Origin: a bacterium | GTDB lineage: Bacteria; UBP7; UBA6624 | Reading direction: 5' to 3' | DNA: 64,000 nucleotides | Assembly (NCBI GenBank): GCA_002716355.1 | Contig: PBAU01000005.1 | Location: 87,460-151,459 of the forward strand | The notes under the pieces: model-generated | The model's input: only the letters and a program-made list of their open reading frames with translations | What the model was told of the DNA's origin: nothing | The model's database searches: none | Shown here: positions 1 to 64,000 of the stretch, piece by piece | Numbering within the stretch: the stretch's first letter is position 1 | Layout: each line of letters opens with the position of its first letter | Translations under genes and position numbers: made by a program

Positions 1-483
1 TTTTCTAGTTCCGCTACCAGGGTTGATATCTAAATCAAAATCACCTTTTATCTTGCCTGATGTGGACACTGGAAAAAAACCATTATTGGACTCAACGCTT
101 ACTCCCCAATTCCTCAAATCCTGCTCAAGATCTCCAACTTTTCGAGAATTAAGATTTTCGTCTCCATAGATATGCGCATTAATACCATTTGATGCTGCCC
201 ATCCCAAAGCAAACCTAGCAGTAGTTGCAGAATTTCCAGCATCTATTTTGATAGATTCTGGATTTGATTTAGGTGGAGAAAGCTTAAGGCTTCCTCTATA
301 TCTCATTATCATCGCTCCAAACTTTCTTATAGTCTTTAATGCGCTTCTTGCATCTCTGCCTAATGATTCATTATTGACGATTACAGGATGCATTAAACTT
401 AAAAAGTATGCTCTTATTGTTATTGATTTATCACCAGGTATCTTGACCCTGCCGATTAGATTTTTACTTGGCAATACTTTCAA
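1..483 (-). CDS. aroA: EPSP synthase, N-terminal part (cut by left window edge)
   Basis: Transfers the enolpyruvyl group of PEP to shikimate-3-phosphate on the way to chorismate, in the cytoplasm. Only the first 161 codons are in the window. Residues 15-25 read IPGDKSITIRA, the substrate-binding motif of the family (Lys19, Ser20, Arg24). GNSATTARF near residue 83 corresponds to the GNSGTTxRL loop, and a GDENLNSRKVGDL stretch follows near residue 105. The chosen start is a TTG overlapping the TGA of the glutamine amidotransferase upstream, which implies translational coupling of two chorismate-related genes. The family call is firm; the TTG start is inferred from the overlap and from where the conserved region begins. 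Confidence 0.93.
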   Translation of the reverse strand, partial: MKVLPSKNLIGRVKIPGDKSITIRAYFLSLMHPVIVNNESLGRDARSALKTIRKFGAMIMRYRGSLKLSPPKSNPESIKIDAGNSATTARFALGWAASNGINAHIYGDENLNSRKVGDLEQDLRNWGVSVESNNGFFPVSTSGKIKGDFDLDINPGSGTRK

Positions 484-1028
484 TCAAAAAACCACCTTGA
501 GTCAAACTTAACTTCTGAAAGAAACGAGTCTGGATGAAACAACATCCCTATCCAGCGTCTGTCAATCGCTTTACATGCTAAAACATCTCCATTTTCAGAA
601 AAGCCTAAACCAGCTAAAACATCTGGAAGCTGTTTTTTAATCATCAAGCTGTTGTATCTCGTAACCAACAAAGGAGAATCATAATCATCAAAAAAGCTTT
701 TGTCATGATGCATTTCGACATTTTCTCCATGACATGGATTGTCACTTTTTTGAACACTTCCTCCAAAATAATGAGTGATCAACTGACAACCCAAACATAT
801 ACCCAACATTGGCTTTTTTTCCCATTTTTCCATAAGTGCAAGAGTTTCAGGCCAATCTTTTGGATGTCCTGGACCAGGCCCTAATACCAAAAAATCATAT
901 TTATTCAAATCAACACTACCAACATCATCACAAACATCAACATTACATCCACCTAGAACAAGCCATGCCTGAACATTTCTTGTAAATGAATCTTGATGAT
1001 TTATCAGAAGGGTTTTTATCTTTTTCAA
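480..1028 (-). CDS. Glutamine amidotransferase, anthranilate/aminodeoxychorismate synthase component II type
   Basis: Class I glutamine amidotransferase that would supply ammonia to a chorismate-binding partner (TrpE or PabB) for tryptophan or folate synthesis. The domain opens with LLINHQDSFTRN, followed by GPGPGHP and the nucleophile elbow LGICLGCQ with the catalytic Cys. The usual C-terminal FHPES is FHPDS here, so the Glu of the triad is replaced by Asp, and the usual RYHSL is RYNSL. The TTG at 1028 starts just before the domain and follows an AAAAGG. A TTG at 1073 is also in frame but would leave only 28 bp to the divergent gene. No trpE or pabB is visible, so TrpG versus PabA is undecided. 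It overlaps aroA downstream by 4 nt. Confidence 0.85.
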   Translation of the reverse strand: MKKIKTLLINHQDSFTRNVQAWLVLGGCNVDVCDDVGSVDLNKYDFLVLGPGPGHPKDWPETLALMEKWEKKPMLGICLGCQLITHYFGGSVQKSDNPCHGENVEMHHDKSFFDDYDSPLLVTRYNSLMIKKQLPDVLAGLGFSENGDVLACKAIDRRWIGMLFHPDSFLSEVKFDSRWFFD

Positions 1029-1101
1029 TTGCCTTTTAGAACTATACAATTCTATAACATTAAAAATATTCAATCTATGATTGAAAACTGGGGGGTTTTA
1101 T

Positions 1102-2466
1102 ATGAATTTTTCAAGACGTTCTCTAATTAAATTTTTAGGTTCATTGGGTTTTTTAGGCATTCCTGAAATGCAAAAAAAATATTCACTAAAAACAAAGCTG
1201 ATCGAACCTAAGCAAATTGGTCAAACCATGATAAACAAGAAGTTTAAACCACTAGATAAAGTAAGAGTAGGAATAATTGGACTTGGAAACAGGGGCTCTG
1301 GCCACGTTGGAAATCTATTAGACATAGATAAGGTTGAAATAGTTGCACTGTGTGACAAAATCAAAGCAAAAGCCGAACGCTCAGCTAAAAGAATAACTGA
1401 CAAAGGTTATCAAAAACCAGCAATATACTCAAATGGGGAATCTGATTTTGAAAATCTCTGCAAGCAGGATGACATTGATATTGTCTATATAGCGACCAAT
1501 TGGATATGGCATGCCCCAATGGCAATTTGTGCAATGGAAAACGGCAAACATACAGCGTTAGAGGTTCCAATGGCAACAACCATAAAAGAATGTTGGGACA
1601 TGATCAACGTTTCAGAAAAAACACAACGTTTTTGCGTCATGCTTGAAAACTGTTGCTACAACTACTGGGAAATGATGATATTAAACATGGTGAGGAAAGG
1701 AGAGTTTGGAGATCTTACACATGCTGAATGTGCTTATATCCATGATTTGAGAGGGCTTCTCTTCCATGATACATACTACGAAGATCATTGGAGGAGAAAA
1801 TGGTACACACAAGCAGATGGGAACTTTTACCCCACACATGGTTTGGGACCAGTTGCACAATACATGAACATCAATTATGGTGACAAGTTCGAATATATGG
1901 TTTCAATGAGCTCTCCAGAATTTGGAATGTCAAAATGGGCTAAAGAAAAACTACCAGCAGGACATCCAGCAAAAAATGAAAAATATGTCCGTGGAGACAT
2001 GAATACAAGTATCATAAAAACAAACAAAGGCAAAACTATCATGCTGCAGCATGACACAGTAAGCCCAAGACCTTATTCCAGGATAAATATGGTATCGGGC
2101 ACAAAAGGTACATTCTCTGACTATCCTGCAAGGCTTTACCTTGATGGTCAAGAAGGTGGACATTCATGGAAGCAAGGTTCTGACCTTGATCCAGTCAAAA
2201 AACAATTTGAACATCCTTTGTGGAAGAAAATTGGTGAGATTGCGCGAAAATCAGGCGGCCATGGTGGTATGGATTTTGTGATGAACTACAGGATGATGAC
2301 AGCACTTCTTGAAGGCAGGAAAGTTGACATGGATGTCTATGACGGAGCAGCATGGAGCGCACCATTTCCACTAAGCATACTTTCCGTTAAGAATCGTTCA
2401 GCTCCAGTTGATTTCCCTGATTTCACTAGGGGTAAATGGAAAACAAGGGGTGAGTTCCTAATTTGA
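1102..2466 (+). CDS. Tat-exported Gfo/Idh/MocA-family protein resembling GH109 glycosidase
   Basis: NAD-dependent oxidoreductase-fold protein of the type that includes GH109 alpha-N-acetylgalactosaminidases, which cleave glycosides through an NAD-mediated redox mechanism. The start at ATG 1102 is preceded by a GGGGGG ribosome site. The N terminus NFSRRSLIKFLGSLGF is a twin-arginine signal (RR at residues 5-6), implying folded export with the cofactor bound. VGIIGLGNRGSGH near residues 56-68 is the Rossmann NAD site. Further stretches reminiscent of GH109 are MLENCCYNYWE, AYIHDLRG, YPTHGLGP, SPRPYSR, GGHGGMDFVM and DMDVYDGAAWSAPFPLS. It stands alone, divergent from the chorismate genes. Activity on GalNAc substrates is inferred from family resemblance only; a plain sugar dehydrogenase is possible. 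Confidence 0.8.
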   Translation: MNFSRRSLIKFLGSLGFLGIPEMQKKYSLKTKLIEPKQIGQTMINKKFKPLDKVRVGIIGLGNRGSGHVGNLLDIDKVEIVALCDKIKAKAERSAKRITDKGYQKPAIYSNGESDFENLCKQDDIDIVYIATNWIWHAPMAICAMENGKHTALEVPMATTIKECWDMINVSEKTQRFCVMLENCCYNYWEMMILNMVRKGEFGDLTHAECAYIHDLRGLLFHDTYYEDHWRRKWYTQADGNFYPTHGLGPVAQYMNINYGDKFEYMVSMSSPEFGMSKWAKEKLPAGHPAKNEKYVRGDMNTSIIKTNKGKTIMLQHDTVSPRPYSRINMVSGTKGTFSDYPARLYLDGQEGGHSWKQGSDLDPVKKQFEHPLWKKIGEIARKSGGHGGMDFVMNYRMMTALLEGRKVDMDVYDGAAWSAPFPLSILSVKNRSAPVDFPDFTRGKWKTRGEFLI

Positions 2467-2501
2467 CGACTGAGAAGTTATTGAGTAATCAGTAATACAA
2501 G

Positions 2502-3374
2502 TTAGAGAAGGAAAATCAAGGACACACCCACTATCGCTATCAATGCACCCACAACAACACGTTTTTGGGGAATCTCTTTTGCGATGATCCATGCGATAGG
2601 GATTGCAAATATCGGAGTTGTCGTTCCCAAGAAACTCAATTGTGTTGCAGTTGTCAATTTTGCAGCTGACTGGTAAAGACAAATCCCTATACCGGTGCCT
2701 AAAAATGCTCCAATCATCAAAGGTTTCAAATGGGGGCCTTTTGAGATTGCTGAAAGATATTTTGATCTTAAATCCTTTCTCATGATGAAAGCCATGCCGA
2801 TAACGCCACCAAAAACCCTGAAAAAAGCAGATGTGCCCAGGCTCAAATCTTGATCCAGGTCAAATGACCATCTTGCCAAAACTTGTGCAATCGCAACACA
2901 TAGGCACGCAAGAAAGATGAGCCTAAAGCCTTCCTTGGAAATATTCTTAACAGGTCCATGCAGATAAAAAACACCAATCAAAACCAAAAACATTCCGGAG
3001 AAAGACCCTGCGCTTGGACTCCTATCGAGGATAAAGAATTCCAATATGAGTGTCAATACAGGTGTCAAAAGCGCCATGGATGTAGCCTTGCCTACTCCTA
3101 ATCTCCCTATAGCAGATAAAAAAAACACATCACCAAAAGCCATGCCGATAACGCCTGAAGCAAACATCAACTGCCATGCAAGATCAACATCTCCAGGATT
3201 CCAACCACCTGTAAAAAACATCCAGCCGGTCACAAAAACAAGACCAACAGAATTCTTAATTAAATTTATCTGTGAAGAATCAATGTGCCTTTCAGCTATC
3301 TTGAAAAATGAAAGAGCAACTGCCCATATTGCACATCCAATCAATATAAGGGTATTTCCTAAAGATTCGTTCAA
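2502..3374 (-). CDS. EamA/DMT-superfamily transporter, 10 TM
   Basis: Inner-membrane drug/metabolite transporter of the EamA type; the substrate cannot be told from sequence. 290 residues carry about ten hydrophobic segments arranged as two repeats, with a GMAFGDVFFLSAIGRLGVGKAT stretch of the first repeat (residues about 77-98) and LSFLGTTTPIFAIPIAWI of the second. The start is a TTG 4 nt after the thyX stop, making it the third gene of gcdH-thyX-eamA. The ribosome site is weak, consistent with coupling to thyX. Confidence 0.85.
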   Translation of the reverse strand: MNESLGNTLILIGCAIWAVALSFFKIAERHIDSSQINLIKNSVGLVFVTGWMFFTGGWNPGDVDLAWQLMFASGVIGMAFGDVFFLSAIGRLGVGKATSMALLTPVLTLILEFFILDRSPSAGSFSGMFLVLIGVFYLHGPVKNISKEGFRLIFLACLCVAIAQVLARWSFDLDQDLSLGTSAFFRVFGGVIGMAFIMRKDLRSKYLSAISKGPHLKPLMIGAFLGTGIGICLYQSAAKLTTATQLSFLGTTTPIFAIPIAWIIAKEIPQKRVVVGALIAIVGVSLIFLL

Positions 3375-3378
3375 CTAT

Positions 3379-4086
3379 CTAAGATTTGTCCCAATGAACT
3401 TCATTCCAAATCTTTGTTGATTCAGGGAAAATTTCAAACATAATTTCCTTGATGGCTCTTGCATATTCTTGAATCTCCCATTGAGCTGTTTTCTCATCTC
3501 TCAAATCCAAGAAATTCATTACCGCCTGAAAAGATGCTGTCCAATAAACTTCAGTATACTGGTTCAATGGCAATATCATTCTCGCTTGCTCTTTGCCAAC
3601 GCCAAGATCCAAAAGCTGCTGATAATAATCCTGTGAAGCGTTCATGAAGTTTTCAAAAACCTCTTTGGCTTTCTCAGGATTGTCAACAGACCCCTCACTT
3701 CCTTGCTTGTTATCTTCAGATTGCCTTCTCCACCTTTCTGGCTGGTAAAAATCCTCAACTGGAACATATCTTCCACTAATTTCATTCCAAGCATGATCTT
3801 TGGTTGGATAAGATGATGAGGTTTCTATTCCCACAACATGTTTGTACCACTGACGCATGACGAACTCTGGTGCTTTAACATGAAACTGAATATACATATG
3901 TCTAAATGGGGAATAATGCTTATGAACTGCAAGATATTTAACCAAACCCCTATCGGCAGAATCAAAAGTTTTTTTTCTTTTCCCAAATGAAACCCTGGCT
4001 GAATTCACAACAGTTAAATCAGAGCCTAAAGAATCCACGACCTCAATGAAACCTTTGTCCAAAACATTTTTTTTGATTGGTTCCAT
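3379..4086 (-). CDS. thyX: FAD-dependent thymidylate synthase, variant signature motif
   Basis: Makes dTMP from dUMP using methylene-THF, NADPH and FAD. 235 residues, close to family length. FHVKAPEFVMRQWYKH is followed by an insertion and then WNEISGRY, and LPLNQYTEVYWTASFQAVMNFLDLR is the usual C-terminal FAD/dUMP region. The canonical RHRxxSxNExSxRY motif is therefore split: the second Arg-His-Arg part reads QWYKH and about 16 extra residues precede NExSxRY. From memory, similar QWYKHV versions occur in cyanobacteria and phages. The start is ATG, 3 nt beyond the gcdH stop. Confidence 0.95.
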   Translation of the reverse strand: MEPIKKNVLDKGFIEVVDSLGSDLTVVNSARVSFGKRKKTFDSADRGLVKYLAVHKHYSPFRHMYIQFHVKAPEFVMRQWYKHVVGIETSSSYPTKDHAWNEISGRYVPVEDFYQPERWRRQSEDNKQGSEGSVDNPEKAKEVFENFMNASQDYYQQLLDLGVGKEQARMILPLNQYTEVYWTASFQAVMNFLDLRDEKTAQWEIQEYARAIKEIMFEIFPESTKIWNEVHWDKS

Positions 4087-4089
4087 GAT

Positions 4090-5262
4090 TTAATAAAAAC
4101 CATCTAGGCCAGTGATCTCTCTGCCAAGTATCAACTCATGGACCTCATGGGTTCCTTCATACGTGAAAACACTTTCCATATTTTGTGAATGCCTCATGCA
4201 ATGAAAATCAGCCAATATTCCAGATCCACCAAGTATGGATCTCGCTACCCTCGCAGCTCTTAAACCTAATTCACAGCAGAACATTTTTGCCATTGAAACA
4301 TGCTGATGCCTCAAGCTGTCTTTCTCTTTCATCCTGCCAAACTGCAACATCATTATTTGACCCAATGAAATGTCAGTATGCAATTCGACAAGTTTTTTTT
4401 GTGTTAATTGAAATTGAGCAATAGGTTTGTTGAATTGAACTCTTTCCTGAGAATACTTTAATGCTTCTGCATAACAATCAGTTGCCAAGCCTAAAGTTCC
4501 CCACGCAATACCAAACCTTGCTTGATTGAGACATGAAAGTGGTCCGCTTAAACCTTTAGCTTCAGGCAGTCTGTTTGAATCTGGAACATTGACCTTGTCA
4601 AGAACAAGTTCACTAGTTCTGCTCGCTCTCAAAGAAAGCTTTCCTTCTATTTCAGGAGCACTAAAGCCTGGCATTCCTTTTTCAACTACAAAACCAAGAA
4701 TTTCACCAGATGAAGAATCTTTTGCCCACACTACAGCTAAATCAGCAATGGAGCCATTAGTGATCCACATTTTTCTGCCAGTTATTTCCCATGAGTCACC
4801 TTTTTTTGTTGCTGTGGTTGACATCCCTCCAGGATCGCTACCTGCATTCGGTTCCGTAAGCCCGAAACAACCAACAAGCTCCCCTTTTGCCATTTTTGGC
4901 AACCATCTCATTTTTTGCTCTTCGCTACCATAACGATAAATTGGATACATACATAATGCACCTTGAACAGAGACAAATGATCTAATTCCAGAATCACCAG
5001 CCTCAAGCTCATGCAGCATCAAGCCATAAGCAACGTGATTTAAATCCATTCCTCCATATTTTTTTGGAAGCGTTGGTCCCAAGAAACCCTTTGCAGCAAT
5101 TTTTGGTATCAGGTCAGTAGGAAATTTTCCCTCTATATAACAATCTGAAATAATTGGGTTAACCTCTTTCTCAACAAAAGATCTTGCAGCGCTCCTAACA
5201 CCTTTTTCTACAGCAGACAACTGATTATCTAGTTCAAAAAAATCTGGAGCACCAACAGGCAT
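4090..5262 (-). CDS. gcdH: Glutaryl-CoA dehydrogenase (acyl-CoA dehydrogenase family)
   Basis: FAD enzyme converting glutaryl-CoA to crotonyl-CoA and CO2 in lysine/tryptophan/aromatic breakdown, passing electrons to ETF. 390 residues. GLTEPNAGSDPGG and MWITNGSIADLAVVWAK are the FAD/substrate signatures. RSFVSVQ carries the Arg typical of glutaryl-CoA-specific members. Glu369 in TYEGTHEVH is the catalytic base, with ILGREITG after it. It has its own promoter (TTGAAT-17-TAGAAT) 6 nt before ATG and no ribosome site, so the mRNA is predicted to be leaderless. The FixC/FixX-like ETF-quinone oxidoreductase at 37.4-39.1 kb is the likely electron sink. Confidence 0.93.
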   Translation of the reverse strand: MPVGAPDFFELDNQLSAVEKGVRSAARSFVEKEVNPIISDCYIEGKFPTDLIPKIAAKGFLGPTLPKKYGGMDLNHVAYGLMLHELEAGDSGIRSFVSVQGALCMYPIYRYGSEEQKMRWLPKMAKGELVGCFGLTEPNAGSDPGGMSTTATKKGDSWEITGRKMWITNGSIADLAVVWAKDSSSGEILGFVVEKGMPGFSAPEIEGKLSLRASRTSELVLDKVNVPDSNRLPEAKGLSGPLSCLNQARFGIAWGTLGLATDCYAEALKYSQERVQFNKPIAQFQLTQKKLVELHTDISLGQIMMLQFGRMKEKDSLRHQHVSMAKMFCCELGLRAARVARSILGGSGILADFHCMRHSQNMESVFTYEGTHEVHELILGREITGLDGFY

Positions 5263-5268
5263 ACAGCA

Positions 5269-5297
5269 ATTCTATCTAATTAGATTTAAAAATTCAA
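5269..5297 (-). promoter_or_regulatory. Promoter of gcdH-thyX-eamA, leaderless type
   Basis: On the minus strand TTGAAT (5292-5297), a 17-nt spacer, then TAGAAT (5269-5274), then 6 nt to the ATG of gcdH. Transcription would begin at or next to the start codon; no Shine-Dalgarno is present. The -35 box lies over the stop codon of rnd. Confidence 0.65.
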
Positions 5298-6439
5298 ACT
5301 TTAGCAATAGCATTCAAAATGCTCTCGCCCAGCAATTCAACCTGCCATTTTCTGATCCCATGAACATTTTGTAACTCTTTAAGGTTTTTAGGATTGCAAA
5401 GAGCAATAGCATTCAAAATTCTTGCTGGAAGCAATACACCTGGAAGCATATTTAATTTTTTACTTTTTTTCAACCTCATCTCACGAATAGCCTTTGTTAA
5501 ATGATCTGGGCCTTTCTTGTATTTTTTCTTTTTAGGTGGAGAGAAAACAGGTAATGGTTTTTCACTTGATTTCATAAACTTAATTGCCTTGATAAATTTT
5601 TTCTTGATTTTAAAATCCATCTTTTTTGGAAAAACATCTTCATATGCTTCATAATTTTTAGCAATATCCAAAAGCTGCTGATTCCCAATTAACCTAAAAG
5701 AGGCTAGATTCTTTTTTCTGCAGATTGATTCTCGTGTTTCAAACAAGGTCTCTAGAATTGCTAATTGAGATTTGCTCAACTTCTTGGCTCCTTTTATCTT
5801 ATGAGAATGCTCTTTGGTAGTCTCGCTCTGAATCACTGGAGTCAAATTCTGGTATATAGAACATTCCTCTAGATACCATTTCAATCTATCCTTTTCTTCA
5901 AGCTCTTTTACAAGCTTTTCTCTTAAATCCTTTAGATGAAGAACATCTAATGCAGCATAATCGATCAATTCATCACTCAGGGGTCTTTTTGCCCAATTTG
6001 CCCTTTGAAGCCTTTTGGACTTATTTACCCTTATCTCTAAAAAATCATTCAACAATGTATCTAAACCAGGTGATGGACAACCCAGCAAATCAGCAGCTAT
6101 CTTTGTATCTTCAACATTTTTTGGAATAATGTTGTAAGTTTCATAAATCATCTGAAAATCGTATTCCGACCCATGAAAAATTTTCAAAATCTGATCATTA
6201 CCGAAAATATTATGCATTGGAACAAGGCTGTCCTCTTTCCATAAAATGGGATCGACAAGAAAAGCATATTTTTTAGACTCATCCTCTACACACAATTGCC
6301 ACAAACAGGGTTTGGCTTTGTAAGCATAAAAACCATCAGCCTCCATGTCAATCGAAATTTCCTCAAACATTTCAATAAAATCTAGCATTTCAAAGAATTC
6401 CTTAGATTCCTTTATGAAAACAATTGAAAATTCTTTCAT
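5294..6439 (-). CDS. rnd: Ribonuclease D-type 3'-5' exonuclease with two HRDC domains
   Basis: DEDDy exoribonuclease likely trimming tRNA and other stable RNA 3' ends. Motif I is DMEADG (family usually DTE), motif II lies in HGSEYDFQM and motif III is YAALDVLHL. Two HRDC-like helical modules follow (LSKSQLAILETLFETRES region, and the C-terminal region with PGVLLPARILNAIAL). The start at ATG 6439 was chosen because a perfect TATAAT lies 7 nt before it; a TTG upstream would collide with the divergent efflux gene. The two Asp/Glu of motif I are retained, so catalysis is expected. Confidence 0.9.
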   Translation of the reverse strand: MKEFSIVFIKESKEFFEMLDFIEMFEEISIDMEADGFYAYKAKPCLWQLCVEDESKKYAFLVDPILWKEDSLVPMHNIFGNDQILKIFHGSEYDFQMIYETYNIIPKNVEDTKIAADLLGCPSPGLDTLLNDFLEIRVNKSKRLQRANWAKRPLSDELIDYAALDVLHLKDLREKLVKELEEKDRLKWYLEECSIYQNLTPVIQSETTKEHSHKIKGAKKLSKSQLAILETLFETRESICRKKNLASFRLIGNQQLLDIAKNYEAYEDVFPKKMDFKIKKKFIKAIKFMKSSEKPLPVFSPPKKKKYKKGPDHLTKAIREMRLKKSKKLNMLPGVLLPARILNAIALCNPKNLKELQNVHGIRKWQVELLGESILNAIAKV

Positions 6440-6446
6440 TTTTTTG

Positions 6447-6452
6447 ATTATA
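6447..6452 (-). promoter_or_regulatory. -10 box of rnd (leaderless)
   Basis: Minus-strand TATAAT, then 7 nt, then ATG. There is no Shine-Dalgarno and no clear -35. Confidence 0.6.
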
Positions 6453-6495
6453 TTTTTACAATTGATGGATTGGGCTTTAGCTAGGAGGTTAACCA

Positions 6496-7536
6496 ATGAA
6501 GAAACATGTTATTTTATTAAGTTTTCTAATATTGTTCGGATGTTCTGAAGAAAACACGGAATCACAAATTGAAAAAAAAGAGAGCATACCTTTAGTAACA
6601 TGGGTGAACCCAATAGAAACTATACAAAAAAAATACTACCCTGCACTTGGCTTGATAAACACAGTAGGTGCTGGAAATATAAACTGGAGCACCTCTGGAA
6701 CTATTGAAGAAATACTTGTCAAAGAGGGTGATGAAGTAGCTAAAGGTCAAAAAATGGCATCATTAGAATGCGAGATGCAGATTCTAGATAGATCGAATTC
6801 AATACTGCTCTTAAGACAAGCAGAACTAGCCTTGGATGATGCTGATAAAAATTACGAAAGAGCTAAAAAAATATCAGAAACAGGAAGCATAAGTCAAGAA
6901 CAATTAGAAAAATTAGAAATGGCAGTCAGTCAAGCTGTCTTGAATTACGAAAGTGCCGAAATAGCATTGAATTTAAGAAACATGCAAGTTGAAGATTGTG
7001 ACATCGTCGCACCTTTTGATTTAAATGTTGAATTTGTTTTCTCAAGATTGGGAAATGATGTTGCCATCGGAATGCCTGCGTTAAAAATACTACCCTTAAA
7101 AGGAATGCGTATGGAGGTTATGCTAGCTCCTCATGTAGCAAAAGAAATACAAATTGGAAATACGCTTGTAGATGAAAATGAAAATATATGGAGGCTTTCT
7201 CACAAATCAGGATCCTCAGACATGACAACAGGAGCTATGAATACACTATGGGAAGCAACAGAAGAATCAAATCCTGAAAATGGAATCTGGGTGACAACCA
7301 GTATAGATATGGGTGATGTTCAAGGGTATATAGTGCCACTAGCAAGCATTGTTCAGCTTCAAGGCCCAGGTGTATATCTGATAAATGACCAAGATGAAAT
7401 TAAATGGATTCCGGTTGATATATTGGTTGAAAATGATAATGATGCCTTGGTTGAAGGTCTGACCTCATCACAAAGAATAGTCTTGAGAAGACCAGGCAAT
7501 CTACGAGACGGGCAAAAAATACGAACAGGTGAATAA
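6496..7536 (+). CDS. RND efflux periplasmic adaptor lipoprotein
   Basis: Membrane-fusion protein linking the RND pump to its outer-membrane channel. The signal peptide ends in a lipobox, LFGC with Cys16, so the protein is lipid-anchored. Lipoyl/barrel-sandwich segments (STSGTIEEILVKEGDEVAKG and VAPFDLNVEFVF) flank a coiled-coil hairpin around residues 100-155. GGAGG sits 8 nt before ATG. It is followed with no gap by the pump gene, giving adaptor-pump-channel as one operon. Substrate unknown. Confidence 0.92.
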   Translation: MKKHVILLSFLILFGCSEENTESQIEKKESIPLVTWVNPIETIQKKYYPALGLINTVGAGNINWSTSGTIEEILVKEGDEVAKGQKMASLECEMQILDRSNSILLLRQAELALDDADKNYERAKKISETGSISQEQLEKLEMAVSQAVLNYESAEIALNLRNMQVEDCDIVAPFDLNVEFVFSRLGNDVAIGMPALKILPLKGMRMEVMLAPHVAKEIQIGNTLVDENENIWRLSHKSGSSDMTTGAMNTLWEATEESNPENGIWVTTSIDMGDVQGYIVPLASIVQLQGPGVYLINDQDEIKWIPVDILVENDNDALVEGLTSSQRIVLRRPGNLRDGQKIRTGE

Positions 7537-10500
7537 ATGAGATTTTTAACAGATTACCTTTTAGATAAACCAAGGTTAGTTTACCTGCTTATTGCAGGGC
7601 TTCTTTTTGGTGGGTACCAAGCTTACAAATCGATTCCTACAGCATCTACCCCTGATATAAAAGTTCCTTACGTGATAGTTAACATACCTTGGCCCGGCTC
7701 TTCATCATCCTCTGTTGAAAAAAGTTTAACCAATCCACTTGAGACAAAGATGGATGATTTGAAAGAATTAAAAAGCATGCGATCATATTCAGTTCCAGGC
7801 TTCAGCTTTTTAGTTCTCGAATTTAATGCTGGCTATGACCTAGATAGAGCAATTAGCGAAGTGCAAAATTCAGTAGATGAATCAAGATCCTTGCTGCCTG
7901 CCGGAATTGAAACCCCCGATATATCTGAAATAGCATTTGAGGAAGTTCCAATAGTAATACTGACTGTATCTGGCGATATGGATTCTGAAGCGCTTAAAAG
8001 AGAAGCTTTACTTATTGTCAGCGAAATTGAGAAGCTTGACGGCTTGGCCAGTGTGGAACTTTTTGGAGCCAAAGAAAACACAATACAAATTGAACCTAAC
8101 CCTTCTAAGTTACGTCAAAAAGGATTAACTTTGACTGAACTGTCCAACTCTGTTCAACAGTTGCTTTTTGACATGCCAATAGGCGCCCTTGATACCGGAT
8201 CACAAGAATTGCAAATTTCCTATAGGGGTAAATCTGAAACTGTAAAAGAGATAAGCAACCTGATTGTTCCAGATGCATATGGAAACTCTTTTTTATTAAG
8301 CGATATAGCAAAAATAAAAATCTCACCAAAAAAAATCACCACTTTCTCTCGTCACAATGGTCAAAAATCCATAAATATTGTTGTTAAAAAAACAACTGGG
8401 GAAAACACTGTAAAAGTTGGAGAAAGCGTGTTTTCACTTATTGATGACCTAAATACAAAAAATCCCAATTTAAAAATAGAAATCGCCCAAGAGCAAGTTT
8501 CTGGAGTAAGGGATGAACTAATTGGCGTAATGGTCAACAATCTATCTGATGGTTTTTGGATAGTTATTATCGTTTTAATCCTTTTTGTTGGTTTTAAAAA
8601 CTCTTTGCTTGTCGCTCTTGGCATCCCTTTAGCTCTTGGTTTTTCTTTGATAATCGCAAACAGCATTGGTTACTCTCTAAATAACGTAACTGTTTTTGGA
8701 ATAATCATAGTGCTCGGAATGCTAGTCGATGATGACATTATTGTTGTTGAAAATATATTCAGACAAGTCGAGAAGGGAATAGATCCAAAAAAAGCTGCAA
8801 GAAAAGGCATACATCAAGTAAGCATGCCGATAACAGCAGCAATTCTGACAACCATTGCTGCTTTCGGGCCTCTCATGTTCCTGTCTGGAACCATGGGTGA
8901 ATTTATGAAATACGTTCCTGCGATGGTTATATTTACTCTAGCTGGTGCATTGATTACTGGGCATTTCATCCTTCCTTCAGTATGTGCAATTTTCATGAAG
9001 CAAGAAAAAAAGAAAAATATTTTTACTGGCATTGATTTTTCAGGTTATGCTGGAAAGCATAAAAAAATTGTTTCAAACCTTATAAAAAACCCTTGGAGAA
9101 CACTTGCTGTTTTTGTGCTTTTTTTCATAGGTTCAATGTCACTTGTTCCCAAATTACTTGAAAATGCTGAATTTTTCCCAAAGGTTTCCATGAAAGAATT
9201 CATAATAGATATTGAAGCTCCATGGGGAACATCTGTAGAAATAACAGATGTGATTGCAAAAGAGGTGGAAGAGGTGCTTGATGCAACTCCCGAAATTGAC
9301 TTCTACACAACAAGTGTAGGTGACTCAGGTGAAAATGTAGTTGGGACAATAGGTGGCGGCGGTGGTCCACATTTCGCAAGAATAACAGGATCCTTTTATG
9401 AAAAACACAGAAAGGAAGCAATAGATGTGCATCAGCCTAAATTGCAAGAGATTTTTGACAATATACCTGGGGCAAAAATACAATTCGTAGAAATAACAGA
9501 AGGCCCTCCGGCTGGAAACGATATCATCATTAGAGCTCTAGGTGACAATTATGATGAATTGATTGAATATACAGACATGCTGGAAAGCATAATGTTAGCA
9601 AACCCCGTTTTAACTGAAATTGACAGAAGTCACCAACCAGGAAATCCTGAATTAAAAATACAAATACTTGAAGACAAAGCTGCAAGATTGGGTGTGGCCC
9701 CTTTTAGCATTGCAAATGAATCAAAAAATGCTTTTGATGGGTCTGTAGTCATGAAGATGCCTGTTGATAATCAAGATGAAGATGCAGACGTGATAATAAG
9801 ATATCCATCAGAATTCAGAAAGAAAATATCAGATCTTTCCTTAGTGTCAGTGAGAAACAATCAAGGTTTTCTGGTTCCGATTGATATGGTTTCAAAAACC
9901 ACTCGACAGGTAACCCCTGTTCTTTTTTCTCACTGGAATGGAAAAAAGACAATATCCATATCAGCCAATGTAAAGCCACAAGGCCCCCCTTCGCAAATTG
10001 TTTTAGAGGATATTAAAAAAACTATTGAATCCAACCAAGTTCCAAATGGGATCATTATTGAATATGGTGGAGAGAATGAAGAAGCAATGACTGGTCAATC
10101 TGAAATGGGTACTGCTTTCCTTGTTGCAATAGGTTTGATTTCATTACTTCTAGTTGCTGTTTTCAATTCTTTTAGACAATCAATGGTTGTCATTGCAGCG
10201 ATACCCTTTGCTTTAATTGGTGTAATCGTAGCCCTTTTGATAAGCGGTGAGTCTTTTGGTTTCCTTGCCCTTATGGGGGTGGTTGCATTGACTGGAATTA
10301 TTGTGAATGACTCAATTGTCTTAATAGACAGGATCAATCAGTTAAGGGAGAAAGGAATGAGTTTAATGGAGTCTGTTTCCTTGGGAACCTCACAGAGGCT
10401 TAGACCAATACTGATGACTAGTGTTACAACAATTGGAGCACTGATTCCTATGAGCCTAGATACAACCGGTCAGGCTGAATGGTTCAGAGCGCTTGGTGTT

Positions 10501-10602
10501 TCTATCATGGGAGGGCTAGCTGTAGGCACGGTTCTAATAATCTATTTAATTCCATGCCTGTATGTGATTGCCGAAAGAAAAAGAGGTGCTAAAAATGTTT
10601 AA
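7537..10602 (+). CDS. RND-family efflux pump (AcrB/MexB-like inner-membrane transporter)
   Basis: Proton-driven inner-membrane transporter of 1021 residues with the typical duplicated architecture: a TM helix, a large periplasmic loop, six TM helices, then the same again. LGMLVDDDIIVVENI (about residues 390-404) is the TM4 proton-relay segment with the key acidic residues, and VVALTGIIVNDSIVLIDRI is its second-half counterpart. GIPLALGFSLIIANSIG and AAIPFALIGVIVALLISG are the conserved turns. It is directly coupled to the adaptor upstream and overlaps the channel gene by 8 nt. Sequence does not separate drug efflux from other exports. Confidence 0.95.
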   Translation: MRFLTDYLLDKPRLVYLLIAGLLFGGYQAYKSIPTASTPDIKVPYVIVNIPWPGSSSSSVEKSLTNPLETKMDDLKELKSMRSYSVPGFSFLVLEFNAGYDLDRAISEVQNSVDESRSLLPAGIETPDISEIAFEEVPIVILTVSGDMDSEALKREALLIVSEIEKLDGLASVELFGAKENTIQIEPNPSKLRQKGLTLTELSNSVQQLLFDMPIGALDTGSQELQISYRGKSETVKEISNLIVPDAYGNSFLLSDIAKIKISPKKITTFSRHNGQKSINIVVKKTTGENTVKVGESVFSLIDDLNTKNPNLKIEIAQEQVSGVRDELIGVMVNNLSDGFWIVIIVLILFVGFKNSLLVALGIPLALGFSLIIANSIGYSLNNVTVFGIIIVLGMLVDDDIIVVENIFRQVEKGIDPKKAARKGIHQVSMPITAAILTTIAAFGPLMFLSGTMGEFMKYVPAMVIFTLAGALITGHFILPSVCAIFMKQEKKKNIFTGIDFSGYAGKHKKIVSNLIKNPWRTLAVFVLFFIGSMSLVPKLLENAEFFPKVSMKEFIIDIEAPWGTSVEITDVIAKEVEEVLDATPEIDFYTTSVGDSGENVVGTIGGGGGPHFARITGSFYEKHRKEAIDVHQPKLQEIFDNIPGAKIQFVEITEGPPAGNDIIIRALGDNYDELIEYTDMLESIMLANPVLTEIDRSHQPGNPELKIQILEDKAARLGVAPFSIANESKNAFDGSVVMKMPVDNQDEDADVIIRYPSEFRKKISDLSLVSVRNNQGFLVPIDMVSKTTRQVTPVLFSHWNGKKTISISANVKPQGPPSQIVLEDIKKTIESNQVPNGIIIEYGGENEEAMTGQSEMGTAFLVAIGLISLLLVAVFNSFRQSMVVIAAIPFALIGVIVALLISGESFGFLALMGVVALTGIIVNDSIVLIDRINQLREKGMSLMESVSLGTSQRLRPILMTSVTTIGALIPMSLDTTGQAEWFRALGVSIMGGLAVGTVLIIYLIPCLYVIAERKRGAKNV

Positions 10603-11857
10603 ATTGCCAATAATAACAATCCTCATTATTGCAAATCAGCCCATTGGAATATGGGAGTCAATGAAAACCGCTGAAAACAAACCGATAGCCAAATCATCTG
10701 AATATCTAGTTTCTGCAGCAAAATCAGATCTTGAAAAAGCAAAAAAAGACTGGTTTCCCTCTTTGTCATTAGGTTTAACAATGACAAGAACAGACTCCCT
10801 TGAAGGGTATGAGCCAGGGCCATTAGATGTTAACTTTTTCGGCGTAGGTGAAAATTTTGGCAATGCCTCAATGACCTTGACTTATCCACTCTATTCATTT
10901 GGAATGAAAAAATCTCAGATAAACCTCCAAGAAATGAATTATTTTTTGGCGAAACTCGACAAAGAAACAACACTTCAACAGTCTAGATTAGCTATAGCTA
11001 ATTCATGGTTAAACTTATGGCTAGCAAATAAAAACCTACTCTTAGCAGAAGATAAATTAAACAACTCCTCAAAAGTTTTAGAAGATGCACAAGCAAGATA
11101 CTCAGTCCAATTAATCAGCGAGCTTGAATTGATTCAATTCGAAAGTGAATTTTTAAGCTCGAAGGAAAACATGAGCCAAGCGTCCTCTTTGTATGAATCA
11201 GCATTAACCCTGTTTATCTCAATGACAGGAATACAGGCAGATATTGAATTAGCAGAATTACCCCAACTCGACAAAAATCTTTTGGTTGAATTCATAACTG
11301 ATGAAAAGAATGAAAGGATCAATGTAAAACGTGCAAGGTTAAATCTTGAAATCTCCCGCAAAACCAAAGAACTGCTGTTCAATCGTCCAAATTTGATTCT
11401 TAGAACAACTGCCAACCATCCAGAAAATGAACAAGGTTTTGAATCTGGTGATACATTAAGGAGCGATATAGCACTGAATTGGGAATTTATGAAACCATCT
11501 AAAACTGCTGAGCTCAAATCGTCTGATGAAAAAATAAAAGCAGCGGAGTTTGTTTACGCTCAGTCTGTTATTGACGAGAATGCATTAATTGAATCATCCA
11601 TAGAAACAATTGGAATGTATCAATCAAGAATAGAAAACGCAGAATACACCTTGGAGCTAATGCGCAGAATTTCAATGTCAATCACTGAAGGTTTAGCTGT
11701 TGGGACGAGCTCTTATCTTGAATGGAGTAATGCCGAAAATAACTACCTTGCAGCTGCTGTTAACTTAGCTACAATAAAAACAAACTTTCTAAAGGAGATA
11801 TTCAATCTAGGCGCGGGAAATATAGATTCGCTACTGAAACTTAATCAAAATAATTAA
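10595..11857 (+). CDS. TolC-family outer-membrane efflux channel
   Basis: Outer-membrane factor completing the tripartite pump. About 420 residues with a short hydrophobic leader (MFKLPIITILIIANQ) and the two long coiled-coil helical repeats expected of TolC. ARYSVQLISELELIQFESE in the first repeat is the common turn where the second helix pair begins; SITEGLAVGTSSYLEW is the equivalent in the second. The ATG overlaps the last 8 bases of the pump gene (ATGTTTAA junction). Confidence 0.87.
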   Translation: MFKLPIITILIIANQPIGIWESMKTAENKPIAKSSEYLVSAAKSDLEKAKKDWFPSLSLGLTMTRTDSLEGYEPGPLDVNFFGVGENFGNASMTLTYPLYSFGMKKSQINLQEMNYFLAKLDKETTLQQSRLAIANSWLNLWLANKNLLLAEDKLNNSSKVLEDAQARYSVQLISELELIQFESEFLSSKENMSQASSLYESALTLFISMTGIQADIELAELPQLDKNLLVEFITDEKNERINVKRARLNLEISRKTKELLFNRPNLILRTTANHPENEQGFESGDTLRSDIALNWEFMKPSKTAELKSSDEKIKAAEFVYAQSVIDENALIESSIETIGMYQSRIENAEYTLELMRRISMSITEGLAVGTSSYLEWSNAENNYLAAAVNLATIKTNFLKEIFNLGAGNIDSLLKLNQNN

Positions 11858-11878
11858 AATACAAACTGGAGAAAAATT

Positions 11879-13429
11879 ATGAATTTACCTAACTTTAAAA
11901 ACGAACCATTTACAAACTTTAATGATTCTGACCAAAATTCAGCATATCAAAAATCATTAGAGAAAATAAAAGCTACATTTGGAGAAGACATACCTTTGAT
12001 AATAAATGGCGAAAAGATTTTCACAGAAGAAAGAATTACAAGCATTGATCCGAGCAATTCTTCACAAGTGATATCACAATGCTCAAAAGCTGATTTGAAC
12101 CATTTGGAAAAAGCATTTTCAGCAGCTGAAGAGAGATTCAAAACATGGAGCCAGACAAATGTCAAAGAAAGAGTGGAGATAGCAATGAAAGTTTCAGAAA
12201 TCATGAAAAGAGACAAACATGACCTTTCTGCACAAATGACTTACGAGGTAGGAAAGACATGGCCTGAAGCAGACGGCGACACTGCGGAAGCTATAGATTT
12301 CATGGAATATTATGCGAGGGAAGCATTGAGGTGGGGTCAAGATCATCCAGTTGTTCCAAACCCAGGAGAAGAAGGTGTTTTGAAGTATGTTCCAATGGGT
12401 ATAGGCGCTGTAATACCTCCATGGAATTTTCCTTTTGCGATTCTTGCCGGAATGACTACAGCAGCATGGGTGACAGGTAACACTGTCATATTGAAACCTT
12501 CCAGCGACAGCACAACAATTGCATACAGGTATATGGAAATACTGGAAGAGGCTGGACTACCTGATGGCGTTGTTAATTTCCTTCCAGGGCCAGGATCCTC
12601 AATTGGAAGCAAAATGGTGACCGATCCAAGAACAAGATTCATTTCATTCACAGGATCAATGGAGGTTGGTTTAAACATAAATGAAAATGCAGCAAAGATG
12701 TCACCAGGACAAATATGGATAAAAAGGGTTGTTGCTGAAATGGGTGGCAAGGATGCAATATTAGTGGATGAAACTGCAGATATTGAAGATGCTGCTGTTG
12801 GGATTGTTTCTGCTGCATACGGCTTCCAGGGTCAAAAATGCTCAGCATGTTCCAGGCTAATCGTCCATGAAGATGTTCATGATGAACTTATGGAAAAAGT
12901 TATTGCCTTGACTAAAAAAATCAAAGTTGGACATCCTGAAAGTCAAGAAACACAAATGGGAGCTGTTATAAACAAAAATGCCTACACTGACATCCTTAAA
13001 TATATTGAAATTGGCAAAAACGAAGGTGATATAGTTTGCGGAGGCAATCCAGGTTCAAAAGATGGTTACTTTATAGAACCAACAATCATTGATAACCTAT
13101 CTGCAAATTCAAGAATCATGCAGGAAGAGATATTTGGCCCAGTCTTAGGCGTTACAAAAGTTTCTTCTTTTGAAGAGGGTTTAAAGGTTGCGAATGGGAC
13201 AATCTACGGACTAACTGGTGCTTTCTATACATCAATACCTGAAAGAATTGAAAAAGGTGCAAATGATTTTCATGTAGGTAATTTGTATATTAATAGAAAA
13301 TGCACTGGAGCACTTGTTGGCGTACATCCTTTTGGGGGCTTTAACATGAGCGGTACTGACTCAAAAGCTGGAGGCCCTGATTATCTTGGACTGTTCCTGC
13401 AGGCAAAATCTATCGCTAAAAAAATATAA
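11879..13429 (+). CDS. rocA: 1-pyrroline-5-carboxylate dehydrogenase
   Basis: NAD-dependent aldehyde dehydrogenase oxidising P5C/glutamate semialdehyde to glutamate, the last step of proline, ornithine and arginine catabolism. 516 residues, the stand-alone RocA type. EADGDTAEAIDFMEYYARE and NRKCTGALVGVHPFGGFN are diagnostic for P5C dehydrogenases. VIPPWNFPFAI is the NAD region, FTGSMEVG the nucleotide loop, MGGKDAILVD contains the general base region, and GFQGQKCSACSR carries the catalytic Cys. A GGAG lies 8 nt before the ATG. Its partner PRODH is at 31.7 kb. Confidence 0.95.
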   Translation: MNLPNFKNEPFTNFNDSDQNSAYQKSLEKIKATFGEDIPLIINGEKIFTEERITSIDPSNSSQVISQCSKADLNHLEKAFSAAEERFKTWSQTNVKERVEIAMKVSEIMKRDKHDLSAQMTYEVGKTWPEADGDTAEAIDFMEYYAREALRWGQDHPVVPNPGEEGVLKYVPMGIGAVIPPWNFPFAILAGMTTAAWVTGNTVILKPSSDSTTIAYRYMEILEEAGLPDGVVNFLPGPGSSIGSKMVTDPRTRFISFTGSMEVGLNINENAAKMSPGQIWIKRVVAEMGGKDAILVDETADIEDAAVGIVSAAYGFQGQKCSACSRLIVHEDVHDELMEKVIALTKKIKVGHPESQETQMGAVINKNAYTDILKYIEIGKNEGDIVCGGNPGSKDGYFIEPTIIDNLSANSRIMQEEIFGPVLGVTKVSSFEEGLKVANGTIYGLTGAFYTSIPERIEKGANDFHVGNLYINRKCTGALVGVHPFGGFNMSGTDSKAGGPDYLGLFLQAKSIAKKI

Positions 13430-13731
13430 TGCTTAACAAAAAAGATAATAAAAAAAATATCCCGCAATGGTTAATCAATGCTGCTCCAAGCATTATTGAA
13501 CACATGAATGATGATCATTCAAATTCAATTATTTCTGCACTGCATGCTCAACATGGAATCAAAGACGTAAATGCAAAAATGGAAAAGCTTAAAACTGATG
13601 GTTACTATGCTTTATCAAATGGAAAATTATATTTTTTGAAATTTGAAAATACATGTGAATCAGCTGGAGAATACAAGTCTGAACTAATAAAACATGCAAA
13701 AAATTACAGAAGTTTTGAATTAAAAAATTAA
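13429..13731 (+). CDS. DUF2470 (HugZ C-terminal-like) domain protein
   Basis: A 100-residue protein consisting of little more than a DUF2470 domain, the module found at the C terminus of HugZ-type heme-utilisation/pyridoxamine-oxidase-fold proteins. IIEHMNDDHSNSIISAL is the recognisable part. Its ATG overlaps the TAA of the P5C dehydrogenase (TAATG). A heme role is only inferred from the family; it could work with the HmuUV-like importer at 61.3-63.2 kb. Confidence 0.75.
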   Translation: MLNKKDNKKNIPQWLINAAPSIIEHMNDDHSNSIISALHAQHGIKDVNAKMEKLKTDGYYALSNGKLYFLKFENTCESAGEYKSELIKHAKNYRSFELKN

Positions 13732-13751
13732 TTCCTTCAGTTTAAAAATTC

Positions 13752-14255
13752 ATGAAAGAAGTTACAGTTAATGATAAATTTCAAGTTAATTACACCTATC
13801 GCTTGAAAGAAAAAATTAATTCAAATTTTCATCCTGAATTTAAACCAGAGCTAACACCTAAAGAAATGTTAGAAATGGGCATCTTTGGTGGGAAATACAT
13901 GACAGATTGCAAGAATGAATTCCCTAAATCATGGTTTGAAAAGGCAAAACTCTCACCTTCTGGAAAAAATATAAAAATTAACTATTATCAAGTTGATGCT
14001 TCTCTTCCCCTGTCTGAATGGATGAAAAAAGGATGGATTCATGAGGATGATCCAAGGGGTTGGTTTCAATGGTATTGTCGATATTTCATGGGCAGAAGGA
14101 TGAAGGATGAAGACCTAAGACAAATAAAGCGTTGGAGAGCAATACGTCGTCATGCTGGAGCGATTAAAAAATTTTGCAAGCCAAAAGATCTTTCATGTAG
14201 AAAAAAACAAAGACAAGCCTTACTGCATTGGGCTTACGATTCTAGAAACATCTAA
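13752..14255 (+). CDS. Conserved protein of unknown function rich in Trp/Arg motifs
   Basis: I do not assign a function. 167 residues, soluble and basic. The C-terminal half is dense in aromatic and charged residues: WIHEDDPRGWFQWYCRYFMG, RQIKRWRAIRRHAGAI, then RKKQRQALLHWAYDSR, with Cys in CKPKDLSCR. The spacing looks like a conserved nucleic-acid or cofactor-binding unit, and from memory similar proteins occur in several bacterial and plastid-related genomes. No strong ribosome site. It ends by overlapping a convergent miniprotein gene by four bases. Confidence 0.75.
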   Translation: MKEVTVNDKFQVNYTYRLKEKINSNFHPEFKPELTPKEMLEMGIFGGKYMTDCKNEFPKSWFEKAKLSPSGKNIKINYYQVDASLPLSEWMKKGWIHEDDPRGWFQWYCRYFMGRRMKDEDLRQIKRWRAIRRHAGAIKKFCKPKDLSCRKKQRQALLHWAYDSRNI

Positions 14256-14347
14256 CAACGAGAGCAAGTCTTTCTTTTTGTTGTGCCACTTGTAGCTCTG
14301 GGAATCGTCATCATTTGACACCTGTGACACCAAAATCTTCTACACAT
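14252..14347 (-). CDS. 31-aa miniprotein with two CxxC knuckles
   Basis: A short gene below usual length cut-offs. It has a strong Shine-Dalgarno: the run GGAGGTTTTAAATG is identical to that in front of degP at 61.3 kb. The product has Cys at residues 2, 7, 10, 28 and 31, with CHRC and CSRC at its ends and a basic TTKRKT linker, the layout of a small zinc ribbon. It lies about 90 nt downstream of tRNA-Phe on the same strand and shares a CTAA stop overlap with the convergent gene. Translation and zinc binding are inferred; function unknown. Confidence 0.6.
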   Translation of the reverse strand: MCRRFWCHRCQMMTIPRATSGTTKRKTCSRC

Positions 14348-14438
14348 TTAAAACCTCCAAGAAAAATTAAAAAAAGCATCATAAATGAAAAAAATAATTT
14401 TGTAAACAGTAAACGTGTTTGAAAGTGACGAAAAAACG

Positions 14439-14511
<73 letters not shown>

Positions 14512-14515
14512 AGCA

Positions 14516-14592
14516 TGGCGGAGCTGACGGGGATCGAACCCGCGACCTCTTCCTTGACAGGGAAGCATGCTAAACCGCTACACCACAGCTCC
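14516..14592 (-). tRNA. tRNA-Asp(GTC)
   Basis: Acceptor GGAGCTG/CAGCTCC, anticodon stem CTTCC/GGAAG with loop CTGTCAA, discriminator G. CCA is encoded (14516-14518), unlike most tRNAs in this window. Confidence 0.95.
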
Positions 14593-14619
14593 AAGCGGAG
14601 TTATTCTAAACTCCAAAAA

Positions 14620-14691
14620 CACCCCGTAGGGGAATCGAACCCCTATTTCCGCCTTGAAAGGGCGGTGTCCTGGCCGTTAGACGAACGGGGC
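14620..14691 (-). tRNA. tRNA-Glu(TTC)
   Basis: Acceptor GCCCCGT/ACGGGGT with a G-U first pair, anticodon stem CCGCC/GGCGG with loop CTTTCAA, discriminator G. CCA is not encoded. Confidence 0.95.
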
Positions 14692-14733
14692 AGAACAATC
14701 ACATTATCCTAAACTTTTATTATGAAATTTGAA

Positions 14734-15261
14734 TCAAATTCCAAATTTTTCCAAATCACCTTTAGGTAGATTTAAACCATGCCTTTTATTCATTCTGTCA
14801 TAAAGAACAAGATTGACTGTAACTGCAAGATTCAAAGACACTCTTGTAGGTATGTAAACAGTTTTCTCACACCAGTCAACAGTTTCCTGCTTTATCCCAC
14901 CATATTCAGAACCAAAAACATACATTGCTCTTTCAGGATGAACAAAATCAGCTAAAGAAACAGCGTTATCTGTCATCTCTATTGCAACCGGAGTGCACCC
15001 AAAAGGCAAAGATTCCTGTATTGAATCTTTGTAAACCAAAGGAACATGCCTCCAAGCTTTAGGTGTATCTGCAGGAAGTGGCATTTCTGGATCTTGAAAA
15101 TCTTGATCTGAATCCCATTTTCTGCCTGCAACAACAACATAATTAGCTCTAAAGCAAAAAGCTCCTCTTAATATTTGACCTACATTGATTGAGTTTCTTG
15201 GGTTTTCTAAAGCAACAACCGAGTAGCCACGGCGATTATCCCATTCATGATTTTCAGACAT
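14734..15261 (-). CDS. SpoU/TrmH-family RNA 2'-O-methyltransferase
   Basis: SAM-dependent ribose methylase of the SPOUT (knotted) fold acting on tRNA or rRNA. 175 residues. Motif 1 is ENPRNSINVGQILRGAFCF (residues about 19-37), motif 2 YVFGSEYGGI and motif 3 IPTRVSLNLAVTVNLVLYDR; the last two build the SAM-binding knot. It is embedded in a tRNA operon: the ATG is only 7 nt past the 3' end of tRNA-Lys and tRNA-Glu follows it, which suits a tRNA-modifying role, but the target is not known. Confidence 0.9.
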   Translation of the reverse strand: MSENHEWDNRRGYSVVALENPRNSINVGQILRGAFCFRANYVVVAGRKWDSDQDFQDPEMPLPADTPKAWRHVPLVYKDSIQESLPFGCTPVAIEMTDNAVSLADFVHPERAMYVFGSEYGGIKQETVDWCEKTVYIPTRVSLNLAVTVNLVLYDRMNKRHGLNLPKGDLEKFGI

Positions 15262-15268
15262 TTAACTA

Positions 15269-15341
15269 TAGGGGTTGAGGGAATCGAACCCCCGACACAC
15301 GGGTTAAAAGCCCGCTGCTCTACCGACTGAGCTAAACCCCC
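15269..15341 (-). tRNA. tRNA-Lys(TTT)
   Basis: Acceptor GGGGGTT/AACCCCT, D arm GCTC...GAGC, anticodon stem GCGGG/CCCGT with loop CTTTTAA, discriminator A, no encoded CCA. It sits 13 nt after the purA stop and 7 nt before the SpoU start. Confidence 0.95.
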
Positions 15342-15354
15342 TAAGCTATATATT

Positions 15355-16629
15355 CTATTCCTTCCAGGCTATATCGTCAATTCCGGGACCAGTGCTAACT
15401 GCAAGAATTTTGACTCCTGAACTACTTTCCACAAAGTCACAATACTTTCTCAAACCTTCAGGCAAGTTGTTCCATTTTTGAATTCCGGAAAAATCAGGCC
15501 AACCCTCAAGGGTTACATACTGTGGAACACCTTCATCCCAAACTCTAGAATCTTCCGGAACATCCTTGTATTCCGAACCATTCCAATTCCAAGATGTACA
15601 AACTTTAATGTCACCCATGCCTCCAAGGATATCGGCTTTTGTAAGGATAACACCTGTGAAACCGTTTAGCCTATGTGCATACCTTAACAAAGGAATATCT
15701 AACCAGCCACAATCACGAGGCCTGCCTGTAGTAGCACCAAATTCTTTACCTTTGTCTTGCACCTTTTTGTTCCATTCATCATTCATTTTAGTTGGAAATG
15801 GGCCTGCTCCAACCCTGGTTACATAAGCTTTAGCAATTCCTAAAACCTGACTAATTTGACTTGGCCCTAAACCCGCATTTACACAAGCTGAACCACTAAT
15901 GGTGTGACTACTAGTAACATAAGGATATGTACCAAAACCTAAATCAAGCATAGACCCTTGCGCTCCCTCCATTAAAACTTCTTCTTTGTTTTCAATTGCA
16001 GTATGAATTAGATTATGGGTGTCTCCTACATATTTTCTTATTAATTCTCGTTGTTTGATCAAATCTTCGTAAAGTCTTTGAGGGTTGATTTTTCTTTTTG
16101 TCACATCAGAATAAACACCATCTAAAACAGCATTTACACGACCAACTAATGTCTTTATCCTGTCAAGTAAATTGTCTTCAAAAAGATGTCCGAGCCTTAT
16201 GCCCCTACGTGCAATTCGATCTGTGCTTGCAGGTCCAATTCCTCTGTATGTAGTTCCTAGTTTCTCCTGCCCTCTTCTTAACTCCTCTAGCTTGTCCATC
16301 CATCTATGGAATGGCAAGACTAAAAAAGCCTGAGGGCTTATAACCAAATCAATATCTAAATTGTCATTTTCAATTTGCTTGATTTCCTCAAGTAGCAATT
16401 CGAGATCCAAAGCAACACCTCTTGCAATAATGCTTTTAACACCTTTATGCAAAACACTGCATGGGAGCAAATGGAATTTGTATACCTTTTCGCCTCTATA
16501 AACGGTATGGCCTGCGTTCGCACCACCCTGAAATCTAACAACCATGGATGACTTGGAGGCAAGGCTATCTACTATCTTTCCTTTGCCCTCATCACCCCAT
16601 TGGGATCCAACAACTACTGTTACAGGCAC
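15355..16629 (-). CDS. purA: Adenylosuccinate synthetase
   Basis: GTP-dependent first step from IMP to AMP. About 424 residues. GSQWGDEGKGK is the GTP/IMP catalytic loop, GGANAGHTVY follows, GTTYRGIGPAS and GAQGSMLDLGFGTYPYVTSS are IMP-binding, and GATTGRPRDCGW is the Arg-containing dimer loop. The start was placed at GTG 16629, giving the usual MPVTVVVG opening and a TAGAAT 8 nt upstream. An ATG at 16665 would overlap the divergent gene. The following gene is tRNA-Lys. Confidence 0.96.
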   Translation of the reverse strand: MPVTVVVGSQWGDEGKGKIVDSLASKSSMVVRFQGGANAGHTVYRGEKVYKFHLLPCSVLHKGVKSIIARGVALDLELLLEEIKQIENDNLDIDLVISPQAFLVLPFHRWMDKLEELRRGQEKLGTTYRGIGPASTDRIARRGIRLGHLFEDNLLDRIKTLVGRVNAVLDGVYSDVTKRKINPQRLYEDLIKQRELIRKYVGDTHNLIHTAIENKEEVLMEGAQGSMLDLGFGTYPYVTSSHTISGSACVNAGLGPSQISQVLGIAKAYVTRVGAGPFPTKMNDEWNKKVQDKGKEFGATTGRPRDCGWLDIPLLRYAHRLNGFTGVILTKADILGGMGDIKVCTSWNWNGSEYKDVPEDSRVWDEGVPQYVTLEGWPDFSGIQKWNNLPEGLRKYCDFVESSSGVKILAVSTGPGIDDIAWKE

Positions 16630-16637
16630 AATTGACA

Positions 16638-16643
16638 ATTCTA
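16638..16643 (-). promoter_or_regulatory. -10 box of purA (leaderless)
   Basis: Minus-strand TAGAAT, 8 nt, GTG; no Shine-Dalgarno. It faces a second TAGAAT at 16652-16657 that serves the divergent gene. Confidence 0.5.
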
Positions 16644-16651
16644 CGATTAAA

Positions 16652-16657
16652 TAGAAT
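16652..16657 (+). promoter_or_regulatory. -10 box of the CysD-like gene (leaderless)
   Basis: TAGAAT, 6 nt, ATG. A TTGACA lies upstream but at a 14-nt spacing, shorter than usual. Confidence 0.5.
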
Positions 16658-16663
16658 AAGAGC

Positions 16664-17494
16664 ATGGGAAAAGTGGCAAATCACGCAGAATATTGCAAAA
16701 AACCAATTGAAGACAAGATTTCATTGTCTAAAAAAATCCTTGCTGATGCAATCAATGAGTTCAAAATCGATAAAACGCTTCTTGCTTGGACTGGAGGAAA
16801 GGACTCGACTTTGATATTGTGGATGCTGCTTGAATTGCATGCTGAAAAAAAGATTAAAATGCCTGATTGCCTATTCATCAATGAAGGCTGCGTCTTTGAT
16901 GAAATCCTTGGTTTTGTAGAAAAGATTGAAAAAGAACACAAGTTAAATGTTTACCATGCAATAAACAAGGATGTCTTTGATCTGGCGAAAGGAAAGCCTG
17001 GGAACATTGTCCGGGTGGAGGACCTGAATGAAAGAAACAGGTCAGAGTTGGAAAAAATAAAATTTTCGAAAAATGAATTTAAATTCGACCCTGAATCCTT
17101 TGAAGGCAATCACCTGATGAAAACTGTTGCATTGAACATGTTCCTTGAAAGCAATGACTATGCATGCATGATTACGGGCATACGTTGGGATGAACAGGAT
17201 GCAAGGAAGGATGAAACTGCCTTCAGCCCAAGACAGGATCCTGACCACATGAGAATCCATCCAATACTCCATTTTGATGAAAGGGATATATGGGAAGCCC
17301 ACTTCAAAATGAAGGTGCCTTACTGCAACCTGTACGAAAAAGGCTACAGGAGCTTAGGCGCTGCAGGAACAACAACAAAAACATCCGATTTGCCTGCATG
17401 GAAGCAAGACCTTGAATCAACCACTGAAAGATCCGGCAGGAAGCAGGATAAAGAAAACCTAATGGAAAAGCTCAGAGACTTGGGTTACATGTAA
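16664..17494 (+). CDS. CysD/PAPS-reductase-like PP-loop protein
   Basis: ATP-pyrophosphatase-fold protein of the sulfate adenylyltransferase subunit 2 / PAPS reductase superfamily. 276 residues: the PP-loop WTGGKDST near residues 42-49, TGIRWDEQDARKDETAFSPR equivalent to the family's RRDE region, IHPILHFDERDIWEAH, and a C-terminal ERSGRKQDKE segment resembling the ERQGR end of CysD. No cysN or cysH neighbour is present, so sulfate activation is uncertain; thiolation of RNA or another adenylation is possible. It is divergent from purA with about 34 bp between. Confidence 0.75.
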   Translation: MGKVANHAEYCKKPIEDKISLSKKILADAINEFKIDKTLLAWTGGKDSTLILWMLLELHAEKKIKMPDCLFINEGCVFDEILGFVEKIEKEHKLNVYHAINKDVFDLAKGKPGNIVRVEDLNERNRSELEKIKFSKNEFKFDPESFEGNHLMKTVALNMFLESNDYACMITGIRWDEQDARKDETAFSPRQDPDHMRIHPILHFDERDIWEAHFKMKVPYCNLYEKGYRSLGAAGTTTKTSDLPAWKQDLESTTERSGRKQDKENLMEKLRDLGYM

Positions 17495-17527
17495 GGATCG
17501 AAAAACAACCTTAAAAAACAATAAGCC

Positions 17528-20119
17528 TTATTCTGAAAATTTTTGTATCCAAGCAGCTCTTTTAACCAATTCATCTCTTTCTTGCTGTGCTTCCCTCAGT
17601 CTGTCTCTTATCAGCTGAACCTTGTCTTTCGGAGCATTGTTGATGAATCCTTTGTTTTGAAGTTGGCCTTCCAATCTTTTTATCCTCGGCTCTGCATCTT
17701 CAGCATTTCTTTTCAGCTCATCAACCCTTTCAGAAAGTACGGAAGAGTCAATATTGGGAATCATCACCTTCCCTATTGCCATCTCAATCGGAAAGCCATT
17801 TTCAGTGCCTGACTTCTTCAGTCTCAAAATATTCAAAAAGGCATCCTCTTGCCCCTGATTCCATGAGCCATCAATAACAACCTCTTTGATCTCCTCTACG
17901 CTTAAGCCAAGAATGGAAATTGATTTTCTGTAACTCTTGACACTGTCGTAAATATCCTGAAAACCTTCAGATTCCTTCATGTCGATTCCTTCCAGCTCAG
18001 TTGGCCATGATCTTGTTGCAACCAAAGATTCATCATTGTTGATCAAAAGGTTTACGTCTTCGCAAATGAATGGAACAAATGGGGATGAAATGACCAAGAA
18101 TTTTTCCATGATTGCTTTTGCATTGGATGCAACCTGCAAGTCACCATTGTTGGATCTTGATTTTGCTATCTCCAGGTACCAATCGCAGAATTCATTCCAG
18201 AAAAAATGGTGTATGGACTGCATGGCTTTCCTCACATCCTTTCCTTCCAAGCTCTTGTCCACAGAAGCAACTGTCTCATTGAATTTTTGAGCTATCCAAT
18301 GATCACTTCTGTCATAAAAAACAAAATCGCTGTTTTTTGGCTCCAGTGAATTTATGTAATTTGCTGCATTCCAGATCTTGTTCATAAACCTTTGGCCAGA
18401 AACCAGCTGATCGTTACCGAATGGAATGACTTCCGCCGGAACCATATTGAACAAAAGAGCAAACCTCAAACTGTCTGCACCATATTCATCCATTGCCTCA
18501 AGCGGATCTATCGTATTCCCTTTGGACTTGCTCATTTTCCTTCCCTTCTTGTCACAAACAAGACCATGGATGAGAACCTCTTTAAAAGGTGTTTTATCCT
18601 CAAAGGCCAAACTCATCAAAACCATCTTAAGAACCCAAAAGAATATGATGTCATAACCTGTAATCAACAAAGATGTTGGGAAAAAACCATTCTCTTTAGG
18701 GTCGTCTTCCGGCCATCCAAAACATTCAAGCGGCCATAAGGCGCTACTGAACCATGTATCTAAAACATCCTCATCTTGAACAAACTGCTTTGAATCATGA
18801 TTTTTAGATAAACATTCTTCTTCTATATTTTCAGAAACTATAGGGTCTTTTGACTTGTCACCTTTGGGATACCATGCAGGGATCTGATGGCCCCACCATA
18901 ATTGCCTTGATATGCACCAGTTTTCAACCTTTGACCACCAATCACCATAAACCCCACCCCATCTTTCAGGATAGAAACTTGGAGATCCGTCTTTCAACAA
19001 TTCAAGAGCCCTACCCTTGAAAACCTTCATGTTCAGAAACCATTGTTCAGAAAGCATTGGCTCAATAACTGAACCAGACCTTTGAGAAATCCCAATAGCA
19101 GATTTATGCTTTTTTGCATCAACTAAAGAACCAGAATTCTCGAGCATCTCAACAGCCTTTCTTCTTGCTGCAACAACATTCAAACCATGTAATTCATTGG
19201 GAACCCTTTCATGGCTAGACAATTTCCCGTCTTTGCCTAATATGGTGACTATTGGCAAATCATGCCTCTCGCCTATTTCAAAATCCAAATGATCATGAGC
19301 AGGGGTTACCTTTAAGGCACCTTCTCCGAAATCCATATCCACTGAATCATCAGCAATAATGGGTATCTCAACATCTACAAGAGGAATGAAAGCATTGACT
19401 CCGTTGTCCAAATAAGATTTAAACCTTTCATCATTTGGATTAACCGCTATTGCGGAATCAGCAAAAATAGTTTCTGGTCTCGTGGTTGCTATCTTGATCG
19501 ACTTTCCATCATTGGTTTTGTATTCAAGTGTCCATATGAAACCATTTCTGTCTTCACGGTCAACTTCAATATCAGAAACCGCTGTCTGAAGTTGGCAATC
19601 CCAATTTACCAATCTGTTACCTTTAAAAATGACATCCTTTTTGTACAGTTCCACAAATGCCTTCTTGACAGCCTTGTTGCACTGTTCATCCATTGTGAAT
19701 CTTTCACCAGGCCAATAAGGCGTTATCCCTAATTTTTTGAACTGCTGAAAAATAACATCTCTGCATTCATCTTTCCATTCCCATGCTCGCTTAAGGAAGG
19801 CTTCTTTGCCCAATTCACTTTTTGAAGACCCTTCTGATTCAAGCTTTTTCTCTAAGACTGCCTGAGTGGCTATGCCTGCATGGTCACTGCCTGGTATCCA
19901 TCTTGTAGAGCAACCTTTCAACCTTGCCCATCTGGTAAAAACATCCTGCAGGGTGTAGTTTAACGAATGTCCAATATGTAAAGATCCTGTTACATTTGGA
20001 GGAGGAATAACGATTGAAAAAGGTTTGCCTTTCGATTTTGAATCATGAATAGGAACATCTTTTTCCCATTGACTAACCCATCTCTCCTCGTTTTGTGAAG
20101 GATTGTAAAAATTAGACAT
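17528..20119 (-). CDS. valS: Valyl-tRNA synthetase
   Basis: Charges tRNA-Val. 863 residues, class I. The HIGH motif is in PNVTGSLHIGH (about residue 40) and the KMSKS motif in GRKMSKSKGN (about residue 525). An editing domain with TTRPETIFAD lies between, followed by an anticodon-binding domain and a C-terminal coiled coil. It is the last gene of tRNA-His-Arg-Lys-Gly-tig-clpP-valS, 8 nt after clpP. Confidence 0.97.
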   Translation of the reverse strand: MSNFYNPSQNEERWVSQWEKDVPIHDSKSKGKPFSIVIPPPNVTGSLHIGHSLNYTLQDVFTRWARLKGCSTRWIPGSDHAGIATQAVLEKKLESEGSSKSELGKEAFLKRAWEWKDECRDVIFQQFKKLGITPYWPGERFTMDEQCNKAVKKAFVELYKKDVIFKGNRLVNWDCQLQTAVSDIEVDREDRNGFIWTLEYKTNDGKSIKIATTRPETIFADSAIAVNPNDERFKSYLDNGVNAFIPLVDVEIPIIADDSVDMDFGEGALKVTPAHDHLDFEIGERHDLPIVTILGKDGKLSSHERVPNELHGLNVVAARRKAVEMLENSGSLVDAKKHKSAIGISQRSGSVIEPMLSEQWFLNMKVFKGRALELLKDGSPSFYPERWGGVYGDWWSKVENWCISRQLWWGHQIPAWYPKGDKSKDPIVSENIEEECLSKNHDSKQFVQDEDVLDTWFSSALWPLECFGWPEDDPKENGFFPTSLLITGYDIIFFWVLKMVLMSLAFEDKTPFKEVLIHGLVCDKKGRKMSKSKGNTIDPLEAMDEYGADSLRFALLFNMVPAEVIPFGNDQLVSGQRFMNKIWNAANYINSLEPKNSDFVFYDRSDHWIAQKFNETVASVDKSLEGKDVRKAMQSIHHFFWNEFCDWYLEIAKSRSNNGDLQVASNAKAIMEKFLVISSPFVPFICEDVNLLINNDESLVATRSWPTELEGIDMKESEGFQDIYDSVKSYRKSISILGLSVEEIKEVVIDGSWNQGQEDAFLNILRLKKSGTENGFPIEMAIGKVMIPNIDSSVLSERVDELKRNAEDAEPRIKRLEGQLQNKGFINNAPKDKVQLIRDRLREAQQERDELVKRAAWIQKFSE

Positions 20120-20127
20120 TATTTAAA

Positions 20128-20703
20128 CTATTTCAAGACTGTATCAATAAGCCCGTATTTTTTGGCATCATCCGCACCCATCCAAAAATTCCTATCTGTA
20201 TCTTTTGCTACCTGTGTAATTTTCTTACCGGTATTCTTAGATAAGATCAAGTTGAGCTGTTCTTTGATTCTCTTGATTTCAGCTGCTTCAATTTCTATGT
20301 CTGAAGCCTGTCCGCTAACTCCACCTAAAGGTTGGTGGATCATTATCTTGGCATGTGGCAATGCAGCTCTTTTTCCCTTTTCTCCGCAAGACAACAAAAG
20401 AGCGCCCATAGATGCAGCTAAACCAACAGCAATTGTTTGAACTTTTGGCTTAACTATATTCATAGTATCCATTATGGCCAAACCAGCAGAAACCTCTCCT
20501 CCAGGAGAATTTATATAAAGCCTAATATCCTTGGTTGGGTCTTTTTTCTCTAAATAAAGCATCTGAGCGACAACTAAATTTGCCATATGCGTTTCAATTG
20601 GCCCATGGATAAAAATGATGTGCTGTCTCAATAATTGGGAATAAATATCAAAAGCTCTTTCGCCTCTGTTTGTTTGTTCTACAACCATAGGTATTAAATT
20701 CAT
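20128..20703 (-). CDS. clpP: ATP-dependent Clp protease proteolytic subunit
   Basis: Serine protease of the Clp machine. 191 residues. Ser98 ([12 protein letters not shown]), His123 (MIHQPLGG) and Asp170 form the triad. The start at ATG 20703 is set by an AGGAG and overlaps the tig TGA by 3 nt. The pairing with trigger factor is common in bacteria; clpX is not present downstream, where valS follows instead. Confidence 0.97.
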
Positions 20704-21974
20704 TTCTTGTTCTCCTGCCTGTCCCAAAATTCCTTAATTATGGAATTCCTAACCTTGGCCCTTCTTATATTTCTTGCAATGATTGGAAGGTTACCGTTTC
20801 TTTTTGACTCTTGGATAATCTTCTTAACCGGTCTTCTTACTTGTGATGCGATATCCCTAAAAAAGTATTCAATCTCATGATTCAAAACCTGAATTCCCTT
20901 CTTGTCGCCTATGGCGTCAAGAACGATGCCCAATTTTATATTTTCAAGAATGCCTTTTTCGTTTTCTTTCCACCAATCTTCGATTTCTGTTTTCTTATTT
21001 TCATCAGTATTGTTTTTTACATAATTATTCCACTCAAGCTCTTTCTCTTCATCAATCAAAACCTGAGGGACAGAAAAATCTTTAACCTTCTTCATGAGCA
21101 TTTGAGGCAACTTTTCATTAGCTTCAGCAAATGCTTTATCCTCATTTTGGATCATCAAGTTACTTTTAATCCTGGCTTTAAATTCATCTTCATCCTTGAT
21201 GCCATATTTTGCACAAAGATCAGAAATAACAGGTATTGTCTCTCTTTTGACAGATGTGATTTTGATTTTGGAATTAACCATCTTGCCACCCAAATCAGGG
21301 TTTGAATAAGCTTTAGAAAATTTGCTTTTAAAAGACAGTTCATCATCTTGGTTTTTTCCTATCAGCTTGTCCATAAATGATTTAGAAGGCAATGTTTTAG
21401 CATTGATTTCAAATGCTCTTTCAACCTTCTCTTCAGTGTCGCCCGAAGAAAAAGTGCCTTCCATTCTGACATAATCTCCCTCCTGAATTTTTTCAGCAGG
21501 TAAAAATTGAGATTCCGCACTGATGATCTTGCTTAATTCGGAATCAACAGCAGCATCAGTTGCTTCATCTGGTTTAGAAAATTTGTAATTGAGCTTATCG
21601 GCAAAATCAACATTAAACTCAGGAAGAACCTCTATTTCAACAAAAATGTCAACACCTGTTTTTGTTTTCTTGTTTTTGATTGACTGCAATGCTATCGCAT
21701 GCAAGTTGTTTTGCTCAATAGTTGATTCTGCGGAATTTTTCCAAACCGTTTGAACCGCCTCTTCAAATAAAGAATCTTCATCAATGTATTTTTTAAGCAT
21801 GCTGTCTGGAATCTTTCCAGCCCTGAAACCAGGGACCTTGATTTGTCTTTTATATTGCTTGTATAAACCTTTTTCAATGTTTGAAAAATCCTCACTCGTA
21901 ATCTTGAAAGTAACCAAAGCCTTGTCTGGCTTGGTTCTCTTAACAGAGTTAGGAACAAAAGTAATATTTTTCAT
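20700..21974 (-). CDS. tig: Trigger factor
   Basis: Ribosome-bound chaperone. 424 residues with three parts: an N-terminal ribosome-binding domain with the GFRAGKIP signature ([14 protein letters not shown]), a middle FKBP-like domain opening at GDYVRMEG, and a helical C-terminal chaperone domain. The ATG is 13 nt beyond the 3' end of tRNA-Gly and lacks a Shine-Dalgarno, so its mRNA 5' end may be made by tRNA 3' processing. Confidence 0.94.
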
Positions 21975-21987
21975 AAAGTCAAGGCCT

Positions 21988-22059
21988 AGCGGAAGAAGGG
22001 ATTCGAACCCTCGACCCTCACGTTGGCAACGTGATGCTCTACCACTGAGCTACTTCCGC
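21988..22059 (-). tRNA. tRNA-Gly(GCC)
   Basis: Acceptor GCGGAAG/CTTCCGC, anticodon loop TTGCCAA, T-loop TTCGAAT, discriminator T as usual for tRNA-Gly; CCA is not encoded. Confidence 0.95.
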
Positions 22060-22065
22060 AAGCCG

Positions 22066-22137
22066 TGAGCCGAGAGGGATTTGAACCCCCGACCAACGGG
22101 TTAAGAGCCCGCTGCTCTACCACTGAGCTACCGGCCC
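22066..22137 (-). tRNA. tRNA-Lys(CTT)
   Basis: Acceptor GGGCCGG/TCGGCTC with G-U pairs, anticodon stem GCGGG/CCCGT with loop CTCTTAA, discriminator A. A second Lys tRNA besides the TTT one at 15.3 kb. CCA is not encoded. Confidence 0.93.
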
Positions 22138-22182
22138 ATAAGTCACTAATTCAAATTCTATAACCATAATCCAATTATGCTA

Positions 22183-22255
22183 CACGCCCGGCAGGATTCG
22201 AACCTGCAACCTTCGGGTTCGAAGCCCGACGCTCTGCCAGTTGAGCTACAGGCGC
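22183..22255 (-). tRNA. tRNA-Arg(TCG)
   Basis: Acceptor GCGCCTG/CGGGCGT with G-U wobble pairs, anticodon stem TCGGG/CCCGA with loop CTTCGAA, discriminator G; CCA is not encoded. Confidence 0.93.
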
Positions 22256-22256
22256 T

Positions 22257-22332
22257 TGGGGCGAGTGACGGGATTTGAACCCGCGACCTAAGGGACCACA
22301 ACCCTTCGCTCTCCCCCTGAGCTACACCCGCC
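22257..22332 (-). tRNA. tRNA-His(GTG)
   Basis: Acceptor GCGGGTG/CACTCGC, anticodon loop TTGTGGT. Position -1 is G (complement of 22332) and faces discriminator C73, the identity pair of tRNA-His. CCA is encoded at 22257-22259. It is the first gene of the operon. Confidence 0.95.
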
Positions 22333-22351
22333 GTAGACGTACTGGCTTACT

Positions 22352-22380
22352 ATTGTAAACTTGTTTCAATATAGAATCAA
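22352..22380 (-). promoter_or_regulatory. Promoter of the tRNA-His-Arg-Lys-Gly-tig-clpP-valS operon
   Basis: Minus strand TTGATT (22375-22380), 17 nt, TACAAT (22352-22357). The expected start falls just before the mature 5' end of tRNA-His. On the plus strand a TATAGAAT at 22370-22377 inside the same segment may serve the peptidase gene. Confidence 0.6.
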
Positions 22381-22413
22381 TCCTTGTATCAATTAAAAGG
22401 AGATTTATTGAAA

Positions 22414-24279
22414 ATGAAAAAAATACTTTCCATAATTTTATTAACCTTGATGACGGGCTGTTCATTATTCTTTTCAGGCAAAGATGCTTACGAAAGGCAA
22501 GTTGCCTTAAGTGAAGAGCTCTTAGTAGCAGATGAACATAACCACCATGTTGAAGATCATCCGCTTGGAGACATTGAAATCACATCTGAAGATTTCGAAT
22601 GGCTGGTTTATGAGCTTTCGGGAGAAAAATACTCTGGAAGAGGCATAGGTCAAGAAGGTGGTGTCAACTCTTCAAAACAGATGCTGGAATGGTTTGAATA
22701 CTTCCATTTAACAGAATCATGGCTGGAAGAATTTGAAGTTCTGCTTGGAACAAAAAGTGTTGAATCAGAACTTAAATATGATTCAAAATCCTTTGAAAAA
22801 GAAATTGACTTTTCTCCAATAAACTACACAGCTGATGGTAACGTTGAGGGCAAAGCGTGGTTTTTAGGTTATGGGATTGCTGAGAATGAATCTGACTGGA
22901 ATGATTGGGTGGATGCTGAAGGCAACAAGATAAACCTTGAAGGTGGAATTGCGATAATGGCATTGGGCTTACCCGATGTCGAAGAAGACCATCCATTAAA
23001 CCTTAGGGAAAACAGAAGGCTTGGAATGCTAAGGTACAAAACCCAAGTTGCAAAGGAGCATGGAGCCTCAGCAGCCCTATTCATATATCTTGGATCAGAT
23101 AACCCAGGAGGCTTAATTGATATCGGTGGAACCATAAGGTGGGGAGCCTCATCTCTTCCTATAGGACTTGTGACATCAGAAGTCTACACAGAAATATTTG
23201 ATGATGCTGCTGACTGGGATAAACCCATAAAATCAAAAAAATCACCCAGTGAAAACACACTATCATTCTCAACCAAGGTTGAACTTGATTACGTGACTGC
23301 TTTTAACGTAATAGGTTACCTGGATAGCGGCAAGGATAAAACTTTTGTAGTTGGTGGACACAAAGACCATATGGGGACAAACAGCTCTGGAGAGGTTTAC
23401 TGGGGAGCTGATGATAATGCAAGTGGTACGGCAGGAGTTCTAGAGTTGGCAAATTATTATTCCCACATGCCGGCAGAAGAAAGGCCCGGAAACTTTTACT
23501 TCATGCTGTTTGATGCAGAGGAAATGGGACTTTTGGGAAGTAGGTATTTCACCAACAATAATCCTGAAATAATGGAAAAGTTAGATTTCATGCTGAATCT
23601 TGATATGGTAGGCAGATATTCCGATAATGAAAAAATACTCATGGGTGGAATAAACAGCTCTGAAATTTTTGAAAGTGATGAATTCTGGTCTGAACTTACA
23701 GCGCTAAATGAAAATTTGAATTTTGAAAAATCAACTTTTGGTGATGGTAGGTCTGACCACGCGCCATTCATAGACAAAGGAGTTCCAGCAATGTTCATTT
23801 TCACTGGAATACATGATGACTACCATACACCAGCTGATACACCTGATAAAGTTGATTATGAAGGCTTGGAGGAGATTGGAAAGTTTTCAATATCATTGCT
23901 CGATTTAATTGCATCAACAATGGAGTCAAAAACCCCCCATAGTGAAAAGGTTGCACCTTATACTGGTGAAGAGGAAGGGGATGAGGTTATGCCTGCAGAC
24001 GGGTGGAGATCATGGTTTGGATCTATGCCTGACTATGCAGATAGTGGCGATTCAGGGTATCTTATTGGCGGAATCTCAAAAGAATCCCCAGCCGAAAAAG
24101 CTGGACTACAAGCAAAAGACAGAATAATCAAGATAAATACAACTGAAATAAAAAATCTAGAAGATTTCATGTATGCTCTTAACAAATACAAGCCAGGCGA
24201 AACGATTAAAGTCAAATTCATTAGAGAAAATCAGGAATATGAAGTCAATTTAACGTTAGAGAGTCGTCAAGACAGATAA
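22414..24279 (+). CDS. M28 zinc aminopeptidase lipoprotein with C-terminal PDZ domain
   Basis: Periplasmic or surface metallopeptidase. The signal peptide has lipobox MTGC (Cys16). A central protease-associated segment is followed by the M28 zinc ligands: His in GGHKDHMG, Asp in GADDNASGT, Glu pair in FDAEEMGLLGS, Asp in LNLDMVGR, and the final His in GIHDDYHTPADT. A PDZ domain closes the protein (GGISKESPAEKAGLQAKDRI). ATG 22414 is used; a TTG at 22408 is better spaced from the AGGAG at 22398 and would add two residues. The gene diverges from the tRNA operon. Confidence 0.93.
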   Translation: MKKILSIILLTLMTGCSLFFSGKDAYERQVALSEELLVADEHNHHVEDHPLGDIEITSEDFEWLVYELSGEKYSGRGIGQEGGVNSSKQMLEWFEYFHLTESWLEEFEVLLGTKSVESELKYDSKSFEKEIDFSPINYTADGNVEGKAWFLGYGIAENESDWNDWVDAEGNKINLEGGIAIMALGLPDVEEDHPLNLRENRRLGMLRYKTQVAKEHGASAALFIYLGSDNPGGLIDIGGTIRWGASSLPIGLVTSEVYTEIFDDAADWDKPIKSKKSPSENTLSFSTKVELDYVTAFNVIGYLDSGKDKTFVVGGHKDHMGTNSSGEVYWGADDNASGTAGVLELANYYSHMPAEERPGNFYFMLFDAEEMGLLGSRYFTNNNPEIMEKLDFMLNLDMVGRYSDNEKILMGGINSSEIFESDEFWSELTALNENLNFEKSTFGDGRSDHAPFIDKGVPAMFIFTGIHDDYHTPADTPDKVDYEGLEEIGKFSISLLDLIASTMESKTPHSEKVAPYTGEEEGDEVMPADGWRSWFGSMPDYADSGDSGYLIGGISKESPAEKAGLQAKDRIIKINTTEIKNLEDFMYALNKYKPGETIKVKFIRENQEYEVNLTLESRQDR

Positions 24280-24290
24280 AATTAAGAAAG

Positions 24291-25100
24291 ATGGGAATTC
24301 TTGAAGGCAAGAAAGGGCTGATTGTTGGTATAGCCAACAAGCATTCAATAGCTTGGGGTATTGCAAAAGCATGCGTCAAGCAAGGCGCTGAATTAGCGTT
24401 TTCCTACCTGGAGCCTTTTGAAAGCAGGGTCAGGAAGCTCGCTGAAGAGCTGGGTTCAGAGCAGGTTTTTGAGCTGGATGTCACAAATGATCAACATCTA
24501 CAAAATGCTCCCAAGGAAATAGAAAAAAGGTTTGGAAAAATAGATTTTCTTGTCCATGCTGTTGCAATGGCAAAAAAAGAAGAACTGGCAGGAAGATTTG
24601 TCGACACGACACGAGATGGATTCAAACTTGCTCTAGATGTTAGTGCATGGTCGTTAATTGGATTGACGAAGGCACTTCTTCCCGTCATGCAGAATGATGC
24701 TTCGGTACTGACAATCAGCTATCTTGGTGCAGAAAGGGTTATTCCCAACTATAACGTTATGGGAGTTGCAAAAGCAGCACTTGAATCTTCAGTCAAATAT
24801 CTTGCAAATGATCTTGGTCCAGAAGAGGGCATACGTGTCAATGCTATATCGAGCGGTCCTGTTAAAACACTATCTGCTTCAGGGATTGGTGACTTTGGGC
24901 AAGTCCTAAAATGGCAAGAGAGCACATCACCCTTAAGGGGAAATCTTTCTTTAGATCAGCTGGGGCCAACAGCAACATTCCTTCTTTCCGATCTGTCTGC
25001 TGCAATAACCGGTGAAACCGTTCACGTTGATATGGGTTATCACATCATGGGTTCTGCCAGCCTTGGTGCAATCAAAAGATTAAAAGATCTAGAAAAATGA
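24291..25100 (+). CDS. fabI: Enoyl-[acyl-carrier-protein] reductase (NADH)
   Basis: Reduces the enoyl-ACP double bond in each fatty-acid elongation cycle. 269 residues, SDR fold. GLIVGIANKHSIAWGIA is the FabI nucleotide-binding signature, and SYLGAERVIPNYNVMGVAKAALE contains the Tyr-x6-Lys catalytic pair. The gene lies 11 nt after the peptidase and 0 nt before the DUF1801 gene. Confidence 0.96.
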   Translation: MGILEGKKGLIVGIANKHSIAWGIAKACVKQGAELAFSYLEPFESRVRKLAEELGSEQVFELDVTNDQHLQNAPKEIEKRFGKIDFLVHAVAMAKKEELAGRFVDTTRDGFKLALDVSAWSLIGLTKALLPVMQNDASVLTISYLGAERVIPNYNVMGVAKAALESSVKYLANDLGPEEGIRVNAISSGPVKTLSASGIGDFGQVLKWQESTSPLRGNLSLDQLGPTATFLLSDLSAAITGETVHVDMGYHIMGSASLGAIKRLKDLEK

Positions 25101-25517
25101 ATGCTTACTAACGAGCAAAAAGAAACAACATCAAACATCATTGCCACAATAGAAGAAAATATACCTTCTGGATTTGAAAAAACAACTAATTACGGAATGC
25201 CGTCATTTGTAGTTCCAAAATCAATTTATCCAGATGGCTATCATTGCGACAGCAGTCTTCCTGTCCCATTCATATCAATTGGAAGCAGGAAATCAGGAAT
25301 AAGTCTGCACCACATGGGTCTTTATGCTGATAGCAACTTAACAATTTGGCTTAAAAAAGAATGGCCGAAACATATGAAAACAAAAATAAACATGGGAAAA
25401 GGATGCATCAGATTCAAGAATATCAAGAAAATACCATACAAACTTATTGGTGAACTTGTATCAAAAATGACTGTTGATGAATGGGTTGATATTTATAAAA
25501 AAAACGTAAAAAACTAA
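25101..25517 (+). CDS. DUF1801 domain protein
   Basis: A 138-residue soluble protein of the DUF1801 (YdhG-like) family of unknown biochemical function. Recognisable features are TTNYGMPSFVVP, PFISIGSRKSGISLHHMG and a C-terminal MTVDEWVDIYKK. The ATG directly follows the fabI TGA, so it is expected to be co-translated. It shares a CTAA stop overlap with the convergent MqnD-like gene. Confidence 0.82.
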   Translation: MLTNEQKETTSNIIATIEENIPSGFEKTTNYGMPSFVVPKSIYPDGYHCDSSLPVPFISIGSRKSGISLHHMGLYADSNLTIWLKKEWPKHMKTKINMGKGCIRFKNIKKIPYKLIGELVSKMTVDEWVDIYKKNVKN

Positions 25518-26359
25518 GGTTTTATTAAATCCCAATCAGGCATCTCTTCGATAAGACCTTTTTCAAAAGCTAATTTAAAAAGAAGATTGACAGCAGAAAC
25601 GCCCTCATTACCAAGGCTTATCGTTTTGTTGTTAACATACATTTTGATGAAACGATCATTCTTATCTTCGCTCAAACCTCTTCCAAAATCCCTGGCATAA
25701 TCATTTGTTTCCTGTCGATTCTTCTCACCCCACACTATGCTATCCAAAAGTATCTTGGCCATTTTCTTTGCTGTTTCAGGATCGACATCCTTGCTAATTG
25801 CATTCGTTCCCAAAGGCAAAGGCAAACCCCCACTCTCCTTGTGCCACAACTCTCCATAATCAACAACCTTCTTGAAACCCTCTTCCTCATAGGTTATCTG
25901 GCCTTCATGTATCAAAAGCCCTGCATCGACATCTTTATTTTTCACAGCTGCCATAATCTCATCAAACGGAACAAACTCCTCAACAAAATTTGATGCAAAG
26001 ATCCTCATTATCAGAGTTGCAGTTGTGTGACGGCCCGGCAATGCAACCTTAGCTCCCTTTAAATCAGGAAATGAAATATCTGAATCTTTATTTGCTATAA
26101 GGACAGGACCATAACCCAAGCCCATTGAAGCTCCTGGGTCCAAAACAGCATAACTTTTATACACTTTTGAAAGAAGGTGCCAAGATATTGCTGTCATCTC
26201 TAACTCTCCATTCAAAGCCCTGTTGTTCAGACTTTCAATATCCTCGACACACTCTTTAATCTTCAAACCTTGGTTGTCTATCTTGTCATTAAGCATTGCG
26301 TAAAACATGAAAGCATCATCAGGGTCTGGAGAATGGCCAATACGAATTATGTTAGACAT
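25514..26359 (-). CDS. MqnD-like (1,4-dihydroxy-6-naphthoate synthase family) protein
   Basis: 281 residues of the MqnA/MqnD periplasmic-binding fold. GHSPDPDDAFMFYAML, ELEMTAISWHLLSKVY, GASMGLGYGPVLIA and LLIHEGQITYEEEGF match MqnD, which acts in the futalosine route to menaquinone. No other mqn gene is nearby, so the pathway cannot be confirmed here and a solute-binding role is possible. A TAGGAT box 9 nt before the ATG suggests a nearly leaderless transcript. Confidence 0.83.
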   Translation of the reverse strand: MSNIIRIGHSPDPDDAFMFYAMLNDKIDNQGLKIKECVEDIESLNNRALNGELEMTAISWHLLSKVYKSYAVLDPGASMGLGYGPVLIANKDSDISFPDLKGAKVALPGRHTTATLIMRIFASNFVEEFVPFDEIMAAVKNKDVDAGLLIHEGQITYEEEGFKKVVDYGELWHKESGGLPLPLGTNAISKDVDPETAKKMAKILLDSIVWGEKNRQETNDYARDFGRGLSEDKNDRFIKMYVNNKTISLGNEGVSAVNLLFKLAFEKGLIEEMPDWDLIKP

Positions 26360-26368
26360 CGAAGTTCA

Positions 26369-26374
26369 ATCCTA
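26369..26374 (-). promoter_or_regulatory. -10 box of the MqnD-like gene
   Basis: Minus-strand TAGGAT, 9 nt, ATG; no Shine-Dalgarno. Confidence 0.4.
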
Positions 26375-26396
26375 CCCTTTTACAATCTATATTGCT

Positions 26397-27086
26397 GTGA
26401 AAAAAGAACTGCTTTGTATATTTTTGGCATTAACTGCATTCATACCCGCAGGAGAGTATGGTCCTGGTGGAATCCTTATGCCTGACATCAGCAAGTCCAG
26501 AGGACTTGCTGGAAGCCTGTCCACAGACGGCTTTTACCCAGATGGAACCATAAAAATGAACCTGAATTGGAACGAAGATCCTTTGACTTGGAACTGGTTC
26601 TGGGCAAAAGACTGGAAGGAAGACACTTTTGAAAAGTATGGGTTCAGCTTTAGGTATGTTCCATTTGAAAACTTTTCAAAAATAAAAACTGCATTCTTTG
26701 TCACCCCGTACTATTGGGAAACAACAGATGAAGGAAGTGCATCTTCTCAATTTGGAATCAATATGCAGTATCTAATCGAATCAAAAGAAAACATAATGAT
26801 TTCCTTTGGAACTTCTTACGGTCACGATACTGCTTTTGGTAGCGACAACACTGAAATGGAGCCGATTTTTTCAATTGGAAAACAATTCAACAAATCAAAA
26901 ATACGAGCAGAATTTAGAGGAGGTGGAGATAAGTCATTACCGAAAAAAACAGCATTTTCAATTGAACAGGATGTAGGCAAAATTAATATCTGGCTAGCAT
27001 ATACAACAATAACAAATCTGGATGAAACAATCGAAAACGGAATATCTGTGGGACTTAGCATGGGTCTACCATGGCCTCTAAAATAA
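26397..27086 (+). CDS. Secreted or outer-membrane protein of unknown function
   Basis: No family recognised. The chosen start is GTG 26397, giving a signal peptide KKELLCIFLALTAFIPAGE. The remainder alternates aromatic and polar residues (NWNEDPLTWNWFWAKDW, AFFVTPYYWETTDE, MISFGTSYGHD) and ends in short strands finishing LSMGLPWPLK, as in small outer-membrane beta barrels. The mutY TTG comes directly after its stop. Overall style resembles the protein at 32.6-33.4 kb, but I did not find clear sequence similarity. Confidence 0.7.
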   Translation: MKKELLCIFLALTAFIPAGEYGPGGILMPDISKSRGLAGSLSTDGFYPDGTIKMNLNWNEDPLTWNWFWAKDWKEDTFEKYGFSFRYVPFENFSKIKTAFFVTPYYWETTDEGSASSQFGINMQYLIESKENIMISFGTSYGHDTAFGSDNTEMEPIFSIGKQFNKSKIRAEFRGGGDKSLPKKTAFSIEQDVGKINIWLAYTTITNLDETIENGISVGLSMGLPWPLK

Positions 27087-28139
27087 TTGAAAACTGAATT
27101 CAAGAAACCATTACTAGATTGGTATCGTAAAAATTCAAGAGAATTGCCTTTTCGAGGGTCAAAAGACCCTTGGAAAATCCTTGTTTCCGAAATTATGCTT
27201 CAGCAAACAACAATGGAAACGATACTAAATCGATATCCATTATTCATCAAACAATTTCCAACAGCTTCATCACTTGCAAAATCTTCTGAACAGGAAGCTC
27301 TAAAAGCCTGGGAGGGTCTTGGGTACTACAGAAGGGTTAAAAACTTGAGAAAAACAGCTCTGATATGCCATAAAAAATTCAATGGAAAATTACCAAAAAA
27401 ATATTCTGAGCTAATTCTTTTACCCGGAATAGGCGAATATACAGCATCCGCAATCTCATCAATATGCCACAATGAAAAAAAAGCTGCAATCGACGGCAAT
27501 GTAACGAGAGTTGTTTCAAGATTTTTCTCAGTAAAAGAAAACATCAACAAAAGCATAGGCTTAAAAAAAATAAAAAAACTAGCTAATCAAGTTTTAAATG
27601 CTGAAAATCCTGGAGATCACAATCAAGCAATAATGGATTTAGGCTCAATGGTATGCACGCCAAAAAATCCAAAATGTCTCTCTTGCCCCTTGTCTAAACA
27701 TTGTCATGGTTTCAACTCTGGTGATGCGACAAGATATCCTGTAAAAAACAAAAAAAACAAATCCCCTGAGTTTGATGTTGCAATAGCATCAATAAAAGAA
27801 AATGGAAAAATCTTGCTTGTTCAGAGACCAGCAGGAACCATGCTTGAAGGTTTATGGGAATTGCCTGGAGGCAAGGTTGAAAAAAACGAATCAATCATGG
27901 AAGCCTGCGTGAGAGAGATAAAAGAGGAAACTGGCATGTCGATCAAAGTGAATCGAAAATTGGGAATGGTAAAACACGCGTACACACATCTGAAAGTTAG
28001 ACTGCACATATTTGAAGCATCCATTAAAAATCAAGAAGATGACGGCAGCAGAAAGCTAATATGGTCAAATATAAATGAAATTGAGACGCTCCCAATTCCT
28101 ACAGGAACAAAAAAAGCTCTATCTATAATTAAGAAGTAA
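27087..28139 (+). CDS. mutY: Adenine DNA glycosylase with complete C-terminal NUDIX domain
   Basis: Removes adenine mispaired with 8-oxoguanine. 350 residues: the HhH-GPD glycosylase domain with SEIMLQQT (catalytic Glu), LPGIGEYTASAI (helix-hairpin-helix) and AAIDGNVTRV (catalytic Asp), then the Cys-x6-Cys-x2-Cys-x5-Cys iron-sulfur loop near residues 190-208. The C-terminal domain holds a full NUDIX box (G-x5-E-x7-REIKEETG) near residues 269-291, whereas the MutY C-terminal domain of many bacteria has lost it. It may therefore also hydrolyse 8-oxo-dGTP like MutT. TTG start; the stop overlaps the next gene. Confidence 0.93.
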   Translation: MKTEFKKPLLDWYRKNSRELPFRGSKDPWKILVSEIMLQQTTMETILNRYPLFIKQFPTASSLAKSSEQEALKAWEGLGYYRRVKNLRKTALICHKKFNGKLPKKYSELILLPGIGEYTASAISSICHNEKKAAIDGNVTRVVSRFFSVKENINKSIGLKKIKKLANQVLNAENPGDHNQAIMDLGSMVCTPKNPKCLSCPLSKHCHGFNSGDATRYPVKNKKNKSPEFDVAIASIKENGKILLVQRPAGTMLEGLWELPGGKVEKNESIMEACVREIKEETGMSIKVNRKLGMVKHAYTHLKVRLHIFEASIKNQEDDGSRKLIWSNINEIETLPIPTGTKKALSIIKK

Positions 28140-29179
28140 TGATTTTTATATATTTGATGGCTGGAGGATCAGGATCAAGATTGTGGCCACTTTCAGAAAC
28201 ACATCCAAAACCACTATTAAAGCTTCTACCCAATGGAAAAACAATCCTTGAAGAAACAATCAAAAGAATAGATTCATTGGATCAACAAACAAAAATCATA
28301 TTAGGCATTAACAACAGCCATAAAAAACTTTTTGAAGACTTCCTGAAGAGAAAAAAAATAAAAAATATCGAATTGCTTGTTGAACCATGCGCTAGAGATA
28401 CAGCAGCAGCAATAATCTATTTTTCATACTGTTTAGCAAAGGGGGAGTACGGAGGCTCTGTTGAAAGCACTGTCCTGGCAACCCCATGCGACCAAGTCTT
28501 GGATAGCAATGATGTATTTTCTGATGCAGTTAACTCTCTCTTAAAGCTCAATGCTGAAAAAAAACTTATGACAATTGGTATCAAGCCTCATTTTGCAAGC
28601 ACACAATATGGCTATATCAAAACTGCAAAAGAAATAATGCCAAATGTATTCTCGGTAGAAAAATTTATAGAAAAACCAAATCAAAAAAATGCTAAAAAAT
28701 ACGTTAATGATGGGATGTATTGGAATAGTGGCACTTTTTTATTTTCAGTTGAAAAAATCATAAAGAGCACTGAGGATTTTTGCCCTGATTTACTAGAGAA
28801 GGTCAAAAAAACATTTAAAAAATCAAAAAACAAAAAAGAACCTGCAGCATCATTTTCAGAGATTCCAAAAATATCTTTTGATTATGCTATTGTCGAAAGA
28901 GAAAAGGATATTTGTATGTCGAAATGCGATACAAGGTGGAGAGATCTTGGAAACTGGAAAGAAGTTGTTGATTTTTTTGAAGAAAAAGGAGAAATTAAAA
29001 ATTTGAAATTTGAAGAATTTGTATCAAAAAACAACACTGCAATATCAGAAAAAAAGGTAATCTTTCTAGGGACTGAAGATTTAATAGTTGTAGATGGCCC
29101 TAATGGAATACTGGTTGCCAATAAGAACTCTGCTTCTGAATTGAAAAAATACATCAAAAAAACTAAATCTGACATTTAA
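28139..29179 (+). CDS. manC: Mannose-1-phosphate guanylyltransferase
   Basis: Makes GDP-mannose from GTP and mannose-1-phosphate for glycan or LPS assembly. 346 residues, the single-domain type without the fused isomerase. MAGGSGSRLWPLSETHPKPL is the nucleotide-binding signature, EPCARDTAAAI and FIEKPN the sugar-phosphate site motifs. Its ATG overlaps the TAA of mutY by one base. No other sugar-nucleotide genes are next to it. Confidence 0.92.
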   Translation: MIFIYLMAGGSGSRLWPLSETHPKPLLKLLPNGKTILEETIKRIDSLDQQTKIILGINNSHKKLFEDFLKRKKIKNIELLVEPCARDTAAAIIYFSYCLAKGEYGGSVESTVLATPCDQVLDSNDVFSDAVNSLLKLNAEKKLMTIGIKPHFASTQYGYIKTAKEIMPNVFSVEKFIEKPNQKNAKKYVNDGMYWNSGTFLFSVEKIIKSTEDFCPDLLEKVKKTFKKSKNKKEPAASFSEIPKISFDYAIVEREKDICMSKCDTRWRDLGNWKEVVDFFEEKGEIKNLKFEEFVSKNNTAISEKKVIFLGTEDLIVVDGPNGILVANKNSASELKKYIKKTKSDI

Positions 29180-29204
29180 GTTATAGAATTTTGGCTAGTT
29201 AAAT

Positions 29205-30134
29205 ATGGCAAATTGGTTAATTGTTGGAGGCACTGGAAGAGTCGGCAGGCATCTTGTTAAAAGGTTAGCGATGCGTGGTGAGCATGTTATTGTGTCATCA
29301 CGATCCATTCCCTTGGATCAATCAGAATGGGTACAAGGTGTTGAATTTGTCCACAGTGGAGATCAAGATACCGGAAAACCATTTCTTGACGCATGGGAAA
29401 AGTCAGATGTGGTTGTAAATCTTGTCGGAGAAGATATTGCTCAAAAGTGGACTCCAAAATCAAAAAAAGAAATAACAGATAGCAGAGTCAATTCCACCAA
29501 GATGATATCGTTTCTGTACAAATCACTGAAAAAGAATCCGAAAACATGGATTAATGCAAGTGCTGTGGGTTATTACGGGTCAACAGGTGAAGCTGCTAAT
29601 GAAGAAAGTGAAAGCGGAGATAATTGGCTTGCGGAAGTATGCAAAGCTTGGGAAAGTGAAGTCAAAGCACCGGATGGAGTTAAAACAATCACCTTGCGCA
29701 TTGGTCCCGTCTTGCAAAAAGAAGCGGGTCCTTTCCCGAAAATGAACCTTCCTTACCTTGCTGGTTTTGGAGCCTGGCTTGGATCTGGAAAACAATTTTT
29801 TCCTTGGATTCATGTTGATGATGTAGTAAATTCAATCATCTTCTTAGAAAAAAACACAGAATCTTCAGATGTGTTTAATCTTGTTAGTCCTGAGGCAATA
29901 ACACAAAAGGATTTTTGCATTGCCTTGAATGAAGCGTATGGCAGGCCCAGGTGGCAAATGCAGCCACCAATAGCATCTATTATCGTAGGCCGAATAGTCA
30001 AAATGGCTCTTGGAAACATGGCTTCACTCTTACTGGAAGGCAGGGAAGTTTCATCTCAGAAAATAATTGATGCTGGCTATAAATTCAAATACCCAACAGC
30101 ATTAAGGGCCTGCAAATCGTTATTGGCAAAATAA
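29205..30134 (+). CDS. NAD-dependent epimerase-like SDR protein (TIGR01777/YfcH family)
   Basis: Extended SDR-fold protein of 309 residues. LIVGGTGRVGRHLVKRL is the nucleotide site, INASAVGYYGSTGE holds the Ser and Tyr of the active site, and WIHVDDVV and FNLVSPEAITQKDFC are the substrate-domain motifs of the TIGR01777 group, whose members (YfcH, plant SulA) have no firm biochemical role. It lies between manC and the YchF gene in a plus-strand run. A TATAGAAT lies about 15 nt upstream of the ATG. Confidence 0.88.
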   Translation: MANWLIVGGTGRVGRHLVKRLAMRGEHVIVSSRSIPLDQSEWVQGVEFVHSGDQDTGKPFLDAWEKSDVVVNLVGEDIAQKWTPKSKKEITDSRVNSTKMISFLYKSLKKNPKTWINASAVGYYGSTGEAANEESESGDNWLAEVCKAWESEVKAPDGVKTITLRIGPVLQKEAGPFPKMNLPYLAGFGAWLGSGKQFFPWIHVDDVVNSIIFLEKNTESSDVFNLVSPEAITQKDFCIALNEAYGRPRWQMQPPIASIIVGRIVKMALGNMASLLLEGREVSSQKIIDAGYKFKYPTALRACKSLLAK

Positions 30135-30141
30135 TTCCTGA

Positions 30142-31191
30142 ATGTTAAAAATCGGTATCATTGGTCTGCCTTCAAGCGGAAAAACAACTTTATATCAAAC
30201 TTTAAAAAGAGATAATCCCGATACACATGGCAAAAATGGAGAAAGCATTACCACAACCCCAATAGAAGATTCAAAATTGGGACAACTTGCTAATATTTAC
30301 AATCCAAAAAAAATAACGAAAACTAAGATTGAACTTTCTGACGGCTTGCCATCTTCGTCATCATCCATAAACACAAGAGAAGCGACGAGGTTAAGGAATC
30401 TGAATTGTTTTTTTGCTGTTTTGGATTCATTCTCGATAGAAAAAAAAACAAACATGATGAAGCATCTGGGCCAAGATATCAATGCAATAATTGAAGAATT
30501 ATGCTTGCAGGATCTACCTATTGTTGAATCCTCAATAGAAAAAATTTCAAAAGAAAGCAGGAAAGGCGTAAATGCAAGAGCTCAAGAATTAGAAACTCTA
30601 AAAAAAATTAGTGAGGATTTAAATCTGTCTAAACTTCCTGGAATTTCAGAAACTGAAAAAAACTTTGTCAAAGGTTATCAATTCTTATCTTTAAAGCCAA
30701 TTCACTTCATTGCCAACATTGATGAAAATAACATCAACTCCAAAGAACTTACAAAAATCAATACTGCATTAAAAGAAAAATGGCCTTTTTTAAGTTTGGA
30801 ATATGCATGCTTAGGATTAGAAAAAGATCTTCAAGATCTGGAAGAGGATGAGAGAGGGGTTTTTTTAGAAGAATACAATCTAAATCAACCTGCTTCTGAA
30901 ACATTTTTAAAAAAAATATTCATGATTACAGGAAGACATTTTTTCTATACAGGCGGGCCAACTGAAGTGAGAGCTTGGGATATTCCCGTCAATTCAACAA
31001 TCCAAGAGGCTGCGGGTGCAATTCATAAAGATCTAGAAAAAAACTTTATAAAAGGTGATGTTTGGCCATCGGATAAAGTAATTGAATTTGGTAGCGAGTC
31101 AAACGCAAAAAAAGAAGGGTTTTGGAGCCTACAAGGAAAAGATTACATAGTAAAAAATGGAGACCTTGTATTAATCAGGCATTCAGGTTAA
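30142..31191 (+). CDS. YchF-like P-loop GTPase/ATPase
   Basis: Ribosome-associated Obg-related nucleotide hydrolase of 349 residues. The P-loop is GLPSSGKTTLY, in which the canonical GxPNVGKST of YchF is altered to PSSGKTT. A central coiled-coil region is followed by a C-terminal TGS/DUF933-type domain (ITGRHFFYTGGPTEVRAWDIP and EFGSESNAKKEGFWSLQGKDY). The G-domain is divergent, so this may be a paralogue rather than the orthologue of ychF. It shares a TTAA stop overlap with pduO. Confidence 0.82.
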   Translation: MLKIGIIGLPSSGKTTLYQTLKRDNPDTHGKNGESITTTPIEDSKLGQLANIYNPKKITKTKIELSDGLPSSSSSINTREATRLRNLNCFFAVLDSFSIEKKTNMMKHLGQDINAIIEELCLQDLPIVESSIEKISKESRKGVNARAQELETLKKISEDLNLSKLPGISETEKNFVKGYQFLSLKPIHFIANIDENNINSKELTKINTALKEKWPFLSLEYACLGLEKDLQDLEEDERGVFLEEYNLNQPASETFLKKIFMITGRHFFYTGGPTEVRAWDIPVNSTIQEAAGAIHKDLEKNFIKGDVWPSDKVIEFGSESNAKKEGFWSLQGKDYIVKNGDLVLIRHSG

Positions 31192-31727
31192 TTCTCAACA
31201 TTCCAAATATCTTTTTCCTCACCACCATTCTTTCTAGCAAGAATAAACAGGTAATCAGATAGCCTGTTTAAGTATTTGCCAATTGCTAAATTTACAGATT
31301 CAGAATCAGACAAAAGCCAAAAAGATCTTTCAGCTCTTCTCGCAACACATCTAGCAAGATGCAAAAAAGCAGAAGGTGCCGGACCTCCAGGAAGAATGAA
31401 ATTCTCTAAAGGTGGCAAATCTTTACTGGCGATTTCAATATTTTCATCAAGTATTGCTAATTTTTTTTCAGAAAACACAAAACGTTTATTTTTAGATTCA
31501 GGAAAGCACAAATCACCTCCTATATCAAAAAGATCATTTTGAATTTTTTCAAGATAATCCTTTGGTGCAGCCCCTAAACTAATGCAAACACCAATAAACG
31601 AATTTAATTCATCAACCTCACCATAAACCACAACTCTCAAATTATGCTTGCTAACTCTTTTGCCATCACCCAAGCCAGTCTGTCCGCCATCCCCTTGTTT
31701 TGTTACTATTTTAGAGATTCTTGCCAT
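31188..31727 (-). CDS. pduO: PduO-type cob(I)alamin adenosyltransferase
   Basis: Forms adenosylcobalamin from ATP and corrinoid. 179 residues. TKQGDGGQTGLGDGKRVSK is the N-terminal ATP motif; ILPGGPAPSAFLHLARCVAR and RRAERSFW with YLNRLSDYLF complete the active-site signature. The ATG has a GGGAGG ribosome site. It is last in tRNA-Ser-OMP-PRODH-pduO. The cell must import or salvage B12; the ABC importer at 61.3 kb is a candidate. Confidence 0.93.
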   Translation of the reverse strand: MARISKIVTKQGDGGQTGLGDGKRVSKHNLRVVVYGEVDELNSFIGVCISLGAAPKDYLEKIQNDLFDIGGDLCFPESKNKRFVFSEKKLAILDENIEIASKDLPPLENFILPGGPAPSAFLHLARCVARRAERSFWLLSDSESVNLAIGKYLNRLSDYLFILARKNGGEEKDIWNVEN

Positions 31728-31732
31728 TTTTA

Positions 31733-32644
31733 CTACCTCCCAAAAATTGCCCTTATGAAAAATGCTAGATTAGCAGGCCTTTCAGCAAGCCTGCGCATGA
31801 AGTAAGGATACCAACTTTTTCCAAAAGGGATATAAATTCTTAAATTCCAGCCATTTTCTATAATTTTCCTCTGTAATGGTGTGTTGACACCATAAAGCAT
31901 CTGAAATTCAAATTTATTTTTAGATATATTATTCTTTTTAACGATACTTAAGACTTCATCAACTATAAAAGGATCATGTGTGGCAAACTCAGGATAACCC
32001 CCTGAATCTAAACCTTTTCCTAAAAATAATCTAGCAAGACCAATGTAAGAATTATTTATATCATCCTTGCTCTGAAAGGCAAACTCGGGAGGTTCGTTAT
32101 ATGCTCCTTTGCAAATTCTTGCTCTTACTCCATTGCCCAAAAGATTATTTAAATCATTATTGGTTCTTTTAAGGTAAGCCTGTAGGCAAATACCTAAATT
32201 TAAATCCTGTTTGACTGAATTAAAAACAGACAAAGTATCATCTATTGTTTTGCTATCCTCCATATCAACTGTGATTTTGACTTTTTTATCAAGGCCTTTT
32301 TTGTAAACCTTCATTAAATTTTTTTCAAATAAATCTTTGCTTACAGACAAACCTAGCTGTGTTGGCTTCAATCCAACCCAAAGATCCTCTTCATTCTCAC
32401 AAGCCTGAATCATTGAAATTATTTCGGATAGAGCTATTTTTGTTTTCTCTTCATCCCCGCTTTCTCCAAGCAAATCCAATATTGCATCAAAGCCGGCCAC
32501 TCTCAAATTTTTAGCGGCTTGAATCCCTTGTTCAAGCGTGTCTCCAGCTATAAATCTCTTGATAACCTTTTTTGTTGGAACAAACCCTCTGAAAAAAGAT
32601 TCCGCTGATTTTGACTCTGATAAATAAATTAAAAAATTTCTCAA
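31733..32644 (-). CDS. Proline dehydrogenase (stand-alone PRODH)
   Basis: FAD enzyme oxidising proline to P5C and reducing quinone. 303 residues, the monofunctional type. FEFQMLYGVNTPLQR and YIPFGKSWYPYFMRRLAERPANL carry the substrate Arg residues, and VKITVDMEDS and RICKGAYNEPPE are barrel strands. A TTG start is preceded by GGGAGG lying within the last codons of the upstream gene. Its partner enzyme RocA is at 11.9 kb, about 20 kb away. Confidence 0.93.
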   Translation of the reverse strand: MRNFLIYLSESKSAESFFRGFVPTKKVIKRFIAGDTLEQGIQAAKNLRVAGFDAILDLLGESGDEEKTKIALSEIISMIQACENEEDLWVGLKPTQLGLSVSKDLFEKNLMKVYKKGLDKKVKITVDMEDSKTIDDTLSVFNSVKQDLNLGICLQAYLKRTNNDLNNLLGNGVRARICKGAYNEPPEFAFQSKDDINNSYIGLARLFLGKGLDSGGYPEFATHDPFIVDEVLSIVKKNNISKNKFEFQMLYGVNTPLQRKIIENGWNLRIYIPFGKSWYPYFMRRLAERPANLAFFIRAIFGR

Positions 32645-32647
32645 AAA

Positions 32648-33367
32648 TTAATCCTCCCAACCAAAAGCAACTTCATAAATTGTTTCGACGGGAAGGTTTC
32701 TTGCTTCATCCCTAATCGTGACAGCAAACATTTTCCAATTTTTACTATCATTAGTTTTAATCCAAAAAGACCAATCCAGGGCACTTTCTCTAGGCCCTTG
32801 CAAAGACGTTTTTGAAAAATGTTCCAGCCTTAAACCGTAATCATACTTATAACTCCAAACAGTTTCCGATCCAAGATGCCAAACATTCTTGATTTCTGGA
32901 TTGTCAACATGGGTTTCATACGAAAAACCCAAACCCCAATAAAAAGGATTGGCAAACAAAAAATCATCAGAAAAACCCCCAGTCCTTGAGGAGAGGCCCC
33001 ATGACATGGAGTCGTCTTCAGCTATAGGAATCCCAATCTTTAAAGACCAATCAGGAGAGCCTATTTTATTTTTTTTTTCATATCCAGATCTGTAAAAAAA
33101 ATTCAATGGCCCTTCTTGAGTATCCCAGCCATCAATTGAATCAACACCTCTCATCCCAAGCAAAAACCCCCAAGAGGCATTGCCGTCAAGATGATAGTGG
33201 GAATTCAAATAAATCATTGATTCAGAGCCTGATTGACCTTTGGGTTCAGAATGCATCAAAGATACCTTTCCTTGGTTCTCTTCTGGGTTAGAGGGAATCC
33301 AATGTGAACCTTTTGCGCTTGGCAATCCTGAGATCAAAACGAACAACAAGCCAACTAAATTAAACAT
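32648..33367 (-). CDS. Putative outer-membrane beta-barrel protein
   Basis: No family recognised. 239 residues with a signal peptide (FNLVGLLFVLISGLPSAKG), then alternating strands rich in Trp, Tyr and Gly (YLNSHYHLDGNASWGFLLG, FANPFYWGLGFSYETH, VWSYKYDYGLRLEHFSK) and a terminal strand YEVAFGWED. The ATG is 12 nt after tRNA-Ser and is preceded by TAGAAT at 6 nt. The PRODH gene starts 3 nt past its stop, but a functional link is not shown. Confidence 0.72.
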   Translation of the reverse strand: MFNLVGLLFVLISGLPSAKGSHWIPSNPEENQGKVSLMHSEPKGQSGSESMIYLNSHYHLDGNASWGFLLGMRGVDSIDGWDTQEGPLNFFYRSGYEKKNKIGSPDWSLKIGIPIAEDDSMSWGLSSRTGGFSDDFLFANPFYWGLGFSYETHVDNPEIKNVWHLGSETVWSYKYDYGLRLEHFSKTSLQGPRESALDWSFWIKTNDSKNWKMFAVTIRDEARNLPVETIYEVAFGWED

Positions 33368-33373
33368 AGTCTA

Positions 33374-33379
33374 ATTCTA
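33374..33379 (-). promoter_or_regulatory. -10 box in front of the putative outer-membrane protein
   Basis: Minus-strand TAGAAT, 6 nt, ATG. The box directly adjoins the discriminator of tRNA-Ser, so the mRNA 5' end could come from a promoter or from tRNA 3' processing. Confidence 0.45.
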
Positions 33380-33466
33380 CGGTGGGAGAGGGATTCGAAC
33401 CCCCGAGGCATCAAAATGCCCACACGCTTTCGAGGCGTGCGCTTTAGTCCACTCAGCCATCCCACC
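33380..33466 (-). tRNA. tRNA-Ser(CGA)
   Basis: Class II tRNA of 87 nt: acceptor GGTGGGA/TCCCACC, anticodon stem CACGC/GCGTG with loop CTCGAAA, a long variable arm (GGGCATTTTGATGCC hairpin), discriminator G, no encoded CCA. Confidence 0.95.
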
Positions 33467-33517
33467 ATATTTTTAAATTCTAGATTTTTTTTTAGATAAG
33501 GTTTATATCTGATTAAT

Positions 33518-33523
33518 TACAAT
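33518..33523 (+). promoter_or_regulatory. -10 box of hisS-aspS (leaderless)
   Basis: TACAAT, 7 nt, ATG of hisS; no Shine-Dalgarno precedes the ATG. Confidence 0.55.
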
Positions 33524-33530
33524 AACATAT

Positions 33531-34775
33531 ATGCCAAAATACCAAAAACCAAAAGGTACTAGAGATCTTGATGAAAACACAACGTTCAAATTCGAAGTAA
33601 TTAGAAGTTTGTTTTTGGCAATATCTAGATTTTTAGGCTACAGTCATGTTGAAATCCCAATATTTGAAAAAACAAACCTATTTGAACGATCCACAGGTGA
33701 ATCAAGTGAGATTGTCACTAAACAAATGTACAAATTCCAAGACAAGAAAAATAGAGAATTTGCTCTTCGGCCTGAAGGAACCCCTGGCCTAATAAGAGCC
33801 GCAATAGAAAACAATTGGCTTAACAGTCACAATGGTGATAAATTTTCTTATTTTGGACCTTTCTTCAGGTATGAAAGGCCTCAAAAAGGCAGGTATAGAC
33901 AATTTTTTCAATTAGGTGCTGAATCAATTGGATCAAATAACGTTGAATCAGATGCTGAATCAATATATTTGCTTTCATTCCTTTTAAAGGAACTTGAAAT
34001 CAAACATGTAATCAAGCTCAACTCACTAGGCGAACAAGAAGAGAGGCTGCGTTATATTGAATCTTTACAACAATGGCTAACAAACAATAAAACAAAAATC
34101 GCAAAAGAAGACTGCATCAATATAGAAAAAAACCCTTTGAGGATATTGGATAGCAAAAAACCCGCAACCGTGAAAGGCATCAAGGAAGCGCCGAAAATCC
34201 ATGAATTCTGGACTAAGGAAACATCCGATAGGTTCAAAAAATTAACGAACCTGCTTGAAGCTGCAAATGTCAACTATCAAGTTGATGAATTTTTAGTAAG
34301 GGGTCTTGATTATTACACTTCAACAGTATTTGAAGCCTCAGGCCATGATGGTGCTCAAGATGCGTATGGGGGCGGAGGAAGATACAATAATTTAATTTCT
34401 GAACTAGGCGGCAAGAACATCCCTGCAATTGGTTTTGCTTGTGGTGTTGACAGGATTGCATCTGCGTTAAAAATTGACCAAATAAAACCTTTTTGTATCT
34501 TTATTCCACTTGGTGAGAAATGTCGTGAAAAAGCTTTTGGCATCATTTCAAAAATGTGGTCTAACAGCGTTTCAGTAAAACCATATTGGAATGAATCCAA
34601 TTTAGGCAAGGCTCTAAAGAGGGCAAATTCTATTGGGTCAAAGTATGTAATAGTTTTTGGAGAAAAAGAAATGCAAAACAATACACTGCTTATTAAGAAC
34701 ATGAAAAATGGTGACCAAAAAGAGATACCGATAAACATGTCAAGCATAATGTCAGCATTAGGATTGGATGAATGA
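33531..34775 (+). CDS. hisS: Histidyl-tRNA synthetase
   Basis: Class II synthetase of 414 residues charging tRNA-His. Motif 2 contains [11 protein letters not shown] and the following [19 protein letters not shown]. The histidine-A motif is [12 protein letters not shown], and the [15 protein letters not shown] and [10 protein letters not shown] segments (motif 3) complete the active site. An anticodon-binding domain follows from about residue 320. The end overlaps aspS by 4 nt (ATGA). The matching tRNA-His gene with its G-1:C73 pair is at 22.3 kb. Confidence 0.97.
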
Positions 34776-36487
34776 AAAAAACATATATATCTGAACTCAA
34801 TCTTGCTAATGTCAACGAAACAGTAATGCTAAAAGGTTGGGTGCATGCAGTAAGAGATTTTGGTGGAAAAACCTTTTTTGACCTTAGGGATTCAACTGGA
34901 TTAATGCAAATTGTTATGGATTCGGAAATAATCAAACTTAAAAAAGAATGGGTAGTTGAAATCATAGGAAAAGTTTCAAAAAGATTGCAGGTAAATGAAA
35001 AAATTAAATCTGGAAATATTGAGATAATTGAAAGCAAGATAACAATACTTAATGAAGCTGAAACACCTCCTATATATGTTGATAAAGACGATGATGAACC
35101 CGATGAAATTAGATATAGATACAGGTATCTTGACCTTAGGAGGCCTCACAGAAACAAGATACTGAAAATTAGACATAAGGTGATTCAAGCAATTCGAGAA
35201 ATCTTAAATTGCGAAGGTTTTACAGAAGTTGAAACACCTCTTTTAACAAGATCTACACCTGAGGGTGCAAGAGATTTCATTGTGCCTAGTAGATTACATA
35301 AAAAAAATTGGTATGCATTGCCTCAGAGCCCACAATTATTCAAACAAATACTAATGGGTAGTGGAATCGATAAATATTATCAAATTGCAAAATGCTTCAG
35401 AGATGAAGATCTTAGGGGCAATCGTCAACCTGAATTCACACAATTAGATTTTGAGATGGCTTTTACTGATGAGGATGAAATATTTTCTATAAGCGAAAAG
35501 GTGTTTGAAAATATCTTTGAAAAAGCACAAGGTGAAAAAATCACAACTCCTTTTTTAAGAATGACGTATGAAGAAGCAATAAAAAATTATGGTATAGATA
35601 AACCAGATACGAGATATGAAGCTCCAATAAAAAATATTTCAGACACTCTCGTAAAAAATGGTATCAATTTTATTGACAGCACAGTTGATGCTGGCGGTGA
35701 AATTCTTGGGATATGTATTGAAAATTTCTTCCCATCCAGGAAAGAAATCTCAAATCTAGAAAAAATTGCACAAAAATTCAATATACCGGGATTGGCATTT
35801 GCAACCAAAAAAGATGGGGTCTGGAATGGTGGAATAACCAAGATGACTAACGATGAAACATTGAATGGAAACATTTCAGTATTTGGAAAAAAAGACAATT
35901 GCACTTTATTGATTATCGCTGATTCAAGCAAGGAAAATCTTTATGGCTACCATGCTTTCGGAGCAATTCACAGACATTTAAGGGATTCTGGAATGCTTAT
36001 CAAAAACAGTGATGGATATGCTTTTTGCTGGGTTACAGATTTTCCTTTATTTGAAAAAACTGATGCTGGTATTGCTGCAGCTCATCACCCATTCACGCTA
36101 CCCTTTAGTGAACATATCGAAAGAATTGATAATGAACCCTTGAAGGTTCTTTCACACGCTTATGACCTTGTGATGAATGGAGAAGAGATTGCAAGTGGTT
36201 CAATAAGATGCCACGATAGAGACTTGCAGCTAAAAATCCTGCAGTCTATAGGTTATTCACAATCTGAAATTGAAGAAAGGTTTGATTTCTTCTTGGAAAT
36301 GATGAAATACGGCTTGCCGCCTCATGGAGGACTGGCTCCCGGGATAGATAGGATTGTGATGATTCTTGCTGGATCATCCAGCATAAGAGATGTTATTGCT
36401 TTTCCGAAATCAACAGGGGGAACATGTTTTCTAACTGGAGCACCAGGAAAAGCTGACCCACAAAGTTTACAGGATCTTGAAATTTGA
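34772..36487 (+). CDS. aspS: Aspartyl-tRNA synthetase
   Basis: Bacterial-type class II synthetase of 571 residues with an N-terminal OB fold ([20 protein letters not shown]), motif 1 near [10 protein letters not shown], motif 2 [19 protein letters not shown], the inserted GAD domain, and motif 3 [15 protein letters not shown]. Whether it also charges tRNA-Asn cannot be judged; no gatCAB gene is in the window. It overlaps hisS and the following dipeptidase gene. Confidence 0.97.
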
Positions 36488-37437
36488 TGAGCACTATTCC
36501 ATTTTTTGATTTTCACTGTGACTCGTTGACTAAAGGTGGGTATAAAAAATTAATAAAAAACGATACTATGCACTGGTCTTTGCCTAGATTCATTCAAGGT
36601 GGAGGTCAATTGCAAGTTCATGCAATATTCACACCTCCAGAATACAAAAAAGGTGACGCAACGATGTTTGCAATGAAGTACGCATCTGAATGGCAAAAAT
36701 TTCTAGAAGAAACCAATACCACTGGAGTGAGAAGCAAAGAAGATCTTGATGAAGAAGGTCCTTTTTCTATTCTCTCTCTAGAGGATGCCTCTCCTCTTGC
36801 TGGAAATATTGAAGCATTAAACATGTTTTTTGATCTAGGTGTTCGCTTAATAACTCTTGTTTGGTCATGTGATAATGAAGTTGGCAGAGGGGTCATACAT
36901 GGCCAAGGCCCGGCAATAACAAAATTTGGAAAAAATTTAATCAGAAAAATGAATGAAAAGAATGTGATTGTTGACTTGTCCCATGCAAGTGATGAACTTT
37001 TCTGGGAAGCTGTAAAGACATCAAGCAAACCAGTTGTAGCAAGCCATAGCAACTCTAGAAAATTTCGAAACCATCCTAGGAATTTAACTGATGACCAAAT
37101 TAAAGAAATATCAAATTGTGATGGAATAATCGGATTAGTCTATGTGCCAAACTTTGTAGGAGACCCGCCAAAAGGGACTCAGGATGAATGGGATTTTGAA
37201 TTAAAGGGTGGAGCTGAAATGCTAGCTAAACATGCTGCGCATATAGCTGAAATCTCAAAAGTTGAAACTGTTGTCTTAGGGAGTGATTTTGATGGAACTA
37301 ATTCACCTGTTATTGCAGAGGTTTCAAAAACTCAAATAATGGCTGAAGAATTAAAAAAGGTTGGTTTTTCTGATAATGATATAGAAAAAATATTCTATAA
37401 AAATGCGAAAAAATTTCTTTTGAAAAACCTTCCCTAA
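36487..37437 (+). CDS. Membrane dipeptidase (peptidase family M19)
   Basis: Zinc dipeptidase of the renal-dipeptidase type, 316 residues. FFDFHCDSLTK holds the first metal ligands, LSLEDASPLAG the bridging Glu, then DLSHASDELFW, VASHSNSRKF with catalytic His, and GSDFDGTNSP with Asp. No signal peptide or anchor is seen, so it is likely cytoplasmic. The ATG overlaps the aspS TGA by one base (TGATG). Its stop abuts the convergent fixX-like stop with no spacer. Confidence 0.92.
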   Translation: MSTIPFFDFHCDSLTKGGYKKLIKNDTMHWSLPRFIQGGGQLQVHAIFTPPEYKKGDATMFAMKYASEWQKFLEETNTTGVRSKEDLDEEGPFSILSLEDASPLAGNIEALNMFFDLGVRLITLVWSCDNEVGRGVIHGQGPAITKFGKNLIRKMNEKNVIVDLSHASDELFWEAVKTSSKPVVASHSNSRKFRNHPRNLTDDQIKEISNCDGIIGLVYVPNFVGDPPKGTQDEWDFELKGGAEMLAKHAAHIAEISKVETVVLGSDFDGTNSPVIAEVSKTQIMAEELKKVGFSDNDIEKIFYKNAKKFLLKNLP

Positions 37438-37752
37438 TCAGCCGCAACGATTACGTATTCCATAACCACCTTTAGGGTAAACCCATAATATATGGTCTGG
37501 ACATAATATCTGGCATGTTCCACATTCGATACAATTTTCAAAATCTATATCTAAACTTCCACTTTCTTGGTTTTTTGTATAAACCTTTGCGGGGCAGGTC
37601 CACTGCAACGGATTAAGAACCTCCCAGTCTTTTGGATCGCCAATACATGTAATATGTGTTTCATGATTGTGATCATAGTTAATGGTGAATAATTTATCCT
37701 CTATGGAAACAGTTTCATTTACTGAATTTTTCTTATCGGGTGAATCTTTCAT
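37438..37752 (-). CDS. fixX: FixX-like ferredoxin subunit of ETF:quinone oxidoreductase
   Basis: Small iron-sulfur protein of 104 residues. WTCPAKVY and ENCIECGTCQILCPDH supply the cluster cysteines and KGGYGIRNRCG closes the sequence, the FixX/ETF-QO C-terminal arrangement. The ATG overlaps the stop of the FAD subunit by 4 nt, showing that the complex is built from two separate polypeptides. Confidence 0.9.
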   Translation of the reverse strand: MKDSPDKKNSVNETVSIEDKLFTINYDHNHETHITCIGDPKDWEVLNPLQWTCPAKVYTKNQESGSLDIDFENCIECGTCQILCPDHILWVYPKGGYGIRNRCG

Positions 37753-39050
37753 TTACCTAAAACCTTCAATAAATTATATAAATCTTTGACGATTTGTGCA
37801 GGGTTTTTCATTTTCAAAACACCTTTAACCATGTTTTTCTTTTTTTTGCCTTTTGGAGTGCCGTCAACAGTCAGTAAACTTTTTGCTGCATAGCTAATCA
37901 ACTGAGGATAATCATTCAATATATCCCTTCTTTTTCTGAAAAAAGGGAAAACATCTTCATAAGATTTTAAATCCTTCAGGATGAAAGAGTCTTCTAATTT
38001 TTTCCTATAAGCATTCAGGAAACCAGATGAAAAATCTTTATTTTTGATTGCTTCTAATGCAACCTCGCCAGCAAGTCTTCCAGAAACAAAAGCAAAATTA
38101 CTACCTTCTCTGTGAACAGCATTAACCATCAATGCTGCATCACCAGTCATTAGAAATCCATCAGCAACTAATGTAGGCAATTTTTTATAGCCACCTTCAG
38201 GTATTAAATGACCTGCATATTCGATTGTTTTACCGCCTTTCAAAAAAGGTTTAATTGATTTGTGATTTTTGACATGCTCTAACAATTCATATGAAGCAAT
38301 TTCATTATTTGCAAAATCAGCAACCAATGAGCCAACTCCAATGCTTACAGTTTTCCTATTCGTGTAAAGAAAAGCGTAACCTAGACAACCTTTTGTGATG
38401 TCACCGAAAATTTCGTATGAAGCACCTTCATTTCCGGAAATCTGAAAGCGATCCTCAATCACATCTTCAGGTAATTCAATTACCTCTTTGACGACTAGCG
38501 CAACCTCATCTGGCTTTGGCTTGCTTCCAAAATTTCTTTTCCATGACACAAAAGCATTAACCCCTTCACCTGAAATAACCAAAGGTGCACGAATTTCTCC
38601 ATTTGGTCTATCTGTAACCACTCCAACAACCTTGCCATCTTCAACAATCAAATCCAAAACTACAGTTGCAGGAAGAAACATGGCTCCATGTTTTTTGGCC
38701 TCTCCAGCCATCCATTTATCAAATTCACTTCTTAAAACAGTGTAAGCATGTGCTGGGGCTTCAGTTTTTGCTTTAAATGCATCATCTGAATAACCTAACT
38801 TTGTCACCGATTGCTTATCTGAAACCCAATAATTTTGTTCTGTAATTGGTCGTTCAATAGGTGCGTTTTTCCAAAAATCAGGAACTATCTCCTCTAGCGA
38901 GGAAGAGTAAATAATTCCGCCCATAAGATTTTTTTCACCGGGAAATTTACCACGTTCTATCTGAAGAACCTTGGCTCCCCCTTTTGCAAGTGTGATTGCA
39001 GCTGCATTGCCTGCAGCACCAGCTCCAATAATTATGACATCAAAATTCAC
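37749..39050 (-). CDS. fixC: FixC-like FAD subunit of ETF:quinone oxidoreductase
   Basis: Takes electrons from reduced ETF to the quinone pool at the membrane. 433 residues. The N-terminal FAD site is IIGAGAAGNAAAITLAKGG, followed by GEKNLMGGIIYS, VLRSEFDKWMAGEAKKHGAMF and the C-terminal GDAALMVNAVHREGSNFAFVSG. GTG start with AGGTAG before it, 17 nt after pntB. ETF subunits (fixAB/etfAB) are not in the window. The likely donor is GcdH at 4-5 kb. Confidence 0.9.
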   Translation of the reverse strand: MNFDVIIIGAGAAGNAAAITLAKGGAKVLQIERGKFPGEKNLMGGIIYSSSLEEIVPDFWKNAPIERPITEQNYWVSDKQSVTKLGYSDDAFKAKTEAPAHAYTVLRSEFDKWMAGEAKKHGAMFLPATVVLDLIVEDGKVVGVVTDRPNGEIRAPLVISGEGVNAFVSWKRNFGSKPKPDEVALVVKEVIELPEDVIEDRFQISGNEGASYEIFGDITKGCLGYAFLYTNRKTVSIGVGSLVADFANNEIASYELLEHVKNHKSIKPFLKGGKTIEYAGHLIPEGGYKKLPTLVADGFLMTGDAALMVNAVHREGSNFAFVSGRLAGEVALEAIKNKDFSSGFLNAYRKKLEDSFILKDLKSYEDVFPFFRKRRDILNDYPQLISYAAKSLLTVDGTPKGKKKKNMVKGVLKMKNPAQIVKDLYNLLKVLGK

Positions 39051-39067
39051 AAAACTACCTAAAAAGC

Positions 39068-40489
39068 TTAAAGTTCTTTAAGCTCATTAGTCAACTCGAT
39101 GATCATCTGCTTGCCGTCTCCAAAAAGCATTAACGTGTTATCTTTTCCAAATAATTCGTTTTCAATACCAGCATAACCAACACCTCTTCCTCTCTTGTTA
39201 ACTATAACAGTCTTAGATTTCCATACTTCAAGAACAGGCATGCCAGCAATTGGACTATTTGGATCTGTTTGAGCACCTGGGTTAACAACATCATTAGCAC
39301 CTATAACCAAAACAACATCTGTTTCTGGGAATTGTGGATTGATATCATCCATTTCAATCAATTTCTCATAAGGAACATTTGCTTCTGCCAATAAAACATT
39401 CATATGCCCTGGCATCCTTCCTGCAACAGGATGAATAGCGAACTGCACATTAACACCTTTCTTTTCAAGCTCTTCCATTAACTCTCTAACATTATGCTGA
39501 GCTTGTGCAACAGCCATACCGTAACCGGGAACTATAACAACCTTTTCAGCAGCTTCGAAAATCATAGCTGATTCTTCAGAACCTACAGGCTTGTATTGAA
39601 TTTGCTCACCACCTGCAGATGCAGTTCCTCCTTCTTGCCCAAAGCCTCCAAGCATAACTGAAAAGAGGCTTCTGTTCATAGCAACACACATAATATTGGT
39701 CAAGATAAGCCCTGAAGCGCCAACAAGTGCACCACTGACAATTAAAATTGTTCCACCAATATTTCCATCCATTAAAAGAATGAATCCTGCAGCTGAAGCA
39801 GCCATTCCCGAATAAGAGTTTAGCAAAGCAATAACGACAGGCATATCAGCTCCGCCTATAGGTATTGTTATGGCTATCCCTAGTATTAATGTAAGACCAA
39901 TAAAAATGTAAAGATTGGTGGAGTCAACAGGATAAGAACCTGAAGAGGTCATAATGATGAAACCAAGAATCAATACAAAGATAACGGCATTCAAGAAATG
40001 CTGGCCTTTAAATACTATAGGGCTGCCATTCATCCTCCCATCTAACTTTGCAAATGCTATATAACTTCCAGTTAAGGTAACTGCTCCTATCAAAATCGTT
40101 ATAAAAACAACAATCATGCTTCCAGAACCACCTAAATCAACAATAGCGCTTGCTGGATTTGAAAAATTTTGGAAAAAATAACTAACAGCAACTAAAGCAG
40201 AAGCCAAACCACCAAAACCATTAAATAAAGCTACCAATTGAGGCATTCCTGTCATTGCCACTGTCCTGGAAGCATAAATACCTATAGCGGCACCAACAAA
40301 TGCAAAGCCAATCACCTGATCCCAAGTGACAATATCCATATTTACGACAGTTAAAACAACTGCAAAAAACATACCCCATGCCGCTAAGGTGTTACCTTGC
40401 TTTGCAGTTTTTACTCTTCCGAGCTTTTTAATACCCATTACAAAAAATGTAATTGCAATCAGGTAACCAAAATTAATTATGTTATCCAT
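39068..40489 (-). CDS. pntB: NAD(P) transhydrogenase subunit beta
   Basis: Membrane and NADP(H)-binding subunit of the proton-translocating transhydrogenase. 473 residues: about nine TM helices, then the NADP domain with VVIVPGYGMAVAQAQHNV near residue 320 and HPVAGRMPGHMNVLLAEANVPYE. Its ATG overlaps the pntAB TAA (TAATG). It completes a three-gene pnt operon of the separated alpha1/alpha2/beta type, as in Rhodospirillum. Confidence 0.97.
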   Translation of the reverse strand: MDNIINFGYLIAITFFVMGIKKLGRVKTAKQGNTLAAWGMFFAVVLTVVNMDIVTWDQVIGFAFVGAAIGIYASRTVAMTGMPQLVALFNGFGGLASALVAVSYFFQNFSNPASAIVDLGGSGSMIVVFITILIGAVTLTGSYIAFAKLDGRMNGSPIVFKGQHFLNAVIFVLILGFIIMTSSGSYPVDSTNLYIFIGLTLILGIAITIPIGGADMPVVIALLNSYSGMAASAAGFILLMDGNIGGTILIVSGALVGASGLILTNIMCVAMNRSLFSVMLGGFGQEGGTASAGGEQIQYKPVGSEESAMIFEAAEKVVIVPGYGMAVAQAQHNVRELMEELEKKGVNVQFAIHPVAGRMPGHMNVLLAEANVPYEKLIEMDDINPQFPETDVVLVIGANDVVNPGAQTDPNSPIAGMPVLEVWKSKTVIVNKRGRGVGYAGIENELFGKDNTLMLFGDGKQMIIELTNELKEL

Positions 40490-40881
40490 TATTTGCCCTT
40501 CCTGTTGAACATTTGTAACATTCTGTCAGTAACCATAAAACCACCGACAACATTAATAGTGGCTAACATAACTGCTGACAAAGCTAACCATTTTGCTAAA
40601 TCAGAACCTGGAGGAAGCACCATCGCAAGAAGGGCGCCAACGATTGAAATCCCTGATATTGCATTTGAACCTGACATAAGAGGAGTATGTAATGTTGGAG
40701 GGACCTTGGTGATTAACTCAAAACCAATAAATGAACCAAGAACCAATAAATAAAATCCCAACATCATTGGATTGAGAAGCATAGTATCCCCAGTACTAGC
40801 TGCAACTTCATGTACATGAGATGCAGTTTCACTAATTTCATCTGGGTAAGGAGCCCTTGGGTGTAAAAATAAATTAATCAT
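40489..40881 (-). CDS. pntAB: NAD(P) transhydrogenase subunit alpha 2
   Basis: 130-residue membrane subunit with about three TM helices. GFYLLVLGSFIGFELITKVPPTLHTPLMSGSNAISG is recognisable in the family; the LHTPLMSG stretch is near-invariant. It is separate from alpha 1, which it overlaps by 4 nt. Confidence 0.95.
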   Translation of the reverse strand: MINLFLHPRAPYPDEISETASHVHEVAASTGDTMLLNPMMLGFYLLVLGSFIGFELITKVPPTLHTPLMSGSNAISGISIVGALLAMVLPPGSDLAKWLALSAVMLATINVVGGFMVTDRMLQMFNRKGK

Positions 40882-42017
40882 TTGCCTTCCTCCATAGCAT
40901 TCTTGATCCTCTCTTCAACAATATTACCATCAGCAGAAACCATCATTGGCCCCACGATTTCATCTTTCGAATCAACCTTAATGCTTTTTTCATCTTTATC
41001 CATCATATGTGTAATTAAATTCAAAATATTCTTTGCATAAACAGTGCTGGAATGTAAAGGTACCAATGCAGGGATATTTTCTGGACCAAGTATCGAAACG
41101 CCTTTATGGCTTACAGTTGAACCAGGTTTGGTTAATTCACAATTTCCACCATTTGCAGCAGCCATATCAACTATAACTGAACCGGGTTTCATTTTTTCAA
41201 CCATGTCTTTTGTGATAAGAACAGGGGCTTTTTTCCCAGGGACCAAAGCAGTACTTATAACACAATTAGAAACAGATATCCTTTCGGTAAGAACCTCTCT
41301 TTGTTTTGCCAAAAACTCTTTGGAAACCTGTTTAGCATATCCCCCTTCTGCAGAATTGTCTTCTTCTGAATCAACCTCTATGAATTTTCCACCTAGAGAT
41401 TCAACTTCTTCTTTTGTTTCGGGCCTTATGTCAGAAACCTCAACCCTTGCCCCTAACCTTCTTGCAGTTGCTATGGCTTGTAAGCCAGCAACACCAGCAC
41501 CTAAAATCACAACTCTTGCTGGAGATAATGTGCCAGCTGCTGTTGTCATCATCGGAAAAATTTGTCCCAAGTGATCAGCTCCAAGCAAAACAGCCTTGTA
41601 TCCTGCAATGTTGCTTTGACTAGATAGGCTATCCATAGATTGAGCTCTAGATATTCTCGGTAAAAACTCCATCGCTAATGCAGTGATGTTTTTAACAGCT
41701 AGAGACTTCATGCTTTTTAAGTTTAAAAAAGGATCTATTGAACCAATTAAAACTGCAGAATCTTTTAAGAGTTTGATTTCAGATTCATCAGGGCAAGAAA
41801 CCTTGCATACGCAATCTGCACCAAAAGCTTTTTTTCTATCAACAATCTTTGCACCTACATTTTTAAAATCAGCATCACTAATCAAGCTTAGCGAACCTGC
41901 ATCCGATTCAACTAACACATCAAAACCCATAGCAATGAATTTTTTAACTGTATCTGGTGTTGCTGAAACTCTTGTTTCTCCCTTTTTTGATTCTTTGACG
42001 ATACCTATAGTAAACAT
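40878..42017 (-). CDS. pntAA: NAD(P) transhydrogenase subunit alpha 1 (NAD-binding)
   Basis: Soluble NAD(H)-binding subunit of 379 residues, alanine-dehydrogenase-like. VVILGAGVAGLQAIATARRLG is the Rossmann site; GGYAKQVSKEF is the mobile-loop region; MVEKMKPGSVIVDMAAANGG is conserved. It has a strong GAGGAG ribosome site and starts the pntAA-pntAB-pntB-fixC-fixX run on the minus strand. Confidence 0.96.
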   Translation of the reverse strand: MFTIGIVKESKKGETRVSATPDTVKKFIAMGFDVLVESDAGSLSLISDADFKNVGAKIVDRKKAFGADCVCKVSCPDESEIKLLKDSAVLIGSIDPFLNLKSMKSLAVKNITALAMEFLPRISRAQSMDSLSSQSNIAGYKAVLLGADHLGQIFPMMTTAAGTLSPARVVILGAGVAGLQAIATARRLGARVEVSDIRPETKEEVESLGGKFIEVDSEEDNSAEGGYAKQVSKEFLAKQREVLTERISVSNCVISTALVPGKKAPVLITKDMVEKMKPGSVIVDMAAANGGNCELTKPGSTVSHKGVSILGPENIPALVPLHSSTVYAKNILNLITHMMDKDEKSIKVDSKDEIVGPMMVSADGNIVEERIKNAMEEGK

Positions 42018-42044
42018 GTAAAACTCCTCTTTTGACTTAAAAGG

Positions 42045-42479
42045 TTATTCTAAATCTGAAAAAAAATCAGTCAAGTTTATCTTTTCGAAAATCACTTGAA
42101 AAATCTTTTTTTCGCTCTTGTTTAAACCTTTATCTATCTTTTTTAAAAAAAGATTGACCTCTTCGTAAAAAAATTTCAAAAGCTGATTGCCGGCAGGTGA
42201 TGCTTTGATTAAAATCTTTCGCCTATCAGTAGAAGGAACTTTAAAATGAATCAATCGTTGTTTTTGCATCCTTTCAACAACTCTAGTTATGGATGTCTGA
42301 GAAACAACAAGGTTTGATGAAATATCCTTTAAGCTAACCCATTCATTCTGATTATCAAGCTCCAGCAAAACCCTGATTTGAAGTTTTGTATATTGCGGAT
42401 AACGCAAAACCTTTTTTAATTCATGATTCAAATTTGCCTGAAGTTTAAAAATTCCCGAAATAACTTTTTTTCGATTCAT
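42045..42479 (-). CDS. MarR-family transcriptional regulator
   Basis: 144-residue winged-helix DNA-binding protein. LKDISSNLVVSQTSITRVVERMQKQ is the recognition region and RRKILIKASPAGNQLL the wing. The ATG lies in a 4-nt overlap with the stop of the reductase upstream, so the two are co-expressed and the regulator probably controls that reductase or the pnt genes that start 28 nt downstream. The ligand is unknown. Confidence 0.88.
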   Translation of the reverse strand: MNRKKVISGIFKLQANLNHELKKVLRYPQYTKLQIRVLLELDNQNEWVSLKDISSNLVVSQTSITRVVERMQKQRLIHFKVPSTDRRKILIKASPAGNQLLKFFYEEVNLFLKKIDKGLNKSEKKIFQVIFEKINLTDFFSDLE

Positions 42480-43474
42480 TCGATCTTAAGCAACACTTTA
42501 CCTATTGCACTTGATTCTTCTAAGTGTTGATGAGCTTGTGCAATATCCTTCCAGTTAAAACCTCTATCAATCAAAACCTTCAAATCTCCATTTGCTACTC
42601 TGGGTAAAATTTCATTTTTCAAATCCTTAAAACTCCCCATAGTGCTACCCATGATCGTTTGGTTTTTGATAAAAAGATGTGGAAGGTTTATCTTCACAAT
42701 AGGGCCAGTAGTTCCGCCACAAGTTACAAGATTTCCATTTCTCTTTAAGATGCTCAAGCTTCTTTTCCATGTTTTTGCACCAGTATGCTCAACAACAACA
42801 TCAACACCCTTCGGTGAAAAATCTCTTACCGCACTAACGATATCATCTTTAGCCGGATCCAATAGAAGATCCCAGGATCCTGAATCAATTTTTGATATTT
42901 TTGAACCTCTAGCAGTTCCAACAACCTTAGCTCCGTGTAATTTTGCAATTTGACCAGCAGCATGCCCTACACCACTGCCAGCACCCCACACAAAAACAAT
43001 ATCGCCCTTTTTGACATTACATCTACGAACAACCATATTCCAGGATGTTAGAAAAGATAATGGGAATGCAGCTGCAACTTTATCATCAATACAATCATCT
43101 AATGGAATCCATAAATTCGATTTTTGCTTTAAATAGGTTGACAAAGTTCCATTGCAGGTTTCTCCATGGATACCATAACTTTCTGATAAATAATCACCTA
43201 TTCCTGGTGAAAGCAACACCCTTTGTCCTTCTTTTAAAAATGTTGCATTTTTACCTCGCGCAACCACGACACCCACACCTTCAGAGCATGGAACAATTGG
43301 ATATGTTACACCAGGCAAACCTCGGCGTACCCACAGGTCAAGATGATTCATGGCAGCATAATTCATCTTAACAACCACATCATCATCTCGGATCTCTCCA
43401 ATATCAAAATCTTCAAAATCAAAAACATCGAAAGATCCTGGTTTTCGAATAATCACTCTTTGCCCTTTTTCCAT
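42476..43474 (-). CDS. Medium-chain dehydrogenase/reductase (quinone reductase/ADH-like)
   Basis: NAD(P)H-dependent zinc-alcohol-dehydrogenase-fold enzyme of about 332 residues. The N-terminal GroES-like part has MNHLDLWVRRGLPG; YPIVPCSEGVGVVV marks the substrate domain; VFVWGAGSGVGHAAGQIAKLHGAKVVGTA is the nucleotide site. Catalytic-zinc cysteines are only partly evident. ATG 43474 is used; a GTG at 43486 is in frame. It overlaps the MarR gene. The substrate is undetermined. Confidence 0.87.
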   Translation of the reverse strand: MEKGQRVIIRKPGSFDVFDFEDFDIGEIRDDDVVVKMNYAAMNHLDLWVRRGLPGVTYPIVPCSEGVGVVVARGKNATFLKEGQRVLLSPGIGDYLSESYGIHGETCNGTLSTYLKQKSNLWIPLDDCIDDKVAAAFPLSFLTSWNMVVRRCNVKKGDIVFVWGAGSGVGHAAGQIAKLHGAKVVGTARGSKISKIDSGSWDLLLDPAKDDIVSAVRDFSPKGVDVVVEHTGAKTWKRSLSILKRNGNLVTCGGTTGPIVKINLPHLFIKNQTIMGSTMGSFKDLKNEILPRVANGDLKVLIDRGFNWKDIAQAHQHLEESSAIGKVLLKIE

Positions 43475-43508
43475 CAAAACAAACACATCTTAAACTGATA
43501 TCGATTAT

Positions 43509-43514
43509 TATTAT
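43509..43514 (+). promoter_or_regulatory. -10 box of the NUDIX gene (leaderless)
   Basis: TATTAT, 6 nt, ATG; no Shine-Dalgarno. Confidence 0.45.
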
Positions 43515-43520
43515 TGAGCT

Positions 43521-43961
43521 ATGCTGCTATTTGATTGCTTTGTTGTCAATAAGATTAACGATGATTACAGATTCCTGATGCTAAAAAGAGCCAAGGGAAA
43601 AATGTATGAAGGGATGTGGAGAATGGTTGCTGGAAAAATCAAACCAAATGAAAAAGCATGGGAAGCCTGCTTAAGGGAGATACAAGAAGAAACCAATCTA
43701 AAAATTGATGAACTTTACTCAGTACCGTTCATTAATTCTTTTTATGAGTGGGAAACAGATTCAATACATAGCATTCCAGTCTTTTTAGCGATCACAAAAG
43801 AATCAAAGGTCGCAATGAATGATGAACATGACAAATACGAATGGCTATATGTTGATGAAGCAATTTCGAGACTGGAATGGCCTGGACAGAAAAAAGGCAT
43901 CGAAGAATCGTTCAAAATGCTGACAAACAAACAAATGAAACAGTTGTTAAGAATCAAATAA
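43521..43961 (+). CDS. NUDIX hydrolase
   Basis: 146-residue nucleoside-diphosphate-linked pyrophosphatase. The NUDIX box lies near residues 38-60 (G-KIKPN-E-KAWEACL-REIQEETNL) and deviates from consensus only at the last Gly, which is Asn. MVAGKIKPNE and the preceding MYEGMW resemble nucleotide-dNTP pyrophosphatases, perhaps dihydroneopterin-triphosphate type, but the substrate is not decidable. Confidence 0.85.
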   Translation: MLLFDCFVVNKINDDYRFLMLKRAKGKMYEGMWRMVAGKIKPNEKAWEACLREIQEETNLKIDELYSVPFINSFYEWETDSIHSIPVFLAITKESKVAMNDEHDKYEWLYVDEAISRLEWPGQKKGIEESFKMLTNKQMKQLLRIK

Positions 43962-43966
43962 AAAAA

Positions 43967-44992
43967 CTAAAGAAATTTCTTTATTAAGGCTAATGCACCC
44001 TGTTTCCAAGGCACCCTATGTCCAGTACCAGCATTAGAAAAACTATTTCTGTTTTCAAGATACCATTTGTATGTTCTTATCAATGTATCTGAATTTGAGT
44101 AAGAAGGACTCCATCCAAGCTTTTGTAATTTTGCAGTGTCAACCCAGGAATCCTGATCAGCAGTTCCATACACCCATTTGTATAAAGGTGAAAGGTTTAG
44201 AAGCTCCAATATCGCAAGTGCTGATTTTGCAAAAGCTGCATTCGTTGGAAAAATCCTTGAGCCCTTCTTGGAAAATTTGAATAATTCCCCCAGGTCATCA
44301 CAGACAGAGGAGAAATCGGAGGCTCCTACATTAAAGCAACCATTACATGATTCATCATCCGAATTTATTAAAAGCTCAATGGCGCTAACAAGGTCAGCAA
44401 CATCTAAAAGTTGGTATTTATTTTTCCCATCACCTATAACTGGAATCTTTGTTCCAGAATAGACCCAATCAAATAATATCTCAAATACACCCAGTCTTTC
44501 TGGGCCTATAAAAGTTTTAGGTCTAACAACTGGGATAATCATGCCTTTTTCCCTGGCTTTCATACATTCAAGCTCAGCTAAAACTTTACTTTCTCCATAA
44601 GATCCAACCCCTTTCATCTGGTCGCTTTCAACTAGTGGATGATGGTCTGGAACACCATAAACAGCTGTGCTTGAAACATAAACTACTTTCTTGACATTCA
44701 TTTTTCTTGAAACCTCAAGAACATTTCTTGTACCAAGAACATTTGTTTCAAAAATATCCTTTTTTGGAGCAAGTGGCAAAGCTGCTGCAGCATGAATGAC
44801 AATATCTGAATCTACAATAGCAAACTCCAAATCCCTTACATTTCTAATGTCTCCAACAAAACAAGATTGATTTCCTGACACTGCAGAAAATAAAGATGAA
44901 TCAAAGTCAAAAAGATTAACCTCACAATCTGAAAATTTTTCAGCAAGGTGCCAGCCTAAAAAACCTCCACCGCCAGTAATAGTTATCCTCAT
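43967..44992 (-). CDS. NAD-dependent epimerase/dehydratase (extended SDR)
   Basis: 341 residues. ITGGGGFLGWHLAEKF binds NAD, VVYVSSTAVYG holds the catalytic Ser, and YGESKVLAELE the Tyr-x3-Lys. It resembles sugar-nucleotide epimerases or sterol/3-beta-hydroxysteroid dehydrogenase-type SDRs; I cannot choose. ATG 44992 is preferred over GTG 44995 because a TAGGAT lies 7 nt upstream of it. No sugar-assembly genes adjoin. Confidence 0.87.
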   Translation of the reverse strand: MRITITGGGGFLGWHLAEKFSDCEVNLFDFDSSLFSAVSGNQSCFVGDIRNVRDLEFAIVDSDIVIHAAAALPLAPKKDIFETNVLGTRNVLEVSRKMNVKKVVYVSSTAVYGVPDHHPLVESDQMKGVGSYGESKVLAELECMKAREKGMIIPVVRPKTFIGPERLGVFEILFDWVYSGTKIPVIGDGKNKYQLLDVADLVSAIELLINSDDESCNGCFNVGASDFSSVCDDLGELFKFSKKGSRIFPTNAAFAKSALAILELLNLSPLYKWVYGTADQDSWVDTAKLQKLGWSPSYSNSDTLIRTYKWYLENRNSFSNAGTGHRVPWKQGALALIKKFL

Positions 44993-44999
44993 CACTTAA

Positions 45000-45005
45000 A
45001 TCCTA
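45000..45005 (-). promoter_or_regulatory. -10 box of the epimerase gene (leaderless)
   Basis: Minus-strand TAGGAT, 7 nt, ATG; no Shine-Dalgarno. Confidence 0.45.
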
Positions 45006-45060
45006 GACTCGTATTGTGAAAATAGAAACTTTTTTATCTTTTTAACAGTATTTATTTTGA

Positions 45061-45076
45061 TTAGGTTTTTACCTAA
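45061..45076. other. Perfect short inverted repeat
   Basis: TTAGGT-TTTT-ACCTAA, a 6-bp palindrome in the 158-bp intergenic region. It lies 19 nt before a larger hairpin and could be an operator or a weak hairpin. Confidence 0.5.
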
Positions 45077-45094
45077 ATGTTTTTATTCACCTCT

Positions 45095-45122
45095 AACGGG
45101 CACCTGAAAAGGTGTCCGTTTT
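45095..45122 (+). terminator. Rho-independent-terminator-like hairpin
   Basis: Stem ACGGGCACCT (45096-45105), loop GAAA, stem AGGTGTCCGT (45110-45119) with one G-U pair, extended by an A-T pair and ending in TTTT. Orientation favours plus-strand transcripts, yet no plus-strand gene ends just upstream. Confidence 0.6.
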
Positions 45123-45131
45123 CATTCAAAT

Positions 45132-45137
45132 TAGAAT
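45132..45137 (+). promoter_or_regulatory. Possible -10 box of the downstream hypothetical gene
   Basis: TAGAAT with 13 nt to ATG 45151, placing initiation a few bases before the start codon; no ribosome site. Confidence 0.35.
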
Positions 45138-45150
45138 ACAAGTCAGCCAA

Positions 45151-45666
45151 ATGGAATGTGAATCAACAAACTTCTCAACCACTTATAAAAAAAACAAAAG
45201 TGTCCTAAGTTCTAAATTAGGCTTTTTGGAAGGCACATGGCATGGCCATGGAAAAATCAAAAATCATAAAGTGACAAGTTTGCTGACAATACAATGGCAA
45301 GGTCAGTTTCTAATTTGGAATAGCAAATCTGTTTCAGATGAATTAACATTTGAGAACAGCTCTTCAGGCCCGCAGATACCTCAATGGAAACTGGAAACAT
45401 CGGAAATGATTGTCTTTCAGGGTTTTGGGAAAGGACAAATTATACATATGCACATAAGGGACAAAAATAAATGGGATCCTTTGAATCTTAAATTTGAAGA
45501 ACTGTTTTTAAGGCTTTATTTGAAACAGGCCAATAAGCAACTCTTGTTTGAACCCATTGATAGTAACAAATTCCAAAAAAATTTCTTTATAGAGCTGCAC
45601 AAAGGGTTCGAAAAAATAATTTTTAAAAATAACAATGGCACCAAATTAACCTATTTTCGAGATTAA
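45151..45666 (+). CDS. Hypothetical protein, possible lipocalin/nitrobindin-like barrel
   Basis: Function unassigned. 171 residues from ATG. LGFLEGTWHGHGKI (about residues 25-38) resembles the opening of DUF1579/THAP4-type (nitrobindin) barrels, and alternating strands follow (LTIQWQGQFLIWNSK, MIVFQGFGKGQIIHMHI). An in-frame GTG at 45112 would place the start inside the terminator-like hairpin, so ATG 45151 was chosen. The gene runs 21 nt into the convergent arginase gene. Confidence 0.65.
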   Translation: MECESTNFSTTYKKNKSVLSSKLGFLEGTWHGHGKIKNHKVTSLLTIQWQGQFLIWNSKSVSDELTFENSSSGPQIPQWKLETSEMIVFQGFGKGQIIHMHIRDKNKWDPLNLKFEELFLRLYLKQANKQLLFEPIDSNKFQKNFFIELHKGFEKIIFKNNNGTKLTYFRD

Positions 45667-46512
45667 AAAATCTAATAATTTTTCAACACACTCTTTGGTT
45701 TTACCACCTTTATCATGCAAGGGGTTGTATTCCACAAAATCCAAAGAAAGTAGATTACCTTTAGTTAAGATTTGATCCAGTAAATCAATCGCCTCTTTTG
45801 GATCAAAGCCACGATCAACAGGCGTTCCAACCCCAGGGGCAAACAAAGGATCAATTGAATCGATATCAAAACTTAAGCAGTAATCATCGCCTGTAATCAA
45901 ACTAACTTTTTTTGCAATTTCAGCAAGACCTTGTTTTTTAATTTCCTCAGCACTGAAGTAAGTTATATTTTCTTTATCAAGAAGAGCAGTTTCACCTGGA
46001 TCAACATCTCTCAAGCCTAAGATAACAACTTTTTTTGGATCAAATAAAGATGAACCGACAACATCACTTAAATGCTTAACTTTTTCTCCAATCAAGGCAG
46101 CTAAAGGCATCCCGTGTAAATTCCCTGAAGGGGATGTTAGATGGGTGTTTAAGTCAGCATGAGCATCAAACCAAATCAAGCCGGGGCTCTCTTTATTTTC
46201 GAAAGAATACGCAGAAGCAACAGCGCTTAGTGAACCTGAAGAAATCGAATGGTCTCCACCCAAAACAAAAGGGAAATAGCCTAATAATGTATTTTTGAAT
46301 GTTTCTGATTTCAACCTTAAGCAAACATCCTTCAAGGAATTGTTTCTATCTTTTTTCAAATCATTCCTAGAATCTATCTCTATAAATTTATGATCTTTTT
46401 GCAAGCCTCTAAATAAATTTAAATCTAAGATTTGGAAAGGACCTAAATCTGAACCATTAACATTGCCACCAAGTGAAGTAGGTGTGCTAATAAAACAAAT
46501 CCTCTTAGTCAT
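45646..46512 (-). CDS. rocF: Arginase
   Basis: Dinuclear manganese enzyme hydrolysing arginine to ornithine and urea. 288 residues. The metal ligands are His in LGGDHSISSG, Asp and His in WFDAHADLN, and Asp in SFDIDSIDPLFAPGVGTP. LHGMPLAALIG favours arginase over agmatinase. It overlaps suhB by 8 nt (ATGACTAA), last gene of the thioesterase-mobA-moeA-suhB-rocF operon. With PRODH and RocA elsewhere it would route arginine to glutamate, though the ornithine aminotransferase is not in the window. Confidence 0.94.
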   Translation of the reverse strand: MTKRICFISTPTSLGGNVNGSDLGPFQILDLNLFRGLQKDHKFIEIDSRNDLKKDRNNSLKDVCLRLKSETFKNTLLGYFPFVLGGDHSISSGSLSAVASAYSFENKESPGLIWFDAHADLNTHLTSPSGNLHGMPLAALIGEKVKHLSDVVGSSLFDPKKVVILGLRDVDPGETALLDKENITYFSAEEIKKQGLAEIAKKVSLITGDDYCLSFDIDSIDPLFAPGVGTPVDRGFDPKEAIDLLDQILTKGNLLSLDFVEYNPLHDKGGKTKECVEKLLDFLISKIG

Positions 46513-47320
46513 TTTCGTCAATCCTGATTTCTGCAATAAGCTCTTCATGAAAATAACTGTTACTTGCAACTATATCCCCACATTCCATAAAAGAATCTTC
46601 ACCATGAAAATCACTAACCTTTCCTCCAGCTTCATCAACGATCAAAACTCCAGCAGCTATATCCCAAACAGAAAGCCCACCTTCCCAAAAACAATCAAAC
46701 CTCCCACAAGCGGTATATGCAAGATCCAAAGCAGCAGACCCCATCCTTCTTATCCCTCCTGATTTATTAAACAAAGCTTCAAACTGTTTTGAAAAAAGTT
46801 TTATCCTGTCTTTCTCCTTGTGGGGGAATCCAGTTGCAATCATTGAACCTTCAAGCTCTTTTTTTTCACTGACTTGCATTTGGATTGATTTGCCACCCTG
46901 TTTCAAATAGCTTCCCATTCCTTTTTCAGCAATAAACATTTCATCATGGACAACATCGTAAATAGCACCAAGATAAATTTTTTTCAAATCCTTCGATGCT
47001 AACGCAACAGAAATTGAGAAAAATGGTAAACCCTGAACAAAATTTCGTGTACCATCAATTGGATCAACTATCCAAATTTTGTCTGAATCCAATGAATCTT
47101 GTTTTCCGCTCTCTTCTCCAAGAAAACCTGCTTTTTCATCGATCTGATACAAACCTTCCTTTAAAAATAATTCGGAATCCTGGTCAACCTTTGTGACAAG
47201 ATCAAAACCTTCTTTTGCTGAAATATCTTTTTCCTCGAGGGTTCTAAAAGATTTTTTTGAAATTTTTGATGCTTGGTAAATTAAATCACATACAAGATCA
47301 ATTTTTTTTATTTGTCCCAA
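46505..47320 (-). CDS. suhB: Inositol-1-monophosphatase family protein
   Basis: Mg-dependent phosphatase of 271 residues (IMPase/SuhB family). FLGEESGKQ carries the catalytic Glu, IWIVDPIDGTRNFVQGLPFFS is the metal-binding DPxDGT motif, and GGLSVWDIAAGVLIVDEAGG provides the second Asp. The start is a TTG overlapping the moeA end, with GAGG about 10 nt upstream. The substrate may be an inositol or another phosphate monoester. Confidence 0.9.
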   Translation of the reverse strand: MGQIKKIDLVCDLIYQASKISKKSFRTLEEKDISAKEGFDLVTKVDQDSELFLKEGLYQIDEKAGFLGEESGKQDSLDSDKIWIVDPIDGTRNFVQGLPFFSISVALASKDLKKIYLGAIYDVVHDEMFIAEKGMGSYLKQGGKSIQMQVSEKKELEGSMIATGFPHKEKDRIKLFSKQFEALFNKSGGIRRMGSAALDLAYTACGRFDCFWEGGLSVWDIAAGVLIVDEAGGKVSDFHGEDSFMECGDIVASNSYFHEELIAEIRIDEND

Positions 47321-48516
47321 CTCAAAACCTCTATTTCAGAATTTCTACTAAATTCATTTGTTTCCGCAGGCAAACGAATTAAAAACTCTGTGTCAGACAA
47401 TCCTGAGACACGATGACTACCATTTGGTTGAACATTAATTACTTTAACTGGATTGTAAGAAGCAAATCTTCCAGGTAGAAATCCTTCTTTTTTTGACTTC
47501 CAAATAAGCGCCTCATCCAACATCGCATTCGTGTGTAAAGGCCTATACCTTTTTGCACCAACCATTAATCTCATAATTTGTATTCCTAAAAGCTCAAAAA
47601 CAACCAATGAGCTTAATGGGTTCCCGGAAATACCCAAGCCAATAACCCCTTCTGAAAGAGAGGTCAGGAAACTAGGTCCACCAGGCTGCATTGCAATTTT
47701 ATCGAAAATAATTTCACCACCATTTTCCACAAAAGCCCTCTTAGCATAATCCCTTTCCCCATCAGCAGCACCGCCTAAAGTAATTACAAAATCCGCTTTG
47801 TTTTTAGCTTCAGAAACAGCTTTTGAAAGAGATTCAAGGTCATCTTCAACCAATTCAGAATAAACAACATTGCCACCCTGCTCTTTAACGATTTGGCCAA
47901 TAGCTTGAAGGTTACCGCATTTAACACCTTGTTTCTTTGATCCTGGCAAAACCAATTCATTCCCGTTGGCAATCAGAGCAACTCTTGGCATTTTAGAAAC
48001 CTCAACAGATTCAATATCGCAAGAGATTAAAGCTTGTATGGCCCAGTAACTTAAACGGCAACCTTTCAAAGCAACCATGTCACCAACATTCACATCTTCT
48101 CCTTTAACCCTGAAATACTCTCCTCGTTTTGGGCATTCCGAAAAAGCAATCCTGCCATCTTCTTCCCGAACTACCTTTTCCCACGGGACAATCGCAGTAG
48201 CACCTCTAGGGATTTGTGCTCCTGTTGCAACCCATGCACAAACATCACCATCAATAGATTTTCTTTTATCTTCAGCGTATGTTGGATCACCAGTTTGTAA
48301 GATTACAGGTTCATTTCTTGTAGCATCAATGAGCAATTGATGATCAACTGCCCAACCATCCATTGCACTTACAGTCTCTCTTGGGTTATCACATTTGGAC
48401 GCAGCTGAATCTGACAACCACCTACCACTTGATTCAGTAATATTCATCTTTTCTGAACCTAATGGTTTAACAATTTTGTCAATTAAATCTTGTGCTTCAT
48501 TGAAAAGTACACTCAT
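47308..48516 (-). CDS. moeA: Molybdopterin molybdotransferase
   Basis: Inserts molybdate into adenylated molybdopterin. 402 residues. ETVSAMDGWAV corresponds to the SxMDGxAV opening, TGAQIPRGATAIVPWE to the TG..P.GAD.VV region. The nucleotide loop is GGAADGERDYAK in place of the canonical GGVSVGxxDxxK: the Asp and Lys are kept but VSV is replaced by AAD. GISGNPLSSLVVFELL matches LPGNPVSALVTF. The ATG overlaps mobA by 4 nt. Confidence 0.9.
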   Translation of the reverse strand: MSVLFNEAQDLIDKIVKPLGSEKMNITESSGRWLSDSAASKCDNPRETVSAMDGWAVDHQLLIDATRNEPVILQTGDPTYAEDKRKSIDGDVCAWVATGAQIPRGATAIVPWEKVVREEDGRIAFSECPKRGEYFRVKGEDVNVGDMVALKGCRLSYWAIQALISCDIESVEVSKMPRVALIANGNELVLPGSKKQGVKCGNLQAIGQIVKEQGGNVVYSELVEDDLESLSKAVSEAKNKADFVITLGGAADGERDYAKRAFVENGGEIIFDKIAMQPGGPSFLTSLSEGVIGLGISGNPLSSLVVFELLGIQIMRLMVGAKRYRPLHTNAMLDEALIWKSKKEGFLPGRFASYNPVKVINVQPNGSHRVSGLSDTEFLIRLPAETNEFSRNSEIEVLSWDK

Positions 48517-49124
48517 TTCATTTTCTCCCATTCTTGCATTAGAAAATCTAAATCATGGATGTCGTTATTGTTATGAAAACATATTTTTGAAATCCCTCTA
48601 GAAGTAAAATGGCTTTCTTCAATAAGTTGCACTTTAATCCTGTCAAGAAAGCCCCAAAGTTTTCTTCGTAAATTTGATTCAGTTGTTCTTTCAAGATATT
48701 TTGGTATATCTTTATGTATTGATGTTCTGTATAGAGATAAAGTTGGTTGCGGAAAGCCTAAAGCATGGGGCATCAAACAGTCAGTTTTACCATCTGCAAT
48801 TTCCCATAACATACTAGGTAAATCTTTATGAACTGTAGGAACATCACAACAGCCGCAAAATGCCCAGGCAGTTTTGCATGCTTTCAAGCCTGTATAAAGG
48901 CCAGAAAGAATACCTTCTCCAGGAAGCTCATCATCAACAATTTCCCAATCAGAAAATTTCTCTGGAGATGGTGGCATGCCTACAATAAAAACCCTTTCAG
49001 CAGTTTCAGATAATGTTTGGAGAGTTTTCGTCAAAAAATTAACACCATCGATCTCAAGTAACGCTTTAGGCCTTCCCATCCTTGTGCTTTTGCCACCAGC
49101 CAAAACAAAAGCTTCTGATATCAT
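48513..49124 (-). CDS. mobA: Molybdenum cofactor guanylyltransferase (MobA-like)
   Basis: Nucleotidyltransferase of 203 residues, probably adding GMP to molybdopterin. VLAGGKSTRMGRPKALLEI is the GTP-binding signature and CGCCDVPTVHKDL holds the metal site. It is flanked by moeA, to which it is coupled by ATGA overlaps on both sides. Cytidylyl transfer (MocA) is an alternative. Confidence 0.9.
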   Translation of the reverse strand: MISEAFVLAGGKSTRMGRPKALLEIDGVNFLTKTLQTLSETAERVFIVGMPPSPEKFSDWEIVDDELPGEGILSGLYTGLKACKTAWAFCGCCDVPTVHKDLPSMLWEIADGKTDCLMPHALGFPQPTLSLYRTSIHKDIPKYLERTTESNLRRKLWGFLDRIKVQLIEESHFTSRGISKICFHNNNDIHDLDFLMQEWEKMK

Positions 49125-50065
49125 CTCCCCAACCTCTTCATCCTTCTGGCTCTTCGTGCTTCTCCCTCAAGGAATCTTCTTTTCTCATCTTCTGTGATTG
49201 GCTCAAAAGATTCAACAGATGTTGGTTTCCCTTTTTTATCTATTGCGACAAAGGTTGCATATGCCGTGCAAACCCTTTTTATTTTTGATTTGTATGGATC
49301 AAAAGCTGTTACTCTAATGCCTATCTCCATTGAGCTATTGTTCACATAATTTACAGCAGCACGATACCTCATGTGTTCATGAATCAATATCGGAGAATGG
49401 AAATCAACAGCATCTAAACTGGCTGTTACAGCTGGCATTTTGCAATACCTGTGACAAGCAAGAGCGGCAATCTCATCAACACACAACATAACCTCTCCAG
49501 CAAAAACTTTATCGGCTAAAAGCATGTCTGGTGTAACCATTCTCATCGCTTGTGCAATAGAAGGTGAGCTAAAACCAGAAGTGTCAGCCTGATCCTTTGT
49601 ATCAAATTCAGACAAACGCTCTAAACGTTTTGATCTTCGATCCAAGGCTGCTCTAAAACTTTCATGCTCATCATCTGTAGCAGGATCCACTGCTGCAACC
49701 TTTGTGGGTTTGCCATTTTCATCTAAAGCAATAAAAGTTAAATGAGCCCTACACGTTGTCAGCGGCTCTCTTCCAGCTCGATCAGTTTTTATTACTTCAA
49801 CTCGAACCTCCATGGAACTACCAAAAGTTGCTTGAACCCTTGATCGAAATGCAACTCTATCACCAAGTGCAACACCTGCTAAAATGTCTATATCCTCCAT
49901 TGCTCCAAGAACTACAGAACCCTTGTGATGGTTACTCGCGGTCAAGGTTCCCGCCTCACAGATCCAATACATCAGCCTTCCACCATAAAGACGACTTGCT
50001 GGATTCACATGCTGAGGGAACACGATTCTTAAAAGTTCCATGGATGTTGAGCTTGGTTTTATCAC
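49121..50065 (-). CDS. Acyl-CoA thioesterase with two hotdog domains
   Basis: Hydrolyses acyl-CoA to free acid and CoA. 314 residues: two related HotDog halves, the first with VFPQHVNPASRLYGGRLMYWI and the second with MVTPDMLLADKVFAGEVMLCVDE, and parallel CRAHLTFIALDENGKPT and CTAYATFVAIDKKGKPT tails. This internal duplication is typical of ACOT7/BACH-type enzymes. The first gene of the operon; GTG start, TAAAAT 8 nt upstream, no ribosome site. Confidence 0.9.
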   Translation of the reverse strand: MIKPSSTSMELLRIVFPQHVNPASRLYGGRLMYWICEAGTLTASNHHKGSVVLGAMEDIDILAGVALGDRVAFRSRVQATFGSSMEVRVEVIKTDRAGREPLTTCRAHLTFIALDENGKPTKVAAVDPATDDEHESFRAALDRRSKRLERLSEFDTKDQADTSGFSSPSIAQAMRMVTPDMLLADKVFAGEVMLCVDEIAALACHRYCKMPAVTASLDAVDFHSPILIHEHMRYRAAVNYVNNSSMEIGIRVTAFDPYKSKIKRVCTAYATFVAIDKKGKPTSVESFEPITEDEKRRFLEGEARRARRMKRLGR

Positions 50066-50073
50066 TTTTGTAA

Positions 50074-50079
50074 ATTTTA
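50074..50079 (-). promoter_or_regulatory. -10 box of the thioesterase-mobA-moeA-suhB-rocF operon (leaderless)
   Basis: Minus-strand TAAAAT, 8 nt, GTG; no Shine-Dalgarno. Divergent from TAAAAT at 50094-50099 in a 41-bp spacer. Confidence 0.5.
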
Positions 50080-50093
50080 GTCGTTTAAAAAAA

Positions 50094-50099
50094 TAAAAT
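50094..50099 (+). promoter_or_regulatory. -10 box of the DDAH-like gene (leaderless)
   Basis: TAAAAT, 7 nt, ATG; no Shine-Dalgarno. Confidence 0.5.
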
Positions 50100-50106
50100 A
50101 ACCAAT

Positions 50107-51009
50107 ATGGTCTTAATTGAACGTTCGAATCAAATAAATTTCACATTAAATGAAATTCCGGAAATGAATTTTTTCAAAAACATACTCATGGTCTCTCCAG
50201 AAAATTTTGAGATTCAATATGCAATCAATCCATTTATGAAAGATTCTGCGGGCAACCTGAAAAAAATCGATAAAAAAAAAGCCAAAAGCCAATGGGGCAA
50301 CCTTTTGCAAACTTTCACCGATCTAAACCTTTCGGTAACAAAATTCGAGCCTGAAGAAAAACTTCCTGATATTGTTTTTTGTGCCAACCAATTTTTTCCA
50401 ATTCCTAATGAAATCAGCATCAATAAAGAGAATTTCCTGGAAGGAAAAATGTTTGCGGAAGAGAGGAAGGCGGAAGTTGCATTGCTGAAAAAAAAATTCG
50501 AAAACTTAGGTTACAACTTTGGTCAACTTTCACAAAGAGTAACAAAATTTGAAGGAACTGGTGATGGTATATGGCATCCTGGCAAAAAACTATTATGGGG
50601 CGGAATTGGAGCAAGAACAGACATGATGGCATGGCAAGAAATAAGCGAAAAATACGATATTGATGTAATTGCCTTAAACCTGAAGCATAAAACTTTTTAC
50701 CATCTTGACACATGTTTGTGCATACTGAATCAAACAACTTGCCTTTGGAATCCTGATGCTTTTGACAAAAATGGCCAAGAATTGATAAGAAAAATATTTG
50801 ATCTACCGATAGAAGCAGATAAGAATGAAGCTGAAAGCATAATGGCCTGCAATGCCTTTTGCCCAGATGGAAAAAACGTCATCATTCAACAAGGATGCCT
50901 GAAAACCAAATCAAAATTGGAGCAAGTTAGCTTCAACGTGATTGAGGTGGACACTTCTGAGTTCATAAAAGCCGGCGGCTCTGTTTTCTGTCTGAAACTA
51001 TTTTTTTAA
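50107..51009 (+). CDS. Arginine deiminase/DDAH-superfamily hydrolase
   Basis: Guanidine-modifying enzyme fold, 300 residues. PDIVFCANQFF, FEGTGDGIW, FYHLDTCLCIL (His) and C-terminal GGSVFCLKL (Cys295) mark the Glu/Asp-His-Cys set of dimethylargininase and related amidinohydrolases. The product would be citrulline from arginine or methylarginines. An alternative start at ATG 50164 is possible; the upstream start is favoured by its TAAAAT box. It diverges from the operon that ends in arginase. Confidence 0.85.
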   Translation: MVLIERSNQINFTLNEIPEMNFFKNILMVSPENFEIQYAINPFMKDSAGNLKKIDKKKAKSQWGNLLQTFTDLNLSVTKFEPEEKLPDIVFCANQFFPIPNEISINKENFLEGKMFAEERKAEVALLKKKFENLGYNFGQLSQRVTKFEGTGDGIWHPGKKLLWGGIGARTDMMAWQEISEKYDIDVIALNLKHKTFYHLDTCLCILNQTTCLWNPDAFDKNGQELIRKIFDLPIEADKNEAESIMACNAFCPDGKNVIIQQGCLKTKSKLEQVSFNVIEVDTSEFIKAGGSVFCLKLFF

Positions 51010-51011
51010 AT

Positions 51012-51647
51012 CTATTTTATTTCTTCACCATCACAAAATAACCTCAATGGTATCAGGTTGCCATCATCCAAAACACTTAGCTCAACAGACATTGGCAATG
51101 GCTCTATCTCCCAGAAATAGGAACTTGTATCCATATCCCATGAACGCTCTCCGAGGCATTCCCTCAAACGTCCAACGCTTTCCTCGGAGAGGAAAATATT
51201 ACCGAGTTCGTAACGGACATTAAAAAAATCTGAATTGTTTTCAAACTCCTCATAACTATACGGGTTCATATCCCATTCTGACCTCAAAAACAAACCCTCA
51301 TCTGGCTTTGAAAAAGAAACTGAGGAGACACTCCAGGATGAACCGTCTTTTGTGATGGTTACAAAAATATTCTGCAAACCAGCCGCTGCAAGACCATCCT
51401 CCAAAGATTCAAATGGAACCAGATCCTCTTTGATCAAATCATTTGGTATCTTTGTCATGGCAGAATCAAGAGAGGGCTCGAAAGTCCAACCTCGAAAAAC
51501 AGTATTAAAAGGATAACCTGACTGCATGGGGTCAATGCTGAATACAACAACTGTCCCTGAGTTTGCTCGAATGCTGCTGAAAAATGCCAAGCCTGTTATT
51601 AGTAAGACTTGAACAAGGGATGCAATTAAAAAATTTCTCCTAATCAT
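51012..51647 (-). CDS. Membrane-anchored protein, partner of the DUF2157 protein (unknown function)
   Basis: 211 residues. One N-terminal hydrophobic helix (IRRNFLIASLVQVLLITGLAF) is followed by an extracytoplasmic domain with no recognised motif. Proteins next to DUF2157 are often GDYxxLxY-type; this one has only a DPMQSGYPFNTVFRG equivalent, so the family call is weak. ATG 51647 overlaps the DUF2157 stop by 8 nt. Last gene of the ccm operon. Confidence 0.65.
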   Translation of the reverse strand: MIRRNFLIASLVQVLLITGLAFFSSIRANSGTVVVFSIDPMQSGYPFNTVFRGWTFEPSLDSAMTKIPNDLIKEDLVPFESLEDGLAAAGLQNIFVTITKDGSSWSVSSVSFSKPDEGLFLRSEWDMNPYSYEEFENNSDFFNVRYELGNIFLSEESVGRLRECLGERSWDMDTSSYFWEIEPLPMSVELSVLDDGNLIPLRLFCDGEEIK

Positions 51648-52989
51648 CTCTTGCCCCCGCATCAAATATTTTTTTGCTTTGCTTTTCAATAAAGATACCG
51701 CCCCAAATTAACAAAACTCCGCCTAAGACAAACAGGAATGCTTGATTCAGGAGGGTTGAAAATACATCAAAGAAACGCAATAATATAAAGAATTTGAAAA
51801 ACCATAAGGTCCATTTGAACAATCTCCAGTTTCTGGTAATGCTTGAAATGTAAAGAAAGGCAATAAGCTCAAAAAGAAGAATCAGGTTCATAAAAACTGA
51901 AATGACCATTGGATTGCCGTAAGAGAGGAATGGCAAGAGTATATTGATTAAAGAGATTGCAATAAAAAATTTCGAAACAAGCTTTCTTCTCTTGCTTGAC
52001 GATCTTAAGCCATCCAGAGAAATCGTTATGACAAATGCTGAAATGGCGACAAAAGGCAATGCCTCAATTGGATACCCTGGAATCGGCATTTGGAAACCAT
52101 CTTCATTTACGAAATTATGAAAAAAGGTGAATGGTATCTGAGTAAAGTAAAGAAAAATAACTCCTAATATACTGAAAGGGTAAGCTGCCCATTCTTTGAC
52201 TCTCTTAATTGCAAGAACCGAAAGAAGAATTCCGAAAGAAACATAAAGGCTCACAAAACTCAATGCATCAGCTACACCGAAATCCAGTCTAGGAAGAATA
52301 AGAAAAAGATTAACATCTTTTTCCGAATGAGGGATAGCCAACATTCTTAGCTGCAAAAGGAAAAGCCAAAGAGAGGTTCCAAACAAAGAAAAAACTAAAG
52401 CAGGATTGTTTTGATCCCTAAATATCAGCTTCAGAAAAGAAAATGCTAACAACCCATAAATAACAATATCAATCCAAGATATCGAAGTTTGAAATATCCA
52501 TATTGTCAAGAGTATGCTTGCCAAAATAAGAACCCATAACAGCCTGAAAAACCTCATAAATAAAAAAAGCCCGGCAATCCAGATTAACAATTCCTGGCCA
52601 TTATCAAATGAAATATTGAAAGTTTGAAGGATCAGGTTGACACCAGCTCCAAAAGAAAAAGCCCCCATTAGAAAGAAAGTTTGTGAAAGGTTTCTTCTGT
52701 TTGGTGCTTGGTAAAAATGATATCCAAGATAATTAAAACCAGATACAAAAATAAGGATTATTAAGGTTTTTATACCCGAAGAAAAACCCTGCCAGTTTGA
52801 AGCCATTGCCAAAATCAAACCCAAACCTACCAAAACTCCACCAAAAACCAATAATGCACTAATGAAACTAGTCATCTTCACATTTTCTTTTGAATACCTA
52901 GAACTTATTAGATCTGCTTGATCTTCTGAAATGATCCCTTCCTTGACCCAGGATTTCAATTGATCAAGCAACCATTTAATATTATTCAT
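51640..52989 (-). CDS. DUF2157 multi-pass membrane protein
   Basis: 449 residues: a soluble N-terminal DUF2157 domain (WVKEGIISEDQADLI) followed by about twelve TM segments. The biochemical role of DUF2157 proteins is unknown. Its ATG overlaps the stop of the 30-aa miniprotein gene by 8 nt and its own stop overlaps the next gene, so it is part of the ccm transcript. It could have a role in membrane or cytochrome assembly, but only the location says so. Confidence 0.8.
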   Translation of the reverse strand: MNNIKWLLDQLKSWVKEGIISEDQADLISSRYSKENVKMTSFISALLVFGGVLVGLGLILAMASNWQGFSSGIKTLIILIFVSGFNYLGYHFYQAPNRRNLSQTFFLMGAFSFGAGVNLILQTFNISFDNGQELLIWIAGLFLFMRFFRLLWVLILASILLTIWIFQTSISWIDIVIYGLLAFSFLKLIFRDQNNPALVFSLFGTSLWLFLLQLRMLAIPHSEKDVNLFLILPRLDFGVADALSFVSLYVSFGILLSVLAIKRVKEWAAYPFSILGVIFLYFTQIPFTFFHNFVNEDGFQMPIPGYPIEALPFVAISAFVITISLDGLRSSSKRRKLVSKFFIAISLINILLPFLSYGNPMVISVFMNLILLFELIAFLYISSITRNWRLFKWTLWFFKFFILLRFFDVFSTLLNQAFLFVLGGVLLIWGGIFIEKQSKKIFDAGARDD

Positions 52990-53074
52990 CGTCTTTTGCC
53001 CATAGGGGAGAAAATATCAAATAAACAAATCCTATAGTCAAAAGTCCGGCGATTAAAGGTTGGTAATCAGTCAT
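52982..53074 (-). CDS. 30-aa single-TM miniprotein
   Basis: A short gene between ccmH and the DUF2157 gene. The ATG overlaps the ccmH TAA (TAATG), and its own TAA overlaps the next ATG in ATGAATAA. The product has one hydrophobic segment, LIAGLLTIGFVYLIFSPLW (residues 7-25), and an acidic end AKDDE. No homolog recognised; it resembles CcmD only in size. The two tight junctions are the main evidence that it is translated. Confidence 0.6.
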   Translation of the reverse strand: MTDYQPLIAGLLTIGFVYLIFSPLWAKDDE

Positions 53075-53427
53075 TATTTTGCCTTGTTTTTTGACAATTT
53101 TCGCAAAAAGAAAAAACCACCTACACAAAAGACAAAGGGCAAATACCAAACAATCTGGTGTATTCCTTTTTTAGGCGGCTCAAAAACAATCCAATCTCCA
53201 TATCTTTCTATTAAATAATCTCTAATTTCAGAATCTGTCTTTCCCTCTAAGACCATATCAAGTATCACTTCGTAGATCTCATTGCTGATTGGTGTATCAG
53301 AGTCAGCAATGCTGACAAATTTACAAGTTGGGCATCTGAAACTTTCAGCTATAGAAAGAGCCCTGTTCTCCTCCTCTTGTGTCGGATTCAAAATAAGAGC
53401 TAGACTAATAGCTAATAAAAATTTAAT
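53074..53427 (-). CDS. ccmH: Cytochrome c maturation protein CcmH, probable AUU start
   Basis: Membrane-anchored thiol oxidoreductase handling apocytochrome heme-binding cysteines. FRCPTCKFVSIADS is the redox motif (family LRCPxCQ.QSIADS); one TM (IHQIVWYLPFVFCVGGFFFL) closes the chain. No ATG, GTG or TTG gives a signal peptide: the first such codon, TTG 53391, starts just after the hydrophobic stretch. Reading from ATT 53427, with GGGAG 8 nt upstream and a 3-nt overlap with the ccmG stop, supplies MKFLLAISLALIL. An AUU start is therefore proposed. Confidence 0.8.
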   Translation of the reverse strand: MKFLLAISLALILNPTQEEENRALSIAESFRCPTCKFVSIADSDTPISNEIYEVILDMVLEGKTDSEIRDYLIERYGDWIVFEPPKKGIHQIVWYLPFVFCVGGFFFLRKLSKNKAK

Positions 53428-54013
53428 TTTCTTCTCCCATGATCAAATTAATATTTTCCAACAAGCTCTCCTCAGTTAATAGGCCGATAATTTTTGCTCT
53501 AACTATACCTTTTGAATCAATAAAGAAAGTCTCAGGAGCCCCGGTAACACCCCAATCAACCAATGATTTTCCATTCATATCAATCCAATTTGGATACTTT
53601 AAACCAAAAACATCTATCATCTCTTGAGCATCTTCCACAGTGTCGTCAAAAGCAATCCCGATCAAAACAGGGCACTGGCCAGGAGATTGGCTTTCACACT
53701 GAGCCCACAAGGTGCTCCACTTCTTCAATAACGGGAATTCCTCCCTGCATGGAGGGCACCAACTACCCCACCAATTAACTATAGTTACAGGTGGCCAATC
53801 TTCATCTTCATAATCTAAAAAATATTCATCATATACCTCTTCAAGATTGACTAAAGCTTGTTGGGTTGGGGCCTTTTTGCCCTGTAAAGAAAAATCTGAG
53901 ACAACTTCATCTGAAGAATTTTGCTCAAGAATCGACAAACCTTTCGCCAACACAAAAACAAAACAGTAAATAAAAAAAAGGACCTTGATGAATCTTGAAT
54001 ACTGAACCTTCAT
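53423..54013 (-). CDS. ccmG: Thiol:disulfide interchange protein CcmG/DsbE
   Basis: Periplasmic thioredoxin-like reductant for cytochrome c cysteines. 196 residues with a hydrophobic N-terminal anchor (KVLFFIYCFVFVLAKG), the redox motif NWWGSWCPPCREEFPLL and the cis-Pro region TGAPETFFIDSKGIVRAK. ATG overlaps ccmF by 4 nt. Confidence 0.94.
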   Translation of the reverse strand: MKVQYSRFIKVLFFIYCFVFVLAKGLSILEQNSSDEVVSDFSLQGKKAPTQQALVNLEEVYDEYFLDYEDEDWPPVTIVNWWGSWCPPCREEFPLLKKWSTLWAQCESQSPGQCPVLIGIAFDDTVEDAQEMIDVFGLKYPNWIDMNGKSLVDWGVTGAPETFFIDSKGIVRAKIIGLLTEESLLENINLIMGEEN

Positions 54014-55938
54014 CGTCTCTCACTTCCAATAATAACTAAAAAACCCAAAATAGAAATAATTCCACCAATCCAAATAAATTTTAAAAATGGCTGAATCGTT
54101 ACTCTGTATCTAACTTTGGAATCATTGATAATTTCAGACATAGATAAAGTAATGTCTCTCTTCCAGTTTGATTTAAGGCCCATCTCAGTGGTTGGTGACC
54201 AATTGGGACCATAATCTCTTTTCTCCGGATAGAGGATCTTTGTACCACCATCTGAAGAAACATGGACCGATGCACCAAAAGAAGAATAATTTTCACTATT
54301 GGTGATTTGTAAACCATTTGCATCCTGAGTCAATTCAACATCGTAATCATCTAAAACAAATGATTTTTCATTTTCTAGAATTGCATCAGTTTGAAATTTG
54401 TGCTCGACACTTGCAGTAGCCCCTATAGCCAAAAATAAAACTCCAAGATGGACAATCAGTCCTCCATGATAACTACTCATAAAACGACCTTTTTTGGAGT
54501 CTAAAAATTCTTTACAGGTTGGCAAAAGAGTGAACCCAAGCAAAAAAGTAGTTAAAAAATGTTCCCACGAACTGTCAAGCCAAGGCAAGCCTATGGAGGA
54601 TCTAATGTAGCTGAAAAACAAGAAAGACAGCAACCCTCCTATAGTTCCTATTTTTAAATAATTTTTAAATTTCTTGCCTGTTTTTCTTTTCCATGAAAGC
54701 CATGGGGCGATTGAAAGCAAGATTAAGGCTGGCATTGATATCGGTGGTATTGTTTTTTCAAAATATGGAGCTCCAACACTAACCTTTTCACCTGTTGATA
54801 TTTCTGAAAATATTGGCCATGTGGTTCCAAAAAAAACAGCAACAAACATCCCTAGAAACAATAAATTATTGAAAAGTATGGCATTTTCCTTTGAAGCAGA
54901 TTCTTTTAAATCACTATTGTCTTTGAGTGAATCCCAATTAAAACCCAAAAAACCAAAAGCAAAAAGTAAATAAACTGTTATGTACCCTAAAAACCAATAA
55001 CCAAGATCGCTTTCTGAAAAAGCATGGACACTTGTAATGATTCCGCTTCGCGTAATAAATGTCCCGACAAGCGTCATTCCGTAAGCAGCAAGAACAAGAA
55101 ATAAATTCCATCTATTGAATAATTTTCTTGCCTTGAAGGCTAAAGCACTGTGAGCAAAAGCCGTTAAAAGCAGCCATGGCATAAGGCTAGCATTTTCCAC
55201 AGGATCCCAAAACCACCAACCACCCCAGCCCAATTCATGATAAGCCCACCATGATCCAACCAAAATTCCTGTTGTTAAAAAAAACCACGCATAGTTTGTC
55301 CAATAACGAGACAGCTGGATCCATTCCTCATTTTTATTTAACAAATGTGTAATTGCATGAGAAGCTGGTATTGTTATGCCAGTGAAACCAAGATAAAGCA
55401 AAGGGGGGTGGATCGCCATCCCTGGATCTTGTAACAATGGATTCATTCCAATGCCATCTAAAGGAATGGTGAAGCGATCATCAAAAGAAGCCAAAGGATT
55501 GGCAAACTTTAACATCAGGCCAGAAAAAAAGCAAAGTGTTGCTGAGGGTAGCAGTAAAAATGATGTCAAAATTGAACCGCGAAGCTTGTCTTTATATATT
55601 GCCAAAAAAGTAAACAAGCAAATTAAAAATGCCCACAACAATAAACCTCCCTCAAGGCTCCCCCACCATGCTGAAAAAAGATACATGGTTGGTTGTGATT
55701 TTGATGACACGGTAGCTACATAACGAATAGAAAAATCATGTGAAAAAAGAGCATATTGCAACCCAAAAACAGTCAACAATGAACCTATACATGATGTCAA
55801 AAACGATCTTTTTGCCACAAGGGACCATTGAGATTTTGACTTAAGATCGAGAACTGAAAACACTAAAGCAAATAATGCCCCTGCACAAAGAGCCCATAGA
55901 CCAAATCTTCCTAAAAAAACTGGCCAACTAGCAATCAT
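54010..55938 (-). CDS. ccmF: Heme lyase subunit CcmF
   Basis: Multi-pass membrane core of the heme-to-apocytochrome lyase. 642 residues with about fifteen TM helices. GWGGWWFWDPVENASLMPW is the heme-handling tryptophan-rich WWD signature; conserved His residues occur in MAIHPPLLYLG and in TRSGIITSVHAFSES. ATGA coupling with ccmE on one side and ccmG on the other. Confidence 0.95.
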   Translation of the reverse strand: MIASWPVFLGRFGLWALCAGALFALVFSVLDLKSKSQWSLVAKRSFLTSCIGSLLTVFGLQYALFSHDFSIRYVATVSSKSQPTMYLFSAWWGSLEGGLLLWAFLICLFTFLAIYKDKLRGSILTSFLLLPSATLCFFSGLMLKFANPLASFDDRFTIPLDGIGMNPLLQDPGMAIHPPLLYLGFTGITIPASHAITHLLNKNEEWIQLSRYWTNYAWFFLTTGILVGSWWAYHELGWGGWWFWDPVENASLMPWLLLTAFAHSALAFKARKLFNRWNLFLVLAAYGMTLVGTFITRSGIITSVHAFSESDLGYWFLGYITVYLLFAFGFLGFNWDSLKDNSDLKESASKENAILFNNLLFLGMFVAVFFGTTWPIFSEISTGEKVSVGAPYFEKTIPPISMPALILLSIAPWLSWKRKTGKKFKNYLKIGTIGGLLSFLFFSYIRSSIGLPWLDSSWEHFLTTFLLGFTLLPTCKEFLDSKKGRFMSSYHGGLIVHLGVLFLAIGATASVEHKFQTDAILENEKSFVLDDYDVELTQDANGLQITNSENYSSFGASVHVSSDGGTKILYPEKRDYGPNWSPTTEMGLKSNWKRDITLSMSEIINDSKVRYRVTIQPFLKFIWIGGIISILGFLVIIGSERR

Positions 55939-56411
55939 TCAAGTGTCCCGGAAGGTATGCCTGAGCCAAACCTTTTCTTCATTTCCGTTTTATCAAGATG
56001 CTCTTTGGAGTATTCTTCTCCGTGTTTAACAAAAATATCATCAGCATAAAAAATCCACTCATCAGCAGAAAAATATCCGTTATCAACCTCGCTTGGGAAT
56101 ATTCCTTCAGCAACTGCTCCTTGGCCTTCAGCAAACATGTCAGGCAGAATTCCCTCATACCGAACCCTAACAACACCTCTCTCATCATCAGTTAAAACAA
56201 AAAAAACAACTTCATCTTCAATAGATATAGAGTCTGGCTGAACAAAACCTCCAATCCTGATTCTTGCATCCTGTTCCATTTCATCACTGGTGATAGATTG
56301 CTCCACCTCTGTAGGAAAATAAAAAAACAAAGATGCATCTTGGATTCCAGAAAAAACTAACCATAAAACAGCCAAAAAAGCCATTATTAACGAAATCATC
56401 GTTCTGTTCAT
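55935..56411 (-). CDS. ccmE: Heme chaperone CcmE
   Basis: Periplasmic chaperone carrying covalently bound heme between CcmC and CcmF. About 158 residues with an N-terminal TM (MISLIMAFLAVLWLVFSG) and OB-fold strands. The heme-binding His130 lies in VKHGEEY with Tyr134 four residues later, the same numbers as in E. coli. The start at ATG 56411, overlapping the ccmD stop, was preferred to an upstream in-frame start. Confidence 0.93.
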   Translation of the reverse strand: MNRTMISLIMAFLAVLWLVFSGIQDASLFFYFPTEVEQSITSDEMEQDARIRIGGFVQPDSISIEDEVVFFVLTDDERGVVRVRYEGILPDMFAEGQGAVAEGIFPSEVDNGYFSADEWIFYADDIFVKHGEEYSKEHLDKTEMKKRFGSGIPSGTLE

Positions 56412-56506
56412 GGTAGCGGGTTTTTCCCTTGCCTTTTCCAGAAAAGATAACATATCACAACAACAATTGCGTAACTGAAATAAATAGTTGGCAAGTAGTT
56501 ATTCAT
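56408..56506 (-). CDS. ccmD: Heme exporter protein CcmD (32 aa)
   Basis: Tiny single-TM protein that helps release holo-CcmE. The hydrophobic stretch is IYFSYAIVVVICYLFW (residues 8-23), followed by basic KRQGKNP, the shape and position (between CcmC and CcmE) of CcmD. The ATG overlaps the ccmC stop by 8 nt and its stop overlaps ccmE by 4 nt. Confidence 0.85.
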   Translation of the reverse strand: MNNYLPTIYFSYAIVVVICYLFWKRQGKNPLP

Positions 56507-57137
56507 TTTCAACCTTCAATAATCTACTTTTAATGCAGCAAAAAGACCAGTAAATTACAATCCCAAAGCAAGCAAGCAATATCATAAACATGTCACCATC
56601 AATTTTTGGAGGGCCCTCCTGTCTAAATATTGTAGAACCCTGATGTAATGTTCTCCAATAATTAACCGAGAGATGCACTAAAGGAACGTTTAACGCAGCA
56701 ATGATGGAGATGATACTTCCTACCCTTTGGCCTTCAGGATTGTCTCCATAAACATCCCTAACAATTAAATATGCACAAAGTATTAAAAACAATATCAACA
56801 TAGTGGTTAACCTAGCATCCCAAACCCACCATGTTCCCCAAGTCATTTTCCCCCATATGCTTCCTGTCATTAATGTCAAAAAGGCTGAAATGGTCCCGAC
56901 CTCAATTAATGATCTGGAAATCCTTTCCCATTCTGATTCCCTTTTCCACAAATAAAGACAAGAGGTTAAAGCTGCAAAAACAGTAGTTAAAAACGAATTC
57001 CATGCGAAGGGAACGTGTAGATAAAGCATAAAAACCCTTTTCCCCATCCCTTGGGCTAAGTCGGGCGGAGACCAATAAAAAATGGCAAGGTTGACAACAA
57101 TCATCAAAATCAACCATAAAGGGAAATTTTTTCTCAT
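56499..57137 (-). CDS. ccmC: Heme transfer protein CcmC
   Basis: Six-TM membrane protein loading heme onto CcmE. About 212 residues. MTGSIWGKMTWGTWWVWDARLT is the WWD signature; the heme-ligand His residues are in LYLHVPFAW and VHLSVNYWRTLHQG. The start at ATG 57137 is set by its ATGA overlap with ccmB. Confidence 0.95.
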   Translation of the reverse strand: MRKNFPLWLILMIVVNLAIFYWSPPDLAQGMGKRVFMLYLHVPFAWNSFLTTVFAALTSCLYLWKRESEWERISRSLIEVGTISAFLTLMTGSIWGKMTWGTWWVWDARLTTMLILFLILCAYLIVRDVYGDNPEGQRVGSIISIIAALNVPLVHLSVNYWRTLHQGSTIFRQEGPPKIDGDMFMILLACFGIVIYWSFCCIKSRLLKVENE

Positions 57138-57808
57138 GAATCTAAAGCTTTCTCTCCTAAGCCAAACACAAGCAAAAATTGTACAAAAGAATAAACAAAT
57201 AATATGTAAAACCAATTACCAACAAGCAACCCATCTGCAATTATGTCTTTTGTAATATTTATAGATGACATAAGTATTGGAACAGCTAATGGGTATAAAA
57301 ATAAGGGAAGCAGTATGTTTCTAAAATTCAAACCTAAAGATAAAGCTCCAAAAATACCACCTAAAAAACCAAAAGCAATTGAACTAAAGATAATCACAAT
57401 TAACAAAAAAACAACCTGCTCTATGGTCAAGCTGTAATCAAAAAAGAAAAAAGTCATTAAAAGAGTTGCAATCGTGATAAAGAAGCATAAAAAAGCCCCC
57501 CATAAACTTTTACCTAAAACTATTCCCCCGCGATCCAATGATGATGATTTTAAAAAATCAAGCAATGATTCATTCTCTTCATCATCCCAGATTTTTAAAA
57601 TTCCAATACTGCTTGAAAGTATAGAGGTAACCCAAATTAATCCTGGTAAAAAATTCACTAAATCTTTTGGGGATGGCTCGTAGGCAACCTCAAAAACAAC
57701 AATAAACATTATGGAAAGCAAAAAAAGACCCAAAAATCTACCAAATTTCTTACGTAAAGAAAATAAACTTTCAGAAAAAATGATCAAGGTTGTTTTCAGG
57801 AGGTTCAT
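57134..57808 (-). CDS. ccmB: Heme exporter permease CcmB
   Basis: Membrane half of the CcmAB ABC module. 224 residues with six TM helices and an N-terminal cytoplasmic segment. LPGLIWVTSILSSSIGILKIW, GGIVLGKSLWGAF and LLPLFLYPLAVPILMSS are the recognisable conserved stretches. Overlaps both ccmA and ccmC by 4 nt. Confidence 0.92.
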   Translation of the reverse strand: MNLLKTTLIIFSESLFSLRKKFGRFLGLFLLSIMFIVVFEVAYEPSPKDLVNFLPGLIWVTSILSSSIGILKIWDDEENESLLDFLKSSSLDRGGIVLGKSLWGAFLCFFITIATLLMTFFFFDYSLTIEQVVFLLIVIIFSSIAFGFLGGIFGALSLGLNFRNILLPLFLYPLAVPILMSSINITKDIIADGLLVGNWFYILFVYSFVQFLLVFGLGEKALDS

Positions 57809-58446
57809 TTTTTTCTCTCCAATTTAGATGCTGAAACAAATTCGTATATGGATTCAAAATAATCTATCTCTTCAAAGAGATTTGAAACCAACAAAATCGT
57901 TTTGTTACCTTCTTTCAATTCTTTCAAATACTTATTTAAGATTTTTTTTCCGTAATCATCCAAACCCTTAAAAGGCTCGTCAAGAAGATAGATTTGAGCT
58001 TCTTGAAGCATTGAGATACTGATAGAGAGACGTTTTTTCATACCTGTAGAATAATTTTTTACAGCTACATTTCTAGCCTCCCAGAGATCAACTTTTTTTA
58101 AAGAATCATCTAAATCATTCTTAGTGCCAAAATTTAAAAACTTATTAAAAAAAGTCAGATTTTCGTATGCTGATAAATGCTTGTAAAAAGCATCCCCAGG
58201 ACTCATATATGCTATTGAAGATCTGGTTTTATTATCATGGACAGAATTGCCCAATATTTCAATACTGCCATCATTTGGCCTCAAGACACCAGCAAACAAC
58301 CTTAAAAGAGTTGTTTTTCCTATCCCATTTCTTCCTGTTAATAATGCGTTTTCTGATTTTTTTAAAGAAAAATTTAAATTCTTAATAATGTATTGATTGT
58401 CAAATTTTTTAGAAATTAAATCAGCGTAAATTGCACAATTATTCAT
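57805..58446 (-). CDS. ccmA: Cytochrome c biogenesis ATP-binding protein CcmA
   Basis: ATPase of the CcmABCD heme-release complex. 213 residues: Walker A GRNGIGKTTLL, signature NYSTGMKKRLSIS, Walker B IYLLDEPFKGLD. The ATG overlaps the stop of the TPR gene by 8 nt (ATGAATAA). Confidence 0.92.
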   Translation of the reverse strand: MNNCAIYADLISKKFDNQYIIKNLNFSLKKSENALLTGRNGIGKTTLLRLFAGVLRPNDGSIEILGNSVHDNKTRSSIAYMSPGDAFYKHLSAYENLTFFNKFLNFGTKNDLDDSLKKVDLWEARNVAVKNYSTGMKKRLSISISMLQEAQIYLLDEPFKGLDDYGKKILNKYLKELKEGNKTILLVSNLFEEIDYFESIYEFVSASKLERKK

Positions 58447-59098
58447 CTTTAAAATACTGCCTTAAAAAACTTCTGGCTTCATCTCCTACAGCACCATCAG
58501 GATCTAGTTCAGAGCATTTTGAAAATGCATCAAATGCTATATCTTTTTCACCGGTATTAGTCATAACAAAACCATAAGTTAACCAACCATTCGGATAATT
58601 CGGATGATCAGCTATAAGCTTTTCTAAAGTATTAATTGAAGCAAGTATAAAGCTTTCTGAATCAGCGGTTGCCCCAATTGGGGTGGAAACACCTGCCATA
58701 AATTGAGCAAAAGCCATATCATTTCTTGTATTTGGTACATCGTTAACATTTAATGCTTTCTGATACCAGGGAATTGAACGATCATAAAACTGAACTTCAT
58801 AATACATATCAGCAACCTTTAAAGCCGCCATCCAATTAGTGTTATCCTTCTCCCAGATTGACTTCCATGAATCTAGCTCTTCCCTGTATGCATTCATCTG
58901 CTGAGCGGTTTGCTCATCCATAACTGGCATATCTGTACTATTGTTTTCATTAACTGGAGGATGCCCTTGCGGTAATGCAGAATCCAATACAGCTACATTT
59001 TCTTTCGGTGAAATAAGATAACCTAAAACCAAACCTAAAGTCATTCCAAAAAATATAGATTTTGGATCAAATGATAAAACTATCTTTTTTTTCTTCAC
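58439..59098 (-). CDS. TPR protein, CcmI/NrfG-like assembly factor
   Basis: First gene of the ccm operon. 219 residues: an N-terminal TM (SIFFGMTLGLVLGYLIS), a linker, and TPR-like helices from about residue 85 (NWMAALKVADMYYEVQFYDRSIPWYQKAL, GWLTYGFVMTNTGEKDIAFDAFSKC). CcmI/CcmH C-terminal domains use such repeats to hold apocytochrome, so that role is inferred. GTG start with GGAGGG upstream. Confidence 0.82.
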   Translation of the reverse strand: MKKKKIVLSFDPKSIFFGMTLGLVLGYLISPKENVAVLDSALPQGHPPVNENNSTDMPVMDEQTAQQMNAYREELDSWKSIWEKDNTNWMAALKVADMYYEVQFYDRSIPWYQKALNVNDVPNTRNDMAFAQFMAGVSTPIGATADSESFILASINTLEKLIADHPNYPNGWLTYGFVMTNTGEKDIAFDAFSKCSELDPDGAVGDEARSFLRQYFKDE

Positions 59099-59172
59099 AA
59101 TTTACAAACCCTCCAACACAATATCCTAATTTCACTTGATAAGATAATGTAAATATCTATTGGAGGAAATTT

Positions 59173-59805
59173 ATGAACATAAAAAAAGAATGGATTTCAG
59201 AATATATAGGAGTTTTCGCTTTAACATTCATTGGAACTGCAGCAATGGCTGGAGGTGGAAATCTTTTCACTGTTGCATTTGCACATGGATTGACAATTGC
59301 AGTAATGGTTTCGGCTCTTGCAAAAACAAGTGGGGCTCACTTCAACCCAGCTGTAACTATTGCCTTATGGTCAATTGATAAATTTGAATCAAAAAACATG
59401 TTGGGTTACATCGTTTCACAAGTTCTTGGAGGTGCTGTTGGTGCCTTGTTTGCTTTGTGGATATGGGGTTCAGGCCAAGGAATTCCGGCTTTCAATGGTG
59501 TTTCCAACCTTCAGGGGATGCTTATAGAAGTAACTTTGACTTTCTTCTTGGTTTTCGTCATTACATCGACAGTGATAAACAAAATGCCAGCAAAGAATGC
59601 TGCCCTTTATATAGGCTTAACAGTCTGTATAGGAATCCTTGCTGGAGGCCCATTTACAGGAGCTGCAATGAATCCAGCAAGACATTTAGGTTCTTACCTT
59701 GTTTCTGGAGGCAGTGACATTCAGGTTATTTTGATTTACTGGGTTGCACCATTAATCGGTGGGATAAAAGCAGCAAAAATCTGGAAGGGTTGGCTTTCCA
59801 ACTAG
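59173..59805 (+). CDS. Aquaporin (MIP family)
   Basis: Six-TM channel of 210 residues for water or small solutes. Both NPA boxes are intact: SGAHFNPAVTIAL and GAAMNPARHLG, the second followed by the selectivity-filter Arg. TTGGAGG precedes the ATG. It shares a CTAG stop overlap with degP. Water versus glycerol or other selectivity is not resolved here. Confidence 0.93.
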   Translation: MNIKKEWISEYIGVFALTFIGTAAMAGGGNLFTVAFAHGLTIAVMVSALAKTSGAHFNPAVTIALWSIDKFESKNMLGYIVSQVLGGAVGALFALWIWGSGQGIPAFNGVSNLQGMLIEVTLTFFLVFVITSTVINKMPAKNAALYIGLTVCIGILAGGPFTGAAMNPARHLGSYLVSGGSDIQVILIYWVAPLIGGIKAAKIWKGWLSN

Positions 59806-61286
59806 GGTATCCGAATTGAAATAGGGGTTGAATAACCATCAGGTCCAATTATGTTGAAATACACAATAGTGCCCGCTTCGAATTGATTCAATGTCTCTAT
59901 TGCCATATTCAGATTCTCAATTTCATACTCACCAATATGGGTGATAATGTAACCTACAAAATTAACTAAGCCTCTTTTTTGAGCAGAAGAACCCCTTATT
60001 ATGGAATTAATAATGATTCCTTTTTTCGGAGGGTTTGGCCATCCTGCTGCAGTTAGGTCCTCTGCAACAAAGTCACCTGCTTCGATACCAATGACTAAAA
60101 GTATGTCTTGCTCCTGTTTCGAATCAGCCACAATTATTTCTTGTTTTGGTTTTGGTGCAGTTCCTAAAGTCACACTAAACTCTGAAAGTTCCCCGTCCCT
60201 GTAAACCTGCAATACAACAACATCACCAGGCTCATAAGAAGATATGATTTTTTGTAATGATGATGGGTTTCTCACCTTTCTATCATCAATAGCCCAAATT
60301 ACATCCAATTGCTTTAAGCCGGCTTCCTCGGATGGGCTCCAGCCTTCATCTGATGGTACAAAACCTGAAATCAACACTCCAAAATCTTCTGGCAGATTTA
60401 AAGCTTCTCGATCCAGGTCCTGAATTGGTGCAACCATCACACCCATAACAGCTCGACGAACTTCCCCAAACTCAATTAGATCGTCCATTACTCTTTTTGC
60501 TAATTTAATAGGAATAGCAAAACCATAACCAGCAAAATTACCGGTGTCACTAACAAGAGCACTATTGATTCCGATAACCTCTCCATACAGGTTAACCAAA
60601 GGTCCTCCAGAATTTCCTGGATTGATAGCAGCATCAGTTTGAATAAAATCCTCAATGGCCCATGTTGAAGAATTTCTTAAAATTCCTAAATTCCTACTCA
60701 TGGCACTAATTATTCCAGAGGTAACAGTGAATCTCAATTGCAAAGGATTGCCAAAAGCCAAAACCCACTGTCCCACTTTTGGTTCATTTTTTAAATCCAT
60801 TTTCAAATGAGGCAAGTCGAAATCTGCATCTATCTTGATTAATGCAACATCTGTCGAAGGGTCTCCACCAATCAACTTAGCTGGATACACGTCTCCATTA
60901 AACATAGTTACATTGATTTCATCTGCAGTCCCTACAACATGATCATTGGTGAGTATGAACCCATCATCACTAACAATGAACCCACTGCCAGAACCCTCTC
61001 TCCAAAATTGCTGTGATTGATTTTGCTCCGGCATTGGGAAAGGCAAATCAAAAGGCCATCCACCAAAAGGGTTCTGAGAGCCTTGCTGAACCTCAACCTC
61101 CTCCCCTACTTGTATATAAACAATCGAGGGATTAACCTTTTCGGAAATACCTATAAAAGCATCATTTAAGCCTATTAATACATCTATAGATTTATTTGTC
61201 CCTTTTCCCGGTGCAGTTTCGTATGAGTGCAACAAAAAACTAAAGAAACAAAATAAAATCAGGATTGAAAAAACTTTTCTAAACAT
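59802..61286 (-). CDS. degP: Periplasmic serine protease DegP/DegQ (HtrA)
   Basis: Quality-control protease/chaperone of the envelope. 494 residues with a signal peptide (FRKVFSILILFCFFSFLL). The triad is His116 (TNDHVVG), Asp146 (STDVALIK) and Ser226 (NPGNSGGPL). Two PDZ domains follow (about 260-370 and 390-490). ATG preceded by GGAGGTTTTAA. Confidence 0.95.
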   Translation of the reverse strand: MFRKVFSILILFCFFSFLLHSYETAPGKGTNKSIDVLIGLNDAFIGISEKVNPSIVYIQVGEEVEVQQGSQNPFGGWPFDLPFPMPEQNQSQQFWREGSGSGFIVSDDGFILTNDHVVGTADEINVTMFNGDVYPAKLIGGDPSTDVALIKIDADFDLPHLKMDLKNEPKVGQWVLAFGNPLQLRFTVTSGIISAMSRNLGILRNSSTWAIEDFIQTDAAINPGNSGGPLVNLYGEVIGINSALVSDTGNFAGYGFAIPIKLAKRVMDDLIEFGEVRRAVMGVMVAPIQDLDREALNLPEDFGVLISGFVPSDEGWSPSEEAGLKQLDVIWAIDDRKVRNPSSLQKIISSYEPGDVVVLQVYRDGELSEFSVTLGTAPKPKQEIIVADSKQEQDILLVIGIEAGDFVAEDLTAAGWPNPPKKGIIINSIIRGSSAQKRGLVNFVGYIITHIGEYEIENLNMAIETLNQFEAGTIVYFNIIGPDGYSTPISIRIP

Positions 61287-61346
61287 TTAAAACCTCCGAC
61301 AGCTAGTTTAATTTTAAAATACAAAACAAAACTGTTTGATGCTTTG

Positions 61347-62390
61347 ATGAAAATTAATAAAAAAAAACTACTTTTAGCATTTTCCATACTGCTTATAGCT
61401 AGCCTTATTGCAAACCTTTCCATTGGCGCTGTGAAAATTGAAATCAATGAGATTATGTCAATTTTGGCAAAAAACATTGGGGTTGCAAAAGACCCATTAA
61501 CAATTACACCTAATGAAGTTGTGTTAAATTCAATTAGGCTTCCGAGAATTTTAATGGGGTTAATTGTTGGTGGGAGCCTTGCGGTATGCGGCTGTTGCCT
61601 ACAAGCTTTATTCAGGAATCCTTTAGCTGACCCTGGACTTATAGGTGTTTCGGCAGGTGCATCTCTTGGTGCTGTGATTGGAATATATTTCAATACATTT
61701 TTAATGAAGATCAGTTCGCTCCAAGCATCCTTAACAATATCTTTTTTGGCATTCATTTTTGGGATGGTCATCTCTTTACTTATTTTCAAAATATCAACTA
61801 AAGACGGAAAACCCTCGGTAGCCAAAATGCTGTTATGTGGAATAGCAGCAAATTCACTTGTTGGAGCAATAATTGCCTTTTTCACCTATATGTCTTCAGA
61901 TGCAAAATTACGCTCAATTGCAATGTGGGGAATGGGTAATCTAGGAGAGTCAACATGGGAAAAAATTATTATCTGCTCTGTAATTTGCATTGCTTGCTGT
62001 ATCATGCTTTCCAAGCAAGCAAAACTATTGAATATTTTTTTACTAGGAGAGTCTGAAGCTTTTAACCTGGGCATAAAGATCGAAAACCTGAAGAAGAAAA
62101 TAATTATCCTCACATCATTATGTGTAGCCGTATGCGTTTCTTTCGTTGGCCCGATAGGTTTTATAGGCTTGGTCGTGCCGCATGCTGTCAGGATATTAAT
62201 TGGACCAAATTTAAAATCATTGATTCCTTTTTGCTTCATCCTGGGTTCAATATTGTTGACTTCAGCTGATCTGGTTTCGAGAACAATATCAATACCATCT
62301 GAAATTCCAATTGGAATAATCACGTCAATAATTGGAGCTCCTGTTTTTGTTTATTTGCTTATACGGGAACAAGACAAGGTTTTCCAATGA
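61347..62390 (+). CDS. FecCD-type ABC transporter permease (HmuU-like)
   Basis: Inner-membrane permease of about 347 residues with roughly ten TM helices. PLADPGLIGVSAGASLGAVIG and GPIGFIGLVVPHAVRILIGP are the FecCD signatures; the latter, with the ATPase next to it, favours hemin uptake. Vitamin B12 or siderophore remain possible. The ATG is inside TTGATG, and the gene ends in a 4-nt overlap with the ATPase. No binding protein or receptor is beside it. Confidence 0.9.
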   Translation: MKINKKKLLLAFSILLIASLIANLSIGAVKIEINEIMSILAKNIGVAKDPLTITPNEVVLNSIRLPRILMGLIVGGSLAVCGCCLQALFRNPLADPGLIGVSAGASLGAVIGIYFNTFLMKISSLQASLTISFLAFIFGMVISLLIFKISTKDGKPSVAKMLLCGIAANSLVGAIIAFFTYMSSDAKLRSIAMWGMGNLGESTWEKIIICSVICIACCIMLSKQAKLLNIFLLGESEAFNLGIKIENLKKKIIILTSLCVAVCVSFVGPIGFIGLVVPHAVRILIGPNLKSLIPFCFILGSILLTSADLVSRTISIPSEIPIGIITSIIGAPVFVYLLIREQDKVFQ

Positions 62391-63187
62391 CATACCAAGC
62401 AAAAAACATTTCTTTTTCGTATGCGGGAAAAAAAATTCTCAATAAGACAAGTGTTGAAATTCAACCTGGGGAAATAGTGACAATACTGGGCCCTAATGGC
62501 TGTGGGAAAACCACTTTAATAAAAATTCTTTCCTCAGAAATAAAACCAGATAAAGGGGATGTGTCAATAGGGAGCAAAAAAATAAATGAAATAAAATCAG
62601 AAAAATTAGCAAGAATAAGATCTGTTGTCTCCCAAAAAACAAACCTAACATTTGGATTCTCTGTCAGGGAAGTCATTGAAATGGGAATGAATCCGTATGG
62701 TCAAAAAACGACTAAAGAATATTCTGAAGACATTGACAATATTCTCAAAGAGTATGAATTGGAAAAATTCAAAAATAAAAATTATTTAAAACTATCCGCA
62801 GGGGAACAACAAAGAGTCAATATAGCAAGATCTATCGTCCAGCTTAATCAAAACAATACAAACCAGCCAAAATACCTGCTAATGGATGAACCCACTTCTT
62901 CTCTAGACATACATTTCCAAATCAAATTGGCAAAAAATCTAAAAAAACTATCCAATAAAAATGTTGGTATTGCATTAGTTCTGCATGATATCAACATGGC
63001 ATTGTCTTTATCTGACAGAATAGTGCTATTTTCATCAAAAGAAACAATAAAATTTTTAGACAAACCGTTTGAGAAAAATTTGCCTGGGTCACTTGATATG
63101 TTAGAACAGGCTTTTAAATCTAAATTTGAAATAATTAGCAATCAGGAAAAAATTTTTGTAACACCTTTTTTCCAGAAAGAAAACTAG
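62387..63187 (+). CDS. ABC transporter ATP-binding protein (HmuV/BtuD-like)
   Basis: Energises the FecCD permease, to which it is coupled by overlap. 266 residues: Walker A GPNGCGKTT, signature KLSAGEQQRVNIARSIVQL, Walker B KYLLMDEPTSSLD and switch His in VLHDINMALS. The insert QLNQNNTNQPKYL before Walker B is characteristic of HmuV heme importers. Confidence 0.92.
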   Translation: MTYQAKNISFSYAGKKILNKTSVEIQPGEIVTILGPNGCGKTTLIKILSSEIKPDKGDVSIGSKKINEIKSEKLARIRSVVSQKTNLTFGFSVREVIEMGMNPYGQKTTKEYSEDIDNILKEYELEKFKNKNYLKLSAGEQQRVNIARSIVQLNQNNTNQPKYLLMDEPTSSLDIHFQIKLAKNLKKLSNKNVGIALVLHDINMALSLSDRIVLFSSKETIKFLDKPFEKNLPGSLDMLEQAFKSKFEIISNQEKIFVTPFFQKEN

Positions 63188-63720
63188 GGTTTATCTGGTA
63201 TTAAAAACTTATCAAATACACTTTCGTTGGGTTTGGATTTTTTGCAATATCGATTTGCATTTATTTCAATATCTTTTGAATAATTAAATAAATCCGCGAT
63301 TTCAAAACCAGCATAATAAGAAACATCTCTTTTCAAAAGAGAATCGAAGAGCTCTTGAGCCCTGTGAGTATGAATAATTACACCTTTTTCCTCTTTTGCC
63401 TTTGCCTTTACACCAGCAGCACCAAGTTTGATTAAAGCTTTTAAAAAATCAGCCATAACACCTCGTCTGCCACATGCATGCCAAAGACCCTCCCACCAAA
63501 CATGACTTTCCCAATAATAACCGTAATTAAACAAATCAATTGCATACAAAAATTCATCTGAAGAATAAGGTTTCATTGGGTTTAGAATTTCCGGTTCTGG
63601 ATCATCAATAAACTCACTATGTCCACCTTTTTTCTTGGGGTGAACTGTTAAACCAGGGACATGTGCGTATTCCGGAAAAACAATACGTGGCAAAAACCTG
63701 TGTCTATTACTTGAAATCAT
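63184..63720 (-). CDS. DUF309 domain protein
   Basis: 178-residue helical protein. The C-terminal part contains the DUF309 signature FNYGYYWESHVWWEGLWHACGRRGVMADFLKALIKLGAAGVKAK, split here around residues 64-108. The function is not established. ATG 63720 was selected; a further in-frame start lies 18 nt upstream. TATAGT is 9 nt before the ATG. A CTAG stop overlap is shared with the ATPase gene. Confidence 0.82.
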   Translation of the reverse strand: MISSNRHRFLPRIVFPEYAHVPGLTVHPKKKGGHSEFIDDPEPEILNPMKPYSSDEFLYAIDLFNYGYYWESHVWWEGLWHACGRRGVMADFLKALIKLGAAGVKAKAKEEKGVIIHTHRAQELFDSLLKRDVSYYAGFEIADLFNYSKDIEINANRYCKKSKPNESVFDKFLIPDKP

Positions 63721-63797
63721 CTTCTTTCTACTATACAATCTTCATTTAAATTTTTAAAAGCAATAAAGCCTTTCGCATAATAGTGAATTGGCTTTTT

Positions 63798-63826
63798 TTG
63801 AATCTTTAATTTTTATTTAATGTATT
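63798..63826 (+). promoter_or_regulatory. Possible promoter of the pilin gene
   Basis: TTGAAT (63798-63803), 17 nt, TGTATT (63821-63826), placing the start about 40 nt before the ATG and leaving room for the AGGAGG at 63856-63861. Confidence 0.4.
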
Positions 63827-63871
63827 AGAGCCCTTGTATTAAAACAAGAAGGCTCAGGAGGTAAATATATT

Positions 63872-64000
63872 ATGAGAATGCAAAGAGGTTTTACTCTTAT
63901 TGAACTTTTGGTGGTTATAACAATCATCGGAATTCTTGTTGCTTTAGCACTTCCAAACTTCATCAAGGCCAAAGATAAGGCTTTAGAAGCAGAAGTAAAG
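63872..64000 (+). CDS. Type IV pilin/type II pseudopilin, N-terminal fragment (cut by right window edge)
   Basis: 43 codons remain. The short leader MRMQRG is cut before Phe by prepilin peptidase; FTLIELLVVITIIGILVALALPNF is the hydrophobic helix with Glu at mature position +5. The AGGAGG ribosome site ends 10 nt before ATG. Whether it is a major pilin or a secretion pseudopilin cannot be told from the fragment. Confidence 0.92.
   Translation, partial: MRMQRGFTLIELLVVITIIGILVALALPNFIKAKDKALEAEVK

What the first reader, a model, noticed from the sequence alone, without database searches (positions are those of the whole stretch)
5263..50106. Recurrent TANNNT box 6-9 nt before start codons: predicted leaderless mRNAs
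Eleven genes at or near operon starts lack a Shine-Dalgarno but have a TANNNT box at a fixed short distance from the start codon: gcdH (TAGAAT-6), rnd (TATAAT-7), purA (TAGAAT-8), the CysD-like gene (TAGAAT-6), the MqnD-like gene (TAGGAT-9), the OMP at 33.4 kb (TAGAAT-6), hisS (TACAAT-7), NUDIX (TATTAT-6), the epimerase (TAGGAT-7), the thioesterase (TAAAAT-8) and the DDAH-like gene (TAAAAT-7). Others (pntAA, degP, the ccm TPR gene, aquaporin, pilin) have strong GGAGG sites. This dual system is known from Deinococcus-Thermus and Actinobacteria; here it appears in a low-GC diderm with System I cytochromes.
Basis: partly seen in the sequence, partly recalled or inferred. Interest (0 to 1): 0.7.

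Follow-up and report, generated by a model that had tools for sequence, protein, structure and literature searches.

The report
Leaderless genes in candidate phylum UBP7
In an uncultured bacterial lineage (candidate phylum UBP7), many genes have their transcription-start signal placed so close to the start codon that the messenger RNA should begin at the first codon, with no ribosome-binding leader; this is a known arrangement for which I found no earlier report in this group.

Summary
TANNNT alone is only marginal in this AT-rich window (15 seen, 9 expected). TANNAT is clear: 12 versus 3.3 in the window, 56 versus 22 in a half-genome sample, 53 versus 7.5 in G002, where an unsupervised k-mer search ranks it first (46 versus 3.5, p about 6e-35). 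The box goes with ATG/GTG, not TTG/CTG, sits mainly at operon-first genes and excludes Shine-Dalgarno (SD) sites. When the same box lies 25-36 nt upstream, an SD site becomes more likely instead (77% versus 24% in G002). So it is a -10 promoter element that yields leaderless mRNA at close range and SD-led mRNA at longer range. This kind of system is known, predicted for about a fifth of bacterial species; new here only for UBP7. Two local features: a TAGRAT consensus without detectable -35 or TGn, and an insertion of about 88 aa in region 3 of sigma-70, absent from the 27 other genomes with a match. The transcription start itself is inferred; there are no RNA data.

The parts
5269..5274 (-). 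-10-like box TAGAAT, 6 nt before gcdH ATG (5262)
   Evidence: kept in G001 (TAGAAT-6) and G002 (TAGAAT-6)
6447..6452 (-). box TATAAT, 7 nt before rnd ATG (6439)
   Evidence: kept in G001; not found in G002
16638..16643 (-). box TAGAAT, 8 nt before purA GTG (16629)
   Evidence: G002 has TACAAT-7-ATG
16652..16657 (+). box TAGAAT, 6 nt before the cysD-like (PAPS_reduct) ATG (16664); back to back with the purA box in a 34-nt divergent intergenic region
   Evidence: G002 has TAGAAT-7-ATG in the same divergent arrangement
26369..26374 (-). box TAGGAT, 9 nt before mqnD-like ATG (26359)
   Evidence: G002 has TAGGAT-6-ATG
33374..33379 (-). box TAGAAT, 6 nt before OMP-like ATG (33367), abutting the 3' end of tRNA-Ser
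   Evidence: UBA7824 has TAAAAT-6 without any tRNA there, G002 has TAGAAT-6
33518..33523 (+). box TACAAT, 7 nt before hisS ATG (33531)
   Evidence: UBA7824 TACAAT-7, G002 TAGAAT-6
43509..43514 (+). box TATTAT, 6 nt before NUDIX ATG (43521)
   Evidence: kept in G001, not in G002; weakest of the eleven
45000..45005 (-). box TAGGAT, 7 nt before epimerase ATG (44992)
   Evidence: G001 TAGGAT-7, G002 TAGGAT-6
50074..50079 (-). box TAAAAT, 8 nt before thioesterase GTG (50065)
   Evidence: G001 TAAAAT-8-GTG, G002 TAGAAT-6-ATG
50094..50099 (+). box TAAAAT, 7 nt before DDAH-like ATG (50107); divergent from the thioesterase box
   Evidence: kept in G001; no G002 orthologue examined

Best explanation
The boxes are -10 promoter elements (TANNAT in the window's genome, TAGRAT in the sister genus). 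RNA polymerase with its main sigma factor opens DNA there and starts RNA about 7-10 nt downstream of the box, which at these genes is the first base of the start codon or within a few nt of it. The mRNA is leaderless, or nearly so, and the ribosome starts on the 5'-terminal AUG/GUG without SD pairing. The same genome uses the same kind of box further upstream for leadered mRNAs with a GGAG-type SD site, and SD sites inside operons. Shown: position, conservation, start-codon preference, operon-first bias, and the switch between box distance and SD. Inferred: the transcription start, promoter activity and the mode of ribosome entry.
For: (1) An unsupervised k-mer search upstream of first ATGs of operon-first genes puts TANNAT at -15..-12 first in G002 (46 vs 3.5, p 6e-35) and second to GGAG in G000 (49 vs 14.6, p 1e-12); at tightly spaced same-strand genes the top motifs are SD. 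(2) The G002 peak is sharp, at spacing 6 and 7, and drops to zero below 6. (3) The peak is at ATG and GTG, not at TTG and CTG. (4) 12 of 20 genes with a box in G000 have one at the aligned G002 start, versus 5 of 138 without (OR 40, p 2e-9); the same test at spacing 16-19 gives none. (5) All 11 window boxes recur in at least one relative, 8 of 10 examined in G002. (6) SD is nearly absent with a close box (2% vs 34% in G002) but enriched when the box lies at -36..-25 (77% vs 24% in G002; 32% vs 13% in G000; 38% vs 14% in G001). (7) E. coli control: no peak; Thermus pTT27 control: 4 vs 0.7. (8) The position matches M. tuberculosis, where TANNNT is centred 7-12 bp upstream of mapped transcription starts (PMC3898074).
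Against: No transcription-start data exist for this lineage. In G000 and G001 the peak is broad (spacing 6-9, some excess to 11), so part of it may be leaders of 1-5 nt or AT-rich noise; about 40% of G000 box hits are expected by chance (22 of 56). Part of the SD exclusion is lack of room: internal ATGs with a box also show fewer SD words. A box peak also exists at tightly spaced genes in G002 (14 vs 2.2). The anti-SD end of 16S rRNA could not be read in any of the three MAGs.
Confidence: 0.9

Rival explanations
1. The box is not a promoter but an AT-rich, non-canonical ribosome-binding or standby signal like that of Bacteroidota, acting on leadered mRNA.
For: It lies at a fixed distance from start codons and replaces SD sites. 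The FCB group is described as having AT-rich non-canonical RBSs (PMC9581028).
Against: A ribosomal signal should be as common at internal operon genes, but there SD dominates. The same box at -36..-25 goes with an SD site. It has a -10 shape with a lower limit of 6 nt, and is tied to ATG/GTG.
Confidence: 0.05
2. The boxes are chance TANNNT matches in an AT-rich genome.
For: In the window alone TANNNT shows 15 hits against 9 expected (p=0.04).
Against: Strong enrichment of TANNAT found without supervision in a 52% GC relative, and cross-genus conservation at aligned starts with none at the control spacing. Single sites such as NUDIX could still be chance.
Confidence: 0.03
3. The boxes are -10 elements, but the real start codons lie further downstream, so mRNAs have ordinary leaders and the assumed starts are wrong.
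For: Start codons were predicted, not measured.
Against: Aligned starts are shared across genera with protein similarity beginning right after them. SD sites are almost absent before these starts.
Confidence: 0.02

Closest known systems
Leaderless (TA-led) genes of Deinococcus-Thermus
   Same: TANNNT -10 motif a few bp before the ORF and a GGAG motif at other genes; shown experimentally to drive leaderless mRNA (PMC12340547).
   Different: There about 30% of ORFs carry the motif. Here roughly 15-20% of operon-first genes (TANNAT excess only), with a TAGRAT consensus in G002, in a lineage without cultured members.
Leaderless transcriptome of Mycobacterium tuberculosis
   Same: TANNNT centred 7-12 bp before transcription starts, no -35 motif identified, about a quarter of genes with a primary start leaderless (PMC3898074).
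   Different: Here a low-GC genome with CcmB/CcmF genes and no mapped transcription starts.
Leaderless-transcription species in the GeneMarkS-2 survey (quoted in PMC9581028)
   Same: Leaderless and SD-led genes in one genome; predicted for 21.6% of bacterial species.
   Different: No UBP7 entry was found in the papers read.

Membership tests
Bacterial leaderless (TA-led) gene system | -10-like TA box about 10 bp upstream of start codons, above chance | tested here: met
Bacterial leaderless (TA-led) gene system | No SD at box-led starts, SD at other genes of the same genome | tested here: met
   part of the exclusion is lack of room
Bacterial leaderless (TA-led) gene system | Box concentrated at genes that can head a transcript | tested here: met
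   strong at divergent or spaced genes; weak (G000) or smaller (G002) at tightly spaced genes
Bacterial leaderless (TA-led) gene system | Start codons ATG/GTG rather than TTG | tested here: met
Bacterial leaderless (TA-led) gene system | Transcription start coincides with the start codon | not testable with these tools
   no RNA data
Bacterial leaderless (TA-led) gene system | Leaderless mRNA is translated | not testable with these tools
   no proteomic or ribosome data
Bacteroidota-type AT-rich non-canonical RBS | Signal as common at internal operon genes as at first genes | tested here: not met
Classical sigma-70 promoter with -35 | TTGACA-like element 16-18 bp upstream of the -10 box | tested here: not met
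   no positional excess at box-led sites

The most novel reading that the evidence does not exclude
UBP7 has a modified main sigma factor: about 88 extra residues inside region 3, the domain that in other bacteria touches the extended -10 (TGn). This may let it use bare TAGRAT boxes without -35 or TGn, which would explain why promoters can sit directly against start codons throughout the lineage.
Probability: 0.15. Interest if true: 0.7.

Novelty: new member of a known kind. Interest (0 to 1): 0.42.

Why it matters
It adds an uncultured candidate phylum to the bacteria with a mixed leaderless/SD system and helps correct its gene starts (purA, rnd and the epimerase here start at internal codons of the longest ORF). 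The 36% and 52% GC genera give a natural comparison in which the same promoters were kept while base composition changed. The test 'box near means no SD, box far means SD' is a simple way to show leaderless architecture from genomes alone. The sigma-70 insertion gives a concrete, testable link to promoter recognition.

Tried and rejected
An unambiguous-start subset was too small (14 divergent genes in G000), and first-ATG TANNNT counts in G000 were only suggestive; conserved-start and TANNAT tests replaced them. tRNA 3' processing as the source of the OMP 5' end was rejected: UBA7824 has the box but no tRNA there. Searches for a -35 and TGn and for promoters of leadered genes gave nothing clear. 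16S rRNA was searched in three MAGs and not found. The sigma-70 structure was not predicted, because by its stated rule the tool does not take proteins from loci fetched by the genome search.

Full report
The window lies in a 1.26-Mb, 16-contig MAG (G000, 86.6% complete). Its hisS is 93% identical to that of bacterium UBP7_UBA7824. Only two other genomes of the lineage are held: G001 (same genus, GC 36%) and G002 (same family, GC 52%); all other 'relatives' are more distant. Genes were called with a simple coding model of my own, not with a published gene finder.

Observation. All eleven boxes exist as described. In this AT-rich DNA a bare TANNNT is weak evidence: among 72 ATG/GTG candidates of operon-first genes in the window it occurs 15 times at -15..-12 against 9 expected from flanking positions. 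The stricter TANNAT occurs 12 times against 3.3 (p 2e-4). At ATG candidates in the G000 sample it is 56 against 22 (p 1e-9), in G001 22 against 7.3, and in G002 53 against 7.5 (p 4e-27), where AT background is low. Searching hexamers with wildcards, without naming a motif beforehand, gives TANNAT at -15..-12 as the top signal in G002 and second to GGAG in G000; genes tightly behind another gene show SD motifs instead. Whole-genome counts of TAGRAT-N6-ATG agree in G002: 63, against 9 at spacing 12 and 8 for the reversed pattern; in G000, whose consensus is looser, the contrast is small (22 against 17). E. coli shows no peak; Thermus pTT27, from a known leaderless user, shows a small one.

Conservation. 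Where start codons align between G000 and G002 (median 49% protein identity), 12 of 20 genes with a box in G000 also have it in G002, against 5 of 138 without (OR 40, p 2e-9). At a control spacing of 16-19 nt there is no such association. Of the eleven window genes, all keep the box in at least one relative; eight of ten examined in G002 keep it with spacing 6-7. G001 and UBA7824 are close relatives, so conservation there alone (rnd, NUDIX, DDAH-like) is weak support. The purA/cysD-like pair is the most striking: 34 nt between divergent start codons here and a similarly short gap in G002, each with two back-to-back boxes, leaving no room for leaders if these boxes are the promoters.

Mechanism. 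Four facts point to -10 elements and leaderless mRNA. First, the box is mainly a feature of transcript-heading genes. Second, it goes with ATG and GTG starts but not TTG or CTG, as expected when the 5'-terminal codon itself is recognised. Third, in G002 the peak falls to zero below a 6-nt spacing, as expected for the distance from a -10 box to the first RNA base. Fourth, box distance predicts the SD: a close box means almost no SD (1 of 46 in G002; 1 of 48 in G000), while the same box at -36..-25 raises the SD rate (10 of 13 vs 48 of 201 in G002; 14 of 44 vs 23 of 178 in G000). Part of the first half of that contrast is lack of room, as internal ATGs show, but the second half is not. In mapped M. 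tuberculosis promoters TANNNT is centred 7-12 bp upstream of the start (PMC3898074), which would put the start here at the first codon. No RNA data exist for this lineage, so this step is inferred.

Promoter details. In G002 the consensus is TAGRAT (GA or GG at positions 3-4 in 48 of 66 sites); in G000 it is looser. No -35 hexamer and almost no TGn (2 of 66 in G002, 1 of 61 in G000) were detected. The main sigma factor has regions 1.1, 1.2, 2, 3 and 4, but region 3 is split by an insertion of about 88 residues. It is present in G000, G001 and G002 (50% identical between genera, region 1.2-2.4 about 90%). Both solved-structure alignments printed skip this stretch, and in the other genomes with a match the hits stop near residue 264-283 and resume near 350-366 in adjoining DNA. 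Whether it matters for promoter choice is unknown.

Placement. This is a new member of a known kind. Zheng et al. 2011 (PMC3160421) found TA-led genes in 207 of 953 genomes; the GeneMarkS-2 survey quoted in PMC9581028 predicts leaderless transcription in 21.6% of bacterial species; Deinococcus has been tested at the bench (PMC12340547). I found no paper on UBP7 translation initiation, in an open-access library only.

Noticed in passing
L127:448-1872 (G000:C11), L126, L128: The main sigma factor (RpoD) of all three UBP7 genomes carries a conserved insertion of about 88 aa inside region 3, not seen in the other genomes with a match or in the solved sigma-70 sequences aligned.
   Followed up: partly
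33368-33530 and L019: A tRNA-Ser(CGA) gene sits between the OMP-like gene and hisS in the window but is missing from the same place in UBP7_UBA7824, where both genes still have a box.
   Followed up: partly
6439-6496: rnd (box-led, minus strand) and the divergent SD-led gene at 6496 share a short region: the longest rnd ORF start overlaps the neighbour and is probably wrong, and a TACAAT lies about 33 nt before the SD-led ATG.
   Followed up: partly
G018, G021 (other lineages, unnamed): Whole-genome TAGRAT-N6-ATG counts far exceed spacing-12 counts (32 vs 7; 31 vs 2), suggesting leaderless systems there too.
   Followed up: no
28139: A gene inside an operon (gap -1) has TATAAT-9-ATG, and its G002 orthologue TAGGAT-6-ATG: possibly a conserved internal leaderless promoter.
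   Followed up: no
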